Shown in pieces: positions 1-64,000 of a stretch of 64,000 nucleotides of DNA (positions are counted from its first letter, which is position 1; each line of letters starts with the position of its first letter). Both the position numbers and the translations under genes were made by a program. This DNA comes from Sipunculus nudus. Its lineage: Eukaryota > Annelida > Sipuncula > Golfingiida > Sipunculidae. Location: contig CM049310.1 of NCBI GenBank assembly GCA_026874595.1, forward strand, positions 39,313,558 through 39,377,557. The letters are read 5' to 3'. Under the pieces are notes generated by a model. That model saw only the letters and a list, made by a program, of their open reading frames with translations. It was not told where the DNA came from and made no database searches.

Positions 1-430
1 AATATTGTAAACTACGATTTGAATATTGTAAACTACGATTTGGAATAAGGTATACAATGATTTGGAATATGGTAAGTTACGATTTGGAATATGGTAAACT
101 ACGATCTGGAATTATCGTAAACTACGATCTTGAATATGGTAAACTACGATCTGGAATATAGTTAACAACGATTTGGAATATTGTAAACTACGATTTGGAA
201 TATTGTAAACTACGTTTTTGAATATGGTAAACTACGATTTGGAATATGGTAAACTACGATCTGGAATATGGTAAACTACGATCTGGAATATGGTAAACTA
301 CAAAGTGCGTTCTTGAATATGGTAACCCACGATCTGGAATATTGTGAACTACGATTTTGAATATGGTAAAGTACGATCTGGAATATGGTTAACTTCGATC
401 TGGAATATGGTAAACAACGTATTACGAATT
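1..430. repeat. 22-bp minisatellite array
   Basis: About 19 tandem copies of a 22-bp unit close to GAATATGGTAAACTACGATC plus TG fill the left edge and probably continue outside the window. Copies vary by point changes (ATTGT for ATGGT, ATTTG for ATCTG) and a few indels. Short open frames across it are products of the periodicity and are not coding. Confidence 0.9.
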
Positions 431-833
431 GAAATATGGCAAACTACTATCGGACACACCAGGATCAGTTACACCAAACTAGCTGCTACACCAAATAGCC
501 TCCGCAAGTGGTCAATATCGTATCACAAGGAATCTTTGCAGAAATCAGGGCCGTCTATACATGGAAACGGGGGGGGGGGGGGGGGGCGGATTGATCATTT
601 AACGGGGAGAAGACGCTATTTTTCGTGTTACCACCAGGTTAGGTCCCTGTAACAATATTTCTAAAAATACAATAAAAAAAGTGTGTATTGTACTAACTTG
701 AATAACCTGGCTGGTGAATGCATAAGAAAATTTAAGTTATATGGCCCATGGGCCTCCTTGTTTTTATGTTACATAATATTCGTGTCGTTACATGTTTAAA
801 CATTATGTGGGTTTGAGGAAATCGGTAACGGTC
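431..833. other. Intergenic, no gene seen
   Basis: It holds an 18-base G run (about 570-587) and, at about 664-745, a segment that recurs in diverged form at about 2445-2520 (shared core TGGCTGGTGAATGCATAA). I see no coding potential. The array before it and the copy A upstream block after it bound this stretch. Confidence 0.5.
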
Positions 834-905
834 AGTGACACGAGCAAACTTTCGTATTCTCGGTCTCAGCCATAATTTCATTTTGGACGCTTGTCTCTTG
901 CAACG

Positions 906-938
<33 letters not shown>

Positions 939-1233
939 CAAAGCGCCTGAGTGAGATTTCGCGCGTCACAGACGCTTACACTAGCGTTCCTGAAAGTTGT
1001 AATTGTATGCTCTTTATCCATCCTTGTTCCTTGTTACTAAGCGATAATTACTACCTGTGTGGTTTCTCGAATATTTGAAAGTATAGGTAACAAACGAGTC
1101 CGCTCAGCTACATATGATATGGTATCTAATTGAGTAAACCAGGCTCTATAAACTGCTCTGAATTCTCTCCTATGCATAATTCACATGTATATATAGTCAT
1201 TTTTTTAATTCAAAGAGTTCTCTCTTCTTTCAG
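834..1233 (+). promoter_or_regulatory. Upstream block of copy A, shared with copy C
   Basis: This segment matches 52640-53011, upstream of copy C, in collinear blocks: TTCTCGGTCTCAG, CGTCACA..GCTTACACT, CATCCTTGTTC, CTAAGCGATAATT, ATTTGAAAGTATAGG and CCAGGCTCTATAAACT. Copy A has a long C run (about 908-932) that copy C lacks. The duplication therefore carried 5' flanking DNA, which probably contains the promoter and 5' untranslated region. Part of it may be an untranslated exon, because the sequence before the ATG (CTCTTCTTTCAG) looks like a splice acceptor. Confidence 0.5.
1147..1152 (+). promoter_or_regulatory. Candidate TATA box of copy A
   Basis: TATAAA in the context GGCTCTATAAACT lies 94 bases before the start codon and is identical in copy C (52916-52921). 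Conservation between duplicates is the only support. If it is the core promoter, transcription would start near 1178 and might not need the upstream splice. Confidence 0.35.
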
Positions 1234-1309
1234 AAGCTTGAAGTCATGCGATCTGAAGATGTTTTGTTGAGGCAATGTGTAATATTTACCTTGTTCGCAA
1301 GTATCAATG
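1234..1309 (+). CDS. Copy A exon with start codon and signal peptide
   Basis: After the acceptor-like TCTTCTTTCAG the exon has 12 untranslated bases, then ATG at 1246 and 64 coding nt encoding MRSEDVLLRQCVIFTLFASI plus N and a split Gly. The hydrophobic core CVIFTLFASI fits a signal peptide. Donor G|GTGAAT leaves phase 1. The same length and phase occur in copies B and C. Confidence 0.6.
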
Positions 1310-1467
1310 GTGAATTGATAGTTCTCAATGTGATCATTGCATGTTTGTTTGTGTGTGTGTGTTTGTGTGTGTGAGAGAGAGACATGTTTCAAGATTGATT
1401 GTAGTACGACTTCTAGATATAACAATATTGTTGAGAGGTGAAGAGGAAATGGAATGCAAATAGAAAG

Positions 1468-1538
<71 letters not shown>

Positions 1539-3439
1539 TCAATCAATCTGTGTAATCAGTCATTTCATGAAATGCCTATACATTTAGCCATTTTGCGTAA
1601 TGCCTGTGGCCATCAGTATTTAGGTGAAATGACTAACATTTTGAGTCATTTCATGAAATGACTGAAAATGATGGGGTATAATTACACAGATTGTCTGACT
1701 GCAGATGATCAGGCAATTTGTGTATAATAGGTAAAACTGTGAGAATTGAGCAGATATTTGTCAGGAAGTTACTTAACCAGCTGGCCAATTGTTTCACAAC
1801 TGAGTTGGGGGATAATAGGATACCATCCACAATAGTCTAGTCATTTTACTTGATTTTAAGCAAAACCCGTAACAACATGCCTCACAAATGATTTCTGTTG
1901 TATTATGGCCAGAACGTTTTGGAGAATAATATATCAACAGTCGCAAAAAGTCCCATTTGGATAAAGTTATTTAATATTATGATTTTAATTGGCAAATAAA
2001 CTATAAGTTTTACTTTACTTATACATGCACATCGTCATATTAAACTTGGTCTTTACCCCTCTGATTGACAACTAATTTGATAGATCTGCTCATTGCGTGT
2101 CCATTGAATCTGACTGAGATATAAAATTAACCAATAATAACGATTTTAAGTCCATGTATATTAAAAGGGTAGGGCTCGACAATATTACTTTCCCTCTTGC
2201 CTGAGGGGTTGGGAATATTGTGATAAACAACTTGCCCCATTGTCTGAAAGATACAGTCCATGGGAATATCACAAACAGGATAAATCATATCGAAATAGTA
2301 GTAAATTATGTTTTTATATCACAATATGTATCGTGAGGAATATAGGCTTATCGGCATCAGAGGATATTTAACATTTAAATGGTGTTCAACCCTATTTAAA
2401 TAAGGAGCAATAAAATATGTGAAACCTTGCTAATTCGCCCCTTAAATAAAAAACTGTGTGTTGTACCAACTTTAACAACTTGGCTGGTGAATGCATAATA
2501 AAATTAAAGTTATATTAAAAGTCTTATAAAATACGTCATTCGTGATACGTCATAATGATCATAATGGTAAGCATAAATTATTACGTCACAATTGTAAAAA
2601 AAATTAAGGCATGTAACTGGGTTTACATCCAATGTTAGCTTATTGAAACAGAGAGTGGTCTTAATCTGTTTATGTATAGCTGTGCGTCATTAGCAAGTCA
2701 CGCAAAATTCGCATCATTATAATCCAAAACAGAACAAAAGCCAAATTCCAAAGAATGCTAGGATTTTCTCACTGCTTGCCGACGTCAGCACAAGCATAGA
2801 ACACAATATCCTGTACGTGAAGACAGATCTCATAAGTAAGGAATGATTATAATAGCTAATTTATAGAATATTTACTACTTATAAATAATTCAAGTACACA
2901 ATTTTGTTAGGCTCTTACTTTTGGCTGTTACCAACAGGGATCGGCATTAACAGAAAAGAAAAACTCCCCTGACGACTAGTAAAGCTAAAAAAGATGTAAT
3001 CCACAAAACGTTATTTATTCAGTGATAAATTAAAAATATGAAGGCCAGCTCGATTAATTGAATGCATCTGTCCTGTCGCATAGCTGAATTAAATAAATAT
3101 TATAGATATATTTAAGGCATCACAACATATACCAATCATGTAAATGGAAATTAACTGGATATGAGTAACTGGTTTGAAATATTGCGTCGCATGCAGCCAA
3201 CAGAATGGTGGACAGACACACTAAGATCTGGCATGTATTATATTTGCAATTGTTTGCTTAATTGAATGTATCCTTTCATATAACTCTTGGGATCATCACC
3301 ATTTTCCCTCTTATTTTAAAATTAAGTTGTTTCAGGACACAAATTATTACACAATGCAAGGTAAATTATATTGTTTAATAGACTTTTAATTCAGTTAATA
3401 AATAAAGCATGTTTTATCACATTTTGTCTTCACTTTCTA

Positions 3440-3507
<68 letters not shown>

Positions 3508-4846
3508 TGTGTGTTATATATATTTCAAGGATGCACCCGCTGTGTTTGCTATACACCATGGTGGTTTCTTTTTTAAATAAAACACCGGCATTTTAATCTA
3601 CACGTAATAAAGCGCTATATACTTTTCGTGCCTGAATTTAATATCTAAATTGAAATATAACTGACTGTGCGATTGAAAAAAGCGATATATGTAAGAAAAA
3701 TTATAAGTATGTGCACTAATAATATGATGTTTGCCGTTGATTTTAGGTCTTCCAAGGGTCTCGACAGGATCCATCAGTCTCAGAGCACCATTAGACAACA
3801 CTCCAGAGGTACTCGGCAGAAACAGAAGCCTCCAGTTCGAACATCTTGGATTTTGTCACAGAGTATACAGGCATAGATATTTAAGAGAAGGTCTCTATAT
3901 GAGCTCTCGAACTACAAATAAAACATGTAATCAACGAAGTCCAACGAGCTGGTTCATTTATACTTCCTTCGTTGACAGAGCGTATAGGTTGGGTATTCAT
4001 TTTACATCTAATAATGCCTTAATATACCTATCGCTTGGACGAGGAGAGAACGGAAGCTATATTCACACATTCATGGCCTTGCCAGGTAGGAAGATATATT
4101 TATACTTTTCTGCTATATGCCTATTTTTATACATCTTCATGATTGTTTTTCTAAAGGCTACTGTATATACTACGGTGTCTCGGTTAAGCACAACAATTCG
4201 CATTTTCATGACAGTCAGACAGAGACATTTAATGTTGTTACCTTAATACAGTTTCAGAAGCCAAGACGGGAAAACGGAGGCTCTTAAAAACGTCAACTGG
4301 TGATGCAAATGGTGAGCCAACATCCCGAGGAATCGTGGGTCTCATTATCAGCGGATTAACCATACTGGCAATCCTTCCATTTCTTCTTCTTCATGTCTGG
4401 AGGTTAGAATTTTATAAGTTTATATGGATGTGTCGATTTTTATATAATTTATACCGGTATACCAAAACTGGTATTATCTGTATGTCAGCTCTATTAAATC
4501 ATTTTTTTATCTAGTAGAACATTTACAGCTCAGGTAAAATATAAAATAAAACAATTAGAGGTAGTCATTTGCACCCTCTGAGCGTTTGAACTTGAACACA
4601 CACATTCAGTTTTTACTCAAATCTCATAGCTTGTTTAAAACTTACAGGCGCCAGATTAGACCATTGGAGGAACCATATTCCGAACTCATGCCAATGCAAG
4701 GGATAGACGGACCAACTGACGTAGATGAGAATGTGGATATAACAGATGATAGCCAATCAACCAGCGGTCAAGCAAACTTGGACCAATCGGCAATCGCTAC
4801 TGATCATATGACTTCCTCTGAGGATCATGAATCTGATTCAAAGTGA
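1246..4846 (+). CDS. Copy A: type I membrane protein of an unrecognised family (4 coding exons)
   Basis: Spliced coding exons 1246-1309, 3747-4085, 4258-4402 and 4648-4846 total 747 nt, giving 248 residues and a stop with no internal stop. Intron phases are 1, 1 and 2, exactly as in copy B. Order: signal peptide (1-21), ectodomain (22-158) with three N-glycosylation sequons (N47, N79, N123) and only two cysteines (C58, C82), membrane span (159-182), and an acidic Ser/Gln-rich tail (183-248) starting RRQIRPLEEPYSEL. It should sit at the cell surface with the tail inside. Function is unknown; a receptor or ligand role is inference. The first donor (GTGAAT) is weak, and intron 1 (2.4 kb) contains a MITE and microsatellites. 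It could be a slightly decayed member, but the intact frame across four exons argues against that. Confidence 0.62.
1470..1535. repeat. (TA)n microsatellite in copy A intron 1
   Basis: A 66-base TA run follows a GT/GA-rich stretch. The homologous TA run of copy C is the insertion site of a Tigger-like element (53297-54224). Confidence 0.9.
1544..1693. mobile_element. 150-bp MITE-like element with perfect 13-bp TIRs
   Basis: CAATCTGTGTAAT at 1544-1556 is exactly inverted at 1681-1693 (ATTACACAGATTG). Inside each end lies CATTTCATGAAATG, itself palindromic. No coding capacity. No clear target duplication, because the left flank is the TA tract. Confidence 0.55.
1694..3443. other. Copy A intron 1, no exon seen
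   Basis: AT-rich sequence within the first intron. Apart from the segment at about 2445-2520 related to 664-745, I see no repeat family or exon here. Confidence 0.4.
3444..3520. repeat. Compound (TA)n(GT)n microsatellite
   Basis: About 30 bases of TA pass directly into about 40 bases of GT, upstream of the copy A ectodomain exon. An apparent ORF across it is a repeat artefact. Confidence 0.85.
3747..4085 (+). CDS. Copy A ectodomain exon (phase 1-1)
   Basis: The acceptor GTTGATTTTAG precedes 339 nt (113 codons), ending at donor G|GTAGGA. Residues 22-134 align with the copy B ectodomain at HLG(F/C).C followed by about 24 residues to a second Cys (TTNKTCNQ against TTDKSCDEQ), and at the exon end (GRGENGSYIHT against GQGRNRGYVHT). 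Most of the copy B cysteines are absent, so the fold must be stabilised differently or has changed. Confidence 0.62.
4258..4402 (+). CDS. Copy A membrane-span exon
   Basis: The acceptor ACAGTTTCAG is followed by a phase-1 start. A short basic juxtamembrane stretch (KTGKRRLLK) leads to a hydrophobic span beginning GIVGLIISGLTILAILPFLL and ending LHVWR. Donor AG|GTTAGA leaves phase 2. This exon is close to copy C (DANG.PTS.GIV.LII.GL.ILAI.PF) and shares LIISG and LH.WR with copy B. Confidence 0.65.
4648..4846 (+). CDS. Copy A cytoplasmic-tail exon
   Basis: The acceptor AAAACTTACAG is followed by 199 nt ending TGA at 4844-4846. The tail has RQIRPLEEPYSEL, then PMQGIDGPTDVD, then DQS and SSEDHESDS acidic runs. 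YSEL fits the YxxPhi sorting-signal pattern. There is no ITIM or ITAM. The exon is strongly similar to the last exon of copy C and moderately to that of copy B. Confidence 0.7.
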
Positions 4847-5009
4847 TGATAATTTGGAGGTGTAAGGCTCTTGTTTGATGATATTCCTACTTATTAACAG
4901 GGATATAAAAGCATCTGTTTACAGAAAAGCATAACTCACAGCCACTGGCCGCAACTGCTTGCCAAAATCAATAAGCACCACGTATGTAGTCGTCATTGTT
5001 TTATACATT
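4847..5009 (+). other. Probable 3' untranslated region of copy A
   Basis: Sequence after the stop aligns with that after copy C (CTTGTTTGATGATAT.CCTACTTA and GAAAAGC.TAA.T.ACAG). I see no canonical AATAAA here, so the 3' end is undetermined. Confidence 0.4.
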
Positions 5010-7230
5010 CCCGAGATATAACTAACTCACTCACTCACTGGACTCTTAGGTACCGGAATGTACTTAACGCCGTCACATTCCCTTTCCACTGCTCTCGGTC
5101 CTGTGCTTTTGTGGTGATGATATTCCATGTCATCTTTAGATCCTTTATGTCCTTGTCCACTCTTCGCTTCCAAGTCTCCTTGGGTCTGCCATGGCTCCTC
5201 TTTCACGTCGGTATCCGGTATACTTATTATTCAGCATATAAAAATTTATACATAATATTCAGCTACTCTGGAAATTGCTCCTTGCTCCATCCAGTATACA
5301 TGAACTATCTATTTGCTCCTTGCTCTAACCTCTGCCACTACTTATCTTGTGCCTGTACTCTGTCTCAGTCCTCATTGCTGATCTTCTTATGCCATCGAAT
5401 GCCTAGTTAACACAGCAGGCCCTAATTTTGAAATGCATCCAGTTTTTTAGTGATCTTGTTTGTCATTTTCTGTTGTACCGATGTTCTTTGCTCTCCAGAT
5501 CTTCTTTAGGATTGCAAATGCGTACATGACTTTCCCCATTCTGGCCTTAACGTCTTTCTTTGCATCCCCATCCTTGGCGACTCTGCTACCAAGATTGTCA
5601 AAAGCCTCTACCTCATCTAGTGGCTCATTTTCAACCTTTATTGTTTCCTAAACCTTGCTGTTAAGCATCACAACATTGCTCTTCTTTTAGAGGGTAGCCC
5701 AACATTATCCACATTGTCTAGGCCTTCAAGAGTTGTTTTTATAGACCATCTAATGCCACTTTTCTTTCCTTTGGTCGTATCTTTCAAAATCATCGCCAGG
5801 ATAAAGAGGACTGTTGACAGCAAGCACCCTTGCTTCACGCCAGTTGTCACCTTAAAACTGTCCAACTTGATGTTTCCACATACTACCCTGCACTGCTGTA
5901 CAACATTTTCACCAGGTTGACTACTTTATGTGGAATACTATGGTACCTCTGAATTTTCCAGAGAGAGTCCTTGTAGATGCTGTCGAATGCTTTTTCAAAA
6001 TATATGAAGTTTACGTAGACTGTGCTGTTCCATTCGACACTTTGTTCCAGGATTTAACGCAACGTGAAGATCTGGTCGGTACATGATTTGATTCTGCAAA
6101 ATATCTTGTGTTATACTGGGAGAAGTGTTATGCCGCACCAGTTGTTACAGTCCGCAAGAACGCCTTTCTTAGGGAGGTTTATTATAAGACCTGTTTCTCA
6201 GTCCTTTTGCATCTCTTCTTTTCCCATATCCTAACTAGCATAGAATGCAGCATGAGAACCTTTGCCTCGCCTTTCGGTTTTATCATTTCTGCACAAATAC
6301 CCTCTTCTTTTGGTGCCCTTCCACTTCCAAGAGCTTTGATTGCTTTTCTCTTTTCTCCTACCAAAATGTTGCCGAACTCTATGTCTAAATTTTCTTCTGC
6401 TTCTGAGTTTTCTTTGTTTCTGTAGGATCTAGTCTGTTTAGTATGGGACTGAAGTACTCCCTCCATTTGTCAAGTTTCTCCTTTTCTCCCTCATGATCTT
6501 TCCTTCTTTGTCCATTCCTGTTGGTACTGGTTCTTGCCGGATAGCCTCTTGGTAATTTTTGTACAAATTCTTCATATCCTTACTCCTCGCTGCTTCTTCG
6601 GCTTTTCTAGTGATAACCTTGATGAAGTTCCCCTCCTTCTAGGCACTATTCTTGACCTTTTTGTCCTTTACTCTGTGTCCTTTATCTAGTCTCTCTTTCA
6701 GACGGGGGGGGGGGTTACTTTACTTTCAAGAGTTTCTTCTTTATCTCCTTCCTTTTGCTGATTTTGCTCAATGTTCCGGGTGATATCCATTTATTTTTGT
6801 CTTTTTCTATAGCCAAGGACTGCTCCCTTCATAGCCTGGTGGAAATCTGCTATTGTGGTGTCCCCGATTGTGTATCTAATACACTGAACCTGTTCCGCAG
6901 CATCACACTGCAAACTCTTACCTTGGATTTAAACCTTTCCGTATCAGACTTCTCAGCCTTATTCTTTCCGATCCTCACACTCCTCAACTTCAAACCAACT
7001 TCTGCCACTACTAAGTTGTGGTTGCTGCCGACATCAGCCTCTCTCTTCACCTGCACATCTCTTAGGGAGCGCCTCCACTTCAAGGTGAGTTTGTTCACCC
7101 GTTTGTATATGAATACACTTCCTTCTATAATGAGCATAACTCCACAAACCGCTCTTTGTGGGTTTTCTCTCTGTCCCTCTGTCTGTCTGTCCATCGTTCA
7201 GGTTTTCGTTTCCGTGCAATAACTTTCCTA
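5010..7230 (-). mobile_element. Decayed non-LTR retrotransposon
   Basis: Read on the minus strand, broken frames give the C-terminal part of an endonuclease (about 7190-6850, with VKREADVGSNHNLVVAEV), then the start of a reverse transcriptase (6466-6182, with AIKALGSGRAPKEEGICAEM and VRIWEKK), then the GVKQGCLLS..LF motif and a degraded LEGLDNVDNVGLPS where the catalytic-Asp box belongs (5865-5668). The 3' end lies near a short TCAC-type tandem repeat at about 5030. Many stops and frameshifts make it a dead copy. The motifs fit non-LTR reverse transcriptases; the exact clade is not settled by eye. Confidence 0.75.
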
Positions 7231-8159
7231 AATTTTATCCGATTCTATTCAAATTCGGGTCAGTGATTGTTCTCATGCTTACCTTGGTTGGGATTGGTTT
7301 GAGAGTGACTGTCTCTCAAGATAATAATAAAATATGACATTTCATTTTTATATGATGAATCAGCACATATAGTTTTACTAATCACCCACAGGTGGCGCTA
7401 GCGGTGGACATAAAATTCTGAATTTTTCGCAGTAACTGCTAGATGCTGCTATTTTTTTTATCGTGGTTAAAACTATTTGTACTTGGTCACCACAGACTTT
7501 AAAAAACATCCTGGACTTGAAGGCGGAAGGGAGGGACATAAATTCCTTGAATTTGCTGGTTTCACATGATTCAATTGTGTCTCAAGTCATGCATTCTGAT
7601 AAGAGCCCGCAAGCCGAGTTAGGATCAAGCCGAGCCGAGTTTTATCACTAGGCGTCGTCGATATTTTATCAAGCCGAAGTGAGCCGATTTTGTGCAGCTC
7701 AGTAGGACGAGATAAAAAATAAAACAAAAAGATAATCTTTAACACTTAAATATTGCCCGAAACAAATGTTCAGGTTTTGTTATTTTTTTTTTGTTTCCTG
7801 TCGCTGAAAGGAAAAATTTGTGATTGTTTAAGTGTGAAAGTGTTGGCTCATGAAACCATCAGGATTAACTATGCTCGATATTTAATCATAAACGTGTTAA
7901 ATGTAAATTGAATGTAATATGTCACCCGTAATACAGATAACTTATTTAAATACAAAGGGTACTTCGTAACTTCGTCAAATGAATAGGCTTTCAGGTCAGT
8001 TTAAGCCCAGCCGATTTGCATGATATATGGAGGGAAACTCATCCAAACCTACTAGATGTAAACACAGACCATATTCCGTATTTTCAAGATTAGACTATTA
8101 TCACTGTGACTTATTTTATCACACACGCAAGAAATAGTCCATGGGCTAGGAGGGGTATT
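7231..8159. other. Intergenic, no gene seen
   Basis: AT-rich. Around 7610-7710 there is a cluster of CCGAG/AGCCGA repeats (AAGCCGAGTTAGGATCAAGC and similar), possibly a small decayed repeat. I found nothing else. Confidence 0.4.
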
Positions 8160-9107
8160 TTACGAGGTCAGACATTCAACAAACGTGCGGAGGGATTTAC
8201 TAATATGCTGATATTTACGAGGTCAGACATTCAACACACGTGCGGAGGGATTTACTAATATGCTTATATTTACGAGGTCAGACATTCAACAATCGTGCGG
8301 AGGGATTACTAATATGCTGATATTTACGAGGTAAGACATTCAACACACGTGCGGAGGGAATTACTGATATGCTGATATTTACGAGGTCAGAAATTCAACA
8401 CACGTGCGGAGGGATTTACTCATATGCTGATATTTACGAGGTCAGACATTCAACACACGTGCGGAGGGATTTACTCATATGCTGATATTTACCAGGTCAC
8501 ACATTCAACACACGTGCGGAGGGATTTACTAATATGCTGATATTTACCAGGTCACACATTCAACACACGTGCGGAGGGATTTACTTATATGCTTATATTT
8601 ACGAGGTCAGACATTCAACACATGTGCGGAGGGATTTACTAATATGCTTATATTTACGAGGTCAGACATTCAACACACGTGCGGAGGGATTTACTAATAT
8701 GCTTTTATTTACGAGGTCAGTCATTCAACAAACGTGCGGAGGGATTTACTAATATGCTGATATTTACGAGGTCAGACATTCAACACACGTGCGGAGGGAT
8801 TTACTAATATGCTTATATTTACGAGGTCAGACATTCAACAAACGTGCGGAGGGATTTACTAATATGCTTATATTTACGAGGTCAGACATTCAACACACGT
8901 GCGGAGGGATTTACTAATATGCTTATATTTACGAGGTCAGACATTCAACACACGTGCGGAGGGATTTACTAATATGCTTATATTTACGAGGTCAGTCATT
9001 CAACAAACATGCGGAGGGATTTACTAATATGCTTATATTTACGAGGTCAGACATTCAACACACGTGCGGAGGGATTTACTCATATGCTGATATTTACGAG
9101 GTCAGAT
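8160..9107. repeat. 55-bp tandem array
   Basis: About 17 head-to-tail copies of a 55-bp unit containing TACGAGGTCAGACATTCAAC, ACACGTGCGGAGGG and ATTTACTAATATGCT. Copies differ by single bases (CACACG or AAACG; CTGAT or CTTAT; one 1-base deletion near 8306), so the array is fairly homogeneous. The open frame over part of it reflects the repeat and not a gene. Confidence 0.92.
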
Positions 9108-10389
9108 TTATGTAAAGTAACAGTGTTATTGTAGATCATGAGGCGTTTTCAGAAAAAAAATATCTTCATATATGGCACTCATCCGTAGTACGGCACAGTA
9201 CGCTGGTCGTAGAATGGTCTAGAATGTCAGAGGACGTCACGAGATGGCGCTAAATTAACACACGCCTTTCCAAACTCACGAAGCTGCCCGTAATATGATT
9301 TACACTACAGCTGCTCATGAGAAAAATCATCTTTAACCTCAAATAATAATGGATACAGAAAAGGCAACACATCCCCACTCCACAACTGGATCCACATACA
9401 TAGAAGTTCATTTTATGATAAAATAATACGTTAAACATCATATGAGGCACCGTAGAAACAGAGCTTATAAGCCAGGCCAATCTAGTTTAGTGTTCAAACA
9501 AAAACGCGAAAAACCTGCTTATCTACCGGACACATCTTTTATTTACCCATATACATCAGTCTGGGGAAAGTCCAAATACGTGCTGTAGGAGTTTTGTGTA
9601 CGCATGCGTCGGTTTTGTGGTTTACCGCATTGATCAGCAAATGACCTTTTTTCGGGTACTAAAAGTTCCATATTTTGTTACATATCTGAGGTTATGGTTG
9701 CCCGTGGTTTTTTTTTATAAGTTGACACAATTTTATCCATAAATTAATTATTATAGTAATTATTTAAAAAAGCAAAGTGCATGCATTTATATTTGTGCAC
9801 AATTTAAGAGATATATTTAAGTTCGATCTCATCGGGCAGCCATAACCACCCCCCCCCCCCCCCCCAACCTTACCCAGCTTTTCATGATTTCAGCACATGG
9901 CCCGAGGCCGAGAGCAAACAATACTTGCGGAGGGACTGTTGGCTGGGTGAGGGTGTAAAAATAGTTGTATCGCGAAAATTGCATATTTTTTAGATGGCTC
10001 AGATAATATTTTATGATACAGTTAACAAATTAAAGGCTGGTTGGACCAAATATTTTCAACTTTCTCGAAATTAAGCACAATCAATACGTGGCTGTATTTG
10101 TTTTTGTTTGTTTTTTTTTCTATATAACATCTGATAAACAACTGAAGTCTGGGCCTCTTTTATGCAATTTTAAAATAAATTCTGAGATTTTGTTGTTTCT
10201 ACCGTCCAAAAAGGCCAAAAAAAAAACACGGCTTTTGTATCTCATTTCCTCACATTCCTGGTCCGAACGCAGTGAAGCCAAAAGTATTGTGCCAAACAAG
10301 CATTTGGACAGCATGACTTTGATTGGTCACAGATTTAAAAAAAATATTTGACTGAGAGCATCGCGTTTGAGATTATGCTATGCATACAT
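9108..10389. other. Intergenic, no gene seen
   Basis: Mostly AT-rich unique-looking DNA with a C run near 9848-9865. Short open frames here have no recognisable content. Confidence 0.4.
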
Positions 10390-11552
10390 AAAACAAGTGT
10401 CCCATGGGTCATGACGCTCAACTGACTAGGAAGACATTTAAAAAGGGATTTTTAATCATCTGAATGCCAAATTTTGTAGGTGGTATCCTCATTCAACTGT
10501 AGATATTAAATTTAAAAATCAACATGAAGAAAAAGTTTCTTGATAATATGTCCAGCCATTCCCATTAAATCTCAATTTGAAGGGCATCCCTAGATGTCAA
10601 GACAGTAGATTCTATTGACTGTTTGGGTGCTTAAAATGGTTTGGGCCAGTAATATAGGTCATCATGACCTAATTTCAGGTTTCCATGAAAATTTCCAAAG
10701 ATATTTTGGCCGGAAGCACGCAAAATATAGGTCACCATATCCTACTTTCAGGTTCCCATGGAGATTGTCCAAACTTCCCTGTATATAATATTGGAACATT
10801 ATAGGGTTAGCTGATACAATTTGTGCCTATCGGATTTTCTGGGTGCCCATAGTTCACAAAAATATAGGTCACCATGACCTAATTTCAGGTTTCCATGCAG
10901 CTTTCTTCAAGAACTGCTTGAATATTATATTAAAAGATTCTAGGCCAAGCGGATACCATTTTTTCCCCGTCTGACTGACTTGGTGCTCAAACCTGTAGTT
11001 CGCAAAATATAGGTCACCAGGGCCTAATTTCAGATTTCCAAAACTGGCCTAGAATCCCGCTGGATTTACAGTTGGAAGTTTCTAGGTCTAATGGTTACGA
11101 TTTGTGCCCTGTTTACAGACAAACTTCTATGAAGGCCCAAAAGAGAAAAATGCGTAAAAATAAAAAAAAAATACAATGACACCACCAGTCTTCAGGAAAT
11201 AGTGAAACGCTAATTGATTAATACATATGGAAAGAATCATGGCAATCGATGCATTAATTATTTAGATACTGGAGCTTTTGTATCAAATTTTTAATTATTC
11301 TTGGGCGTACTAACGATCGCGAGCCCCATTGCTCTGAAGATATTGGTCACAGTGACCTAATTTGAAGTTTCCAATGAAATTTTTTTGGACCTCAATTGGT
11401 TTTCAGTTAGAAGTTTCTAGGTCCAGCGATTAAGATTTATGCCCTGTAAACGGACAGACGAGCGAATAGACGGCACGACGGACAGACAGACGGACGACGA
11501 ACAAAGATTGATCGCTATAGCTCAGATGACTTTCAGTCAGCTGAGCTAAAAA
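10390..11552 (+). repeat. Interspersed repeat with TCAGCTGA end, copy 1
   Basis: It begins ACAAGTGTCCCATGGGTCAT followed by GACGCTCAACTGAC and ends with GATCGCTATAGCTCAGATGA, CTTTCAGTCAGCTGAGCT. Inside, a unit with ATAGGTCACCATGACCTAAT and TTTCAGGTTTCCATG recurs about five times. A GACGGACAGACGGACGACG array precedes the 3' end. The same ends, inverted, delimit 50064-52206. No coding frame. The superfamily is unclear. Confidence 0.7.
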
Positions 11553-14511
11553 TCAAAATAATAATTAAGGTGGTTTTAAAGGCCACCTGGCATAATGGCT
11601 AGAGCCAACAAGCAAGCAAAACCATTTACGTTTTTGTGACCCCAGGTCAGGTAAACAAATAGGACCATGTGACCAAAGGCCTTTTGTTTTTACTTAGCCG
11701 AAATGGTTTCAAATTTGCTCATCGCCTAACGCTAATCCACTGCAGTCGTTCCGGTTCTCTTGTCCACCCTTGCCACCAGATATCATGTCGATACTCTTGT
11801 GAGGTCGAGTCTGCACAGTGTGATCTCTTTCGTGTAACCGCTGCTTTGTATAGCAAGGTTCTCATAGTGCAAAAAATTAAATCATACCAGTGAGAGTATA
11901 GTGTCAAATTGTACATCCAGCTCAATTTTCTTTTAACAGGCGGTACTAGCGGCAGCCTGTCACCCAACCGTATATTTTTAATTACCTGAAGACGACATTG
12001 AAGTGGCAGTACAAGATATAGGGTCCGGATCGATTCTAGTAATAGAAGCCCATTTCAAACAGTACTTTTTCATCTGTTTGTCGAACTGTCATTTTAATGA
12101 GGTAAGACAAAAAGCGACATTCTATTGGGAAAATTAATAAATATTACATTCATGTTGACATACATGTATTTATGCAGCAGTTAGAAATAACGAGGCTGAT
12201 TTTACTCGGAAAGCTTGTACCTCCTTCCGTCATGACGGGTTTCATTATTTAGCATATGGAACACGGCCATATAAGCCTCTGATATGAAGTACTACCTAAC
12301 AGCAAATAGCATATATTTTGCTCTAAGCCTTAGATTAAGGGTTGTGTTATGACTTTTATCATGACTCGCAGACCCCTATCAGTTTATTTTAAACTTAATG
12401 TCATGTTGTCAAGCCTAAAGCGACAACCGTTCTCGATGGTCTGACAATACCGAGACACCCGCTCTCGTTAGTCCGGTTCTTGGCCCTGTGACAGACACGG
12501 TTTGTATAAAGAAATGTAATTTTTATAAGGCCGAGGCGAAGTGAATGACTCGGACTCGTTAGAGCAGAAACGATATATTGCGAAAGGGACGGACAAGCGT
12601 CCCATCAGCTTGCGACATGTTTTGGCGATGATAAAGACTATTTGCATCATACTATACGGACATACATTCTTGCCTTCATCAGGTTTGTTGCGTTTTATTC
12701 ATTTGATTGACTGACATTCATTTCCTATAGCATACGAAATGCAAAATCTTTTTGAAACTCTCTGACAAGTACACAGTAGAACCTGAATAATTATTCATGA
12801 TATAGCAAGAGTATGCTCGTGAACCAATATCCAACTGGGAATCTTCAGAAGAGTGATCCTTAAGCAGTGATACACAGCACGCTCAGTTTCATACACGCAG
12901 ACATTTTTCTCAGCAATTGGTTCATTAAACCAGCCAGACACCCCAAATTTTTTAAACATTTTGTCATTAAAATATATTCATAGGTCTTTGTAGTTTTCAT
13001 TGATTCTAAACTTTAAGAGCTAATATGTAGACTCAGAAATAGTCAGCATGGGGAGGAAGACCCATTGACAGTTTCTAAAAATAACCAATAAAAATATAGC
13101 TTTTGTGTGTGAAAGAAAAACCAAAAGCCGGTACAAACGGGGCCCGGACCGGCCAAGAATTTGCTTTAGGACCCCAAAATGTGGAAGTCTTATTTTTTTA
13201 TTATTTATTTTATTGCATGGATTCGGGCCCAGGAGTTTCCGAAGGTACAAAACAATGTATGAACAAAAAAACAAACAAAAAAACAGGAAATCTCATTTGT
13301 CTTAAATTGTGTGAGTTAGCTTGTGTATATAGGTTTGAATCCGGTGGGCATAATGACCTAATAAAAAATTTGAAAATATGGAAAATTTTTAAATTAGATT
13401 AGAAACCATTGATTATTTCATATATACTGGCTTGGTAGACTTTTCGGACTGATATTAAAGTAAGCGGTACGACAAATGTCCGTGAAAGAAATTATCCTAT
13501 AAATCATATTTAATTGCAATTATCTTTCTGGGCACGGAAAGCGTACAGTCTTTTCCTTTGATCTTTTAATTTGAATATATTAATTTTATCTTATAAAAAT
13601 AAATATTGATATAATATATAATAATATTATACTATATATATAATGTTATATTTACAACTTAAATGTTAATATCACATTTATGTTAGACGAATACCTAATG
13701 ACATGGAGTTTATCATGATTTATCATGGAGAAATTACATGGATGAAAACATATTTAAAATACATAATCTAAAATACAGAAAAAGGTCAGTCCTATTTATA
13801 CCTCCCCTATAATGCATTGTCTGTTAACCTTCCATATGTAACATTGCTTCGGCCAATCAAATAAAAATTTGAATGAACCCATATAACTGAAGGGACATGG
13901 CCCAGAAGGGTGGGGGGGATGGCAGGAACCTTCTTGTACCGCCTCAAACTTTTCCTCTCGGAGGCCTGGGTCCAGTGGGTTGACCTGTTGAAGCAGTCCA
14001 GGCAATTTTATAGATACTACATACCTTTTCATTTAATTTGAGAAAATATTAAACACAACCGATAATCACACACAGCAGACCAATATTATGCATGTCTTCA
14101 TACACAATGTATGTAATATACTGTCATCAGTGAATCTGAATCACAGTGGTCAACCATCTATTATTCCTTGTCTTTTCGGAAAAAATATTGTTAGGAAATG
14201 AAATTCCAGTGGTCAAAATATGGAGGCAGGTTGATCTTTCGATATTGTTTTTTGCAAACATATTATAACATGTTTTATTATGTGTATCTATTAAGCGTAC
14301 AGGGGTAACCATGCAGGATTTTTTTCTGAGTGGGTCGTGATCATAATATTTTGGACCTTTTTCAAGGGCGGGCGCAGGATTTTAGCCAAAGGGAAGGGGG
14401 GTGGGGGGGGGGGGGGGCTCACATGTTAAAACGAGAAGTATCAGAAAGCTGGAAGCCCCTCCCAAGGTAATTGGGTTAAAAAATTTGCATTATCTTTGGA
14501 CAAGTTTAAGC
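11553..14511. other. Intergenic, no gene seen
   Basis: About 3 kb of AT-rich DNA. An acceptor-like CAATTTTCTTTTAACAG at about 11940 leads into nothing recognisable. A short G run lies near 13912, and 14345-14416 resembles one end of a GGGCGG/poly-G MITE. I found no supported gene. Confidence 0.4.
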
Positions 14512-15008
14512 TCAATGTAAATTAGGGTTACCAGCGATCAGGGAATTGTTTTCAAGGTCAGGGAAAAGTCAGGGAATTCTTTGATATTTCGGGAAGTCAG
14601 GGAATTTTTAATGGCTGTGGCGATCGCATTTGGTTATCATGTTTTAATTAAGAGATGGGCATCTCTCATAAAATTGTTGTAAGTTTGAAGGATTTTCTCT
14701 TGTTTTCTTTAAATTTTTGTACAAAAATCTAAGTTTGATGATGTACAGCATGGAAACACAACATTTTACACCAACAATTAATGATGGACCGATTCTGTTC
14801 ATGAGCAATAATATAAAGAATGCAGGATCTGATGTATGATTCTGATATTCCATACATTTTTCCATTGAAGCTTTCGCTGTAAAATGACGTTTTTGAAACT
14901 AAATTAACAATTTTGCGATGATTTATACTTGAAAACCAACTGAAAGTCAGGGAAAAGTCAAGGAATTTTGTCAGAGTTGGCTGTTGGCAACCCTATTATT
15001 TACATTGA
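14512..15008. mobile_element. TIR element with repeated CAGGGAA motifs
   Basis: TCAATGTAAAT.TAGGGTTACCAGC at the left is inverted at the right as GCTGTTGGCAACCCTATTATTTACATTGA, an imperfect TIR of about 25 bases. Subterminal copies of GTCAGGGAA(AAGTCAGGGAA) lie at both ends in the same orientation. No transposase frame, so it is non-autonomous. TAGGG-type ends suggest hAT, but I could not fix a target duplication. Confidence 0.6.
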
Positions 15009-15271
15009 TACATGTCTTATATATTACTTATTTTCTCATTTCTCATGAAACATTTTCATGTTGCCCAATTGGCATTTTATGTAAAATGTTATTCACGCGA
15101 CCACCCCTGTAGATTTAATAGTCGAAAGTTGACAGATTAATAAATAATAACATCTTTAAAGTTTTGTTGTCTGTAGCTCAAAGATAAACATTATAAACAT
15201 GTAATATCGGTATACGCGTGGGTTTAAAGATTTATCGTGTTCCTCATATATATACACATGTTTGCCATGGA

Positions 15272-15330
<59 letters not shown>

Positions 15331-16526
15331 TTCGATTGTATGCAAAACAATATTGATTGGCCTTTGATTTTCTTTTAGTAAAATAAGTTAGCAGGGACAA
15401 TGGTTCGCCAACTACCCGCAGTTTTTGCTGTTGACATATTAATGTGTTGTCATGTAATTCTTTTGAAAGATAATTTTTTTACATTTCATATGAGGATAAT
15501 TTAGCAATAAACAGGTAAAAAATCATTAGCCAAATCATATTTTTATTAAGTCACAACGATGTGTTGAAAGGGTGTTCGTAAACTAACTCCAGCCCTGCCA
15601 CAGGCCTGTCAATCAGTGTGCCCCAAGCCATCACCTGGGTCAGTCGATTAATAGCTCTATAAACAGTGATTGATGAAAAGTCCAGCTCACTGAACAAGTC
15701 TGCTACTTTAAAAGGTGTGATTGTAGTCTGATTTGAGAGGATTATAGATAGAGAAGAATGGAATTTATATTTAGGCCATATTGCTTGTCCGAGTTAGCTT
15801 GTTAAGATATATTTTGGGTTTTAGTATTTATTCTGTGTTTAAGTGTTAGTTCTATCATGTTTATCACATTTATACTGATTCTCCCGCTTTAGGCTTACAC
15901 ATCGTCGATTTCCCCGCGATGTGTCCAAATATGCTGTTCCGATGTATTCCTGATGCCAAGTAGATGTAACCCCGATATGTCCTGGAGTGACTCCGACACT
16001 AAACATTTTTGAAAATGTTAAAAAATATCCAGATGTCGACCCGATATGTCCCGAAGTGTCCAAAAGGTTAAGCTAATGTTACTCCATGTTAAGTCGATGT
16101 CATGTCGGGGGCGACATCGGCGATGACAAACTTGTATATAACTACGTATAAGTAATATGCAATGTCTTGCAATAACCACGCTTGGCTCGATTGGCTATGA
16201 CATTGACATGGGAAAAAAACTGGCTAGGACTCGTACCTGACCTAGTTATGCTGTGGACTTTGCCTCGAACAGGAAGTGCGCCAAAAAAATCAACTGATGT
16301 TCAACTGCTTCGCCGCTTCAGTTTCTAGTGTATTTTAGTAGCCAATGAGGATTATGTTGCTAATTTGTTCTCTTGCATTGATTTCTTAAAAAGAAATCTT
16401 AGAGATTTTGAAAAATTACTATTTTGTGTAGATTACATGTACCATTTATTGAATTGAATTGAATTTTGTATTTTTCCTGATAAGCATGCACATTTCCACG
16501 CAAATTGTATCCCAACCGATAATAAA
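15009..16526. other. Intergenic, short degenerate repeats
   Basis: Contains a (TA)n run at 15275-15327. At 15895-16130 there are loose repeats of a CCCGATGTGTCC-like motif and its variants, ending GTCGGGGGCGACATCGGCGA. No gene seen. Confidence 0.4.
15275..15327. repeat. (TA)n microsatellite
   Basis: About 53 bases of uninterrupted TA repeat. Confidence 0.9.
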
Positions 16527-18150
16527 CAACTGGCCCATAGGCCATGACGCTCAGCGAAATTTGACGAACGGGCGATGGATGTATTAATTATTATATTATT
16601 TTATGTTATGATATGTGGAAAATATTTGTTAAAGATAGAATGACTTCCAGAGTGCTCAGAGTCAGTCGTTTTGCCCATAGGCCTTAGGAAATATGATACA
16701 GTGACCTTATATAGGGTTTCCAAGAAGATTTTACCAAGAACTCCCTAGATGCTAAGTTCTATGTATATTGCTACGACTTGCACACATCTAACTTATAGGA
16801 TGCTAAATGCTCACATAATATGGGTCACAGTGACCTTATTTAGGCTTTCCAAGAAGATTTGACAGGACTCTCCCTCGATCTTAATAAAATTATAAGTTTC
16901 TAGGTCCAACTGTTAATATTTGTGCCAAAATGCCAAAAATAATTATGTCTAGTGGTGGGCCGATCATCGAGTTTTATCGAAAGTCAGTCGGTTTGCTGCC
17001 ACTTTCAGGCACTCTATTACCAAAGGCAACTATCGATTACAACATCATACTGATTGTTTTCTTTCCAGAATGCCTTTATGTTATAGGCAAAAATTATTCT
17101 TCCATTTTTTACCACATTCCGCGCTTCATATGATGAGTTTGCGTTCCCAAATAACCTCCGTATGTAACTGAGTATGACACGGTAGATGCGAGAACGGAGG
17201 ACTTTTTAAACTTATTATCTGTGAACTCGCAGGGAGCTGCAGATTTAGCGGAGAAATTTCTAACGAGATGTACATTGCAAAATATGGGCGGGATGGCGTT
17301 AAAAAATTCCATGAATTCTCAAGGTCTAAGCCCATATTTTCTTAGAAATAATATATTCAACCGATGCCAGGTGCATCTGTTTAGGCAGTCCGTTAAAAAA
17401 TTCTTTGTTGGAGCTAACCCGGCCGGTCGAGTATTTGGATTTTGGTTGGATTTTTTGGGGGCTAGTCTCAATTATTTTTTTTGGTATGATCTGCCCCCAG
17501 CGTACCTGGGCCCGTAAAATCTGCCTTCATGTGCTGGAAAAAAGGCCCCTCTATAGGCCTAACATTCTTAGATGCTCTTAACTCCCATATAGAAAGATAT
17601 TACCCGACGTTGCCGATCGTTTAATTTGATCCTTAAAATTAGTCTGATTGTATCTTTAGGAAGGATTGTTACACTCGTGCGCGAGAGGAGAATACCTGCC
17701 GGGGAAACGCATGTAGAGTTTCACAGATAATTGCATATTTCTTTGATAATTGCATATATTTGTCTGAACCGTTTAATAATCGATCATTCTTCGGTTTGCT
17801 CAAACCGATGGTCGATTACGAAAAAGGAACCGACTCCCACCACTAATTATGTCTTTTGCCTATCTCACAGAATAGGTGATCTTTTCCCTATAGCTCCACA
17901 GTGACCTAATTTCATGTTTCAACGGACCTTTACGCAGGACCTCCGTTAAGATTACATTAGAAGATTCTAGGCCCAACGGATACAATCTGTGCCCTGTCTG
18001 GGTGTTCTAAATCATGCATGTCTTCGGCCTGTAGGTCCCAGAATATAGAACACCATGACCTAATTTCATTTTTCCAAAGAGATTTGCCTGGAACCTCCCT
18101 CTGTTGCGTTTGGAGATTCTAAACCCAAACAGATAAAGTTTTTGCTCGTA
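16527..18150 (+). repeat. Interspersed repeat of the 10390 family, interrupted copy
   Basis: It starts ACAACTGGCCCATAGGCCAT followed by GACGCTCAGC, then carries units with CACAGTGACCTTAT.TAGG and TTTCCAAGAAGATTT. It is split by the hAT-like element at 16950-17845 and resumes with CACAGTGACCTAATTTCATG. The TCAGCTGA 3' end is missing or diverged, so the right limit is approximate. Confidence 0.55.
16950..17845. mobile_element. hAT-like element with 8-bp target duplication
   Basis: The ends are TAGTGGTGGGCCGA and (inverted) GACTCCCACCACTA. The 8 bases before it (16942-16949) and after it (17846-17853) are both ATTATGTC. TAG-type ends plus 8-bp duplications are the hAT hallmark. It is 896 bp with no recognisable transposase. 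GATCATCGA/CGATCATTC motifs lie inside both ends. Confidence 0.85.
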
Positions 18151-18589
18151 TGACATTCAACGCGCTAAAAACATATTTTAGACACAAAGGTTGCAGATAA
18201 TTAAACCAGGTAAAAATCTTACCCTCTCAGAGATTGTGTGAAGAAGTGTAAAATTTTGTTTTTCGATATTCTATTTTCTCAAACAATACATATATACATT
18301 CTTTAAACTGGCGCAATAACTAGGAAAACTAGCTACTTGTGACCAATGGTTTGCCCAGGCTGTTCTCATGCTTTTCTGTATATCGTGTTCAACAGTTGTG
18401 CATGAAATGTGGCTTAAACCCCCCCCCCCCCCCCCCCCCCCCGCGCAAGAAGGCAAAACCAAGCTTGCCTAGGTCACAGGTCCAATGTTGTTGATCAAAA
18501 TACAAAGCCTCAGTTTCTCCTTGTTTTGCCTATGCATAGAGTTAGAACTACTTAGCTTCAGGGGTAAGAATCACTGCATGACGATTGGT
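18151..18589. other. Intergenic with C run
   Basis: A run of about 22 C lies at 18420-18442. No gene or clear repeat border seen. Confidence 0.4.
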
Positions 18590-18777
18590 CAGGTGCGGAT
18601 CCAGGGGAGGGGGTCTAGACCCCTCCACCCCGCCCCCCCCCCCCCCCCACGCTCTCAACCATCAATATTCTTTGGATCAATTTTAAACCATGACAGGTTA
18701 ATTTCTCGGAATAATCACCCATGAGACCCATTGACCCCCCCCCCCCCCCCCCGCAAAAATTCCCGGATCCGCGCCTG
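18590..18777. mobile_element. CAGGxGCGGATCC MITE, TTGGT duplication
   Basis: Ends CAGGTGCGGATCCAGG and (inverted) CCCGGATCCGCGCCTG, flanked by TTGGT on both sides (18585-18589, 18778-18782). The inside has two C runs. Similar elements with 5-bp duplications lie at 24191, 31881 and 38991, so this is one family. Confidence 0.75.
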
Positions 18778-18782
18778 TTGGT

Positions 18783-20991
18783 AATGTGTCTATTCGATCA
18801 AATTATTATGATGTATTTTAAATCAGTGATGTTTGAGTATAGAAAAGATATATTTTATTCAGTTTCCTGGAGATAGTATGTTGACGTTCTGAGTGTCACT
18901 TAAATTAGATAAACCACGACGGAATTCAACCCCACACACTGACCTTATCTGAACCAATTACAGAACCGGTATCTAATACTGCCGTGCCCCATGCATAACG
19001 CAACATGACCTATGCATGAGCAGCAGTACGCTCCCGAGGCAGCGGATATCTTGCGCTTCTTGAGAAACAAATGATTTTCACGCTGCCGGCTTTGACCGTT
19101 TTATGATATATTTAGACACCAGGTGGCGGTTCGTTGTCCGCTGAAATAAACGTGCGTATGATGTGACAAGCAGCCAATCAGATGCCAATAAACAAACACT
19201 CGACAGGCATCCTGGCTCCGCCCATTGCTGCGCTTCAAGCGCCGCTTGATGAGTTTCCGGTCGAATTTAAATTGCTCCCTCTGCATTCTCGCATCATCGA
19301 CCGATTCGATTATGACATTATGACTGTGTTAACGTAGCCAAGTATCTGTTGTCTGCAGAACTGAAACAAGCCAGCGAGGTGTGCACGCAGCCTTTGTTGT
19401 TACGTTTCGTTTGAATTACATCTCACCGGCCGAGCATCCTATGTGCCCAAGGCCCCAAGCAAACCACGTCAGGGGTAATTCTCTCTGAGCCTGTGGCCTG
19501 TTCAGACGGTTACGCGGGGCGATGAGCTGTCACTCAAAACGAAATAAACATGATTGGCTCCGTTTATTCCTCGCTTGGTTTTGGCTTCCAGCACAAGGTC
19601 TCATCTGATTGGACAAAAATACAGTGCTCCCCTCTGGTGTAGCAATTCAGAATACAAGGTCATAATAAACAGCGCCTTACGATATAGGTAGTGGCCCTAT
19701 AGGTAAAGCGCTGTGTAAAGAGCGTAGAGCAGCAGCTTCCAATGAGGATTTTTTTTGGTCCAACATAGCTATTAGAGGGTGTCATCCTATACTGTTACTT
19801 AATTGAAACAGTTTTAACTAGGACCTGCGCCTTACAAATACAAATACGACTGTTGCGCCCCCTCTATACACGCCCCGGTTTTCACAACGAGTGCCACCAG
19901 CTTGGAGCGGATGGCTGAGTTTCAGAATTGCTGGACTTGGGATAGATTTACGTCATCCAGTTGGCAAGGTCTTTAGACTCATTGCTGGTACTTGATCAAT
20001 GCTTTTTCATTTATGTCATTGTAAAGTTCCTTTGGAAAAAAATGTGGACCTTTTGTACGACCCTCCCGCCCCCCCCCCCCCCCTTTGCATACACTCATGG
20101 TGTGTACCCCTTCCTACTGATGATATTTTTTATTATAAATTTTATAATTTTGATACAGTGTTAAATAATATGTAACATTGCAGAATACCATGTAATTAAA
20201 CATATTTACCTAGTAAAGAATAGTGTGCAATATAAAAAAAACAGTGCATGCATGTTGAGAAGTGTATGGTCGGTTGCATGCCTGTAAACGTGGGAAACAA
20301 AACGCCCGCTGCCAAAATGTGTCAACAGGATGAGTGTGGGGAAACAAAAAAAATATATGAGAAGATCCTACCCTAGCACTTCAATGGCATTTAGGAGCTC
20401 AGGGTTTCCATGAACGACGCTTAGATAATTTGGATTTGACAGCCAGTAGTGTTTTGACATCAATATGTCACATAACCAATTGAGGCTTGAACATTATAAA
20501 GGTATCATTCTGCAACAATTACTGATGCTTGAAAATTTTTATTAACCGAGCTTTTTACTCAGGTCTATACTCTATGTCAGTTTGGAGTCTGGTATCAATA
20601 TTGTTATAAGGGACAGGCGGGGAATTACGCGGCGGGAGCGACCTCTGGTGGAGATTGACTGTCAACACCAACTTTTCAGGACGTATTAAGACAACATCTA
20701 TTGACAGGTTGTATTTATATCTAAATACAATCCATTACGGCATACATACATTAGCCACTAGTGGCGCGCGATATTATCGATATATCGGTTATATGGACAT
20801 TGCGTAATGATACAGTTTTCAGATATTCGATATTGTGTTAAAGTGCCTAAAACTGATTTTTTGGTAGTAAAAATAATGTCTGTTACAAATTTAGACATCT
20901 AAATGGGTTGAGATTAATGAAAGGCATTAAACGATGTCTTCAAACATTTAGTATAGGCAATTTTCAAGTAGGGCTATGGTATCCAAAGATA

Positions 20992-20996
<5 letters not shown>
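18783..20996. other. Intergenic, moderately GC-rich island at 19.0-19.6 kb
   Basis: AGTACGCTCCCGAGGCAGCG and GCGCTTCTTGAGAA near 19029-19071 recur inverted at about 32147-32195, so part of it is an interspersed repeat. The GC-richer part has no convincing exon. There is a C run near 20071. Confidence 0.4.

Positions 20997-21058
<62 letters not shown>
20997..21058. repeat. (TA)n microsatellite
   Basis: A run of about 62 bases of TA. Confidence 0.9.
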
Positions 21059-21061
<3 letters not shown>

Positions 21062-21197
21062 ACAGGCGCTTGAATTGCTTTAAGTGTAGATTTCGGACAA
21101 ATTTGTTACATTTCTCGGTCATTTCCTTATAACTATTACTTATCGGACATTTTCCTAGCGTGTGTCACACAATATGGTCAATCTCTTTATTATTTAA

Positions 21198-21704
21198 GGG
21201 GCCTTTACACAGAATGACGACCTTTGTGCCTCCTGTGTGCGACCACAAAATGTACCAGGTCGTCGTTGGAGGCTCAAAGAAGGCAGAATGGTCGCCTGGG
21301 TCGTTCAAAGGTGGTACACAGGAGGTTCAGACGTCGCCGTGGACGCCATGGTCGCCGTGAATTTTTGAACATGCTAAAAACAGTCGCACAAAGGTCGCCG
21401 AGGAGGTTGGTTGCTCAAAGGTGGCCCAAGGGAGGCAAAAGGGAGGCACAGGCATTGCCGTGGTTGTAGAATGGAGGCAGAGTGGTCGCGCTGGTGGCAC
21501 AGGGTAAGCAGAGGGAAGGCAGGCATGAAAATGCCCTAATGCTGCATTTTGGGAGGTTCAAGGGAAGCACAAGTATCGCTGAAACATATATGGAGCATTT
21601 ACACAGAAACAGGATTTTCTGGGGTTAGGCGACCATTGAGCGTCCTGGTCATTTTTTGATTGCTCCAAGGTGGCACAAAGGTGGCAGCCCTGTGTAAAGG
21701 GGCC
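21198..21704. mobile_element. 507-bp TIR element with GGxxCCTTTACACAG ends
   Basis: GGGGCCTTTACACAG at the left is inverted at the right as CTGTGTAAAGGGGCC. Internal sequence is rich in AGGTCGCC, GGTGGCACA and AGGTTC motifs repeated loosely. Two overlapping frames are open because of that composition, not because of a gene. Target duplication uncertain (TTATTTA against TTACTTA). Confidence 0.65.
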
Positions 21705-21840
21705 ATTACTTATTGGAAGTGCTTATTGCCACTCCCCCGGCACACCCCTTAAAAGTTCCCAATCCCCATGTTAGATGGAACAGATGGGCGTTTGTTTGAG
21801 CAGATATTCAATTACAGCAGCTCTGTAGGATAACATTGAC

Positions 21841-21842
<2 letters not shown>

Positions 21843-21901
<59 letters not shown>

Positions 21902-21911
21902 CACACACACA
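21843..21911. repeat. (TA)n(AC)n microsatellite
   Basis: TA repeat of about 48 bases, then a short GTATATATATACACACACAC tail. Confidence 0.88.
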
Positions 21912-23879
21912 ATAAAAATGAATTATTGGACCTACCTTTGAGATGCATATCTATCTTATCAGTAAAGCGACAGTGGACTTATAGCATCATATGTCACATT
22001 TACAGTTTTAATTTTTCTTTCAATCAAAGTTCTAGTAATTTTTCACCTATTTTGACACCACAGTAACATCACTGAAAATGTTCAAGATGAAATCAGTGGT
22101 ATGGTAAATTACTGAAACAACCTACCAGGATACAGGTGCCAGTCCAGTTTAACTGTTTGAGCCAAGAGCTGATGGCACCAGTCTGAGCATATGGACACAA
22201 AACCAGAGCTCACTAATGAGGTGCTAACAGTACTGATGAGGACTCTCTGCCAGTTAACAAGTAATGTTAGTTCTCATGTTCCACATATAATTTTCAAGAT
22301 GATTAAACATTAACTAGACCGACAAAATTTATTTAGCACTGCAGAAAAATATAAATTTAAATATCTTTGAATTTTTTTGGCACATATAATTATAAATGTT
22401 ATATAAATGTCAGCGGTTATTCTGCAAATTATAAATGTTAAAAACTTTAATGTTAAATGCATTAAAATGAAATGCATTTCAATATAAAAACTGAAAAATT
22501 TGATTGTTTAAAGAACTTGGTTCTATAAATGTGTAACTGTCTGACCCTATTCCGTCTATGGAACTAAATGAGAGAGGATTTGTAAAGAAAAGCAATTATC
22601 CAACTCACTTTATCCCTGGAAAGAATGAGCACCAAGTTTTGGTCACTTTAACTGCCAAAATACTCAAGACTGTACCAGCTTTTATCATAAGGGGGAGTGG
22701 AAATAAGCATCTCTAATTACTACTCCCCCTAGGGGGAGTGGAAATAAGGAATGCTTATTTCCACTCCCGAGGAGTAGAAATAAGGCCTGCCTTACTTAAT
22801 ATTTGGGATTAGGCAGTCAAGATGCCTCGTCATCATGTCACATCGGTTTTGGGCTAAATGTGGCGTACGTGCGTGATTGGCTGGACCGTTGTTACATCAA
22901 CGGTGCCACCATCTGAAGACTCCATTAGTAAACCTATTAACCAATCAGAAAGCGTGTCCTCGGTTGCTATGCCATGGGTGTCGTCTTTTCGTAACAGAAT
23001 GAGACATGCTCAACTTTAGTACCTGCTGACGGCATATTATTTTGGCTAATTGTGCAAGGAATCGTTGTCACTAGAAAAAAAAGACCTGGAAAGATTAATA
23101 ACTTCCTGTAAAAATGCTATAATTGAATACAATGAAAATATCACAATACGTATCGCAATACGCTACATATCGCAATATATTGCAATACGAATTTTGTAAT
23201 CGATACACAGCCATATTAGCCACTAATACTGTGGCCTTGTCTTCTGTTCAATACTCAAAGCCACGAAGAACAATAACCACGATAATTTTTTGGTGCCAAC
23301 AACTACTGCTACTATCTAGTGGACAATGTCGCAACTCATACGAGTCACAACATTGACGAAGACAGCAGCAACTTTTGCTTGGCTAATGAGAAAAAAAAAT
23401 GTAATATGAGAATCTGCAGTATACATATAGATATGTATATCTGCAACCGCATGGGAAGTACAGAACATCTTATAGCATTCCATTAGCCTCACACGTGATT
23501 TGCTCTGTGCGCTTGCGTCGCTCTGTTATTTGCCACATAAACAGGGACAGCGAGCTGTTCTGACCAAATCTCAGGACTAGGTAAGCTTGCCTTGGTTTTA
23601 TCTCTGCAAGCCGACATACTTCCCACTACTTTGACATAATATTTCTGTAAATTAAGTCTAAAACGATTATATTCAAGCGGCACGTTGGTATTTACTGTCA
23701 CTAAATCAGTGCTGCAAGTAAAAGTCAAATTCAAGTGATACACAGCATTTGTTTTTAGTCAGGTTGTAACCACTGTGTGGCTGTAACCAGGATAAAACCA
23801 TGAATGTACTGTCCTCTTCCGAACATGTTCCTGATATTGTTCGCACAAAAAAATATAAGAACAGGATCATTGTTCACAT
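21912..23879. other. Intergenic with a strong local hairpin
   Basis: AT-rich. At 22691-22785 the motif GGGAGTGGAAATAAG occurs directly twice, in variant form a third time, and once inverted. No gene is supported; an 84-codon frame on the minus strand near 23.5-23.7 kb has no recognisable content. Confidence 0.45.
22734..22768. repeat. Perfect 15-bp stem hairpin
   Basis: GGGAGTGGAAATAAG (22734-22748) and its exact inverse (22754-22768) enclose a GAATG loop. Confidence 0.8.
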
Positions 23880-24190
23880 ACACAGATTTCTGGATTTTGC
23901 CAATCTAGATTGTTTGTGGATCATTTCTGGTTTTTGCCAATCCAGCTATCATATGGATCTTATTAGGTTTTTGTCAGGCTAAACTTGCTTATGGATCTTT
24001 AATACTGTTTTTTTTAAAGTTGTTACGTTGCTGTTTGCAACCTAATGAACAGAACACGTTCTCACATTTATTACATTTAATTCAGTTTTACATATACGTC
24101 TAGGCAGGAGCCCGATACACTTAAGAATGCCTGTGCATCACACCCTGTAGACCGATTGCGTCGAGACGCTACCTGAATTACAAAACTGAG

Positions 24191-24388
24191 CAGGGGCGGA
24201 TACAGGATTTAGGAAAAGGGATGGGGGAGGGACTAATGATTATCCTGAAAAAAGGTCATCAGGTCCGGAAAAGGGGGGTCCAGGCCGCAAAATTTCGTCT
24301 AAAACCCTTTAAGAAAGGTTGCTTCGGGTAAAAAAAAGGGGGGTGGTCCGGAACCCTGGACCACCCCCCCCCCCTGGATCCGCTTCTG
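24191..24388. mobile_element. CAGGGGCGGATxC MITE
   Basis: Ends CAGGGGCGGATACAGGATTT and (inverted) CCTGGATCCGCTTCTG. The flanks are CTGAG and ATGAG, a 4/5 match to a 5-bp duplication. An internal C run lies near 24363. Confidence 0.65.
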
Positions 24389-24689
24389 ATGAGGCTGGAG
24401 CAGTCCTGCATGTGTGGTGCATCCAACCCGTGGACGGGGTGCTGCCTCGGTCAGCTTGGCCACCAGATGTTTGACACGTCGCCCAATTAATCATCAATAC
24501 AGTAACGTATCGCGTATTGGTGGTTTTTGTCAACAGACAACAGAGCTTTCTTATGGATCTTAACCGGTTTTTGTCAATTGAACTTGCTTATGGATCTTAT
24601 GAGTTTTGTCAATCTAGCTTGCTCATGGATCTTTTCTGGGTTTTGTCAAACTAAACTTGCTTGTGGATCATTTTCTTTTCTCAATCTAG

Positions 24690-25025
24690 TAGAGGTGCGG
24701 ATCGGACCAGACCATCCCAAAACTTACACTTTATATATACTAATTATACTTTTGCAGCTGCCATTGCTTTAAATAAATTTTCTGAGCTACAGTCTTTCTT
24801 TGAGAGGTTAATTACACCCTGTTCATAACCAGATTTGTGTAGAAATTATGTAGAAATTAAATCCATCTATTTAAATCATTTGTTCAGCGTAGCTCTTTAC
24901 AAATCAGGTAGAGCTGTCCGGACCGGTTCGGTCCAGGGATAAGCGGTCCGGTATTTTGTCCTAACTGTCCGGTCCGGCCCAAAATTGTTGACCGAACTGG
25001 CGAAGCGGTCCGGTCCGCACCTCTA
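24690..25025. mobile_element. hAT-like MITE with CAATCTAG duplication
   Basis: 336 bp bounded by TAGAGGTGCGGATCGG and (inverted) CCGGTCCGCACCTCTA, with a perfect 8-bp duplication CAATCTAG at 24682-24689 and 25026-25033. CAATCTAG is part of the surrounding 36-bp repeat, so the insertion is later than the array. Inside are several CGGTCCGG motifs. No coding frame. Confidence 0.9.
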
Positions 25026-25699
25026 CAATCTAGCTTGCTTGTGGATTTTATCCGGTTTTTATCAGTCTAGCTTGCTTATGGATCATTTCTGTTTTTTTTT
25101 TCAATTCAGCTTGCTTATGGATATTACCTGGGTTTTGTCTGTCCAGCTTTCATATGGATCTTATCAGGATTTTGTCAGTGTAAATTTGCTTATGGCTTTT
25201 ATCTTGTTTTGTTAATCTAGCTAGCTTGTGGATTATTTCCTGTTTTTTTTTTGTCAATTCAGCTTGATAATGGATCCTAGCTGTGTTTTGTAAGTCCAAT
25301 TTTCAATATGGATATTATCTGGTTTTCTTCAATCTATACTTGCTCATCAATCTTATCAGGTTTTGTCAGAGTTCTGCCGATCTAGCTTGCTTGTGATCAT
25401 TTCTGCTTTTGTCCATCCAGCTCGCATTTGGACCTAATCTGTTTTTTGTTAATCTATAGCTTCTTGTGGGTCATTTCTGATTTTTTTCAATCCAGATTGC
25501 TTAAGGATCTTAACTGGTTTTGGCAATCTTAACTTGCTTATTGAATTTTATTTTTTTTTTAATTTAACTTGTTTATCGATCTTATCTGGTCTTGTTTATC
25601 TAGCATGCTTATAGATCTTGTCTGGTTGTGTTTGTCTAGCTTGCTTTTGGGTCTTGTCTGTTTTTGTTAATCTAGCTTGGTAATATATCTTATCTGGTT

Positions 25700-27300
25700 T
25701 TCTTAATCTAGCTTTCCTATGGATCTTCACTGGTTTTGTTAATCTAGCTTGTTTATGGGTCTTCACTGGTTTTGTTAATCTAGCTTGTTTATGGGTCTTC
25801 ACTGGTTTTGTTGATCTAGCTTGTTTATGGGTCTTCACTGGTTTTGTTGATCTAGCTTGTTTATGGGTCTTCACTGGTTTTGTTGATCTAGCTTGCTTAT
25901 GGGTCTTCACTGGTTTTGTTGATCTAGCTTGCTTATGGGTCTTCACTGGTTTTGTTAATCTAGCTTGCTTATGGGCCTTCTCTGGTTTTGTTAATCTAGC
26001 TTGCTTATGGGCCTTCACTGGTTTTGTTAATCTAGCTTGCTTATGGGCCTTCACTGGTTTTGTTAATCTAGCTTGCTTATGGGCCTTCACTGGTTTTGTT
26101 AATCTAGCTTGCTTATGGCTCTTCACTGGTTTTGTTAATCTAGCTTGCTTATGGCTCTTCATTGGTTTTGTTAATCTAGCTTGCTTATGGCTCTTCACTG
26201 GTTTTGTTAATCTAGCTTGCTTATGGCTCTTCACTGGTTTTGTTAATCTAGCTTGCTTATGGCTCTTCACTGGTTTTGTTAATCTAGCTTGCTTATGGCT
26301 CTTCACTGGTTTTGTTAATCTAGCTTGCTTATGGCTCTTCACTGGTTTTGTTAATCTAGCTTGCTTATGGCTCTTCACTGGTTTTGTTAATCTAGCTTGC
26401 TTATGGCTCTTCACTGGTTTTGTTAATCTAGCTTGCTTATGGCTCTTCACTGGTTTTGATCATCTAGCTTGCTTATGGCTCTTCACTGGTTTTGATAATC
26501 TAGCTGCTCATGGCTCTTCACTGGTTTTGTTAATCTAGCTTGCTCATGGCTCTTCACTGGTTTTGTTAATCTAGCTTGCTCATGGCTCTTCACTGGTTTT
26601 GTTAATCAAGCTTGCTCATGGGTCTTCACTGGTTTTGTTAATCTAGCTTGCTCATGGGTCTTCACTGGTTTTGTTAATCTAGCTTGCTCATGGGTCTTCA
26701 CTGGTTTTGTTGATCTAGCTTGCTCATGGGTCTTCACTGGTTTTGTTGATCTAGCTTGCTCATGGGTCTTCACTGGTTTTGTTGATCTAGCTTGCTCATG
26801 GGTCTTCACTGGTTTTGTTGATCTAGCTTGCTCATGGGTCTTCACTGGTTTTGTTGATCTAGCTTGCTCATGGGTCTTCACTGGTTTTGTTGATCTAGCT
26901 TGCTCATGGGTCTTCACTGGTTTTGTTGATCTAGCTTGCTCATGGGTCTTCACTGGTTTTGTTGATCTAGCTTGCTCATGGGTCTTCACTGGTTTTGTTA
27001 ATCTAGCTTGCTTATGGCTCTTCACTGGTTTTGTTAATCTAGCTTGCTTATGGCTCTTCACTGGTTTTGTTAATCTAGCTTGCTTATGGCTCTTCACTGG
27101 TTTTGTTAATCTAGCTTGCTCATGGCTCTTCACTGGTTTTGTTAATCTAGCTTGCTTATGGCTCTTCACTGGTTTTGTTAATCTAGCTTGCTTATGGCTC
27201 TTCACTGGTTTTGTTAATCTAGCTTGCTTATGGATCTTCACTGGTTTTGTTAATCTAGCTTGCTTATGGATCTTCACTGGTTTTGTTAATCAAGCTTGCT
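25700..27300. repeat. Homogeneous 36-bp array, frame-preserving on the minus strand
   Basis: About 44 copies of a 36-bp unit (GTTAATCTAGCTTGCTTATG then GCTCTTCACTGGTTTT). Because 36 is a multiple of three, the minus strand stays open for 284 codons (26450-25596) and 223 codons (27277-26606), each a 12-residue repeat K(S/T/A)H(K/E)QAR(L/S)TKPV. Sub-types come in blocks, with the KTH-to-KSH order seen twice (25740-26460 and 26600-27220), suggesting a segmental doubling. Short-indel copies near 26460-26600 break the frame. I see no start context or introns that would make this a gene. It ends about 120 bp before copy B. Confidence 0.9.
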
Positions 27301-27423
27301 TATAGATCTTATCTGGCTTTTGTCGGACATCTGTACTCTGTTCGGTCATTGGTATAACCATCTTTAAGGGATTTCATTTCAACACAGTTTTCTATTGTTT
27401 ATAAACAGTTGTTCATTTTTCAG

Positions 27424-27499
27424 ATCCAGAGGGCCATGCAAGCTCACGGGACTTTGGTGCGAAAATGTATCCTGCTGGCAGCTTTCACAAGCATTACTG
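27424..27499 (+). CDS. Copy B exon with start codon and signal peptide
   Basis: The acceptor-like GTTCATTTTTCAG precedes 12 untranslated bases, ATG at 27436, and 64 coding nt encoding MQAHGTLVRKCILLAAFTSI plus T and a split Gly. Basic n-region (VRK) and core CILLAAFTSI. Untranslated and coding lengths equal those of copies A and C. TTTATAAAC lies about 37 bases before the ATG. Confidence 0.65.
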
Positions 27500-28210
27500 G
27501 TATATAAGTATTTTCAACATGATCAATGTATATTTTTTTTTCGTGAGAGTAGGAGAAAATGTGATAGTGTTCAGTTGGATAGTCGCCTTGAAATACCACT
27601 TCTGTTTAAAGGGTGTGAAGGTGATATGAATTCCCCGTCCTCTTCGCCAATGGGGCTTCTCTCTAAAAAAATATCTCACACACACATATGCAACCATTCA
27701 TGTAATAACTAATATAAACACTAAAGTGTTTTTGACTTAACTTATAAAAATGATGATGAATAAATGATGATGTCTGGCAATATTCATGAAAATAAACATT
27801 AAGCTAAAACATTCCAGGAACAAGTACACGTGCAAAAAACTAGATGCCAATGGGTCACGACGCTAAGCTGCTGTTTATAAGGAAAATTTTTAAAAACTAC
27901 AAAAGAGGATGTTATTTTTTTTTTTACCTCAAATAAACAGGGTTCTTCCTTTATTACAGGTTATGTGTATACATATGAAAGATGGAAGGTTGGGTATTAC
28001 AAGGTTTGGCTTAAAATGTGTCTACCGTGTTTTTGAAGATGGGTTTCTGTGACCTTTATTAACCTTTGACATTGTTATCTCAAAACAAAAGGGTTTTTTC
28101 TCCAATCAGAAGGTGATCATTATGTAAAAGATTTGGGATGAACATTTAGCTACAAATGTGTCCGAGGATTTCAAGAATGGGTTCCTATGACCTTGACCTT
28201 GTGACCTCAA

Positions 28211-28259
<49 letters not shown>

Positions 28260-31081
28260 TATATCATTTCTTTTCCTTCGACAGGTCTAACAATCATCGA
28301 GATCGGCTCGTGCAAGTCCAATTTCGTAAACGACACGACTGTGATTCTTGTAAAAGCAAGAGGCCACCAGATGGCGCATCTTGGCTGTGGCTGCACGGCT
28401 TACGTCAATGGTTTCCTCAGCGCAGATTTCAACGTAAGCTTCGCAACAACAGACAAATCATGTGATGAACAAATTTCAATGACCTGTAACGGAGAAACCG
28501 GCTTCCAGTCTTGCTCCAGCTTGGACAGTAACGTTTCACAGACATACGGCATATCGAATGTTCCATGTAACATGAGCATAAATTACACATGGCGGGGGCA
28601 AGGAAGGAATCGAGGATACGTCCACACTATCTTACAAGGTAAAAATTGATTTTTAGAATCACACGTTCTTATAAGATACATGCGAGGCCACATCTACATT
28701 ATCTAATCAGCAAATGAATCTTAGATATGTTTCATTGTCCGTTACACTTTTTAAGTAATCTTTCTTTCGGAAAAGACTACAATATAGTCTGACACTTGTC
28801 GGACAGACAGGCACTAAAATTCGTGTTAAGAGTCCCAGGACACTAACATGAATCGTGCTTCTCCTCAATCATTATAAAAGACAGGCTTCACTACAAAATG
28901 TTAGTGGAGTCAGTAAGTTTGAAAAGAATCCAGATCTTGCTAATGCACAAAAATAAAGAAACCCATCCATATGCAACTTGGCAGAACAGGACGGTGTGTC
29001 GGCATATTTCTGTCTCTTCCTTGTTACGAGCTTCAAGCTTACAGTATCAGATTCCTCCGCCTGAGGTCAGTGTTCATGGTGACTGGTAATCTTTGGGACA
29101 CAGGCGTACATATTATAGGTTGGTGACTTTTTAATTATCTTATACACGGTATCCTTTGAACTTCTTGGTTAATTTCCTGATCAGTCAACCGAGTACAAAA
29201 CACAAGGTTTTATACCTACGTTCGCCGCATTAAGTTCATGTATAAAATGCAAAGTTTGTGCATGGATTGCTGTTTTGCACATGCAATTTTACCCTTATAA
29301 ATTCTGAAACTAAAATATAGTTTTTCTCCCCAGGAAATCGAAGCATGTTTATTTTGCTTATATCCCAGTTCTCGCTCGATTATTAATGAACCCTAATGAA
29401 CCTTGCCTATCACTCTCACACCTGTATAAGTGTGCGTATGCCCACCATGCGTGTCTTGTAAACCTCACATAATATACCATACCCAGTCTATACTTTATCT
29501 TAGATCATACCAAATATATACAGGATCAAAATCTTGATAAGGCCGGCTGAAGGTATTGTTCGCAGCCAACCAGTTTTCACCGAAACCACTGAATGCTTTA
29601 CCCCATGTAACTTCTCTACAGTCTCTTGAATAGAACTTTTCCACGTTCACTGCCTGTAACGATTTTCGGCAATGTTTGGTTCAAATTGGAAAATCAAATA
29701 CAAATCGGTAAGAATACTCCGGTAAGAATATCGCCATTAAATCTAAGGTATTATTATTATTATTATTATTAATCATCTTAGATATAACAAAATATGATCT
29801 TTTTTTTTTTTTGCTATAACGCACCCGATCACTCAGTGTCAATGGTTGCCGGTAGATATCGCAACTTTGGTGTGAAAGGTTTATTGCTTCGACAATCAGA
29901 CGATCTGCCGGATATACGAATACAGCGTATACACGTTGAATTATGTTCCACTGGGTAATTTTAACTGCTTTGTGACAACAGGGAGCAGGGCTGTGAGGGT
30001 AATTTGCAGACCAACAAGTAAGAAGGCCTCGGGTCAGCTTTCATCAGGGACTGTCGTGGTCCTCATCATCAGTGGAATAAGCATTTTGGTCATCGTCACA
30101 GTCGTCGCTCTTCACTTGTGGAGGTGAGAAGAGTGGGTCACATGGTGCTTCTATAATAAAATAATGATACTCGGTCACTGTAATGGAAACTGCTCTGGAA
30201 TCAGATGCAGATCCAAGGGGGTCCGGAACAACCCCCCCCCCCCCCTATCTTTTTTTCAAGTTTTAAGACTATTTTTAAGGCCTAGACTCTCTCTTTTCCT
30301 GACTAGTTCATTTTGATTTAGGTTTAGGTATTAGTTCTCCAGGATTAGACCTCTCCTTTTTTTTCGAAATCCTCGATAAATCCCTGGGAATTCATATTCA
30401 GATGATATTTAGTCCCGAATGTACAGGTATTTACCCCGTTAAATATTTTCTACCCCTTATAACTCAAATGTCCTAATAACTATGTTAGACCAAAAGCTTG
30501 CCATTTTAACAAGTGTGAAGTGTTAAGTGCAGCTCCTTAAACCTTTGGTCCAAGAAACATGAATACAAAATTTAATATAATCTCTTTATAAGGAAGGGAC
30601 TATACTTGACACGGTGTATATATTTTCAATTAAGGGTCCAGTTACTTTGCAAAACCATGAACTTTTATTAAAGTGTTATTCAAATTTTAATGCAATCAAC
30701 TGTAACAATAGTTTTAATTTAAAGATGTGATTATTTCGTGGACTGTCTCTGTGGTTTGTCTTTCTCTATGCATGATGTATAAATGTGTGTATTAACAGAA
30801 TATGTAGCAGTCCAACATCCTTGTGTGCTTACACTATTTGTTAGCGCACACATGTAAACAAAATATTTCTACAAATTATCACTTTGTTTTAACTTTAAAG
30901 GCGCCGGATAAGACCGCTGGAAGAACCGTATTCCCCACTCGATGTAGATACAACCAATGACCAATCAGACAGCGGCCAAACAGGCGCTGACCAATCACCG
31001 AGTCCTTCTGGTCAACCAGTGACTGGAACTTCGAATGAGGAGAATGGAACTGTTGATGACCATCTTATATTACAGGACTAA
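27436..31081 (+). CDS. Copy B: type I membrane protein of an unrecognised family (4 coding exons)
   Basis: Coding exons 27436-27499, 28285-28638, 29982-30123 and 30901-31081 total 741 nt: 246 residues and TAA, no internal stop. Introns have phases 1, 1, 2 and good splice sites (acceptors TTTTCCTTCGACAG, TTGTGACAACAG, AACTTTAAAG; donors GTATAT, GTAAAA, GTGAGA). Order: signal peptide 1-21; ectodomain 22-161 with eight cysteines (31, 56, 58, 81, 89, 98, 116, 148) and five sequons (N37, N71, N104, N117, N121); membrane span about 162-185; tail 187-246 with RRIRPLEEPYSPL. Even cysteine number and heavy glycosylation suit a secreted-side domain with disulfides. It is the best-preserved family member here. 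I do not recognise the domain; an Ig-like or other small beta fold cannot be told apart by eye. Function unknown. Confidence 0.7.
28215..28264. repeat. (TA)n microsatellite in copy B intron 1
   Basis: TA run ending 20 bases before the ectodomain exon acceptor. Its length variation could affect splicing of that exon (inference). Confidence 0.85.
28285..28638 (+). CDS. Copy B ectodomain exon (phase 1-1)
   Basis: 354 nt, 118 codons, symmetric phase 1-1 like a shuffled extracellular module. Landmarks: IGSCKS, HLGCGCTAY, TTDKSCDEQISMTC, SCSSLDSNVSQTYG, PCNMSINYTW and a closing GQGRNRGYVHT. Five N-glycosylation sequons fall here. Confidence 0.72.
28639..29981. other. Copy B intron 2
   Basis: Contains a (TTA)n run at about 29748-29770 and a T run near 29800. 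A 35-codon open stretch just before the next exon (from 29876) is out of phase with the preceding exon, so I treat it as intron. Confidence 0.5.
29982..30123 (+). CDS. Copy B membrane-span exon
   Basis: Starts in phase 1 after TTGTGACAACAG, gives GSRAVRVICRPTSKKASGQL, then a span VVVLIISGISILVIVTVVAL closing LHLWR, and leaves phase 2 at AG|GTGAGA. Cys148 sits just outside the membrane. Confidence 0.75.
30901..31081 (+). CDS. Copy B cytoplasmic-tail exon
   Basis: 181 nt after AACTTTAAAG; RRIRPLEEPYSPLDVD, then two DQS motifs separated by SGQTGA, ending DDHLILQD and TAA. YSPL fits YxxPhi. HLIL near the end is a leucine-rich close unlike copies A and C. Confidence 0.72.
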
Positions 31082-31270
31082 CACTGATTTAAAATCCTAC
31101 TGCTGCCAGGGGTACAATCACTAGGATAAAACCGAAGACTTTTCCGGATGAAAAGTATAGCGGAGGACCACTAGAAGGAGATTACCCAAGAAAATTGTGT
31201 GTTTAATGAATAATCAGAACAACCTAGAGAATTACTGATTTAAAGCACCCAGACGAAGAGTTGCCATAGA

Positions 31271-31276
31271 AATAAA
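31271..31276 (+). promoter_or_regulatory. Candidate polyadenylation signal of copy B
   Basis: First canonical AATAAA after the stop, 190 bases downstream. Cleavage would then fall near 31290-31300. Confidence 0.45.
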
Positions 31277-31281
31277 ACGAT

Positions 31282-31880
31282 ACAGGTGGTACATATCTGA
31301 TTATACTAACTAGATCTTAATATAATATGTTCATATAATAACCCGAAAAAAATAGAAAAAACTCACGTAAACTATAGGTACCCGATGATACTGATATTTC
31401 ATAGTTACTTATATGCCATAAATCTAAAGCCATTTAAAGTAACCCATTACTTAAGTATCTGCATGTGTACCACATATGGCTGTGCCAGGACAGAGTTTTG
31501 TAATAACGTCGGTATCTCAGTTTTGTTTGCTATTTCGATGTATTGACACTGTAATATTGCATTTGTTGCTAAATGCCGTCCTGTGTTCATTCAGTGAGAG
31601 ATGTTAATATATTATTTATGCTTAATTCATCTTCAATAACTGAGGGATTAATTACAAAGGGAGGTGACATTTTTTTATCTTTTATAAACAGAAATATTAT
31701 TTTATTTCAATTCTGATATTATTAAGAAAAGTGTAAAGTAAAAATTGTTCCCGGCATTGTGGGCAATATACACGGCATTGCAAAACCATAATCGTATAAA
31801 CGTATAAATGTTATTCTCGTTGTTGCCTTTTGTACTTGTTGATAAAGATTTTACTGAATATTGTAGTGCATGTATCTATG
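31282..31880. other. Intergenic, no gene seen
   Basis: AT-rich sequence downstream of copy B with no recognisable element. Confidence 0.4.
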
Positions 31881-32029
31881 CAGTGGCGGAGCCGGAGGGG
31901 CTCTTTTTGAGCCGCACCCACCTTTTTCAGGGGTTTGAACCAATTTTAGCCCGCCTGGGACCCTTCGTTTTAGAATCAGGGAACCTTTCTGGTTAGACAA
32001 TCCCCTTTCCAAAATCCCGATCGCCACTG
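31881..32029. mobile_element. CAGTGGCGGAGCC MITE
   Basis: Ends CAGTGGCGGAGCCGG and (inverted) GATCGCCACTG, 149 bp, flanked by CTATG and TTATG (4/5 match). Same family as 18590, 24191 and 38991. Confidence 0.65.
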
Positions 32030-32422
32030 TTATGTGTGTGTATGTAATATAACGTTAAGCGAAGGTTAATAATTACAGATGATAGGTTAAAAAGAAAATA
32101 AACCATAGAAAGAACAAGTCGTCTGAGGACAATAGAGCTCGCCGGCACTTACGTTCTTTTAGAAGCGCAAGATTTCCGCTGCCTCGGGAGCGTAGCCGGC
32201 ACTGGGCATTCAGAAAAGAAAGAGCACCACGATCAGTTACAACAGAAAGTTTACAATTATGCGGGAATTATTAATGTGTGACAGTTTGTAGAACAAAGCA
32301 TGCATGCATGCAGTACAACGTGTACCGGCCGGGCCATTGAGGTCAACTATAGGCAGTGTAGCTTGCCCTCCAGCGTGAATTCTGGGCTTAAGCGATACCC
32401 GATACGTATTGACGATATATAT

Positions 32423-32474
<52 letters not shown>

Positions 32475-33059
32475 CGTCATATCAAGCTGGCGTATTCTTA
32501 TGTTTCGCTCAAACGATCGAGCCACATGTCACAATATACACTTCAGTGTTGGAAGGCACTCATTTCGTTTCATTAATGCCATAAGATATGTAATATTTAG
32601 ATATGTAATATCTTTCTTTTCTTTAAACTCACATGCTTAACCATGTCACTCAGTGCTAATTAGCAGCTAAACCTATAATGCATGCCTTCGCGATAACCAC
32701 TGGTAATGGATTAGTCGGTAACCAACTACATTGCTGTTTCAAAATATAAACTTCGGTTTTTCTTCATTAAAACTCATATTTGACAAGCTTGGTATAAGGT
32801 TGTGAGCACATAGATATGTGAACCAACGTAAGTGTAGATGCAGTTTTATGATAAGGTGTCGTCTGCAACTGTGCTGAACATTCGGTCTCTTAGTTCAAGG
32901 TAAAATCAATGGTGAATTCTGTCCTCGGATATGGGGCTATACTGTTCAACAATTGATCTGTAGTAAAGGCGAACAAACTAGAAAGTGTTAAGCGCAAAGG
33001 TATGCTATTGTGCACTGGCGCAACACAGTGTTACAGCAGCACACAACTGTTAATAAACT
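32030..33059. other. Intergenic with microsatellite and repeat fragment
   Basis: The fragment at about 32147-32195 is an inverted relative of 19029-19071. A (TA)n run lies at 32426-32472. No gene seen. Confidence 0.4.
32426..32472. repeat. (TA)n microsatellite
   Basis: TA run of about 47 bases. Confidence 0.88.
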
Positions 33060-33760
33060 TGGTTGGCCTACATCGTATGGATGAAGAAAGTAAAAATTAT
33101 CACAATTTTCTATAACATTATAAACAATCTGGGTCCTCCTTATCTGATAGAGACATTATCGGGCTTTAAATGCAAACAAGTCTCGTATAACCTTAAAAAT
33201 GCCAGCTAGTACAGAGTACCAGTATTCAGACTCAATGCCGGACAACACTCATTTATTCCTAAGGCAGTTAAAATTCGAAATTCCTTACCAGAAAAGGTGA
33301 AAACAATTACTTCTACCACTGCATTCAAAAATGCTCTTTGCGCTATGTTTTATAAAAAAGCCCCTAAATTTTTTCTTCGGTGGCATACGACGTGATAATA
33401 TCCTATACACACGCGGTTATGCACTGACTGCACCACCCTAAACAGTATTGTTTAAGGTCAACTGAACTGAAAAGCCAACTCGTGAATTTGATCTCGCCGA
33501 CGAAACTGTTGTTCATTATTTCTTAGACTGTCCACTTTATATTGAACAGACGCTCACTTCTTGCTATAGTTTGCAGGAATTTTGCTGTTTTGCATTTCCC
33601 CATTTAACTGAAAATTACTCTAGGAAAACTAAGTTAGAAATAGTTAGGATTTTACTTTGTGGCTGCTGCTCCCTGACTACTATAGATAATTTTAAACTCA
33701 TATTTCACTTTTGCAGATACAAAAGGGACACAAAACGATTTTGATTTTGATAGTAATTTC
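33060..33760 (+). mobile_element. 3' end of a decayed non-LTR retrotransposon
   Basis: Plus-strand frames with stops give INNLGPPYL, YNLKN, VPVFRLNAGQHSFIPKAV, NSLPEKVKTI and TAFKNAL, then ADETVVHYFLDCPLY, the characteristic C-terminal region after the reverse transcriptase in Jockey/CR1-like elements. It ends in an A/T-rich tail. The rest of the element is missing: a 5'-truncated insertion. Confidence 0.75.
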
Positions 33761-34098
33761 ATTTCAACTGTCTGATACTTTTATCGATCTGATGTAACTA
33801 TGTAATAGGCACTTTGAATGTGCAGTATGTGTGTGTGTGTGTGTGTGTGTTATTTTATTATGTTTGTTCACATTATGTCAGTGTTACTATGTTCACTTTT
33901 CATCACTATGTATTTGTACTGAATCTTTGTGTGTTTATATGTTTCCCAGAAGAAAAACATTAACATTAGCCTAACGGCTATTTTTGTAATCCTGATTAAA
34001 TAAATATGTTTAAACCAAATATATGTTTAAACTACTTGCGTCTTACATAATCTGACCCTCTGTGTTTTATCTCACCATTTACAACTTATTGGCCGGTT

Positions 34099-34400
34099 GT
34101 GGAGCGTGGTGGCGGAATGGTTAGTGCGCTGGACTTGAGAACGCAAGGTTGTTGGTTCGCGTCCCGTTCAGACTCCCGTCTGGGCGAATGCTCATAGCCT
34201 TAGTCTTTCCGGCAAGGATGCACTCTCTTGGCCCAGGAGTGAATGAGTACTGGTCATGGGCGGCAGGCAAATGTAGAACGAATAATCTTGGGTTTTACAA
34301 GCTACACGGATATCTATCAACCTATGATTGTTGAATGAAATACTGGAATTGTTTCTTGTTCAATAATAAAATCCTGGCTAAATGCCGATTCTCTCCCAGA
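34099..34400 (+). mobile_element. tRNA-derived SINE
   Basis: A tRNA-like head has a box A region GTGGCGGAATGGTTAG (about 34109) and box B GGTTCGCGTCCC (about 34154). It is followed by a non-tRNA body (CTTTCCGGCAAGGATGCACT) and a tail with TTCAATAATAAAATCCTGGC. The head does not fold as a full clean tRNA, and the extended body argues for a SINE and not a tRNA gene. Confidence 0.75.
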
Positions 34401-34584
34401 CCAAGGAATGCTCTCAATCAATGATAGATTTACTTACTCCTATAGACCACTTATACTCGGTTATATGTAAGTTTCTTATCAAATTATCATATCTTTGAAA
34501 AAAAGCTAACCGCCTATTCCAGATATATCTTTAACATTACGTATTCCTTTATCCAATCAAAAACGATGAAAATGATTTTTAAAA

Positions 34585-35605
34585 CAATGACTGGTGTAAT
34601 ATAACACAATATAACAATGACTAATGTAATATAACACAATATAACAATGACTAATGTAATATAACACAATATAACAATGACTAATGTAATATACCACAAT
34701 AAAACAATGACTAATGTAATATAACCTAATATAACAATGACTAATGTAATATAACACAATATAACAACGACTAATGTAATATAACACAATATAACAACGA
34801 CTAATGTAATATAACACAATATAACAACGACTAATGTAATATAACACAATATAACAACGACTAATGTAAAATAACACAATATAACAACGACTAATGTAAT
34901 ATAACATAATATAACAACGACTAATGTTATATAACACAATATAACAATGACTAATGTAATATAACACAATGTAACAACGACTAATGTAATATAACACAAT
35001 ATAACAACGACTAATGTTATATAACACAATATAACAACGACTAATGTAATATAACACAATATAACAACGACTAATGTAATATAACACAATATAACAACGA
35101 CTAATGTAATATAACACAATATAACAACGACTAATGTAATATAACACAATATAACAACGACTAATGTTATATAACACAATATAACAATGACTAATGTAAT
35201 ATAACACAATATAACAACGACTAATGTAATATAACACAATATAACAACGACTAATGTAATATAACACAATATAACAACGACTAATGTAATATAACACAAT
35301 ATGACAATGACAAATGTTATATAACACAATATAACAATGACTAATGTAATTTAACACAATAAAACAATGACTAATGTGATATAACCAAATATAACAATGA
35401 CTAATGTAATATAACACAATAACAATGACTAATGTAATATAACCCAATATAACAAGGACTAATGCAATATAACACAATATAACAATGACTAATGTAATAT
35501 AACACAATGTAACAATGATTTATGTAATATAACACAATATAACAATGACTAATGTAACATAACACAATATAAAAATGACTGACGCAATATAATACACTAT
35601 AGCAC
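34585..35605. repeat. 30-bp tandem array
   Basis: About 34 copies of a 30-bp unit (TAATGTAATATAACACAATA plus TAACAACGAC). The central block has ACGAC, the edges ATGAC, as expected if the centre was homogenised most recently. A 2-base deletion near 35420 shifts the phase. Both long minus-strand frames (10-residue repeats) are products of the period. Confidence 0.92.
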
Positions 35606-35710
35606 AAGGGGAAACCCAAAGGAAAATCCAGTGATCATCGTGACAGCGGTTTCAATAATATTAAACTAGTGTTCCTACTTGCCGTCCTTTCGGTATGTCA
35701 CTTAATCTAA

Positions 35711-35711
<1 letters not shown>

Positions 35712-35798
<87 letters not shown>

Positions 35799-35803
35799 TA
35801 TAT
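35712..35803. repeat. Interrupted (TA)n microsatellite
   Basis: About 92 bases of TA with two single-base interruptions. Confidence 0.88.
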
Positions 35804-35979
35804 GCATTAAATTGCCTTTGCTATCAGTGGCGGATCAAGAGGGGGCGCCTTTGGCGGGCGGCCCCCCGTTGAGCTGCAAGATCTCTCATTTTATCCAATT
35901 TCCCAATATTTGTGATTAATTTTCGGGGGTTTTTTTTATATTTTTTTATTAATGATCAATTAGATTTAATTAAAGTTAT

Positions 35980-36175
35980 CTGCACTTTATTACTTTCAAA
36001 TTTATTAGTTGAGTATAGGGATCTTTATGAACAGCTGCAGAACAACTGCAGAACAACAGGCCCTGGTTGGGGTCGACGGTGAACAATCTCACGGCTCTGG
36101 TGATACCGGTACTCGAACTCGCGGTCTGTGCTCTTAGGAGTCCTGTGTGCTGACAAGACCACGAAACCCGGTAAA
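35980..36175 (-). mobile_element. Possible tRNA-derived SINE
   Basis: On the minus strand GAGTTCGAGTACCGG resembles a box B, about 40 bases after a degenerate box-A-like region (TCGTGGTCTTGTCAG). The body continues through repeats of GCAGTTGTTCTGCAG. Much less clear than the SINE at 34099. Confidence 0.35.
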
Positions 36176-36582
36176 ATGCAAAGTTTAACATAAGACTTCA
36201 ACATATATGTTATTTCACTCCGAGCATTGATTTAAAAGATAATGTTTTGCAAGTTACTGAAATTTTATATCCTAATTTTGAAGAAATATAAATATTAAAT
36301 ATTGAACCTCTCTACAGTTTGACTACATAACGCAAAGATATAAGGAAACAGTTTTTCAGGAACAGAAATTCCTCTTTTTTTGTGAAAATTGCCTTAAAAT
36401 GTCCTTTTTACATTGCATATTCAAAGAGTTTCCCAATATGGGAGGGGGATACCCTCCCCATGTACCTGTAACTAACCTTAATGAAACCATGGTTCATAAG
36501 TGAAAATAATAAAAAAAATCATATTTTCATATCCTAAAACATATAACGTATAGTAATAATAATATTATTAATAAAAGTTATA

Positions 36583-36619
<37 letters not shown>

Positions 36620-38075
36620 CGTGCATATACTGGTATATATAACTGTTTATAGTACCCATACATGCATATTAGCGTCCCTACCCCCCCCCCCCCCACTCCC
36701 GTTTTCAAATTTCTGGCTCCGCCACTGATCATGGCCCCCTCCCCTCCCTCAATCCTGGCTACGCATCTGCTTTTTCTATACACCGTTATCAAATCAGTTT
36801 CCTGGTCCATTTGGTAATAGTACCGACACCCAGCTCTGAGTGGATTACGTTAAAATAAGTTGGATATAGTTTTTTTAAGTTCCTATATATATAATTAGGT
36901 GACACGGTCTGCCCCGTGCAGTAGCCAGACTCAGGAGTGATTGTTGGCTTTGTGCCTTAATTGTGGTTAGTTTTTAAGGTTTAGCAGAAAGCTGTTTTCT
37001 ACATTATATGTACAGTGATACGGTGGTACCAACTCAATGTATGTATCAGTCGGCTAATGATCTGGTTGCCTTTTTCTTTGCGATGGTTTTTATTTCGCGA
37101 TATTCGCGAATGTGAAATAATTGCGAATATGAAACCCTCGGGAAAAAGATGCCCTTTACACTAAGATGAAGAAGGGGTGTTGCATCTGCACAAACAGATT
37201 AGTTATCACACAACTTAATCAACAAACTAATCTGAACATGTTGTCAAAACAGGCATATGCATACAAGCATTAATTATAGTAAAACGCGGTAATCCAGGGG
37301 TAAATCGACCGTGACACAATTCATAAGTTAATGACTAAACCAGAATTGGGTGAGGTATTGTAGGATTTATTCTAAATTTAAAATCAGTACAACTACTACT
37401 GTATTTTACAGGTTAGGGTGCAATCGCGAAAATGAAACCCTCGCGAAACGTTCAAACTGAAGAAATCGCGAAATTCCAGCCTCGCGAATATAAAGCCAAC
37501 CACAGTATATAACAGGGATTTTTCCAGGAGCTGAATGACATATATGTCTTTCTATGAGTATAATGCATCAGGTTTATTATTTAATTTATCATACATTAAA
37601 TCTGTTGTACCAGTGTATATGATTGCTTCTCGAAGTCTACATGCAATTAAGGGAGTATATATCAATAATTTTTTTTAACTGTATAATTATAGAAAGTCTT
37701 GCTGTCGTGGCCTTTACTATCCAGGGACCGGACACATGGAGGGTTGTGGGCTTTGCCTGTTTTCCTTTGCTAATAAGCTGTATTAGATCAATACAACACA
37801 TTCCGGTGTAAAATATCGGTTGGCAAAATTATCCAGCTTTGAACTGGTTATAACAATGAAAATAAACCAATGCTCGTTGTCGATATTACTTTATTATCTG
37901 TTAAAAATTGTTGAATGAAGCAAGATAAGTATTTCTTTTATATACAATTTAGTCGGGCTTCCCTCGTAATATATTTATTTTATTTATTTTTCCGTGTACT
38001 ATAATGAAACGCTCTCACAAAACTTGGTTTGACGGTACTTATCTAATGAAATACATGTATGTATTTTACTGCAAC

Positions 38076-38080
<5 letters not shown>
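36176..38080. other. Intergenic with MITE fragments
   Basis: 36680-36730 ends ..GGCTCCGCCACTG after a C run, one end of the CAG.GGCGGATCC family (its partner may be CAGTGGCGGATC at 35825). At about 37050-37508 a repeat-like segment has TTCGCG/CGCGAA motifs at both ends (ATTTCGCGATATTCGCGAAT; CCTCGCGAATATAAAGCC). No gene seen. Confidence 0.4.
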
Positions 38081-38134
<54 letters not shown>

Positions 38135-38143
38135 TATATATAT
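38081..38143. repeat. (TA)n microsatellite
   Basis: About 63 bases of TA with one GA interruption. Confidence 0.88.
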
Positions 38144-38299
38144 GAATATTAATCATACTTGAAAACAAATTAAAATTTTGTAATAAACTTTTCATGTAAA
38201 TGTGAAAAAAAATTGTATTAATTGGTCCGGGGTTTCTCGTGACTGGTGCCGGGTGCCCTTCACTCTGGCTCGGGACCAAAAAAAAAACATTCAATATAA

Positions 38300-38610
38300 T
38301 AGTGGGCCAGCCAAAGTTGATTTGTCACTTTGAAGGGCATTGCTTGTTAATAGCAGGCATCCATGCTAGATCAATCAGCCAAAGAGTGAAGAAAATTTCA
38401 AGGTCATTTTCAAGGTCAAACTAAAAAACGGGCCAGTCAAAGTCGATTTTTCACTTTTGGGGACATTGTTTGTTAGTTATCAGGCATCCATGCCAGATCA
38501 ACCAAGAAATAGTAATTGGATAAAGTGTAGGTGGATGCCATCCTACATTTTAACTTTTAAGGTCATTTTCAAGGTCATTTACAAGGTCAAATCGAAGCAA
38601 ATTGAACCTG
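38300..38610. repeat. Two diverged units of a roughly 120-150 bp repeat
   Basis: GGGCCAGCCAAAGTTGATTT and GGGCCAGTCAAAGTCGATTT each begin a unit with TCAGGCATCCATGC.AGATCA and end in TTTCAAGGTCATTTTCAAGG. No coding content. Confidence 0.6.
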
Positions 38611-38990
38611 ATCGGGTACAGGGTTTCTCCATCAATAAAACCAAGTTAAACGTATATTCGGCAACCTTAAGCTTTAGAGATATTTTTGTGTCAAGTGCAA
38701 CGTACCTAAGCCACGTAAAAAAAATGTTCATTATTTCTTACACTTAAAAGTATGCAAAGGACAACTTAAAAGTGTAATTCTGTTTAGACAGTAACGTGTT
38801 AACTACCCTGAATCAAGACATATGGAAGCGGTGTAAAGTGTTCCTCAAAGTGTCGTTATACACTTCATATGATATATATGATAACAGAATAAAACATGGC
38901 CACATTTTATAAAATGCAGGATAAAGGTCCATGAATAACGGATATCTGCTTATAATAATGATGTGTTGGAACGAGTTGTGGGTATCAGAA

Positions 38991-39127
38991 CAGGGGCGGA
39001 TCCAGGATTTAGGAAAAAGATGATTCCAAATCAGGAGAACTAGTGATAAAACCTGAAAAAGGTCCCCAGGTCCATAAAAGGGTGGGGGGTCCCAACCCCC
39101 TTTACCCCTCCTCTGGATCCGCTTCTG
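38991..39127. mobile_element. CAGGGGCGGATCC MITE, CAGAA duplication
   Basis: 137 bp, ends CAGGGGCGGATCCAGGATTT and (inverted) CTGGATCCGCTTCTG. A perfect 5-bp duplication CAGAA flanks it (38986-38990, 39128-39132). Confidence 0.8.
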
Positions 39128-39132
39128 CAGAA

Positions 39133-41546
39133 AACCCTGGATGGAAGTTTCACATTTAAAGTTAAAAGGCATACTGAAACATTCAGAATGGCTCTAAAAT
39201 AGCTGTCACAATGACGAAATAGGCGACTTCTATCATTATATTTTAGTCATAAAATATAAATGTTTTATTAGGCCATTATGTTCAAGTTCAAATAGGATCA
39301 TTCGATGGCATTTATCGCCAACACAAGCTCTTCAGACACCCACACGAATGTTGTAACTGATCCATGGGTCAGTTCATGCTTAACATAAGGGAATTTGACA
39401 CAATATATAAGACGGTAAGATGACAAGACGGAGACACAATATATGCTACCATGCTTGCACGAGGCACTTGAGGAAACCAATTTTTCAGGGTTCACCACAC
39501 TGTCATTGGACGCCGGAATAAATTTGAAAAATTATAATTGCCTTGTTAAATCCAAGATGGTATCCAATTTACCCATTATATATGGTAAAAGCAGGCTCTT
39601 TATTTATCTTTTGATGGTTACATGTTCACGGTTTTAATAGATGCTCCTTTAAGGTTACAGTGTTAATTTTCCTATTATTTATTTGCTGAAAGGTGTTAAA
39701 ATGACTATAGGTATAAAGGATGTATAATCCATGGATGGTTATCAGTGGTGTTTTTTCTGTAAAACATCACAGTATACATTCCGGTGTAATCCAAGTACAC
39801 ATCCCAGATGAATGCTGCACAATACTGTTGAACAACAGGTCACACATTGTGCTGAACAAAAAAAGTTACATCTCTTGGTTGCAGAAAAAAAACAAAGAAA
39901 AAACAAAACAAAAACACTAAAACATAATGTAGGAGGCAGCATGTATATATCGTATATGATTATAAAACTTCTCTTGGTGACTAGTTGAAACGGCAGATTT
40001 TTAATTTAGTACTAATCCTAGCCTGAAGTGTACGCTCCATCACACCGTGCCAATCTCTGGCCATGTACAATAAGGACACAGATGCCCACATCTGTCTCTT
40101 CTTATATGTCTGTGGAGCCTGCTAAGAATGTACCCTTTTTTATTTCCTAATTATGGCACATCAATATTGCTTTCAAGGGGATTTAATTGATTGAAGCAAC
40201 TAACGGGTCCTAGCCTTTCATGTAAGTGATTATATTGTACCTTACCTGGCCGAAGTGTCATTGTATATTAACATATACATTATCGAGAAAAAGATATCTT
40301 CCATCTGGTACGGCCTTTTGCCCTAACCTAAAATTAATTTACAGGTAATTGAACAGATAAAGAGAAGAATTAAAGAGTAAAACCGACATAAAATAACAGA
40401 CTAAAATTTATGTCCGATTAAAGAATCTGTATAACACCTTTAGATCTGTCTTGAAAGCTTCAAATAAGAGCACCAAGGTTTGTATCTCAAGATTTTAACA
40501 GCTTATATGAGGATTGTTTAACTCAAATAAACACAAAATCTTACATAAACAGCATCCAGTGCAGGTCGACTAATAATCAAGTTAAAAAATAGTGGATAGT
40601 ATATTACCAAACCTGCTAGATAATATATTTGAATAAGCTTCTATCTAATAATAGGTATAGCTCTGGAGGGCAATAACAGTTAAATTACCAAGTAATTAGC
40701 ATTGTTATTTTTCACTATTACTGTCATCATATTACCAAATTGACATCTATAACAAAACAAAACGTAGCCGTGTCATAGTCGCCAGCGCCCCCTGGTGGCC
40801 ACAGTCGTAATGCAAACAATAGCTTGCTAATGTGGCCCATGCATGAAAAAGTGATTAAGTTTTAAGTATGTGCATTCAGACGTCTCAGTGATGAGTGAGA
40901 GACAAAACACAACCCCACGGACAGGACTATCTGACTTTGTACAGTGCAAACACACGGTTACAAATTCAGTGAAATCACAGTCCTGTATAGTAAATTATCT
41001 ACATTTTATATTCATTAAGCCTACAAGTTTATCAGTTTGCAATATTAAATTTTCATTTGCAATCAACATAACAAGTTGATATATGGACATTTTAAATGAA
41101 ATAAATGGTCAATGTTTCAAGAAACAAGGGGGAAAAACCAAATTGTATACCTTGAGACCTTGATGACCTTCACAATGACCTTCAAATTCAAATCTTGCGA
41201 TGGCATCCACCCACATTTTATTTACCACCTATCACAGGTCAGATCCCACATGAATTGCTGCTAGTAACATGCGATGCCGTAAAAATTAATTCTAGAGAAA
41301 TTTTCAGAGTTTGGCTGGCCAACTGTAAGTTGGATAATAATAAAATTAAAATTTTCAGGGTAATCGGTAGAAAGACATATAAATTAAAAACTTTTCATTA
41401 GTTTAATATTGAGTTATTATAAAGGGGTTATCTTGTATAAAATGTCTTTGAAAGACACCACACTTTGGTTCCGACTTGGTCCCAGGTTTTTGTGTGTCCC
41501 AAAGGGAACAAAACACAAGGGGACCTCCGCACAGGATTGGTTTAGG
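39133..41546. other. Intergenic, no gene seen
   Basis: AT-rich with no long open frame of recognisable content. A segment near 41150-41200 (GACCTTGATGACCTTCACAA) has the same style as the CAAGGTCA-rich units at 38.3-38.6 kb. Confidence 0.4.
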
Positions 41547-41754
41547 GACATATCGGCCGCCGTCGACATCGGCCGCCGGCCTCAAATGGACCATATCGGC
41601 CGCCGGCGCCCAGCGGGACGCAATATCGGCCGCCAGCTGCAATTGCCCACAGGCCTGTATTAACTCTGTCAAGTCAACCATATCGGCCGCGGAAAGAACT
41701 AGGCTACCATATCGGCCGCCGCTTCCTCATTATACGTTTCATTAGATAATCTAT

Positions 41755-41822
<68 letters not shown>

Positions 41823-42022
41823 TGTAATATATATTTTTTTATTCAGTGTGACCACGAGCATTTTGCAAACGTTTTCAACTCCACCTCAAACACGCACAAA
41901 CTCCCAATCGGAAAAACGACAAATTACAGTAAATACACATTTATTAACAGAAATGACATTAACCATTACAAACACTGACCAAAACTACTGCATGATAAAA
42001 GCATCACAGCAACATCTCAATA

Positions 42023-42025
<3 letters not shown>

Positions 42026-42072
<47 letters not shown>
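42026..42072. repeat. (TA)n microsatellite
   Basis: TA run inside the inverted-repeat element. Confidence 0.88.
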
Positions 42073-42074
<2 letters not shown>

Positions 42075-42223
42075 TAATACTTCTACGCTAAAATCCAACC
42101 CAATAAAATCTAACTAAAACGTGTGAACAAAAGAAAAACTTGGTACTAATATTTACAAAGAATATTTACAAAAAAATGTAACAATATACATGGAAAACAT
42201 TAATCTCATTTAAATCCAAGGAA

Positions 42224-42225
<2 letters not shown>

Positions 42226-42292
<67 letters not shown>
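42226..42292. repeat. (TA)n microsatellite
   Basis: About 67 bases of TA inside the inverted-repeat element. Confidence 0.9.
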
Positions 42293-42293
<1 letters not shown>

Positions 42294-42435
42294 CTAACTA
42301 AAACAAACTTACTAATACGCATCATCATCACCTCTACATAAAACTAATATAAAAGCACATGAGAAAAAAAGATATCACAGCGAATATTTATACATGTATC
42401 TCACAAGATTAAAAAATATAAGAAAAACAATAGCT

Positions 42436-43160
42436 CAGGCGATCACTTGCTGGTCCTCTTGCTGCTGCGGCTCGTCCGCGGGTTGCAGACTTGGTTTTGG
42501 GCAAACCAATTTGCTACCAGCAGCCAAGAGAGAGGTTGCGCTCCGCTCCCCATCCCCATACTCTCTACATAAAGCAAAGAGTCGATTGTTTACGTCACGG
42601 CTTCTGTGTGACAATATCCTGGAGACTTGCTCCCTTGACACTAGTTCGGCTGTCATATTCACAACCTGTGCCTCCTTGTGCAGCAACTTGACCAAACGGC
42701 CAATTCCCTTTCTTCCAGTGCTGAGGGTTCGTGGAAGGAACCGAGGTCTTCTGCGTACAGACTGGCGTCCTGTGCCTGTGTTTCCTCTGGGGCTGCATTA
42801 ACTGCTTCCTCCGGGGCTTCCTCCACGGGTTCGGGCTGATGCATTTCTATGGGGGCTGTAGTAGTTGCTTCCTCCGGGGTCTCGTCTACAGGTTCGGTCT
42901 GAAGCAGATCTAGGGGGGGGGGGGCAGTAGTTGCTTCCTCTGGGGTCTCGTCTACAGGTTCAGGTTGTTGTTCTTTACCTTCGGCGGAATTCTCGGCTGG
43001 CGATGTCGCCATCTGTCGGCAAGGCTGGCACATCCATTCAAGCCACCCTTCTCTGGTCGCCTCTTCATATTCCACAACTGACACTCCTGTATTACACTTG
43101 AGGTGCTGCCAACCATCACAGCAGTCACACTGGAGGGCGTTTTATTCAATATTATCTATC
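42436..43160 (-). pseudogene. PHD-finger gene fragment, frameshifted
   Basis: From about 43140 leftward: ALQCDCCDGWQHLKC then WLEWMCQPC, the second half of a PHD zinc finger (Cys-x2-Cys, x4-His-x2-Cys, late Cys-x2-Cys with the usual Trp). The first Cys pair is cut off by an upstream stop. Three imperfect repeats with PEPV(D/E)E(T/A)PEEA follow. Near 42700 the frame breaks; the next frame continues with RLVKLLHKEAQVVNMTAEL and SRDVNNRLFALCREYG to a stop at about 42436. Similar half-PHD sequences are known to me from transposon-associated proteins in molluscs. It is enclosed by the TIRs, so it is either the element's own decayed gene or captured host sequence. Confidence 0.65.
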
Positions 43161-43443
43161 TGGAAGATAACCCGATGTATACTTGCATAATTAGTATGTT
43201 TATATATATATATAATTTATATAATTTATATAATTTATATAATTTATAATTTCGAAATACATTAATATATTTTTATATAAAATAAATTCATGGTAAGCCT
43301 TGATTTATTATATTCGCTTTATTTGGAAGATAAGTCGGTGATTTGGTTTATAAATTTATTTACATTTTTATTATAATGCTTTAGTAGGCCTATTTATGTA
43401 GGTATGTGTATATATATATATTTATACATACATTATATATACA

Positions 43444-43510
<67 letters not shown>

Positions 43511-43723
43511 AGACTATAGATTATCCAATGAAACGTATAATGAGGAGGCGGCGGCCGATATGGTAGCCTAGTTCTTTCCGCGGCCGATATGGTTGACTTG
43601 ACAGAGTTAATACAGGCCTGTGGGCAATTGCAGCTGGCGGCCGATATTGCGTCCCGCTGGGCGCCGGCGGCCGATATGGTCCATTTGAGGCCGGCCGCCG
43701 ATGTCGACGGCAGCCGATATGTC

Positions 43724-44333
43724 TGTTGAGACAATGATAGATCCCTGCGAGGGGATGTGCACACGACATGGAACTACAGCGGGTTTGACCTGGATTGCTG
43801 GGGCAACCACTGTATACAAACATGGCGGATCACATGCACCTGGACGTAACCAGTCACCCAAGAATCGCGCCCATTTACCAAACATGCTTAAACCGTGTGG
43901 CACGTGCTATTGTTTGTATATATTTACACCACCACTTCACCGATATCGCGCGGCATTGTAGTTCCCCGAGTTATACAATTTGTAAGAAAACAGACAATCA
44001 TTTATGCTTTATATCCGTAACATTTGAAATGGATGTTGTCAATGTATGTTCTATATTTGCTCCAATGCCTTAATAATTGTAATTTTCAATTCTCAGGCGA
44101 TATAGCTTGCATTCGACTGAAAAAGTGCCTTGTGTACATTGATTGGCAGAGATCTATCCCCTTCATGGACGAGATCTCGCGTGAGGAGAATGAACACAAC
44201 CTAAAAAAGACATAAACAGTGTTGGCTGGATTCGTTGGTTAAGGTTAAGACGAAAACCAACAGCAAGTATATGAATTCTGCATGTTAAGGAGAGGACGTA
44301 AATACACTTAGTTTGTAGTTATTGAATAGCCTT
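43724..44333. other. Intergenic, no gene seen
   Basis: Sequence between the two inverted-repeat structures. Short overlapping open frames have no recognisable content. Confidence 0.4.
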
Positions 44334-45157
44334 CCATGACTTCACCCACGCCCGGCTGTCAGCAAGTCGGCTGAAGATTAGCTTCTTATGGTCAAGCAAA
44401 TTCAATTAAAAACCATTATCAGTGTTGAAAATTTATGCTGTATTCCTCTGTGGATTCATAAGCATTTGACTGTATATATATAATGGTAACACCTGATCGA
44501 CGGATCGTCAAACGGCATATATCAAATAGCTAATGCTTCTTTGTTTCATGGCACTTGCATGGGCGTTTTTATGCGTAATGCACCAATTTATCATCAATAA
44601 AAAAATTTATAAGGATGCATAAATTGGAATTTTTGTCCTCTCCGTATTAAAAAAAAATCAGGATAATATATAAAAGTTTAAAGTTTAATTTTCAGATAAA
44701 AACAGCCATCGGATTTTGGATTTGAATCAAACGTTAAACCACTGTTCAATTGTATTTGATATCGATGTTTTGTTTTGTCGCCCCGTATTATCATAAAGAT
44801 TACAAAAAAAAAAATGAAAGGTGTAAAATATGAAGAAATAACTGCATGCACCATGAATAGATTTCAGCTGACGCAAAGAATTAGAAACTCCCACAGAACA
44901 TCAAAAGTGAACACTATGTTATGGTTGTTTCTTGTTAATTAATGGATTAATGGGATTACGAGTAACCGTGACCAATTGATTGTTGTAACGACATCAGAGT
45001 AACTGACTCATCATGAGTATTTGGTAATTATGTTCACTTTAGGGCAACAATGTGACAGAGATAATATTGAGAGAGCGAGAGAGATAACACTATGACAGAG
45101 AGAGAGAGAGAGGGAGAGCGATTAGTAAAATATGAGAGAGAGACATATATTATTATA

Positions 45158-45206
<49 letters not shown>

Positions 45207-46896
45207 AGTATAATATTATGAGAGCAATATAATATTATAAATGGGAGAAAAAAGAGAGAAAGCGATCAGTGTAATAAAAGAGTGAAAGAGAGATCAATAT
45301 ATTATTATTATTATGAGAAATAGATATAATATTATAAGGGAGAAAGGTCGCGTTCAAAATAATACGCTTTCTTAATAAGAGAGAAGAGACGAAGTATTTT
45401 AAAGAGAAAAGTATATATTTTTATATTTTATACAAGAAATATTATATGTTGTGTACATATTAAGATATATATATATATATATATATATATAATAAGAAAT
45501 ATATATATATAATATATATATAAAATATTTTATTAAATATACATTATTTGTAAGAGAGGAATATTTGTGTATTAATGTATATTAAAATATGCATTAAGTG
45601 ATGAAGATAAACACATGTATAAATTTATATATCGTCAATCGTTTAGTCGATCAGCACCTTACACCAAATATCAGTATTACATTTCTCATGTTAAAATCAC
45701 TTCACCATGCATCTCATTTACCCTTATGGCTTGTATTGTCCAATCTATTTGCATAATCACTAATGATCTGATTCATTATATCATTGTCTTTGATGTCCTT
45801 CTGACCCTACCATTAAAACATATATATAGAGGTCTTACTCATCTAAATTTTACATTCTTTTGTTTCTCTCTCTCTCTCTCTCTCATAATATAATTATGAT
45901 ATCTCTTTCTACATATTATAATACACATTAATGAATATATATTCCTCACTTACAAATGTATATTTAATATTATAAATAATGTTAATATGTCCACAACATA
46001 ATCTGTCTTGTATAAAATATGGAATTATATACTTATTTATATAAAACACTTTTTGTCTCCTATCTAACAATTAATACGTATTATTTTTATCGCGATCTTT
46101 CTCTCTTATAATATAACATTTAATTCTCGCTCTAATAAAATCATACTGATCTCTCTCTCTTTTAAAATTATACTGATCTCTATCTCTTTCTCTCTCTCTC
46201 ATTTCATGTTTCATTGATTTCGATCTCTCTCAATCTTGAAACTGCTCTCATGGAATAAGGAATATGTATCGGAAAAGGATTTATAAATTATCGTTCACCT
46301 TCAGTGAACATGGCTATCGGTTGTAAACGATAAATCAGTTACTCCGTTGTTGTTTCAACAATCTATAGGTCATGGTTAATCCTAGTTACCCTCCCATAGA
46401 TCCCCTAATTAAGTAGAAACCCCGATATCAAAGTGTTTCCTTTTGATGTCTATATATAGACTGTGTCGGAATACAATGACAACTAAAATAAATTCATTGT
46501 ACAGATAGGCCTAATAATAATTTTAAAATTTTTGTATCTCATAATATTATATATCATCATGATACTATGGAACGCTTACACAATATATCGAACTTAAATT
46601 CAAACGAACAGTATGTTCATGTTTGTGACACATCCAGTAGCCGACCGTTGATTATTAAAGGAAGATGTAAATTCGTAAAAATTAAATGAAATTATAACTT
46701 TCGTTCCACGATCAGTCTAACTTTTCTTCCACATATTTTGTCTTATCGTATTTATGCTTCCATAAATCAAACAAAATGTAAAATATGACCAATAATAACG
46801 GTTTCATTTGTCTGAGAGAGCCTGCCTTTCACATGTTGACCGTTGTCTTCAGCCGACATGCAGACTACCGGGCGTGGGTGAAGTCAGTCGGCCATG
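44334..46896. mobile_element. 2.6-kb imperfect palindrome (foldback-like element)
   Basis: Left arm 44334 to about 45600 and right arm about 45905 to 46896 are inverted relatives, roughly 75-80% alike by eye. Paired landmarks: TTCACCCACGCCCGG (left) with CCGGGCGTGGGTGAA (right); GATTGTTG...GAGTAACTGA with its inverse near 46340-46370; GA-rich 45060-45290 with CT-rich 46140-46210; TACAAGA...ATGTTGTG.ACATATTAA with its inverse near 45990. The spacer of about 300 bp holds an AT-rich frame without recognisable content. No transposase; no clear target duplication. Confidence 0.75.
45058..45300. repeat. GA-rich microsatellite cluster
   Basis: Several GAGAGA runs broken by short AT-rich spacers such as CAGTATAATATTATGAGAG. 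It pairs with the CT-rich block at 46140-46210 in the palindrome. Confidence 0.8.
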
Positions 46897-48214
46897 ACGC
46901 ATGGGCCCGCCATGCCATTGCCGAGTCCTGCATTGCACCTTCAAATTCCAGCCTGAGATACAATTATTTTCTCATATTTTACATACAACATAATAATTTT
47001 AAGTCATTAGCATGTATTTCAAGCATCATATGCCGAAACCATCATCATATTACAGTTTAATTGTTACAGTCGGCAAACCAGTGTTTCGGCAAAAAGGAAT
47101 CGGCAAGGTGGTAGTCGGCATTCCGGTTTTCGGCAATCAGGAATGACACCGACCTAAAACCCGGAACAGAACGCGGAACAGGGGCCTAATTTACGAAACG
47201 GAACGGAACACAAATATTTAAAGTTTCATTACTTTTAAATGGATGAATGGATTTTGACCACATTTGCTCTAAATAAGATTATTAGTAATAAGTTGTCGGA
47301 TGGATTACTTAAAGAGACATGTCATGCATGGTATATTTTGCCGAAATAAAGGTACGCGTATCATTGTTTTGTTCCGTGTATTAGGCCAGATGGAGTGCGA
47401 GACGTGCGATGTAATACAATTTTGATTTCCCGTAATGATTTGCACTTTTTACGGTGTATTTGTAGATTCTGTCGGCTAAACTTTATACCATAACAGTTAT
47501 AACACTGGTTTTAACAATTCCAACTGGTTTATCAATATATCAATATTCCAATGGATCGATCGCTCGGTCAATCGAACTGTGCCGGGGGGGGGGGGGGGGA
47601 TTTACCTGACTATGCGGGCTGTTCCGTTATCTTTCATTTGACGTTGAGATCATAATTTGTCCGATGTTATAAACTGCTTTGCGATGAATGAAAATTGGAT
47701 GTCTGGAGTTTATCTTGAAATGTAAAGATTTATATTCTCATAATATAGGGAAATGTAAATGTGGGCCTGTTCATGTAAATGCCCCCAACCCACCCAAGTC
47801 CTCTTGGTCGGTACTCCTGGTCCTCCGGGAATTTCATCTAGTATAATGATAAAATTAAAAAAAATAATGAAATTCCTAAAACATGTATTCTCAGATTTTG
47901 GACTTATTTCAATATAAAGTTTTTTAAATGAGAGGAGTTTAGTTCAAATCAAATTTTTCCCTCCGTATTATTTGGGAATGAGAGACTTACTGGGATGGCA
48001 CTGATTTCAGTGCACCGAGACATTGAGCTCGATCCTGAGGATGCAATATCGGAGTTTGCCAGGAGACATCACAGGAAACGTGAGCCCAAAAACTTATTAG
48101 AGGGCAGAAGTGTCTGAAAAACGTGCAGTAATCAATGTAGGACTTATGGTTTACTGATAATTCAACACTGGAAATATATTTATATATTTTCTATTGATTC
48201 ATCTTGTTGTGTAG

Positions 48215-48216
<2 letters not shown>

Positions 48217-48268
<52 letters not shown>
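48217..48268. repeat. (TA)n microsatellite
   Basis: TA run of about 50 bases. Confidence 0.88.
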
Positions 48269-49159
48269 TTTATGAATAAATTATCAATTGTCTTTGCCAA
48301 ATTTTTCGGCCCCCTTCCATTCCTCAATCCTGGCTAACCCCCTAAAATTTCAGTGTAATATTATACATTTATATATACTTATCTAATTATTTTATGTTAT
48401 TTTTAATAAATCAAAATATCCAGAAATGTCAAATGATTTTACTAATATATTACCCATGGTATATATAATTAAAACTCAAGTGGCTTTATTTATCATCATT
48501 GAAAATACATTTACAGAACAACGCAGTCTCATTATATATGACGTGACTTTATAAAGTATATTTATTTGACAAAGAGTGCACAAGTATAAGTCAAAAGGGA
48601 CCCAATCACCTATCTGACTTTTATAAACTAAAAGCAATCCCTTTCGTTTTTTCATTTATAAAAATAGGCCAGAAAACGTGGATATCACTGAACACAGGCT
48701 GCTTGTTTTTGTTTAAATCAATATTTATATAATATGTGGGGCTCGCTATAAAGAATCATACAAATTCAACAAGGGCATCTGGTAGCAAGTCAGATAAGCC
48801 AGAGCTTTGCAAATAGCGTTTTGCAACAAGTGACCTTTCTATCTCCGCATATATGCGACCTACCACCTTAGGTTACATGTTTTTTTCCCGTTTATCAACA
48901 TTGCTATGTTTACAAACATGTTATTGAAAAACAAGTTCATACATCATCCTTCACGATGGGTTTGTTAGAACTCTTCTCGACCAAAATTTCCCTTAGATCA
49001 TTTATATACAAGTATAGACAGAGAAAGCCAGAAATCAGATAAATGCTTTTCAAAAGGTAGGTGAATGGGCACCTTTATAATAACTTATCGAGGTACTCTC
49101 AATGAATATAATAAGGCGGGAGATCCTGGAGAAAACCACCAGCCTTGCATGAACGAGCC

Positions 49160-49163
<4 letters not shown>

Positions 49164-49240
<77 letters not shown>
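49164..49240. repeat. (TA)n microsatellite
   Basis: TA run of about 77 bases. Open frames through it on both strands are artefacts. Confidence 0.92.
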
Positions 49241-49242
<2 letters not shown>

Positions 49243-50063
49243 ATCAATATCATCAAAATGAGTGTGATAGTGTTTTAATCAAGTATGCTTCCCAGTTATT
49301 ACGTTACCCTCATTATCATGAGGTAAACTCCGACCGTACCTTCTGATGTAACATTGTTACTAATTGAAACTTGGCTGTGTGTTGTTCATCAGGTGTGACA
49401 TGTATAAGGATTCATACATGCGGTGACTGTTGATCATAAAAATCACAATGCCAAAATTAAAGGGACATAATTAGGAGCAATATGATGCCTGTTCTTTCAC
49501 ACTATTTCAGTATTGTTTTATACAGAAGTTTCCCAACAAAACCCTCCGTGCCTTCACATGGGCTCAGTACCTCCCTTTCAGTTTGTTATGGTTCTGCGTG
49601 TGAGTAAACACGGTCTGAGTGTGACACTTTACCATAAAAGGCCGCGGGACTGGATGTCCGATTTTGTGCATGCGCGACAGATCCCAACAAGGAGTAGTCC
49701 AAACTAGTTCATACATACATCGTCATGTCCTCTATATCTTTTGTTGGATGGTATTACGGTTCATGGGCCGATTATAAATTTATTGTGAACCAGCCCAGGA
49801 GGGTCAACTGAAATGACATACTAAACACAGTGAGATCCGGTGTATTTGGTCCATGAGTCACGGCACCACGTAACAGCGGGAACATGTATTAATTTACATT
49901 TCTTAGGGTAAAATCAGTCAGGGCATCTCTTGGTTGACAGGCGCTGTGGCCTGAACATCAACATGAATGTTTATGACAACATTAATTGTTAGCCTGAAAA
50001 AAAAACGGGCAACGGATTTGGCGTTGGCGCTATGTTTATATTGGCACCAGTGACCGTTTTTTT

Positions 50064-52206
50064 TAGCTCAGCTGACTGAAAGTCATCTGAGCTATAGCGA
50101 TCACTCTTTGTCCGTCGTCCGTCTGTCCGTCTGTCCGTTAACCAAACACAAATAGTAACCGCAGGATTTAGAACCTTGTAACTTGGGATTCTGGGAGGTC
50201 CATGAAAAATCTCCTTGGAAACCAGAAATTAGGTCTCTGTTACCCATATCCTTCGAGCTATAGGGCCCCAAAGTACCCCCCCCCCCCCCAGAAAAGTAAA
50301 AAAAAATTCATACAAAAACTTCAATATCTCATTAACTACTTGACTGATGGTCATGATTTTTGGCATACATATTGATCATTAGATGTTCCATCACTTCCTG
50401 CAGACTGGTGGCGCCAGATGTATTTTTAGATTTTTTACGAATTTTTTTCTCTATTTTTGAGACCTTTAAATATAAGAACATCTGTTAACAAGGCACAAAT
50501 CGTAAAGACTGGACCTAAAATCTTAATTCTTGACACACTGAGAGGTCCATGAAAAATCTTCTTGGAAACCTGAAATAATGTCTCTGTTACCCATATCCTT
50601 TGAGCTGTGGGGGGCTCCCAATAACCCCCCAGAATAATGGAAAATTTGATAAAAACAAACTGCAACATCTCAATAACTACAACACTGATGGTCATGATTT
50701 TTGGCATACGTATTGATCAAGAGGTGTTCCATCAGTTATTGCAGACTGGTAGCGCCACCTGTATTTTTTCAAATTTTCACAATTTTTTTTCTCTATTTTT
50801 GAGACCTTTAAGGATGTAGTTATCTGTCAACAGGGTACAAATCGTAACGACTGGACCTAGAATCTTCATTCTTGACACACAGGGAGACCCATGATAAGTC
50901 TACATGGAATTCTGATATTAGGTCTCTGTTACCCATAACCTTTGAGCTATGGCACTCCAAAGTACAGCTCAGAATAATGGAAAATTTGATACAAAAGCTG
51001 AAGTATCTGAACAGCTAATGCAGAGATCACCATAATTGTTTGCATGGATATTGATCATGGAGTGTTTCATCAGTTTCTGCAGACTGGTGGCACCACCTGT
51101 ATTTGTTCGGGTGTTTTTTACGAAATTTTCTATATTTTTGAGACCTTTAAAGATATGAACATATCTTTACCGGGTTCCTCCGCCGCCACCACGTTCATTT
51201 CCAGAGAGCTCCTCTGAGACTAATGGACCGATTTTTTCCGAAACTTACACCAATTATCGGGTCACATGTGAACTGGTGCCTAACCAATTTGCGTTGACGT
51301 CTGACCTTTCCTCTCTATCCAGCGTCCATTAGTGCGTCTGTTTCCACTCTCATATCTCGTGAACCGTTTGACCGATCAGGAAATAAAATTTATACAAATG
51401 TAGCCCTTGCTTTATAACATACACAAAAAATGGTGGCGACACCTGTAACCATGTTTGCACAGTGTCCATCTGTTCATCTGCCTTGGGTTAAAATCACTCA
51501 TATCTCTGCAGTTAATTGACTAATTCACCTGAAATTCGGCATGTGTATACATCCAGGATAGCTTTCTTGATTTTATGAACGGTGGCGCCACCTACATTCT
51601 AGTTAACGCTGCACACATCCAAGCTCATATCTCAGGAACAATTTGACCGATTGGACCAAAATTGTGCATATGTTTAGATCTCACATAGGTCTTTATCATA
51701 CACAAAACTCGAGGGGCCACCTGCAACCATTTTTGCACAGCGTCTGTCTGTTTGTCTGCCGTGGGCTAAAATCACTCATATACATGTAGCTGTTTGACTT
51801 TTCTGCCTAAAATTTTGCATATGTATACAACTTGGACAGCTTTCTGGATTTGTTGTAGGTGGCACAACCTACATACACATTTAGGCTGTAGACATCCATG
51901 CTAATATGCAACATACCTCACTCTATTTCCCCTTGCCACCAATCAATGCCTCACTTCACCCGTTCCACTCTGATTTTGGCGGGTACACGTAGTCACTTGT
52001 CGGCTTGCCCGTATTCTAGTTTTTAAAGTTTACACATTTTTTCTCTATTTTTGAGATATATAAATACAGACTAAATCTTGGCCTGTTGGTTAATCTGTTT
52101 GACGCTTCAGTTGAATGGGTATATACTACCATTCTGATGATAAAATTTCCTTTTGCGAATCTCTTCCCAGTCAGCTGAGCGTCATGACCCATGGGTCACT
52201 TGTTAT
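50064..52206 (-). repeat. Interspersed repeat with TCAGCTGA end, copy 2 (long form)
   Basis: Inverted relative of 10390-11552: it begins TTAGCTCAGCTGACTGAAAG, CATCTGAGCTATAGCGATC and TGTCCGTCGTCCGTCTGTCC, and ends GTCAGCTGAGCGTCATGACC, CATGGGTCACTTGT. Inside, a unit of about 345 bp carrying TCTCTATTTTTGAGACCTTT and GGTCTCTGTTACCCATA occurs three times between 50150 and 51170, followed by units with GTGGCG.CACCT. No coding frame found. Confidence 0.7.
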
Positions 52207-52639
52207 ACTCACGTACAGAATTTTAAGCCAACGGTGTCAGGGTATTATTGTGACAGGTACCATTTTATTTCGGAGAGAAGACGAAAATTTAAGTGTTCAT
52301 TTATCATTCTTTCATCTTTCATTCATTAGGTCCCTTAAACAATTTTTCTGAGTCTACTATAAAAAATAGCCTTACTCCAGGTAAGAATTAATATAAATAA
52401 AACCTCCCTTTTTACCCTTGTACATGGTTGTAATATCTAAAATAGGGCTATATTAAGGTTCATTGAGTGAAGAGTCCGGGAAGCTCGGGTCAAAATTTGA
52501 GAGCGTCACTACGGAATATAGCGCAACCCAATGGGAGGTGATCTGTAATAAATGTTGGAGGGTTTGGATAAAATTTAAAATGTTCGTATCATTACATGAT
52601 AAGATATCGCCAGGTAGTTGGCGATGGTCAGTGTCTGCT

Positions 52640-53011
52640 TCAAAAGCCAACTTTGATCTTCTCGGTCTCAGTCAGAATTTCCTGTTGGACGCTTCGTCCC
52701 CATAACCGAGTGTCCCAATAGAAATTTCGAGCGTCACAAATGCTTACACTGTACTTGCATTCTTGAAAGCTGTGATTGTTTGTTCTTTCACCATCCTTGT
52801 TCTTTGTTGCTAAGCGATAATTGCACCTGTAATGGTTCCTACTATATTTGAAAGTATAGGAAATAGAGAGCGTATATAGCTAATTATAATATAGAATTTG
52901 ATCAAAACCAGGCTCTATAAACTCCACTGAATTCCCTCCCGCATGTGCATAATGTGTGTACATATCATGATGTGTTTTACTATTTCAACGTGTTTTCCTC
53001 TCTTCTTTCAG
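52640..53011 (+). promoter_or_regulatory. Upstream block of copy C, shared with copy A
   Basis: Collinear with 834-1233 (see that entry), including the GGCTCTATAAACT box at 52911-52923 and the CTCTTCTTTCAG acceptor-like sequence before the start codon. It is the better guide to which upstream positions are conserved. Confidence 0.5.
52916..52921 (+). promoter_or_regulatory. Candidate TATA box of copy C
   Basis: TATAAA in a 15-base block identical to copy A, 103 bases before the ATG. Confidence 0.35.
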
Positions 53012-53087
53012 AAACTTGAAGTCATGGAATCTGAAGATATTTTGTTGAGACGACGTGATATATTTATTTTGTTTGCAAGTATCTGTT
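53012..53087 (+). CDS. Copy C exon with start codon and signal peptide
   Basis: ATG at 53024 and 64 coding nt encoding MESEDILLRRRDIFILFASI plus C, then donor T|GTAAGT, a strong site leaving phase 1. Nearly the same as copy A (SED.LLR, IF.LFASI). Confidence 0.55.
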
Positions 53088-53296
53088 GTAAGTTTATAGT
53101 TCCTAATGTGATCAATGCACGTTTTTTTCTGTGTGTGTGTGTGTGTGTGTGCAGTACATACATGTGTGTGTGTTTGTGTAAAAGAGAGAGAGAAAATTGC
53201 ATCAAGATTGTTTGTAGAACGACTTTTAGATGGAACAATATCGTTTAGAATAGGAAATGGGAACGTGGAATAGGGTTGCAAATAAAAAGTGATATA

Positions 53297-54224
53297 CAGA
53301 AGAACGCCTGCTAACGGCCACGCCTCAATAACGGCCAATACGTCTATAACGGTCAGATTTTCCGGTCCCGAATTTTCGACCGTTTTATTTCATAATCATT
53401 TTGTTGTCAATTACGGTCACTCATCTATTGCGTATTACGGCCAGGTCGCTCGGTCCCGCAGGCCGGGAAACGCCTCAATTACGGTCAGGTGCAGTGACTG
53501 CCTGACATAGGCTCAACTAATCGAGTGGCCACTTCTGACCTAAATATCATTACACAAGTGTCCGCTCTCACATATTCCTGTCTGTGCCTAAATAAAGGTA
53601 ACCACTCGACCGTGGCTGCATGAGTTGTTTGACACGTAGCCAGCGTCGTACCTCCCAACTCAGCCTCTTTAGTGTGCACAATGGTATAAGGCATGTGTCC
53701 CCACCTGCGTGTACGTTTGGCAATCAGTCGTGCGAGCCGGATCTTAATCAGGGTATTGGTCAATTAATTAACGAATGACAACCAGCGGGTCCCGATAAAT
53801 ACGTCATCAGAAAAACGCCAGGCGGTGGATCTTTAAACTCTCTTCATTGTCCTTGTGAACACGTACATCAAACGAAAACAGTGCGGCAAACATTGCACAA
53901 TTTACCCATACATGAATAATTATGAATGCAAAATAAACATTGTAACATGTATAAAATGTTACGCATACTCTGTCTAAATCACTTTGACCATTATGGCTAC
54001 CAATAAAAGACAATAAGTAAATATTTTATTCTTTTTATTGATAACAGTAATTATACAAATACTCTGTATATACGTTTATTTTGTTGATTGTATAAAGATT
54101 TGAACTTGGTTTCGTGTTACATTTTAAACCCCCTCTCCTGGTCAAGTCCTGTATCACGGCCACTCCTGTATTAAGGCCAAATTCATCAAGTCCCGATGGT
54201 GACCGTAATACAGGCGTTCTACTG
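53297..54224. mobile_element. Tigger/pogo-like element inserted in a TA tract
   Basis: Ends CAGAAGAACGCCTG and (inverted) CAGGCGTTCTACTG, flanked by TA on both sides, as in Tc1/mariner/pogo insertions. Subterminal AACGGCCA and TCACGGCCAC motifs repeat at both ends. 928 bp, no recognisable transposase frame, so non-autonomous. It sits where copy A has its (TA)n run, so it entered after the A/C duplication or after divergence at that tract. Confidence 0.8.
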
Positions 54225-54654
54225 TATATATATATATATATATCATGCATGACCCACTGATACCTAAAATGTTGTAACACAGCCTATAGTTTCAGTAGCC
54301 CCTCCTAAGGCTGGGTATCTTGTGGGATAGGGTTGGCAAGCCAGAGGCCAGACTATTGAAGAGGGTGATGCGGAAAATTCATGTGCTCTTTAATGTATGA
54401 CATAGGGAACCTTGCTAGAGTTAGCATTTTCTTGACTGCATGGGTAAATAGTCAAGACCCCCAGTTCCTGTAGTTCAGGTTTTTCAGGCCTTCTTCAGAT
54501 AGAACCTGGACCCCAGTTATAATTATTATATTGTGTCATAAACTTACACGACGGTGACACTTTCAGTTTCATTACTGATGTATTATTGTTGTATTTGCTG
54601 TATCATTTTTAAATTCGTTAGCTATTATATATTCATTTTATTGCAGTTTTCATT

Positions 54655-54860
54655 CAGATTTTCTGGCAGAGCCAATGGCAGAAAGATATTTTTTCTGGCG
54701 ACCTGGCAGCTGCCAGGGGACAGAGTTTTGGCAGCCTAGCAGTTGCCGGGATTGAGAATTTTGCCGGCCTGGGAGTTGAATGGCCGCCGAATTTTGACGC
54801 CCTGGGATTTGCCGGGGTGCAGAATTTCGCCGCCCGGGGAGTAGGATGTTCTGCCGTTGC
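54655..54860. repeat. 33-bp degenerate minisatellite upstream of copy C membrane exon
   Basis: Five to six loose copies of a unit with GGCAGCTGCCAGGG or GGGATTTGCCGGGG and AGAATTTTGCC. The minus strand reads (Q/R)(L/I)PGRQNS-type 11-residue repeats. Much more GC-rich than the surroundings. Absent from the same place in copies A and B. Confidence 0.65.
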
Positions 54861-54894
54861 AGCTGCCGCACAAAATCAATTGCCGTAATGGCAG

Positions 54895-55025
54895 AGGGAG
54901 AAACTTGCCAACCGTGTCGTTGATGCAAATGGTCAGCCAACATCCCCAGGAATCGTGGTCCTCATTATCCGCGGATTATACATACTGGCAATCGTCCCAT
55001 TTCTTCCTTTTCTTCATGTCTGGAG
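54895..55025 (+). CDS. Copy C membrane-span exon (start uncertain)
   Basis: EKLANRVVDANGQPTSPGIV leads into a span interrupted by Arg, then LHVWR and donor AG|GTAGGA in phase 2 as in A and B. It has one more codon than A in the span. Confidence 0.5.
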
Positions 55026-55115
55026 GTAGGAATTTTATAAAGTTCACTAGGCTGTGTCGATCTTTATATAATTTCAATTATTACTCAAATCTTATAGCTT
55101 GTATATAATTTGCAG

Positions 55116-55344
55116 GCCCCCTATTAGACCATTGGAAGAACCATATCCCGAACCAATGCCTATGCAAGAAATTGACGGACCAACCGACATAGACGTTAAT
55201 ATGGATATATCAGATGTTGGCCAATCAATGAGCGACCAAGCAAGCTATGACCAATCAGCAGTCGCTTCTAGTCAACCCACTGAACACATGCCTTCCTCGG
55301 AGGATTATGAATCTACTCAAAGTGACAGTATTATACAGGTATAA
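55116..55344 (+). CDS. Copy C cytoplasmic-tail exon
   Basis: The acceptor TATAATTTGCAG is followed by RPPIRPLEEPYPEP, PMQEIDGPTDID, two DQ(A)S stretches and SSEDYEST. Longer than in A by an extra STQSDSIIQV end. YPEP loses the YxxPhi pattern seen in A and B. Good conservation suggests recent descent from the same copy as A. Confidence 0.6.
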
Positions 55345-55388
55345 GGGTCCTGTTTTGATGTTATACCTACTTACGACGAGAGATATAT

Positions 55389-55394
55389 AATAAA
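55389..55394 (+). promoter_or_regulatory. Possible polyadenylation signal of copy C
   Basis: AATAAA 45 bases after the stop, in AT-rich DNA where chance matches are common. Confidence 0.3.
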
Positions 55395-55399
55395 TTTTC

Positions 55400-57229
55400 A
55401 CATTTTTTTTGTAGAAAAGCGTAATTGACAGGCAGTGACAGAACTGCATGTCCTATCTATAAGTACCACTTTATATATACATATAATTAATGTATAAATA
55501 ACATAAAGTAGTATTTCTTCGGATTGATGCAGTCCATGAAGTATACGGACCAGTGGAGCGGGGTGCCCCACGCAGCTATGAGCCTGGCTTTCGGGAATCC
55601 TATAGCAGGTACTTTCTGTAAAATTATAAACACGTTGGGCTGAATGCTGATGATCGGACTTCAATTAGTCCGTGTTTAAAACGCGGATTTAGTCCAACAA
55701 ATTTAGACCTGCTCAGGGGGTAGTTTAAGGGTGGACTAAATTCAGAGTAGACAAGAAGTCAGTCAAAATGTCGCTATTAGAAGAACACAATAGCAATAAT
55801 AAGATGCTTTTAATTATCAAAAGCATGGCTGAAGATATACAAATGGTGAAAATAAAATTACTCGCATCTTGCCTATTAGGTTTTACCACATGGAAAATAG
55901 GGTTTTTTTTTTTTTTGGGGGGGGGGGGGGGGTGTTAAGAGACTATAATATATTTATCATTGATAAAAGCACTATCATTATCAAAGTATATGTTTTGCCA
56001 ACTTCTTTTGTTCATTTCAAAATGGAAAATATTTAAAAAATAGGTGTTCTGGTCATGAGGAAAGTTGACTGAATGATACAATAATAAATTTAAACAAGGA
56101 AATGCTGCTCTTTCACATAGAGATAAAATGATAATTGCTATTAATAAGCAGTAGTCTATAATAATGGTAATACATAATGGACAGATAAACAGTGACAAAC
56201 AATATAAAAAATAGTTATCACTGCACAAAATATTAAAATTAAAAATGACAGAGTGGGGAGATTTTGCAACACTGAACTTGCCAAGAGTAACATAATGTGA
56301 TTTACAGATAATATCACATTAGGTCAACAGACCTGATTTTTCGGATAGAAATTTTCACTTATCTGATCTAAAAATGTCACACGGTGTATATGTTATGATA
56401 CAATACACCAACATGTTATTCAAGGTTTGTATTATGCCTACGCTTGGGAGGTTTGCAGGTTACTTACAGACAGATGTCAGTATCGGTATTTTTCTTGTGT
56501 ATATATAAGTACTACTGCAGCAGGTGAACTAGAAAAGTAGGTCTCATCTAGGGGTCTGAGGTGTAGGGTCCTTAGGATGCGGAGTATATTTATATTAACA
56601 AAGCTTTCAGGAACGCGGGGGTAAGCGTCGCAGACGATGGGAATCTCTTACGGACGCTCGGTTCTAAGGGTGCAAGCATCCGATGGTACGCGCGAATTTA
56701 TGGCTTTAGCAACCTTGTAGCTGTCACTGGCCATTACCGGCTGCCTCAAACAAACCCGTCAGCTGTGTAAACATCGCACTGATAACTTAGGCTTATATTT
56801 CGCTATAAGCAAACATTCATATAATGACACGTTTTCTAATCATATAATATAATTGCATAAAATACGGAAAAGATTAAATTTCGCATAACTTTTCAAAATA
56901 TCATCTCCCCTTGGGACACTCTAAACTCAGATGGAACTCTCCAAAATTTTTAAATGAGGTTCCCGGACTCTTCAAATTTTCTTTCTATTGAAAGCCCTGT
57001 TTATATGTATATAAGGCGAAAAGAAATATTTACGAAGGAAAGCTCGGCTAAAAGGAAGCCACGTTTTCAAGGGAGCTCATTTCTTGTTAATATAATGATT
57101 TCGGTTCATTTATCCTATGTACATCAATATATGATTGGCAAATTTCTGGGAAGGGATGGCGGATAGGAGGAAAAACATACTATTGCCTCCCGCAGGAAGA
57201 AAAAAATATACTATTGCTCCCGCAAACTT
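55400..57229. other. Intergenic, no gene seen
   Basis: A T run followed by a G run lies at about 55905-55932. The remainder is AT-rich without a recognisable repeat border or exon. Confidence 0.4.
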
Positions 57230-57465
57230 TCAGGTATTTGGGTTGGTGTTGGGGGTATTGGCATTCGCCCCTTCTCCCCTCTCTGAGTTCCCACGCCTAT
57301 GTTTATCATAAAATACGTCGAACTCCGCCAGCATACGTTCACGCTCTTTCGACAGCACCGAAAGATACAACATAAGGTAAAAGCACCACCACACAGACAG
57401 ACTGGTCAATTGACTTGCCAGATAGTGGATAGCGCGCCAGACAAATGAAAAGGTCACATTATTAA
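57230..57465 (-). CDS. Possible last coding exon of an unrecognised membrane protein
   Basis: On the minus strand an acceptor (ATATATTCCACAACAG) is followed by a phase-1 start and 78 codons to TGA at 57232-57230. The product has NNVTFSFVWRAIHYLASQL, a hydrophobic TSLSVWWCFYLMLYLSVL, then a charged SKERERMLAEFDVFYDKHRR and a low-complexity NANTPNTNPNT end. Composition and codon use look protein-like and more GC-rich than the surroundings. I found no partner exon upstream on that strand. It may be a gene fragment, a retro-element remnant or a real terminal exon. Confidence 0.35.
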
Positions 57466-57488
57466 CTGTTGTGGAATATATGCACAAT

Positions 57489-59400
<1,912 letters not shown>

Positions 59401-59439
59401 AGATTATTTACTTGAGTGACTGAAATAACATTTTGTTAT

Positions 59440-60830
59440 CTGTTTTAAGGGGTTTTAATTTTTTTATTTTTAGCTTAGGACTCATTTTTGTTACAGATGT
59501 ACCAGTTAGTCTGAAGGCATTTGTCTTTATATGTTTAATAAAATGTTGTTTTGTTTAGCAAATCAATCCTTGAAGACTTTGAGTGAAGATTATGTCAATA
59601 ATAATTTCGTTGGTCAAATTTATGATTGTTGGTGTTTTTTTTATTAGACATTTGTCTGCTATCTTAGTTCTGGTTTTATCTGCAACAAGAGTACCTCCCT
59701 ATATCTGAGTCATGTTTACGCGTCATTGTCTTTGTTGCAAAATTAAATGTTTGTGGAAATTGTGGCAGGACTTCATTGCAGTATTATAGTAAAGTTTTAT
59801 TATATTTTGTCTGAAAATGTCATTTATTTTTAGAATTGTAATGAGTTATAAAATGGTTCGGTGTGGACTTTGTATTTGCTATCTGTGATAATTATTATGT
59901 TTTTTTTTTTAAGTTTTTCTAGTCTATTTATATTAAAGCCCCATACAAAAATTCCATAATTTAAGTGTGATAGAATAAGTGTATAATATACAATTTTTAG
60001 TATATGAACAGATAGATAATGTTATAATTTATTCAGAATTCCAAATTATTTCGATATTTTGGTTTGAAACTTTGTGTGAGTGCATTTGCCATTTCATATA
60101 TTCGTTCAGTGTTATACCTAGAAAGTGTGAAATCTGAGACTTTATCTTTGGGTATATCAGTTATTTTTGGTTCATGGGTTCTGTCTAGTATGTTCTTCTC
60201 TTGAGTGTGAAACATTGTCATCTTTAGATAATAAAATTAAAGAAGTTACTGCAATGTTGTATGTCGTTCATGAATATTTGGTATAGATAGACCTAAAACT
60301 GATCCCTGAGATACTCCATTGGTTATAAAGTATTTTCTGGTTTTGTGTCCTTTAAAATCAACATATTGTAATCTTTTGATAGAAAATTTTTTTAGCCAAA
60401 GTAGTATTTTTTTCCCTTTAATTCCATACGATTCTAGTTTTTGAAAAAGTATTTTTTTCTGAATCCATATTTGTTATTATATAGAAAATTATATGTGTGA
60501 AGGTATTCATATTATTGACTGTTTATTACTTTTTTTTTTCCAATATTTTTGTGACGCTTGGTAGAATTAAGGGAGATTGGCCTATAATACTCAGGTAAAT
60601 GAATGTTTTCTTTCGTAAATCAGGATTATTTTTGCTATATTTTACTTTATCTGGAAAGATTCCTGTGGTAATTGATCTATATATGAATAAAGATTTCGTT
60701 GCTGGCTTGAATATTTGTTAATATTTAATTTTTTCACAAAAAGGTTCAATATACCTCTCGTCCAGAAACAAGTAGTGGAAAGAATGGGTTGTAAAATTAT
60801 GTTCGATGATTGAAAGGAAAGACGATTGAT
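59440..60830 (-). mobile_element. Decayed non-LTR retrotransposon (reverse transcriptase)
   Basis: Minus-strand frames riddled with stops give an NKYGFRKKY-like region (about 60460), then MEYLRDQF..YLYQIFMNDIQHCSNF where GVPQGS.LGPLLF.IYINDI is expected, an H.LGITL-like patch, and VYYTLILSHLNYGIFVWG near 59960, which is the standard late block of Jockey/CR1-type reverse transcriptases. Limits are approximate. Its sequence is unlike the fragments at 5.0-7.2 kb. Confidence 0.65.
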
Positions 60831-62132
60831 CATTAATCAATTAATCCCCCCCCCCGTCTTGGCACCAACCGTAGTCTTTCACTTTTCGGCATTAGGACCC
60901 CGCCTCTTTTCAGAATATTTGCATTCCCTAATGTATTTCCTTAAATATCGAGCCAAATGCTACAATGACTTAGACTATTAAAAGTATAATTGTGTTAATG
61001 TTTATTATTCGCCGCTTTTTAAATCAGTGTTTGTTTCCTGCTATATAGAACGGTTAAACCGTTTGCTGAGGACCAGGTAATATCCTCTCGTAATTACACC
61101 TATTTGCATCTGTTTGAAAAACAAACAACAAATCAAATGAAATACGGGTGAAAAAGTAAACTCTTTATTGCTTGGGATCATTACAACCAATGGTTTATCT
61201 TATTTGGTAACATTTGTAATTCATAGGTTTCTCAAACTTATATTATTATTTATTTTAAAAAATCACGAGAATGGGTATTGGTATCTAGGAAAATTAAATA
61301 CTATTGCGGGGATATAATATGCAGGTTAGGGCTGCCATCGAAGAAATAACTGGTAATTCTTTTAGGCAGTAACACCATCAGTTAATACACTGCACAATCA
61401 AGTCTCATACACACAAGACCGTCTCAACAATCAGATTTTACTCCCACTGGACCCCTAGATTATTGGACAACGTCCCATTAAAACATGTAACATGATTGAT
61501 TGCAGTTTTCATTTATTTTGAATTTAAAGTGTTTAATGTGGATTCAGAAGTGTAGTAGTCATTATTTGACAAGGAGATGCATGGACAGTTTCTAACAATA
61601 ATCAATAATAATGCAGCTTTAATGTGTGCGTTTTTATTTATGAATTTCATGAACATCCATAAGATTTTTGGTGAGTCATTACGGCTCCACTGGTCTGGAG
61701 ATCTCTTGACCTCATAAAATTTGCATGGATTTTGCTGGGAATCAAACTAAGGCAAGATATTATAATGATTAATATTTCTGTTGGGTTTAATCAAAATCCA
61801 TCATATTCCTGATATCTTATCTTGGTGAAACAACAAATTAGCCTTGTGACCTCTGACCTCATTAATATGGGTGGATTTTGCCTGTAATCGTACTCAAGTG
61901 AGATAATCAATTGGTAAGTAGTTGGGAGCTTCGTAAAAATCCATCGAAGCCCTGGTATGTTTGTGCGGCGACAAAAAAAGTTAACGGAAGGACAGACAGA
62001 CCGTGGGTAAACCACAATACGTCCCGTCATGGACGGGCGTATAATAAGAATATCAATTTATTCTACTGAACGGGAAGGTAGGTGGCGCCACCAGTCTTGT
62101 CTACATGAGAACTATCCAAGATGGATAGACAA
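60831..62132. other. Intergenic with repeat fragments
   Basis: A C run lies at 60847. At 61780-62050 a block with TTGTGACCTCTGACCTCATT and GGACAGACAGACCGTGGGTA looks like the ..GGACAGAC.. interspersed repeats. At 62080-62130 GGTGGCGCCACCAGTCTTGT matches the units at 63.7-64.0 kb and was split from them by the next element. Confidence 0.45.
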
Positions 62133-63607
62133 TAGAGCTCTGCGCGGGCCCCAACCCGCCTCGCGGGCTGACTTTTGTAGGATTTTGTGGGGCAGGGCGC
62201 TCCAAAAAAAAAAATTCCTACCGGGCGGGGGGGATGCGGGCTTAAAGCTGGAATTTGCGGGGCGAGGCGGGTTACATGATATTTCTGTGGGCCGAAAACA
62301 TAGTTATAGCGAGGAGTTGAATACATTTACTTTAATGTAAAGCACTGTAGCCTGTAGGTCTGTTTATATGTTCCTTCGATTATTCCATGTTCTGATTTAC
62401 TATATTGCACCCATGAAATATAAATTCCCGCAGTTTTTAGACAGATTTATCTTTGTAGGGCCACTGGTCAGAATATTGACATGTACAAATGTACCTGGGT
62501 ATAGTGTTGTATATTTAGACTTTCAACACTGTATAGGCCTGTACTTGTGGCCAGTAGTTATCTCAGATAACATAACATGGCTGAGGGTAGAGCACCAGGA
62601 TTATACCTGTGATCTTATAAGTTATAATAGTCGATGCATTGGGTGCATCTGGTCCTGTCACCAGCTGGATATAGTTTTACATAACTCACAAAGACTGAGG
62701 TGTGCTTATCATGCATGAGCCAAAGAGCACTGGCCAGTTTAGAGGACTGCATTGGCATAGCAGAATGAGATCAAGAGCATGGCGCACATTTGAGATCTTC
62801 TCTTGTGTACACAACCATAAGCTGACTCCCTCTGCAGTTCCACAGCCTTCCTCTTTCAGCTAATTAGCTTATCATCACTGAACAGGATTAACCTCTTTGT
62901 CAAATAAAAGGTGTGATCTGTGGTGAGCAAGTACTGTCCTCCAGCTAGTGCAGCTAGTGACGAGTAGTGTTACTCTAGGCATACAAACTTAATTGATTGC
63001 TTAATGCTTGAGTTTTATTTTATGTTTCCGTATAACAGCATATGCATGGAAATATGTTAAAACTGTAATTATATGTTGTTAGCTAAATATCTTAGTATGT
63101 TGAATTTATATTTACTTTAAATATTTAAAGGGGACACAAAGGCAATATTTGATTAGTGTGTCCCAGTTACTGACATTTCCACTTATATGACGGTAAATAA
63201 TTATTTTTGAGAAGTGGTTATTCTTTAAATTAAATAACTAACCAGTGAAAAAACTGTAAACGTCACACCATCAGCAAAACATGGTAACGCTATCTACTCA
63301 CAAAAGGTGGTCATTCATTATAAATAAATGAAAATTAATCATATTTTTTTTAGTTGGCTACCTTTTAAGTTGTCTCCTATCATGTCTTTTATTTGCGGGT
63401 TGAATGCGGGTTGACTTTTGGTAAAAATGCGGGGCGGTGCGGGCTGAAAACTAAATGTGCGGGGCGGGTGCGGGTTTTATTTATTTTTTATAGGTGCAGG
63501 GCAGTGCGGGGTGGGTTTTCACATCTGCCAGGTGGGGAGGTTGCGAGCCTGAGGTTAATTTTGCGGGGCGGGAACAGGCTCTTAATTCCGGCCCGCGCAG
63601 GGCTCTA
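62133..63607. mobile_element. 1.5-kb G-rich hAT-like element
   Basis: Ends TAGAGCTCTGCGCGGGCC and (inverted) GGCCCGCGCAGGGCTCTA. Flanks ATAGACAA and ATGAAGAA are only a loose match for an 8-bp duplication. Both termini carry many GCGGGxxGCGGG and GCGGGGCGGG motifs in an otherwise AT-rich interior. A 116-codon frame inside has no recognisable content. It lies within a GGTGGCGCCAC repeat. Confidence 0.7.
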
Positions 63608-64000
63608 ATGAAGAAGCCAAACTTTAGACTGGTCAGTATATTGAACCACTCCAGACATAGGAGTAATTTTCAACCAAAGCAAATGCACGGATAGATTCCA
63701 TGTGAAAATGATTGCAGATGGCGCCACATGTAGGAGATGGAGGTATCCCACATCTATCGAAGATTGATGGACATGCAACATTTCAGACAGATACTTCAAA
63801 CCACTCACACTGTTGAGCGATGTGCACAAATGCATGCAACCCCGAAACAATTGTAGGTGGCGCCACAGGTCTTCCATACAACAAATCTATCAGAGTTGTA
63901 TGAACATGCACAATTTCAGGCTTAAATGCTGCAGCACTCCTACCAAATAAGCGGACATACACTGTGCAAAAATCGTTATAGGTGGCGACACAGTCTTGAA
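63608..64000. repeat. Units of the GGTGGCGCCAC repeat
   Basis: GATGGCGCCACATG, GGTGGCGCCACAGGTCTTCC and GGTGGCGACACAGTCTTG mark three units at about 63718, 63855 and 63982, 127-137 bases apart. Each is followed by CCATACAACA..CTATC.(G)AG..T and a CATGCA.CATTTCAG block. The array runs off the right edge. It has the same style as the units at 51.4-51.9 kb. Confidence 0.65.

Follow-up and report, generated by a model that had tools for sequence, protein, structure and literature searches.

What do three look-alike genes on one strand of a sipunculan chromosome encode, and how far does their kind extend? They lie in a stretch of 64,000 nucleotides of the Sipunculus nudus genome (hereafter the window), in which a sequence-only reading had described three copies, A, B and C, of an undescribed type I membrane-protein gene sharing one exon code. 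On balance, we think that A and B probably belong to a largely tandem, expanded and diversifying family of type I receptors carrying an undescribed six-cysteine domain.

The exon code of copies A and B

Both copies splice as that reading had written them: all six junctions are GT-AG, in phases 1, 1 and 2, and lead to open frames. The exons are as follows.

1234-4846, + strand: copy A, whole; spliced, open frame of 248 residues
1234..1309, + strand: A signal exon; 12 untranslated and 64 coding bases, start codon at 1246, ends in phase 1
3747..4085, + strand: A ectodomain exon; phase 1-1, highly diverged
4258..4402, + strand: A membrane exon; phase 1-2
4648..4846, + strand: A tail exon; IRPLEEPYSEL, runs to the stop
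27424-31081, + strand: copy B, whole; spliced, open frame of 246 residues
27424..27499, + strand: B signal exon; 12 untranslated and 64 coding bases, signal peptide
28285..28638, + strand: B ectodomain exon; phase 1-1, family cysteine pattern present
29982..30123, + strand: B membrane exon; sixth family cysteine, short stalk and membrane helix, phase 1-2
30901..31081, + strand: B tail exon; IRPLEEPYSPL, runs to the stop

The signal exon of 12 untranslated and 64 coding bases, reported for A, B and C, recurs in a fourth copy, D, and therefore implies an upstream non-coding exon in each of the four. In A, B and D, splice sites and spliced frames are intact, and the sequence shows the layout of a type I single-pass protein: a signal peptide (judged from hydrophobicity and by eye), an extracellular part, one helix across the membrane and a cytoplasmic tail, the latter with one YxxL-type motif.

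With A as the tblastn query, B is found in all four exons and in order, with E values by exon order of 0.11, 1e-4, 7e-6 and 0.012. A profile from which all chromosome-5 members were left out finds the B ectodomain ORF at E 4e-21, the next of the 1231 window ORFs standing at 0.37. Together with the purifying selection on B and D described below, these results bear out the view that the likeness of A and B exceeds chance. The A ectodomain itself is only weakly recognised against B (the 1e-4 above), was missed among the window ORFs by a profile built without A, and has as its best other matches genome-wide B and D, at only E 0.15 and 0.2. Of the six family cysteines it keeps one in register, another being displaced by one residue from the CxC pair; A sits on a very long branch (7.1). 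Its homology is argued from position, phase and weak similarity, and it may no longer be able to fold.

Four copies on chromosome 5

The cluster comprises four copies of one subfamily on chromosome 5: A, B and C in the window and D outside it, intact, 10-14 kb upstream (G000:C5:39299310-39303206). Thus the original count of three holds for the intact A and B, misses D, and includes in C a broken copy; we rejected the idea of three copies of equal standing. The parts of C, with the flanks that tie it to A, are listed below.

953..1233, + strand: upstream flank of A; aligns to the C flank
52721..53011, + strand: flank upstream of C; aligns to the A flank
53012..53087, + strand: C signal exon (decayed copy)
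54921..55025, + strand: C membrane-exon remnant; start and original acceptor lost
55116..55344, + strand: C tail exon (decayed copy); IRPLEEPYPEP, runs to the stop

An ectodomain exon was looked for in C and not found. The likeness of its membrane exon to that of A does not begin before 54921, and each of the two in-phase AGs in 54860-54990 runs into a stop once joined to the signal exon. Read from its sequence, C is a wreck, with signal, part-membrane and tail exons left and the ectodomain exon and membrane-exon acceptor gone. The upstream flanks of A and C can be aligned, 953-1373 on the A side with 52721-53151 on the C side at 76%, which speaks for A and C being duplicates. D with A and B with C look, to judge from the sequence, like a two-gene unit present twice.

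The tails of A and C differ by dN 0.147 and dS 0.410 (dN/dS about 0.36), and their membrane remnant, with 10 changes only, gives dN 0.115 above dS 0.077 and no sign of constraint. Between B and D, dN is 0.03 and dS 0.16 in the ectodomain, and 0.08 and 0.18 over the whole. Fisher tests on rounded counts give p 0.0001-0.0007 for the ectodomain exon, where B and D are, by this measure, under purifying selection; outside it the synonymous excess is not significant (p 0.12).

A family of six-cysteine ectodomains

Five queries returned 62 merged genome places, 56 of them at E <= 0.01 in at least one query. Counting B and D, the 1.43-Gb genome holds no fewer than 56 ectodomain loci, 49 of them labelled stop-free; they lie on six chromosome-size contigs, mostly in clusters, those on C6, C7 and C16 among them. 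A membrane exon was recognised downstream in 22 of the 36 loci examined. None was taken in the other 14, among which L062 has a helix ORF that was left out and L064 probably has its membrane exon further downstream, in L071; the rest showed no convincing membrane exon within the roughly 1.5 kb fetched. Where the membrane exon is present, the exon code recurs: all 22 loci have an in-phase phase-1 donor after the ectodomain and a phase-2 donor after the helix, 20 of 22 have the ectodomain's phase-1 acceptor, and 19 of 22 have a phase-1 acceptor of the membrane exon beside the right strand. In 20 of 21 joined rows the sixth cysteine is carried by the following exon, A being the exception, a count that is partly by construction since the rows were joined by eye at the sixth-cysteine motif. 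The fourth and fifth cysteines are lost together in L010, L015 and L024, and the stalk is rich in Ser, Thr and Pro in most relatives examined.

The tails are more local. A genome search for IRPLEEPY tail exons, proposed alongside the original description, led only to the four-copy cluster: of two tail queries, one led to B and D alone and the other to A and C, no such tail turned up elsewhere genome-wide, and we rejected IRPLEEPY as the family's general tail. Candidate tail ORFs with tyrosine motifs lie downstream of six relatives: L007 (in L069), L016, L019, L021, L022 and L014 (in L072). The YAEP and VPVPxKSWE motifs of other clusters' tails are absent from those on chromosome 5.

Most of the recent paralogue pairs have an ectodomain dN/dS of 0.56-1.36, and their frames are nonetheless open; relaxed constraint could lie behind values near 1. 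Six paralogue pairs show no stops in about 215 non-synonymous differences, where about 14 would be expected, in loci that had been picked as open matches. The sequence shows B, D and several of the paralogue pairs to be coding.

The original description could match the ectodomain to no known family, and the library searched gave no convincing match either. Pfam matches among 23 ectodomains, counted at E up to 1, are sporadic and weak, touching 15 families by one or two members each, the best being DUF5884 at E 0.0034; we treated them as chance, like a match of B to DUF2561 (E 0.026, below its cut-off). Neither A and B nor the 23 ectodomains matched an Ig family in Pfam, and Ig membership was rejected for that reason. 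The ectodomain profile matched no PDB chain. A match of B to LAG3 in the PDB (E 0.0022) covers residues 152-227, which are stalk, helix and tail and not ectodomain, and was deemed spurious. AlphaFold2, given window sequences only, returned pLDDT 41.6 and 37.4, too low for use, and strands only. Rfam has no match in the window at the gathering threshold, and none of the paper titles listed describes such a family, a weak sign that it has gone undescribed. The proposal of a surface-protein family is supported for its signal peptide, ectodomain, helix and sorting-type tail, and the family is far larger than proposed; the role of receptor or ligand is one that we infer.

Receptors, ligands or relics

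To explain these results, we propose that each protein would consist of a signal peptide, one ectodomain some 125 residues long, a stalk, a helix that crosses the membrane once and a tail in the cytoplasm. The ectodomain, probably all-beta with six conserved cysteines (C, CxC, C, C, C), would be encoded by one phase 1-1 exon and the first residues of the next. It may bind a variable partner, such as a microbial, symbiont, or self or gamete surface, and tyrosine motifs in the tail could recruit SH2/PTB adaptors. For the chromosome-5 subfamily, whose tails have a lone YSPL or YSEL beside LEEP or LEGP, we would expect that motif to act in AP-2 type internalisation or as one SH2 dock instead. There, the B-type ectodomain, held by purifying selection, would have a conserved partner, and the A-type would have diverged and lost most of its disulfides.

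Could the proteins rather be adhesion or gamete-recognition ligands, with a surface-ligand ectodomain, a chromosome-5 tail that only sorts, and divergence that reflects mate or self recognition? We consider this unlikely. The short chromosome-5 tail with its one YxxL-type motif would fit, as would the fast ectodomain divergence of most of the recent pairs and a two-gene unit that pairs a conserved (B/D) with a diverged (A/C) type. However, B and D evolve slowly in that same cluster, and the six relatives' candidate tail ORFs carry several tyrosine motifs, which favours a receptor over a ligand. Still less probable is a reading of the ectodomain as a diverged CUB domain and of the family as a CUB-receptor expansion of a known kind. 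CUB domains resemble it in cysteine spacing and approximate length, and a local profile alignment pairs its C.C, C-acidic and RCS with the CUB C.W, C.YD and CG. In hhalign, however, the profile-profile score against a CUB profile of five sequences typed from recall was 13.3 (P 0.12), the reversed CUB profile scored 13.9, and 4 of 60 column-shuffled ones scored as high. CUB is absent from the 15 Pfam families and there is no PDB profile match; membership, suggested by the cysteine spacing, was left unsupported by the shuffled and reversed controls.

We give the least credence to the view that A and C, perhaps with the rest of the chromosome-5 cluster, are relics that decay without a function. 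In C the ectodomain exon and the acceptor of the membrane exon have gone, A has a single family cysteine in register on its long branch, and the A/C membrane remnant has dN above dS. But B and D are intact with a constrained ectodomain, A reads without a stop through its four exons, whose splice sites are intact, and the A/C tail ratio suggests long constraint.

Taken together, a six-cysteine beta domain at 50 or more loci, one exon code, cluster-specific tails, recent paralogues that are mostly diversifying and a conserved B/D pair could, we tentatively suggest, make up an uncharacterised innate immune or symbiont-recognition repertoire. Invertebrates, having no antibodies, depend on large sets of germline-encoded receptors. 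Should this family prove to be such a set, expressed and used in recognition, it would add one ectodomain type to their list, and, if so, its shared exon code and tail motifs should ease its discovery in other species. Repertoires without known domains escape annotation based on domain libraries.

How does the family compare with known systems? A CUB domain shares its approximate length and cysteine spacing, and the ectodomain differs in having an additional cysteine at CxC and its sixth one on the following exon. The vertebrate FcR-like, Siglec and TIM proteins and cnidarian Alr are immune-type receptors with one ectodomain and tyrosine motifs, expanded in tandem. Like them, the present family has a signal peptide, an ectodomain exon, a stalk, one helix, a tyrosine-motif tail, tandem clusters and a fast-changing ectodomain; their ectodomains, however, are Ig-like, whereas here a different six-cysteine pattern is found, with no Ig match in Pfam.

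A four-copy cluster and its probable history

The sequence-only reading had proposed three same-strand copies of a type I membrane-protein gene that start with a like signal exon, followed in A and B by ectodomain, membrane and tail exons. The proposal holds, and these copies turn out to belong to a large, undescribed family of receptor-like genes, with one correction: A and B are intact, but C is a wreck, its ectodomain exon gone and its membrane exon partial. A fourth copy, D, lies upstream of the window.

1234-4846: copy A
27424-31081: copy B
53012-55344: copy C, decayed
G000:C5:39299310-39303206: copy D, 10-14 kb upstream of the window, intact 253-residue frame

Re-spliced at the junctions first proposed, A and B give stop-free frames of 248 and 246 residues, with every junction GT-AG and phases 1, 1 and 2. 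In all three window copies, as in D, the signal exon consists of 12 untranslated bases followed by 64 coding ones. Besides this exon, C retains its tail exon and a portion of the membrane exon. Here its DNA resembles the membrane exon of A only from 54921 onwards; upstream of that point the two cannot be aligned, and neither DNA comparison with A nor a profile search of the window ORFs revealed an ectodomain exon. Moreover, both in-phase AGs within 54860-54990 lead to a stop once joined to the signal exon. Thus, C is a wreck.

The genome-wide search for IRPLEEPY-type tail exons that had been suggested found only A, B, C and D in the 1.43-Gb assembly, one query giving B and D and the other A and C. 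A and C have flanks and membrane and tail stretches in common (74-86% DNA identity), and D and B have blocks in common, introns included (73-78%). Given the gene order D, A, B, C, the simplest history would be duplication of a two-gene unit.

In the comparison of D with B, the ectodomain exon has dN/dS 0.03/0.16, the membrane exon 0.11/0.22, the tail 0.10/0.18 and the signal exon 0.28/0.25. By Fisher's test, run on rounded counts, the ectodomain reaches p 0.0001-0.0007 and the other three exons pooled p 0.12. Between A and C, dN and dS are 0.147 and 0.410 in the tail, 0.178 and 0.345 in the signal exon, and 0.115 and 0.077 in the membrane remnant (ten changes only). B and D are coding genes, and A was one through much of its past and may still be one today.

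Other features of the window are as follows.

8159-9106: tandem repeat, 55 bp unit
25444-27323: minisatellite, 36 bp x 52 copies; both strands carry open frames longer than 200 codons, and the array ends ~100 bp upstream of the B signal exon
34583-35601: tandem repeat, 30 bp unit
42659-43141: minus-strand fragment resembling a PHD finger (sub-threshold in Pfam, E 0.0016), perhaps derived from a transposon
50191-51162: tandem repeat, 342 bp unit

A family spread over six contigs

The B protein has 35 matches in the assembly at E up to 10, among them the cluster's own exon pieces and, on other chromosomes, many isolated open exons. Four further member queries gave 46, 29, 25 and 39 matches (E cut-offs 1, 0.1, 0.1 and 0.1, respectively). 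Merged by coordinates, the five queries define 62 places, 56 of them scoring E <= 0.01 with one query or more (a tally that takes in B and D but not A); this is a lower bound of matches, only the best candidates being scored, and is not a count of working genes. Of these, 49 are labelled stop-free inside the match, one short fragment shown without a stop having been scored as broken. The places sit on C5, C6, C7, C9, C12 and C16. Most are clustered and some isolated, as on C9 and C12; broken copies lie chiefly at C7:23.36-23.43 Mb. One locus (L026) has two ectodomain exons 1.3 kb apart.

A profile of members from outside chromosome 5 recovers B at E 4e-21, the next best of 1231 window ORFs scoring 0.37. 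A is absent from these matches, and likewise when the profile contains B and D but not A. As a query, A finds itself first. B and D come next, at E 0.15 and 0.2, and after them scattered weak matches, mostly to one repeated sequence. In the ectodomain tree (37 rows; bootstrap unsettled, 13 of 34 inner branches open) members mostly group by genomic cluster, as tandem duplication predicts; B and D pair together with no other member, and A, which has the longest branch, has no partner.

Ectodomains were compared across 20 loci in 28 pairs of at least 45% identity, many with members in common and so not independent. dN/dS is 0.56-1.36 in 17 recent pairs (dS <0.4), 0.30, 0.30 and undefined in three C7:19.31 pairs, and 0.42-0.84 in eight older pairs; B/D stands out at 0.17. 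In six non-overlapping pairs, ~215 non-synonymous differences include no stop against ~14 expected without constraint, in loci that had been picked up as open matches. The compared ectodomains are therefore coding sequence, either diversifying or under loose constraint.

At C6:77441091-77505399 the family unit repeats at ~32 kb intervals; three ectodomain exons equal the query exactly and two others score equal to each other, so that either the array formed very recently or the assembly has duplicated the unit. Bacterial-type oxidase ORFs occur on C60, C61, C62, C66, C72, C74, C75, C89 and C123. Nine of these cytochrome oxidase ORFs are 577-578 aa long and score almost alike, two of them on C89, 2.04 Mb apart; that on C123 is different and shorter. 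From these ORFs, some contigs of the assembly seem to be bacterial. The ORF examined, L073, has <=58% identity to the best 80 prokaryote-genome loci among the matches listed, from which nearer records may be missing; its source is possibly a deep-branching associate or symbiont.

Ectodomain, exon code and tails

Five cysteine positions of the ectodomain are kept in 31, 32, 32, 30 and 29 of 33 aligned rows. The sixth lies in the following exon, in 20 of the 21 rows joined to it, partly by construction as rows were joined by eye at this motif; a scripted count of 22/22 takes in L046 and L064, whose letter at this position comes from read-through sequence, and omits A, which has a gap there. Three loci (L010, L015 and L024) lack both the fourth and fifth cysteines, a joint loss which suggests that these two pair with each other; as the three are close relatives, the loss may be one event. 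In A, the fourth family cysteine alone is still in register.

A membrane exon was assigned in 22 of 36 loci. All 22 have an in-phase phase-1 donor near the ectodomain-exon end and a phase-2 donor past the helix. In 20, a phase-1 acceptor falls no more than 36 bases from the first cysteine, and each of these loci has one at 20, 11 or 8 bases; the scan takes any in-phase AG or GT, and an individual case may be due to chance. For the membrane-exon acceptor, the check fell next to the correct strand in 19 loci; in L028, L030 and L043 the pattern had picked a wrong one. Ser/Thr/Pro make up 10-58% of the stalk (>=34% in 17 of 22). Tentative signal exons have 64 bases in L008 and 79 in L028, L030, L061 and L062 of the C16 cluster.

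Pfam gave only sporadic matches for A, B and 23 ectodomains, and a family profile found no chain in the PDB. A CUB domain, tried owing to the cysteine spacing, received no support from profile comparison. AlphaFold2 models of the window sequences are strand-only and of very low confidence.

Candidate tail ORFs of other members were assigned by downstream position. The motif [VI]YA[EQ]P is found in L069 (downstream of L007), L016, L019, L021 and L022. L072 (downstream of L014) joins these five in having a VPVPxKSWE-like element, and L069, L016 and L019 share the C-terminal motif S[IV]M[VI][ED]N..Y. Two further ORFs, L068 and L070, are unlike the motif-bearing ones. Among four tails scanned with Pfam, three had no match and the fourth a weak hit to AIG2_2 (E 0.09). 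We envision that the extracellular part of these proteins would serve variable recognition and that the tyrosine motifs would act inside the cell, the shared tail motifs being what we take to be putative SH2/PTB docking sites.
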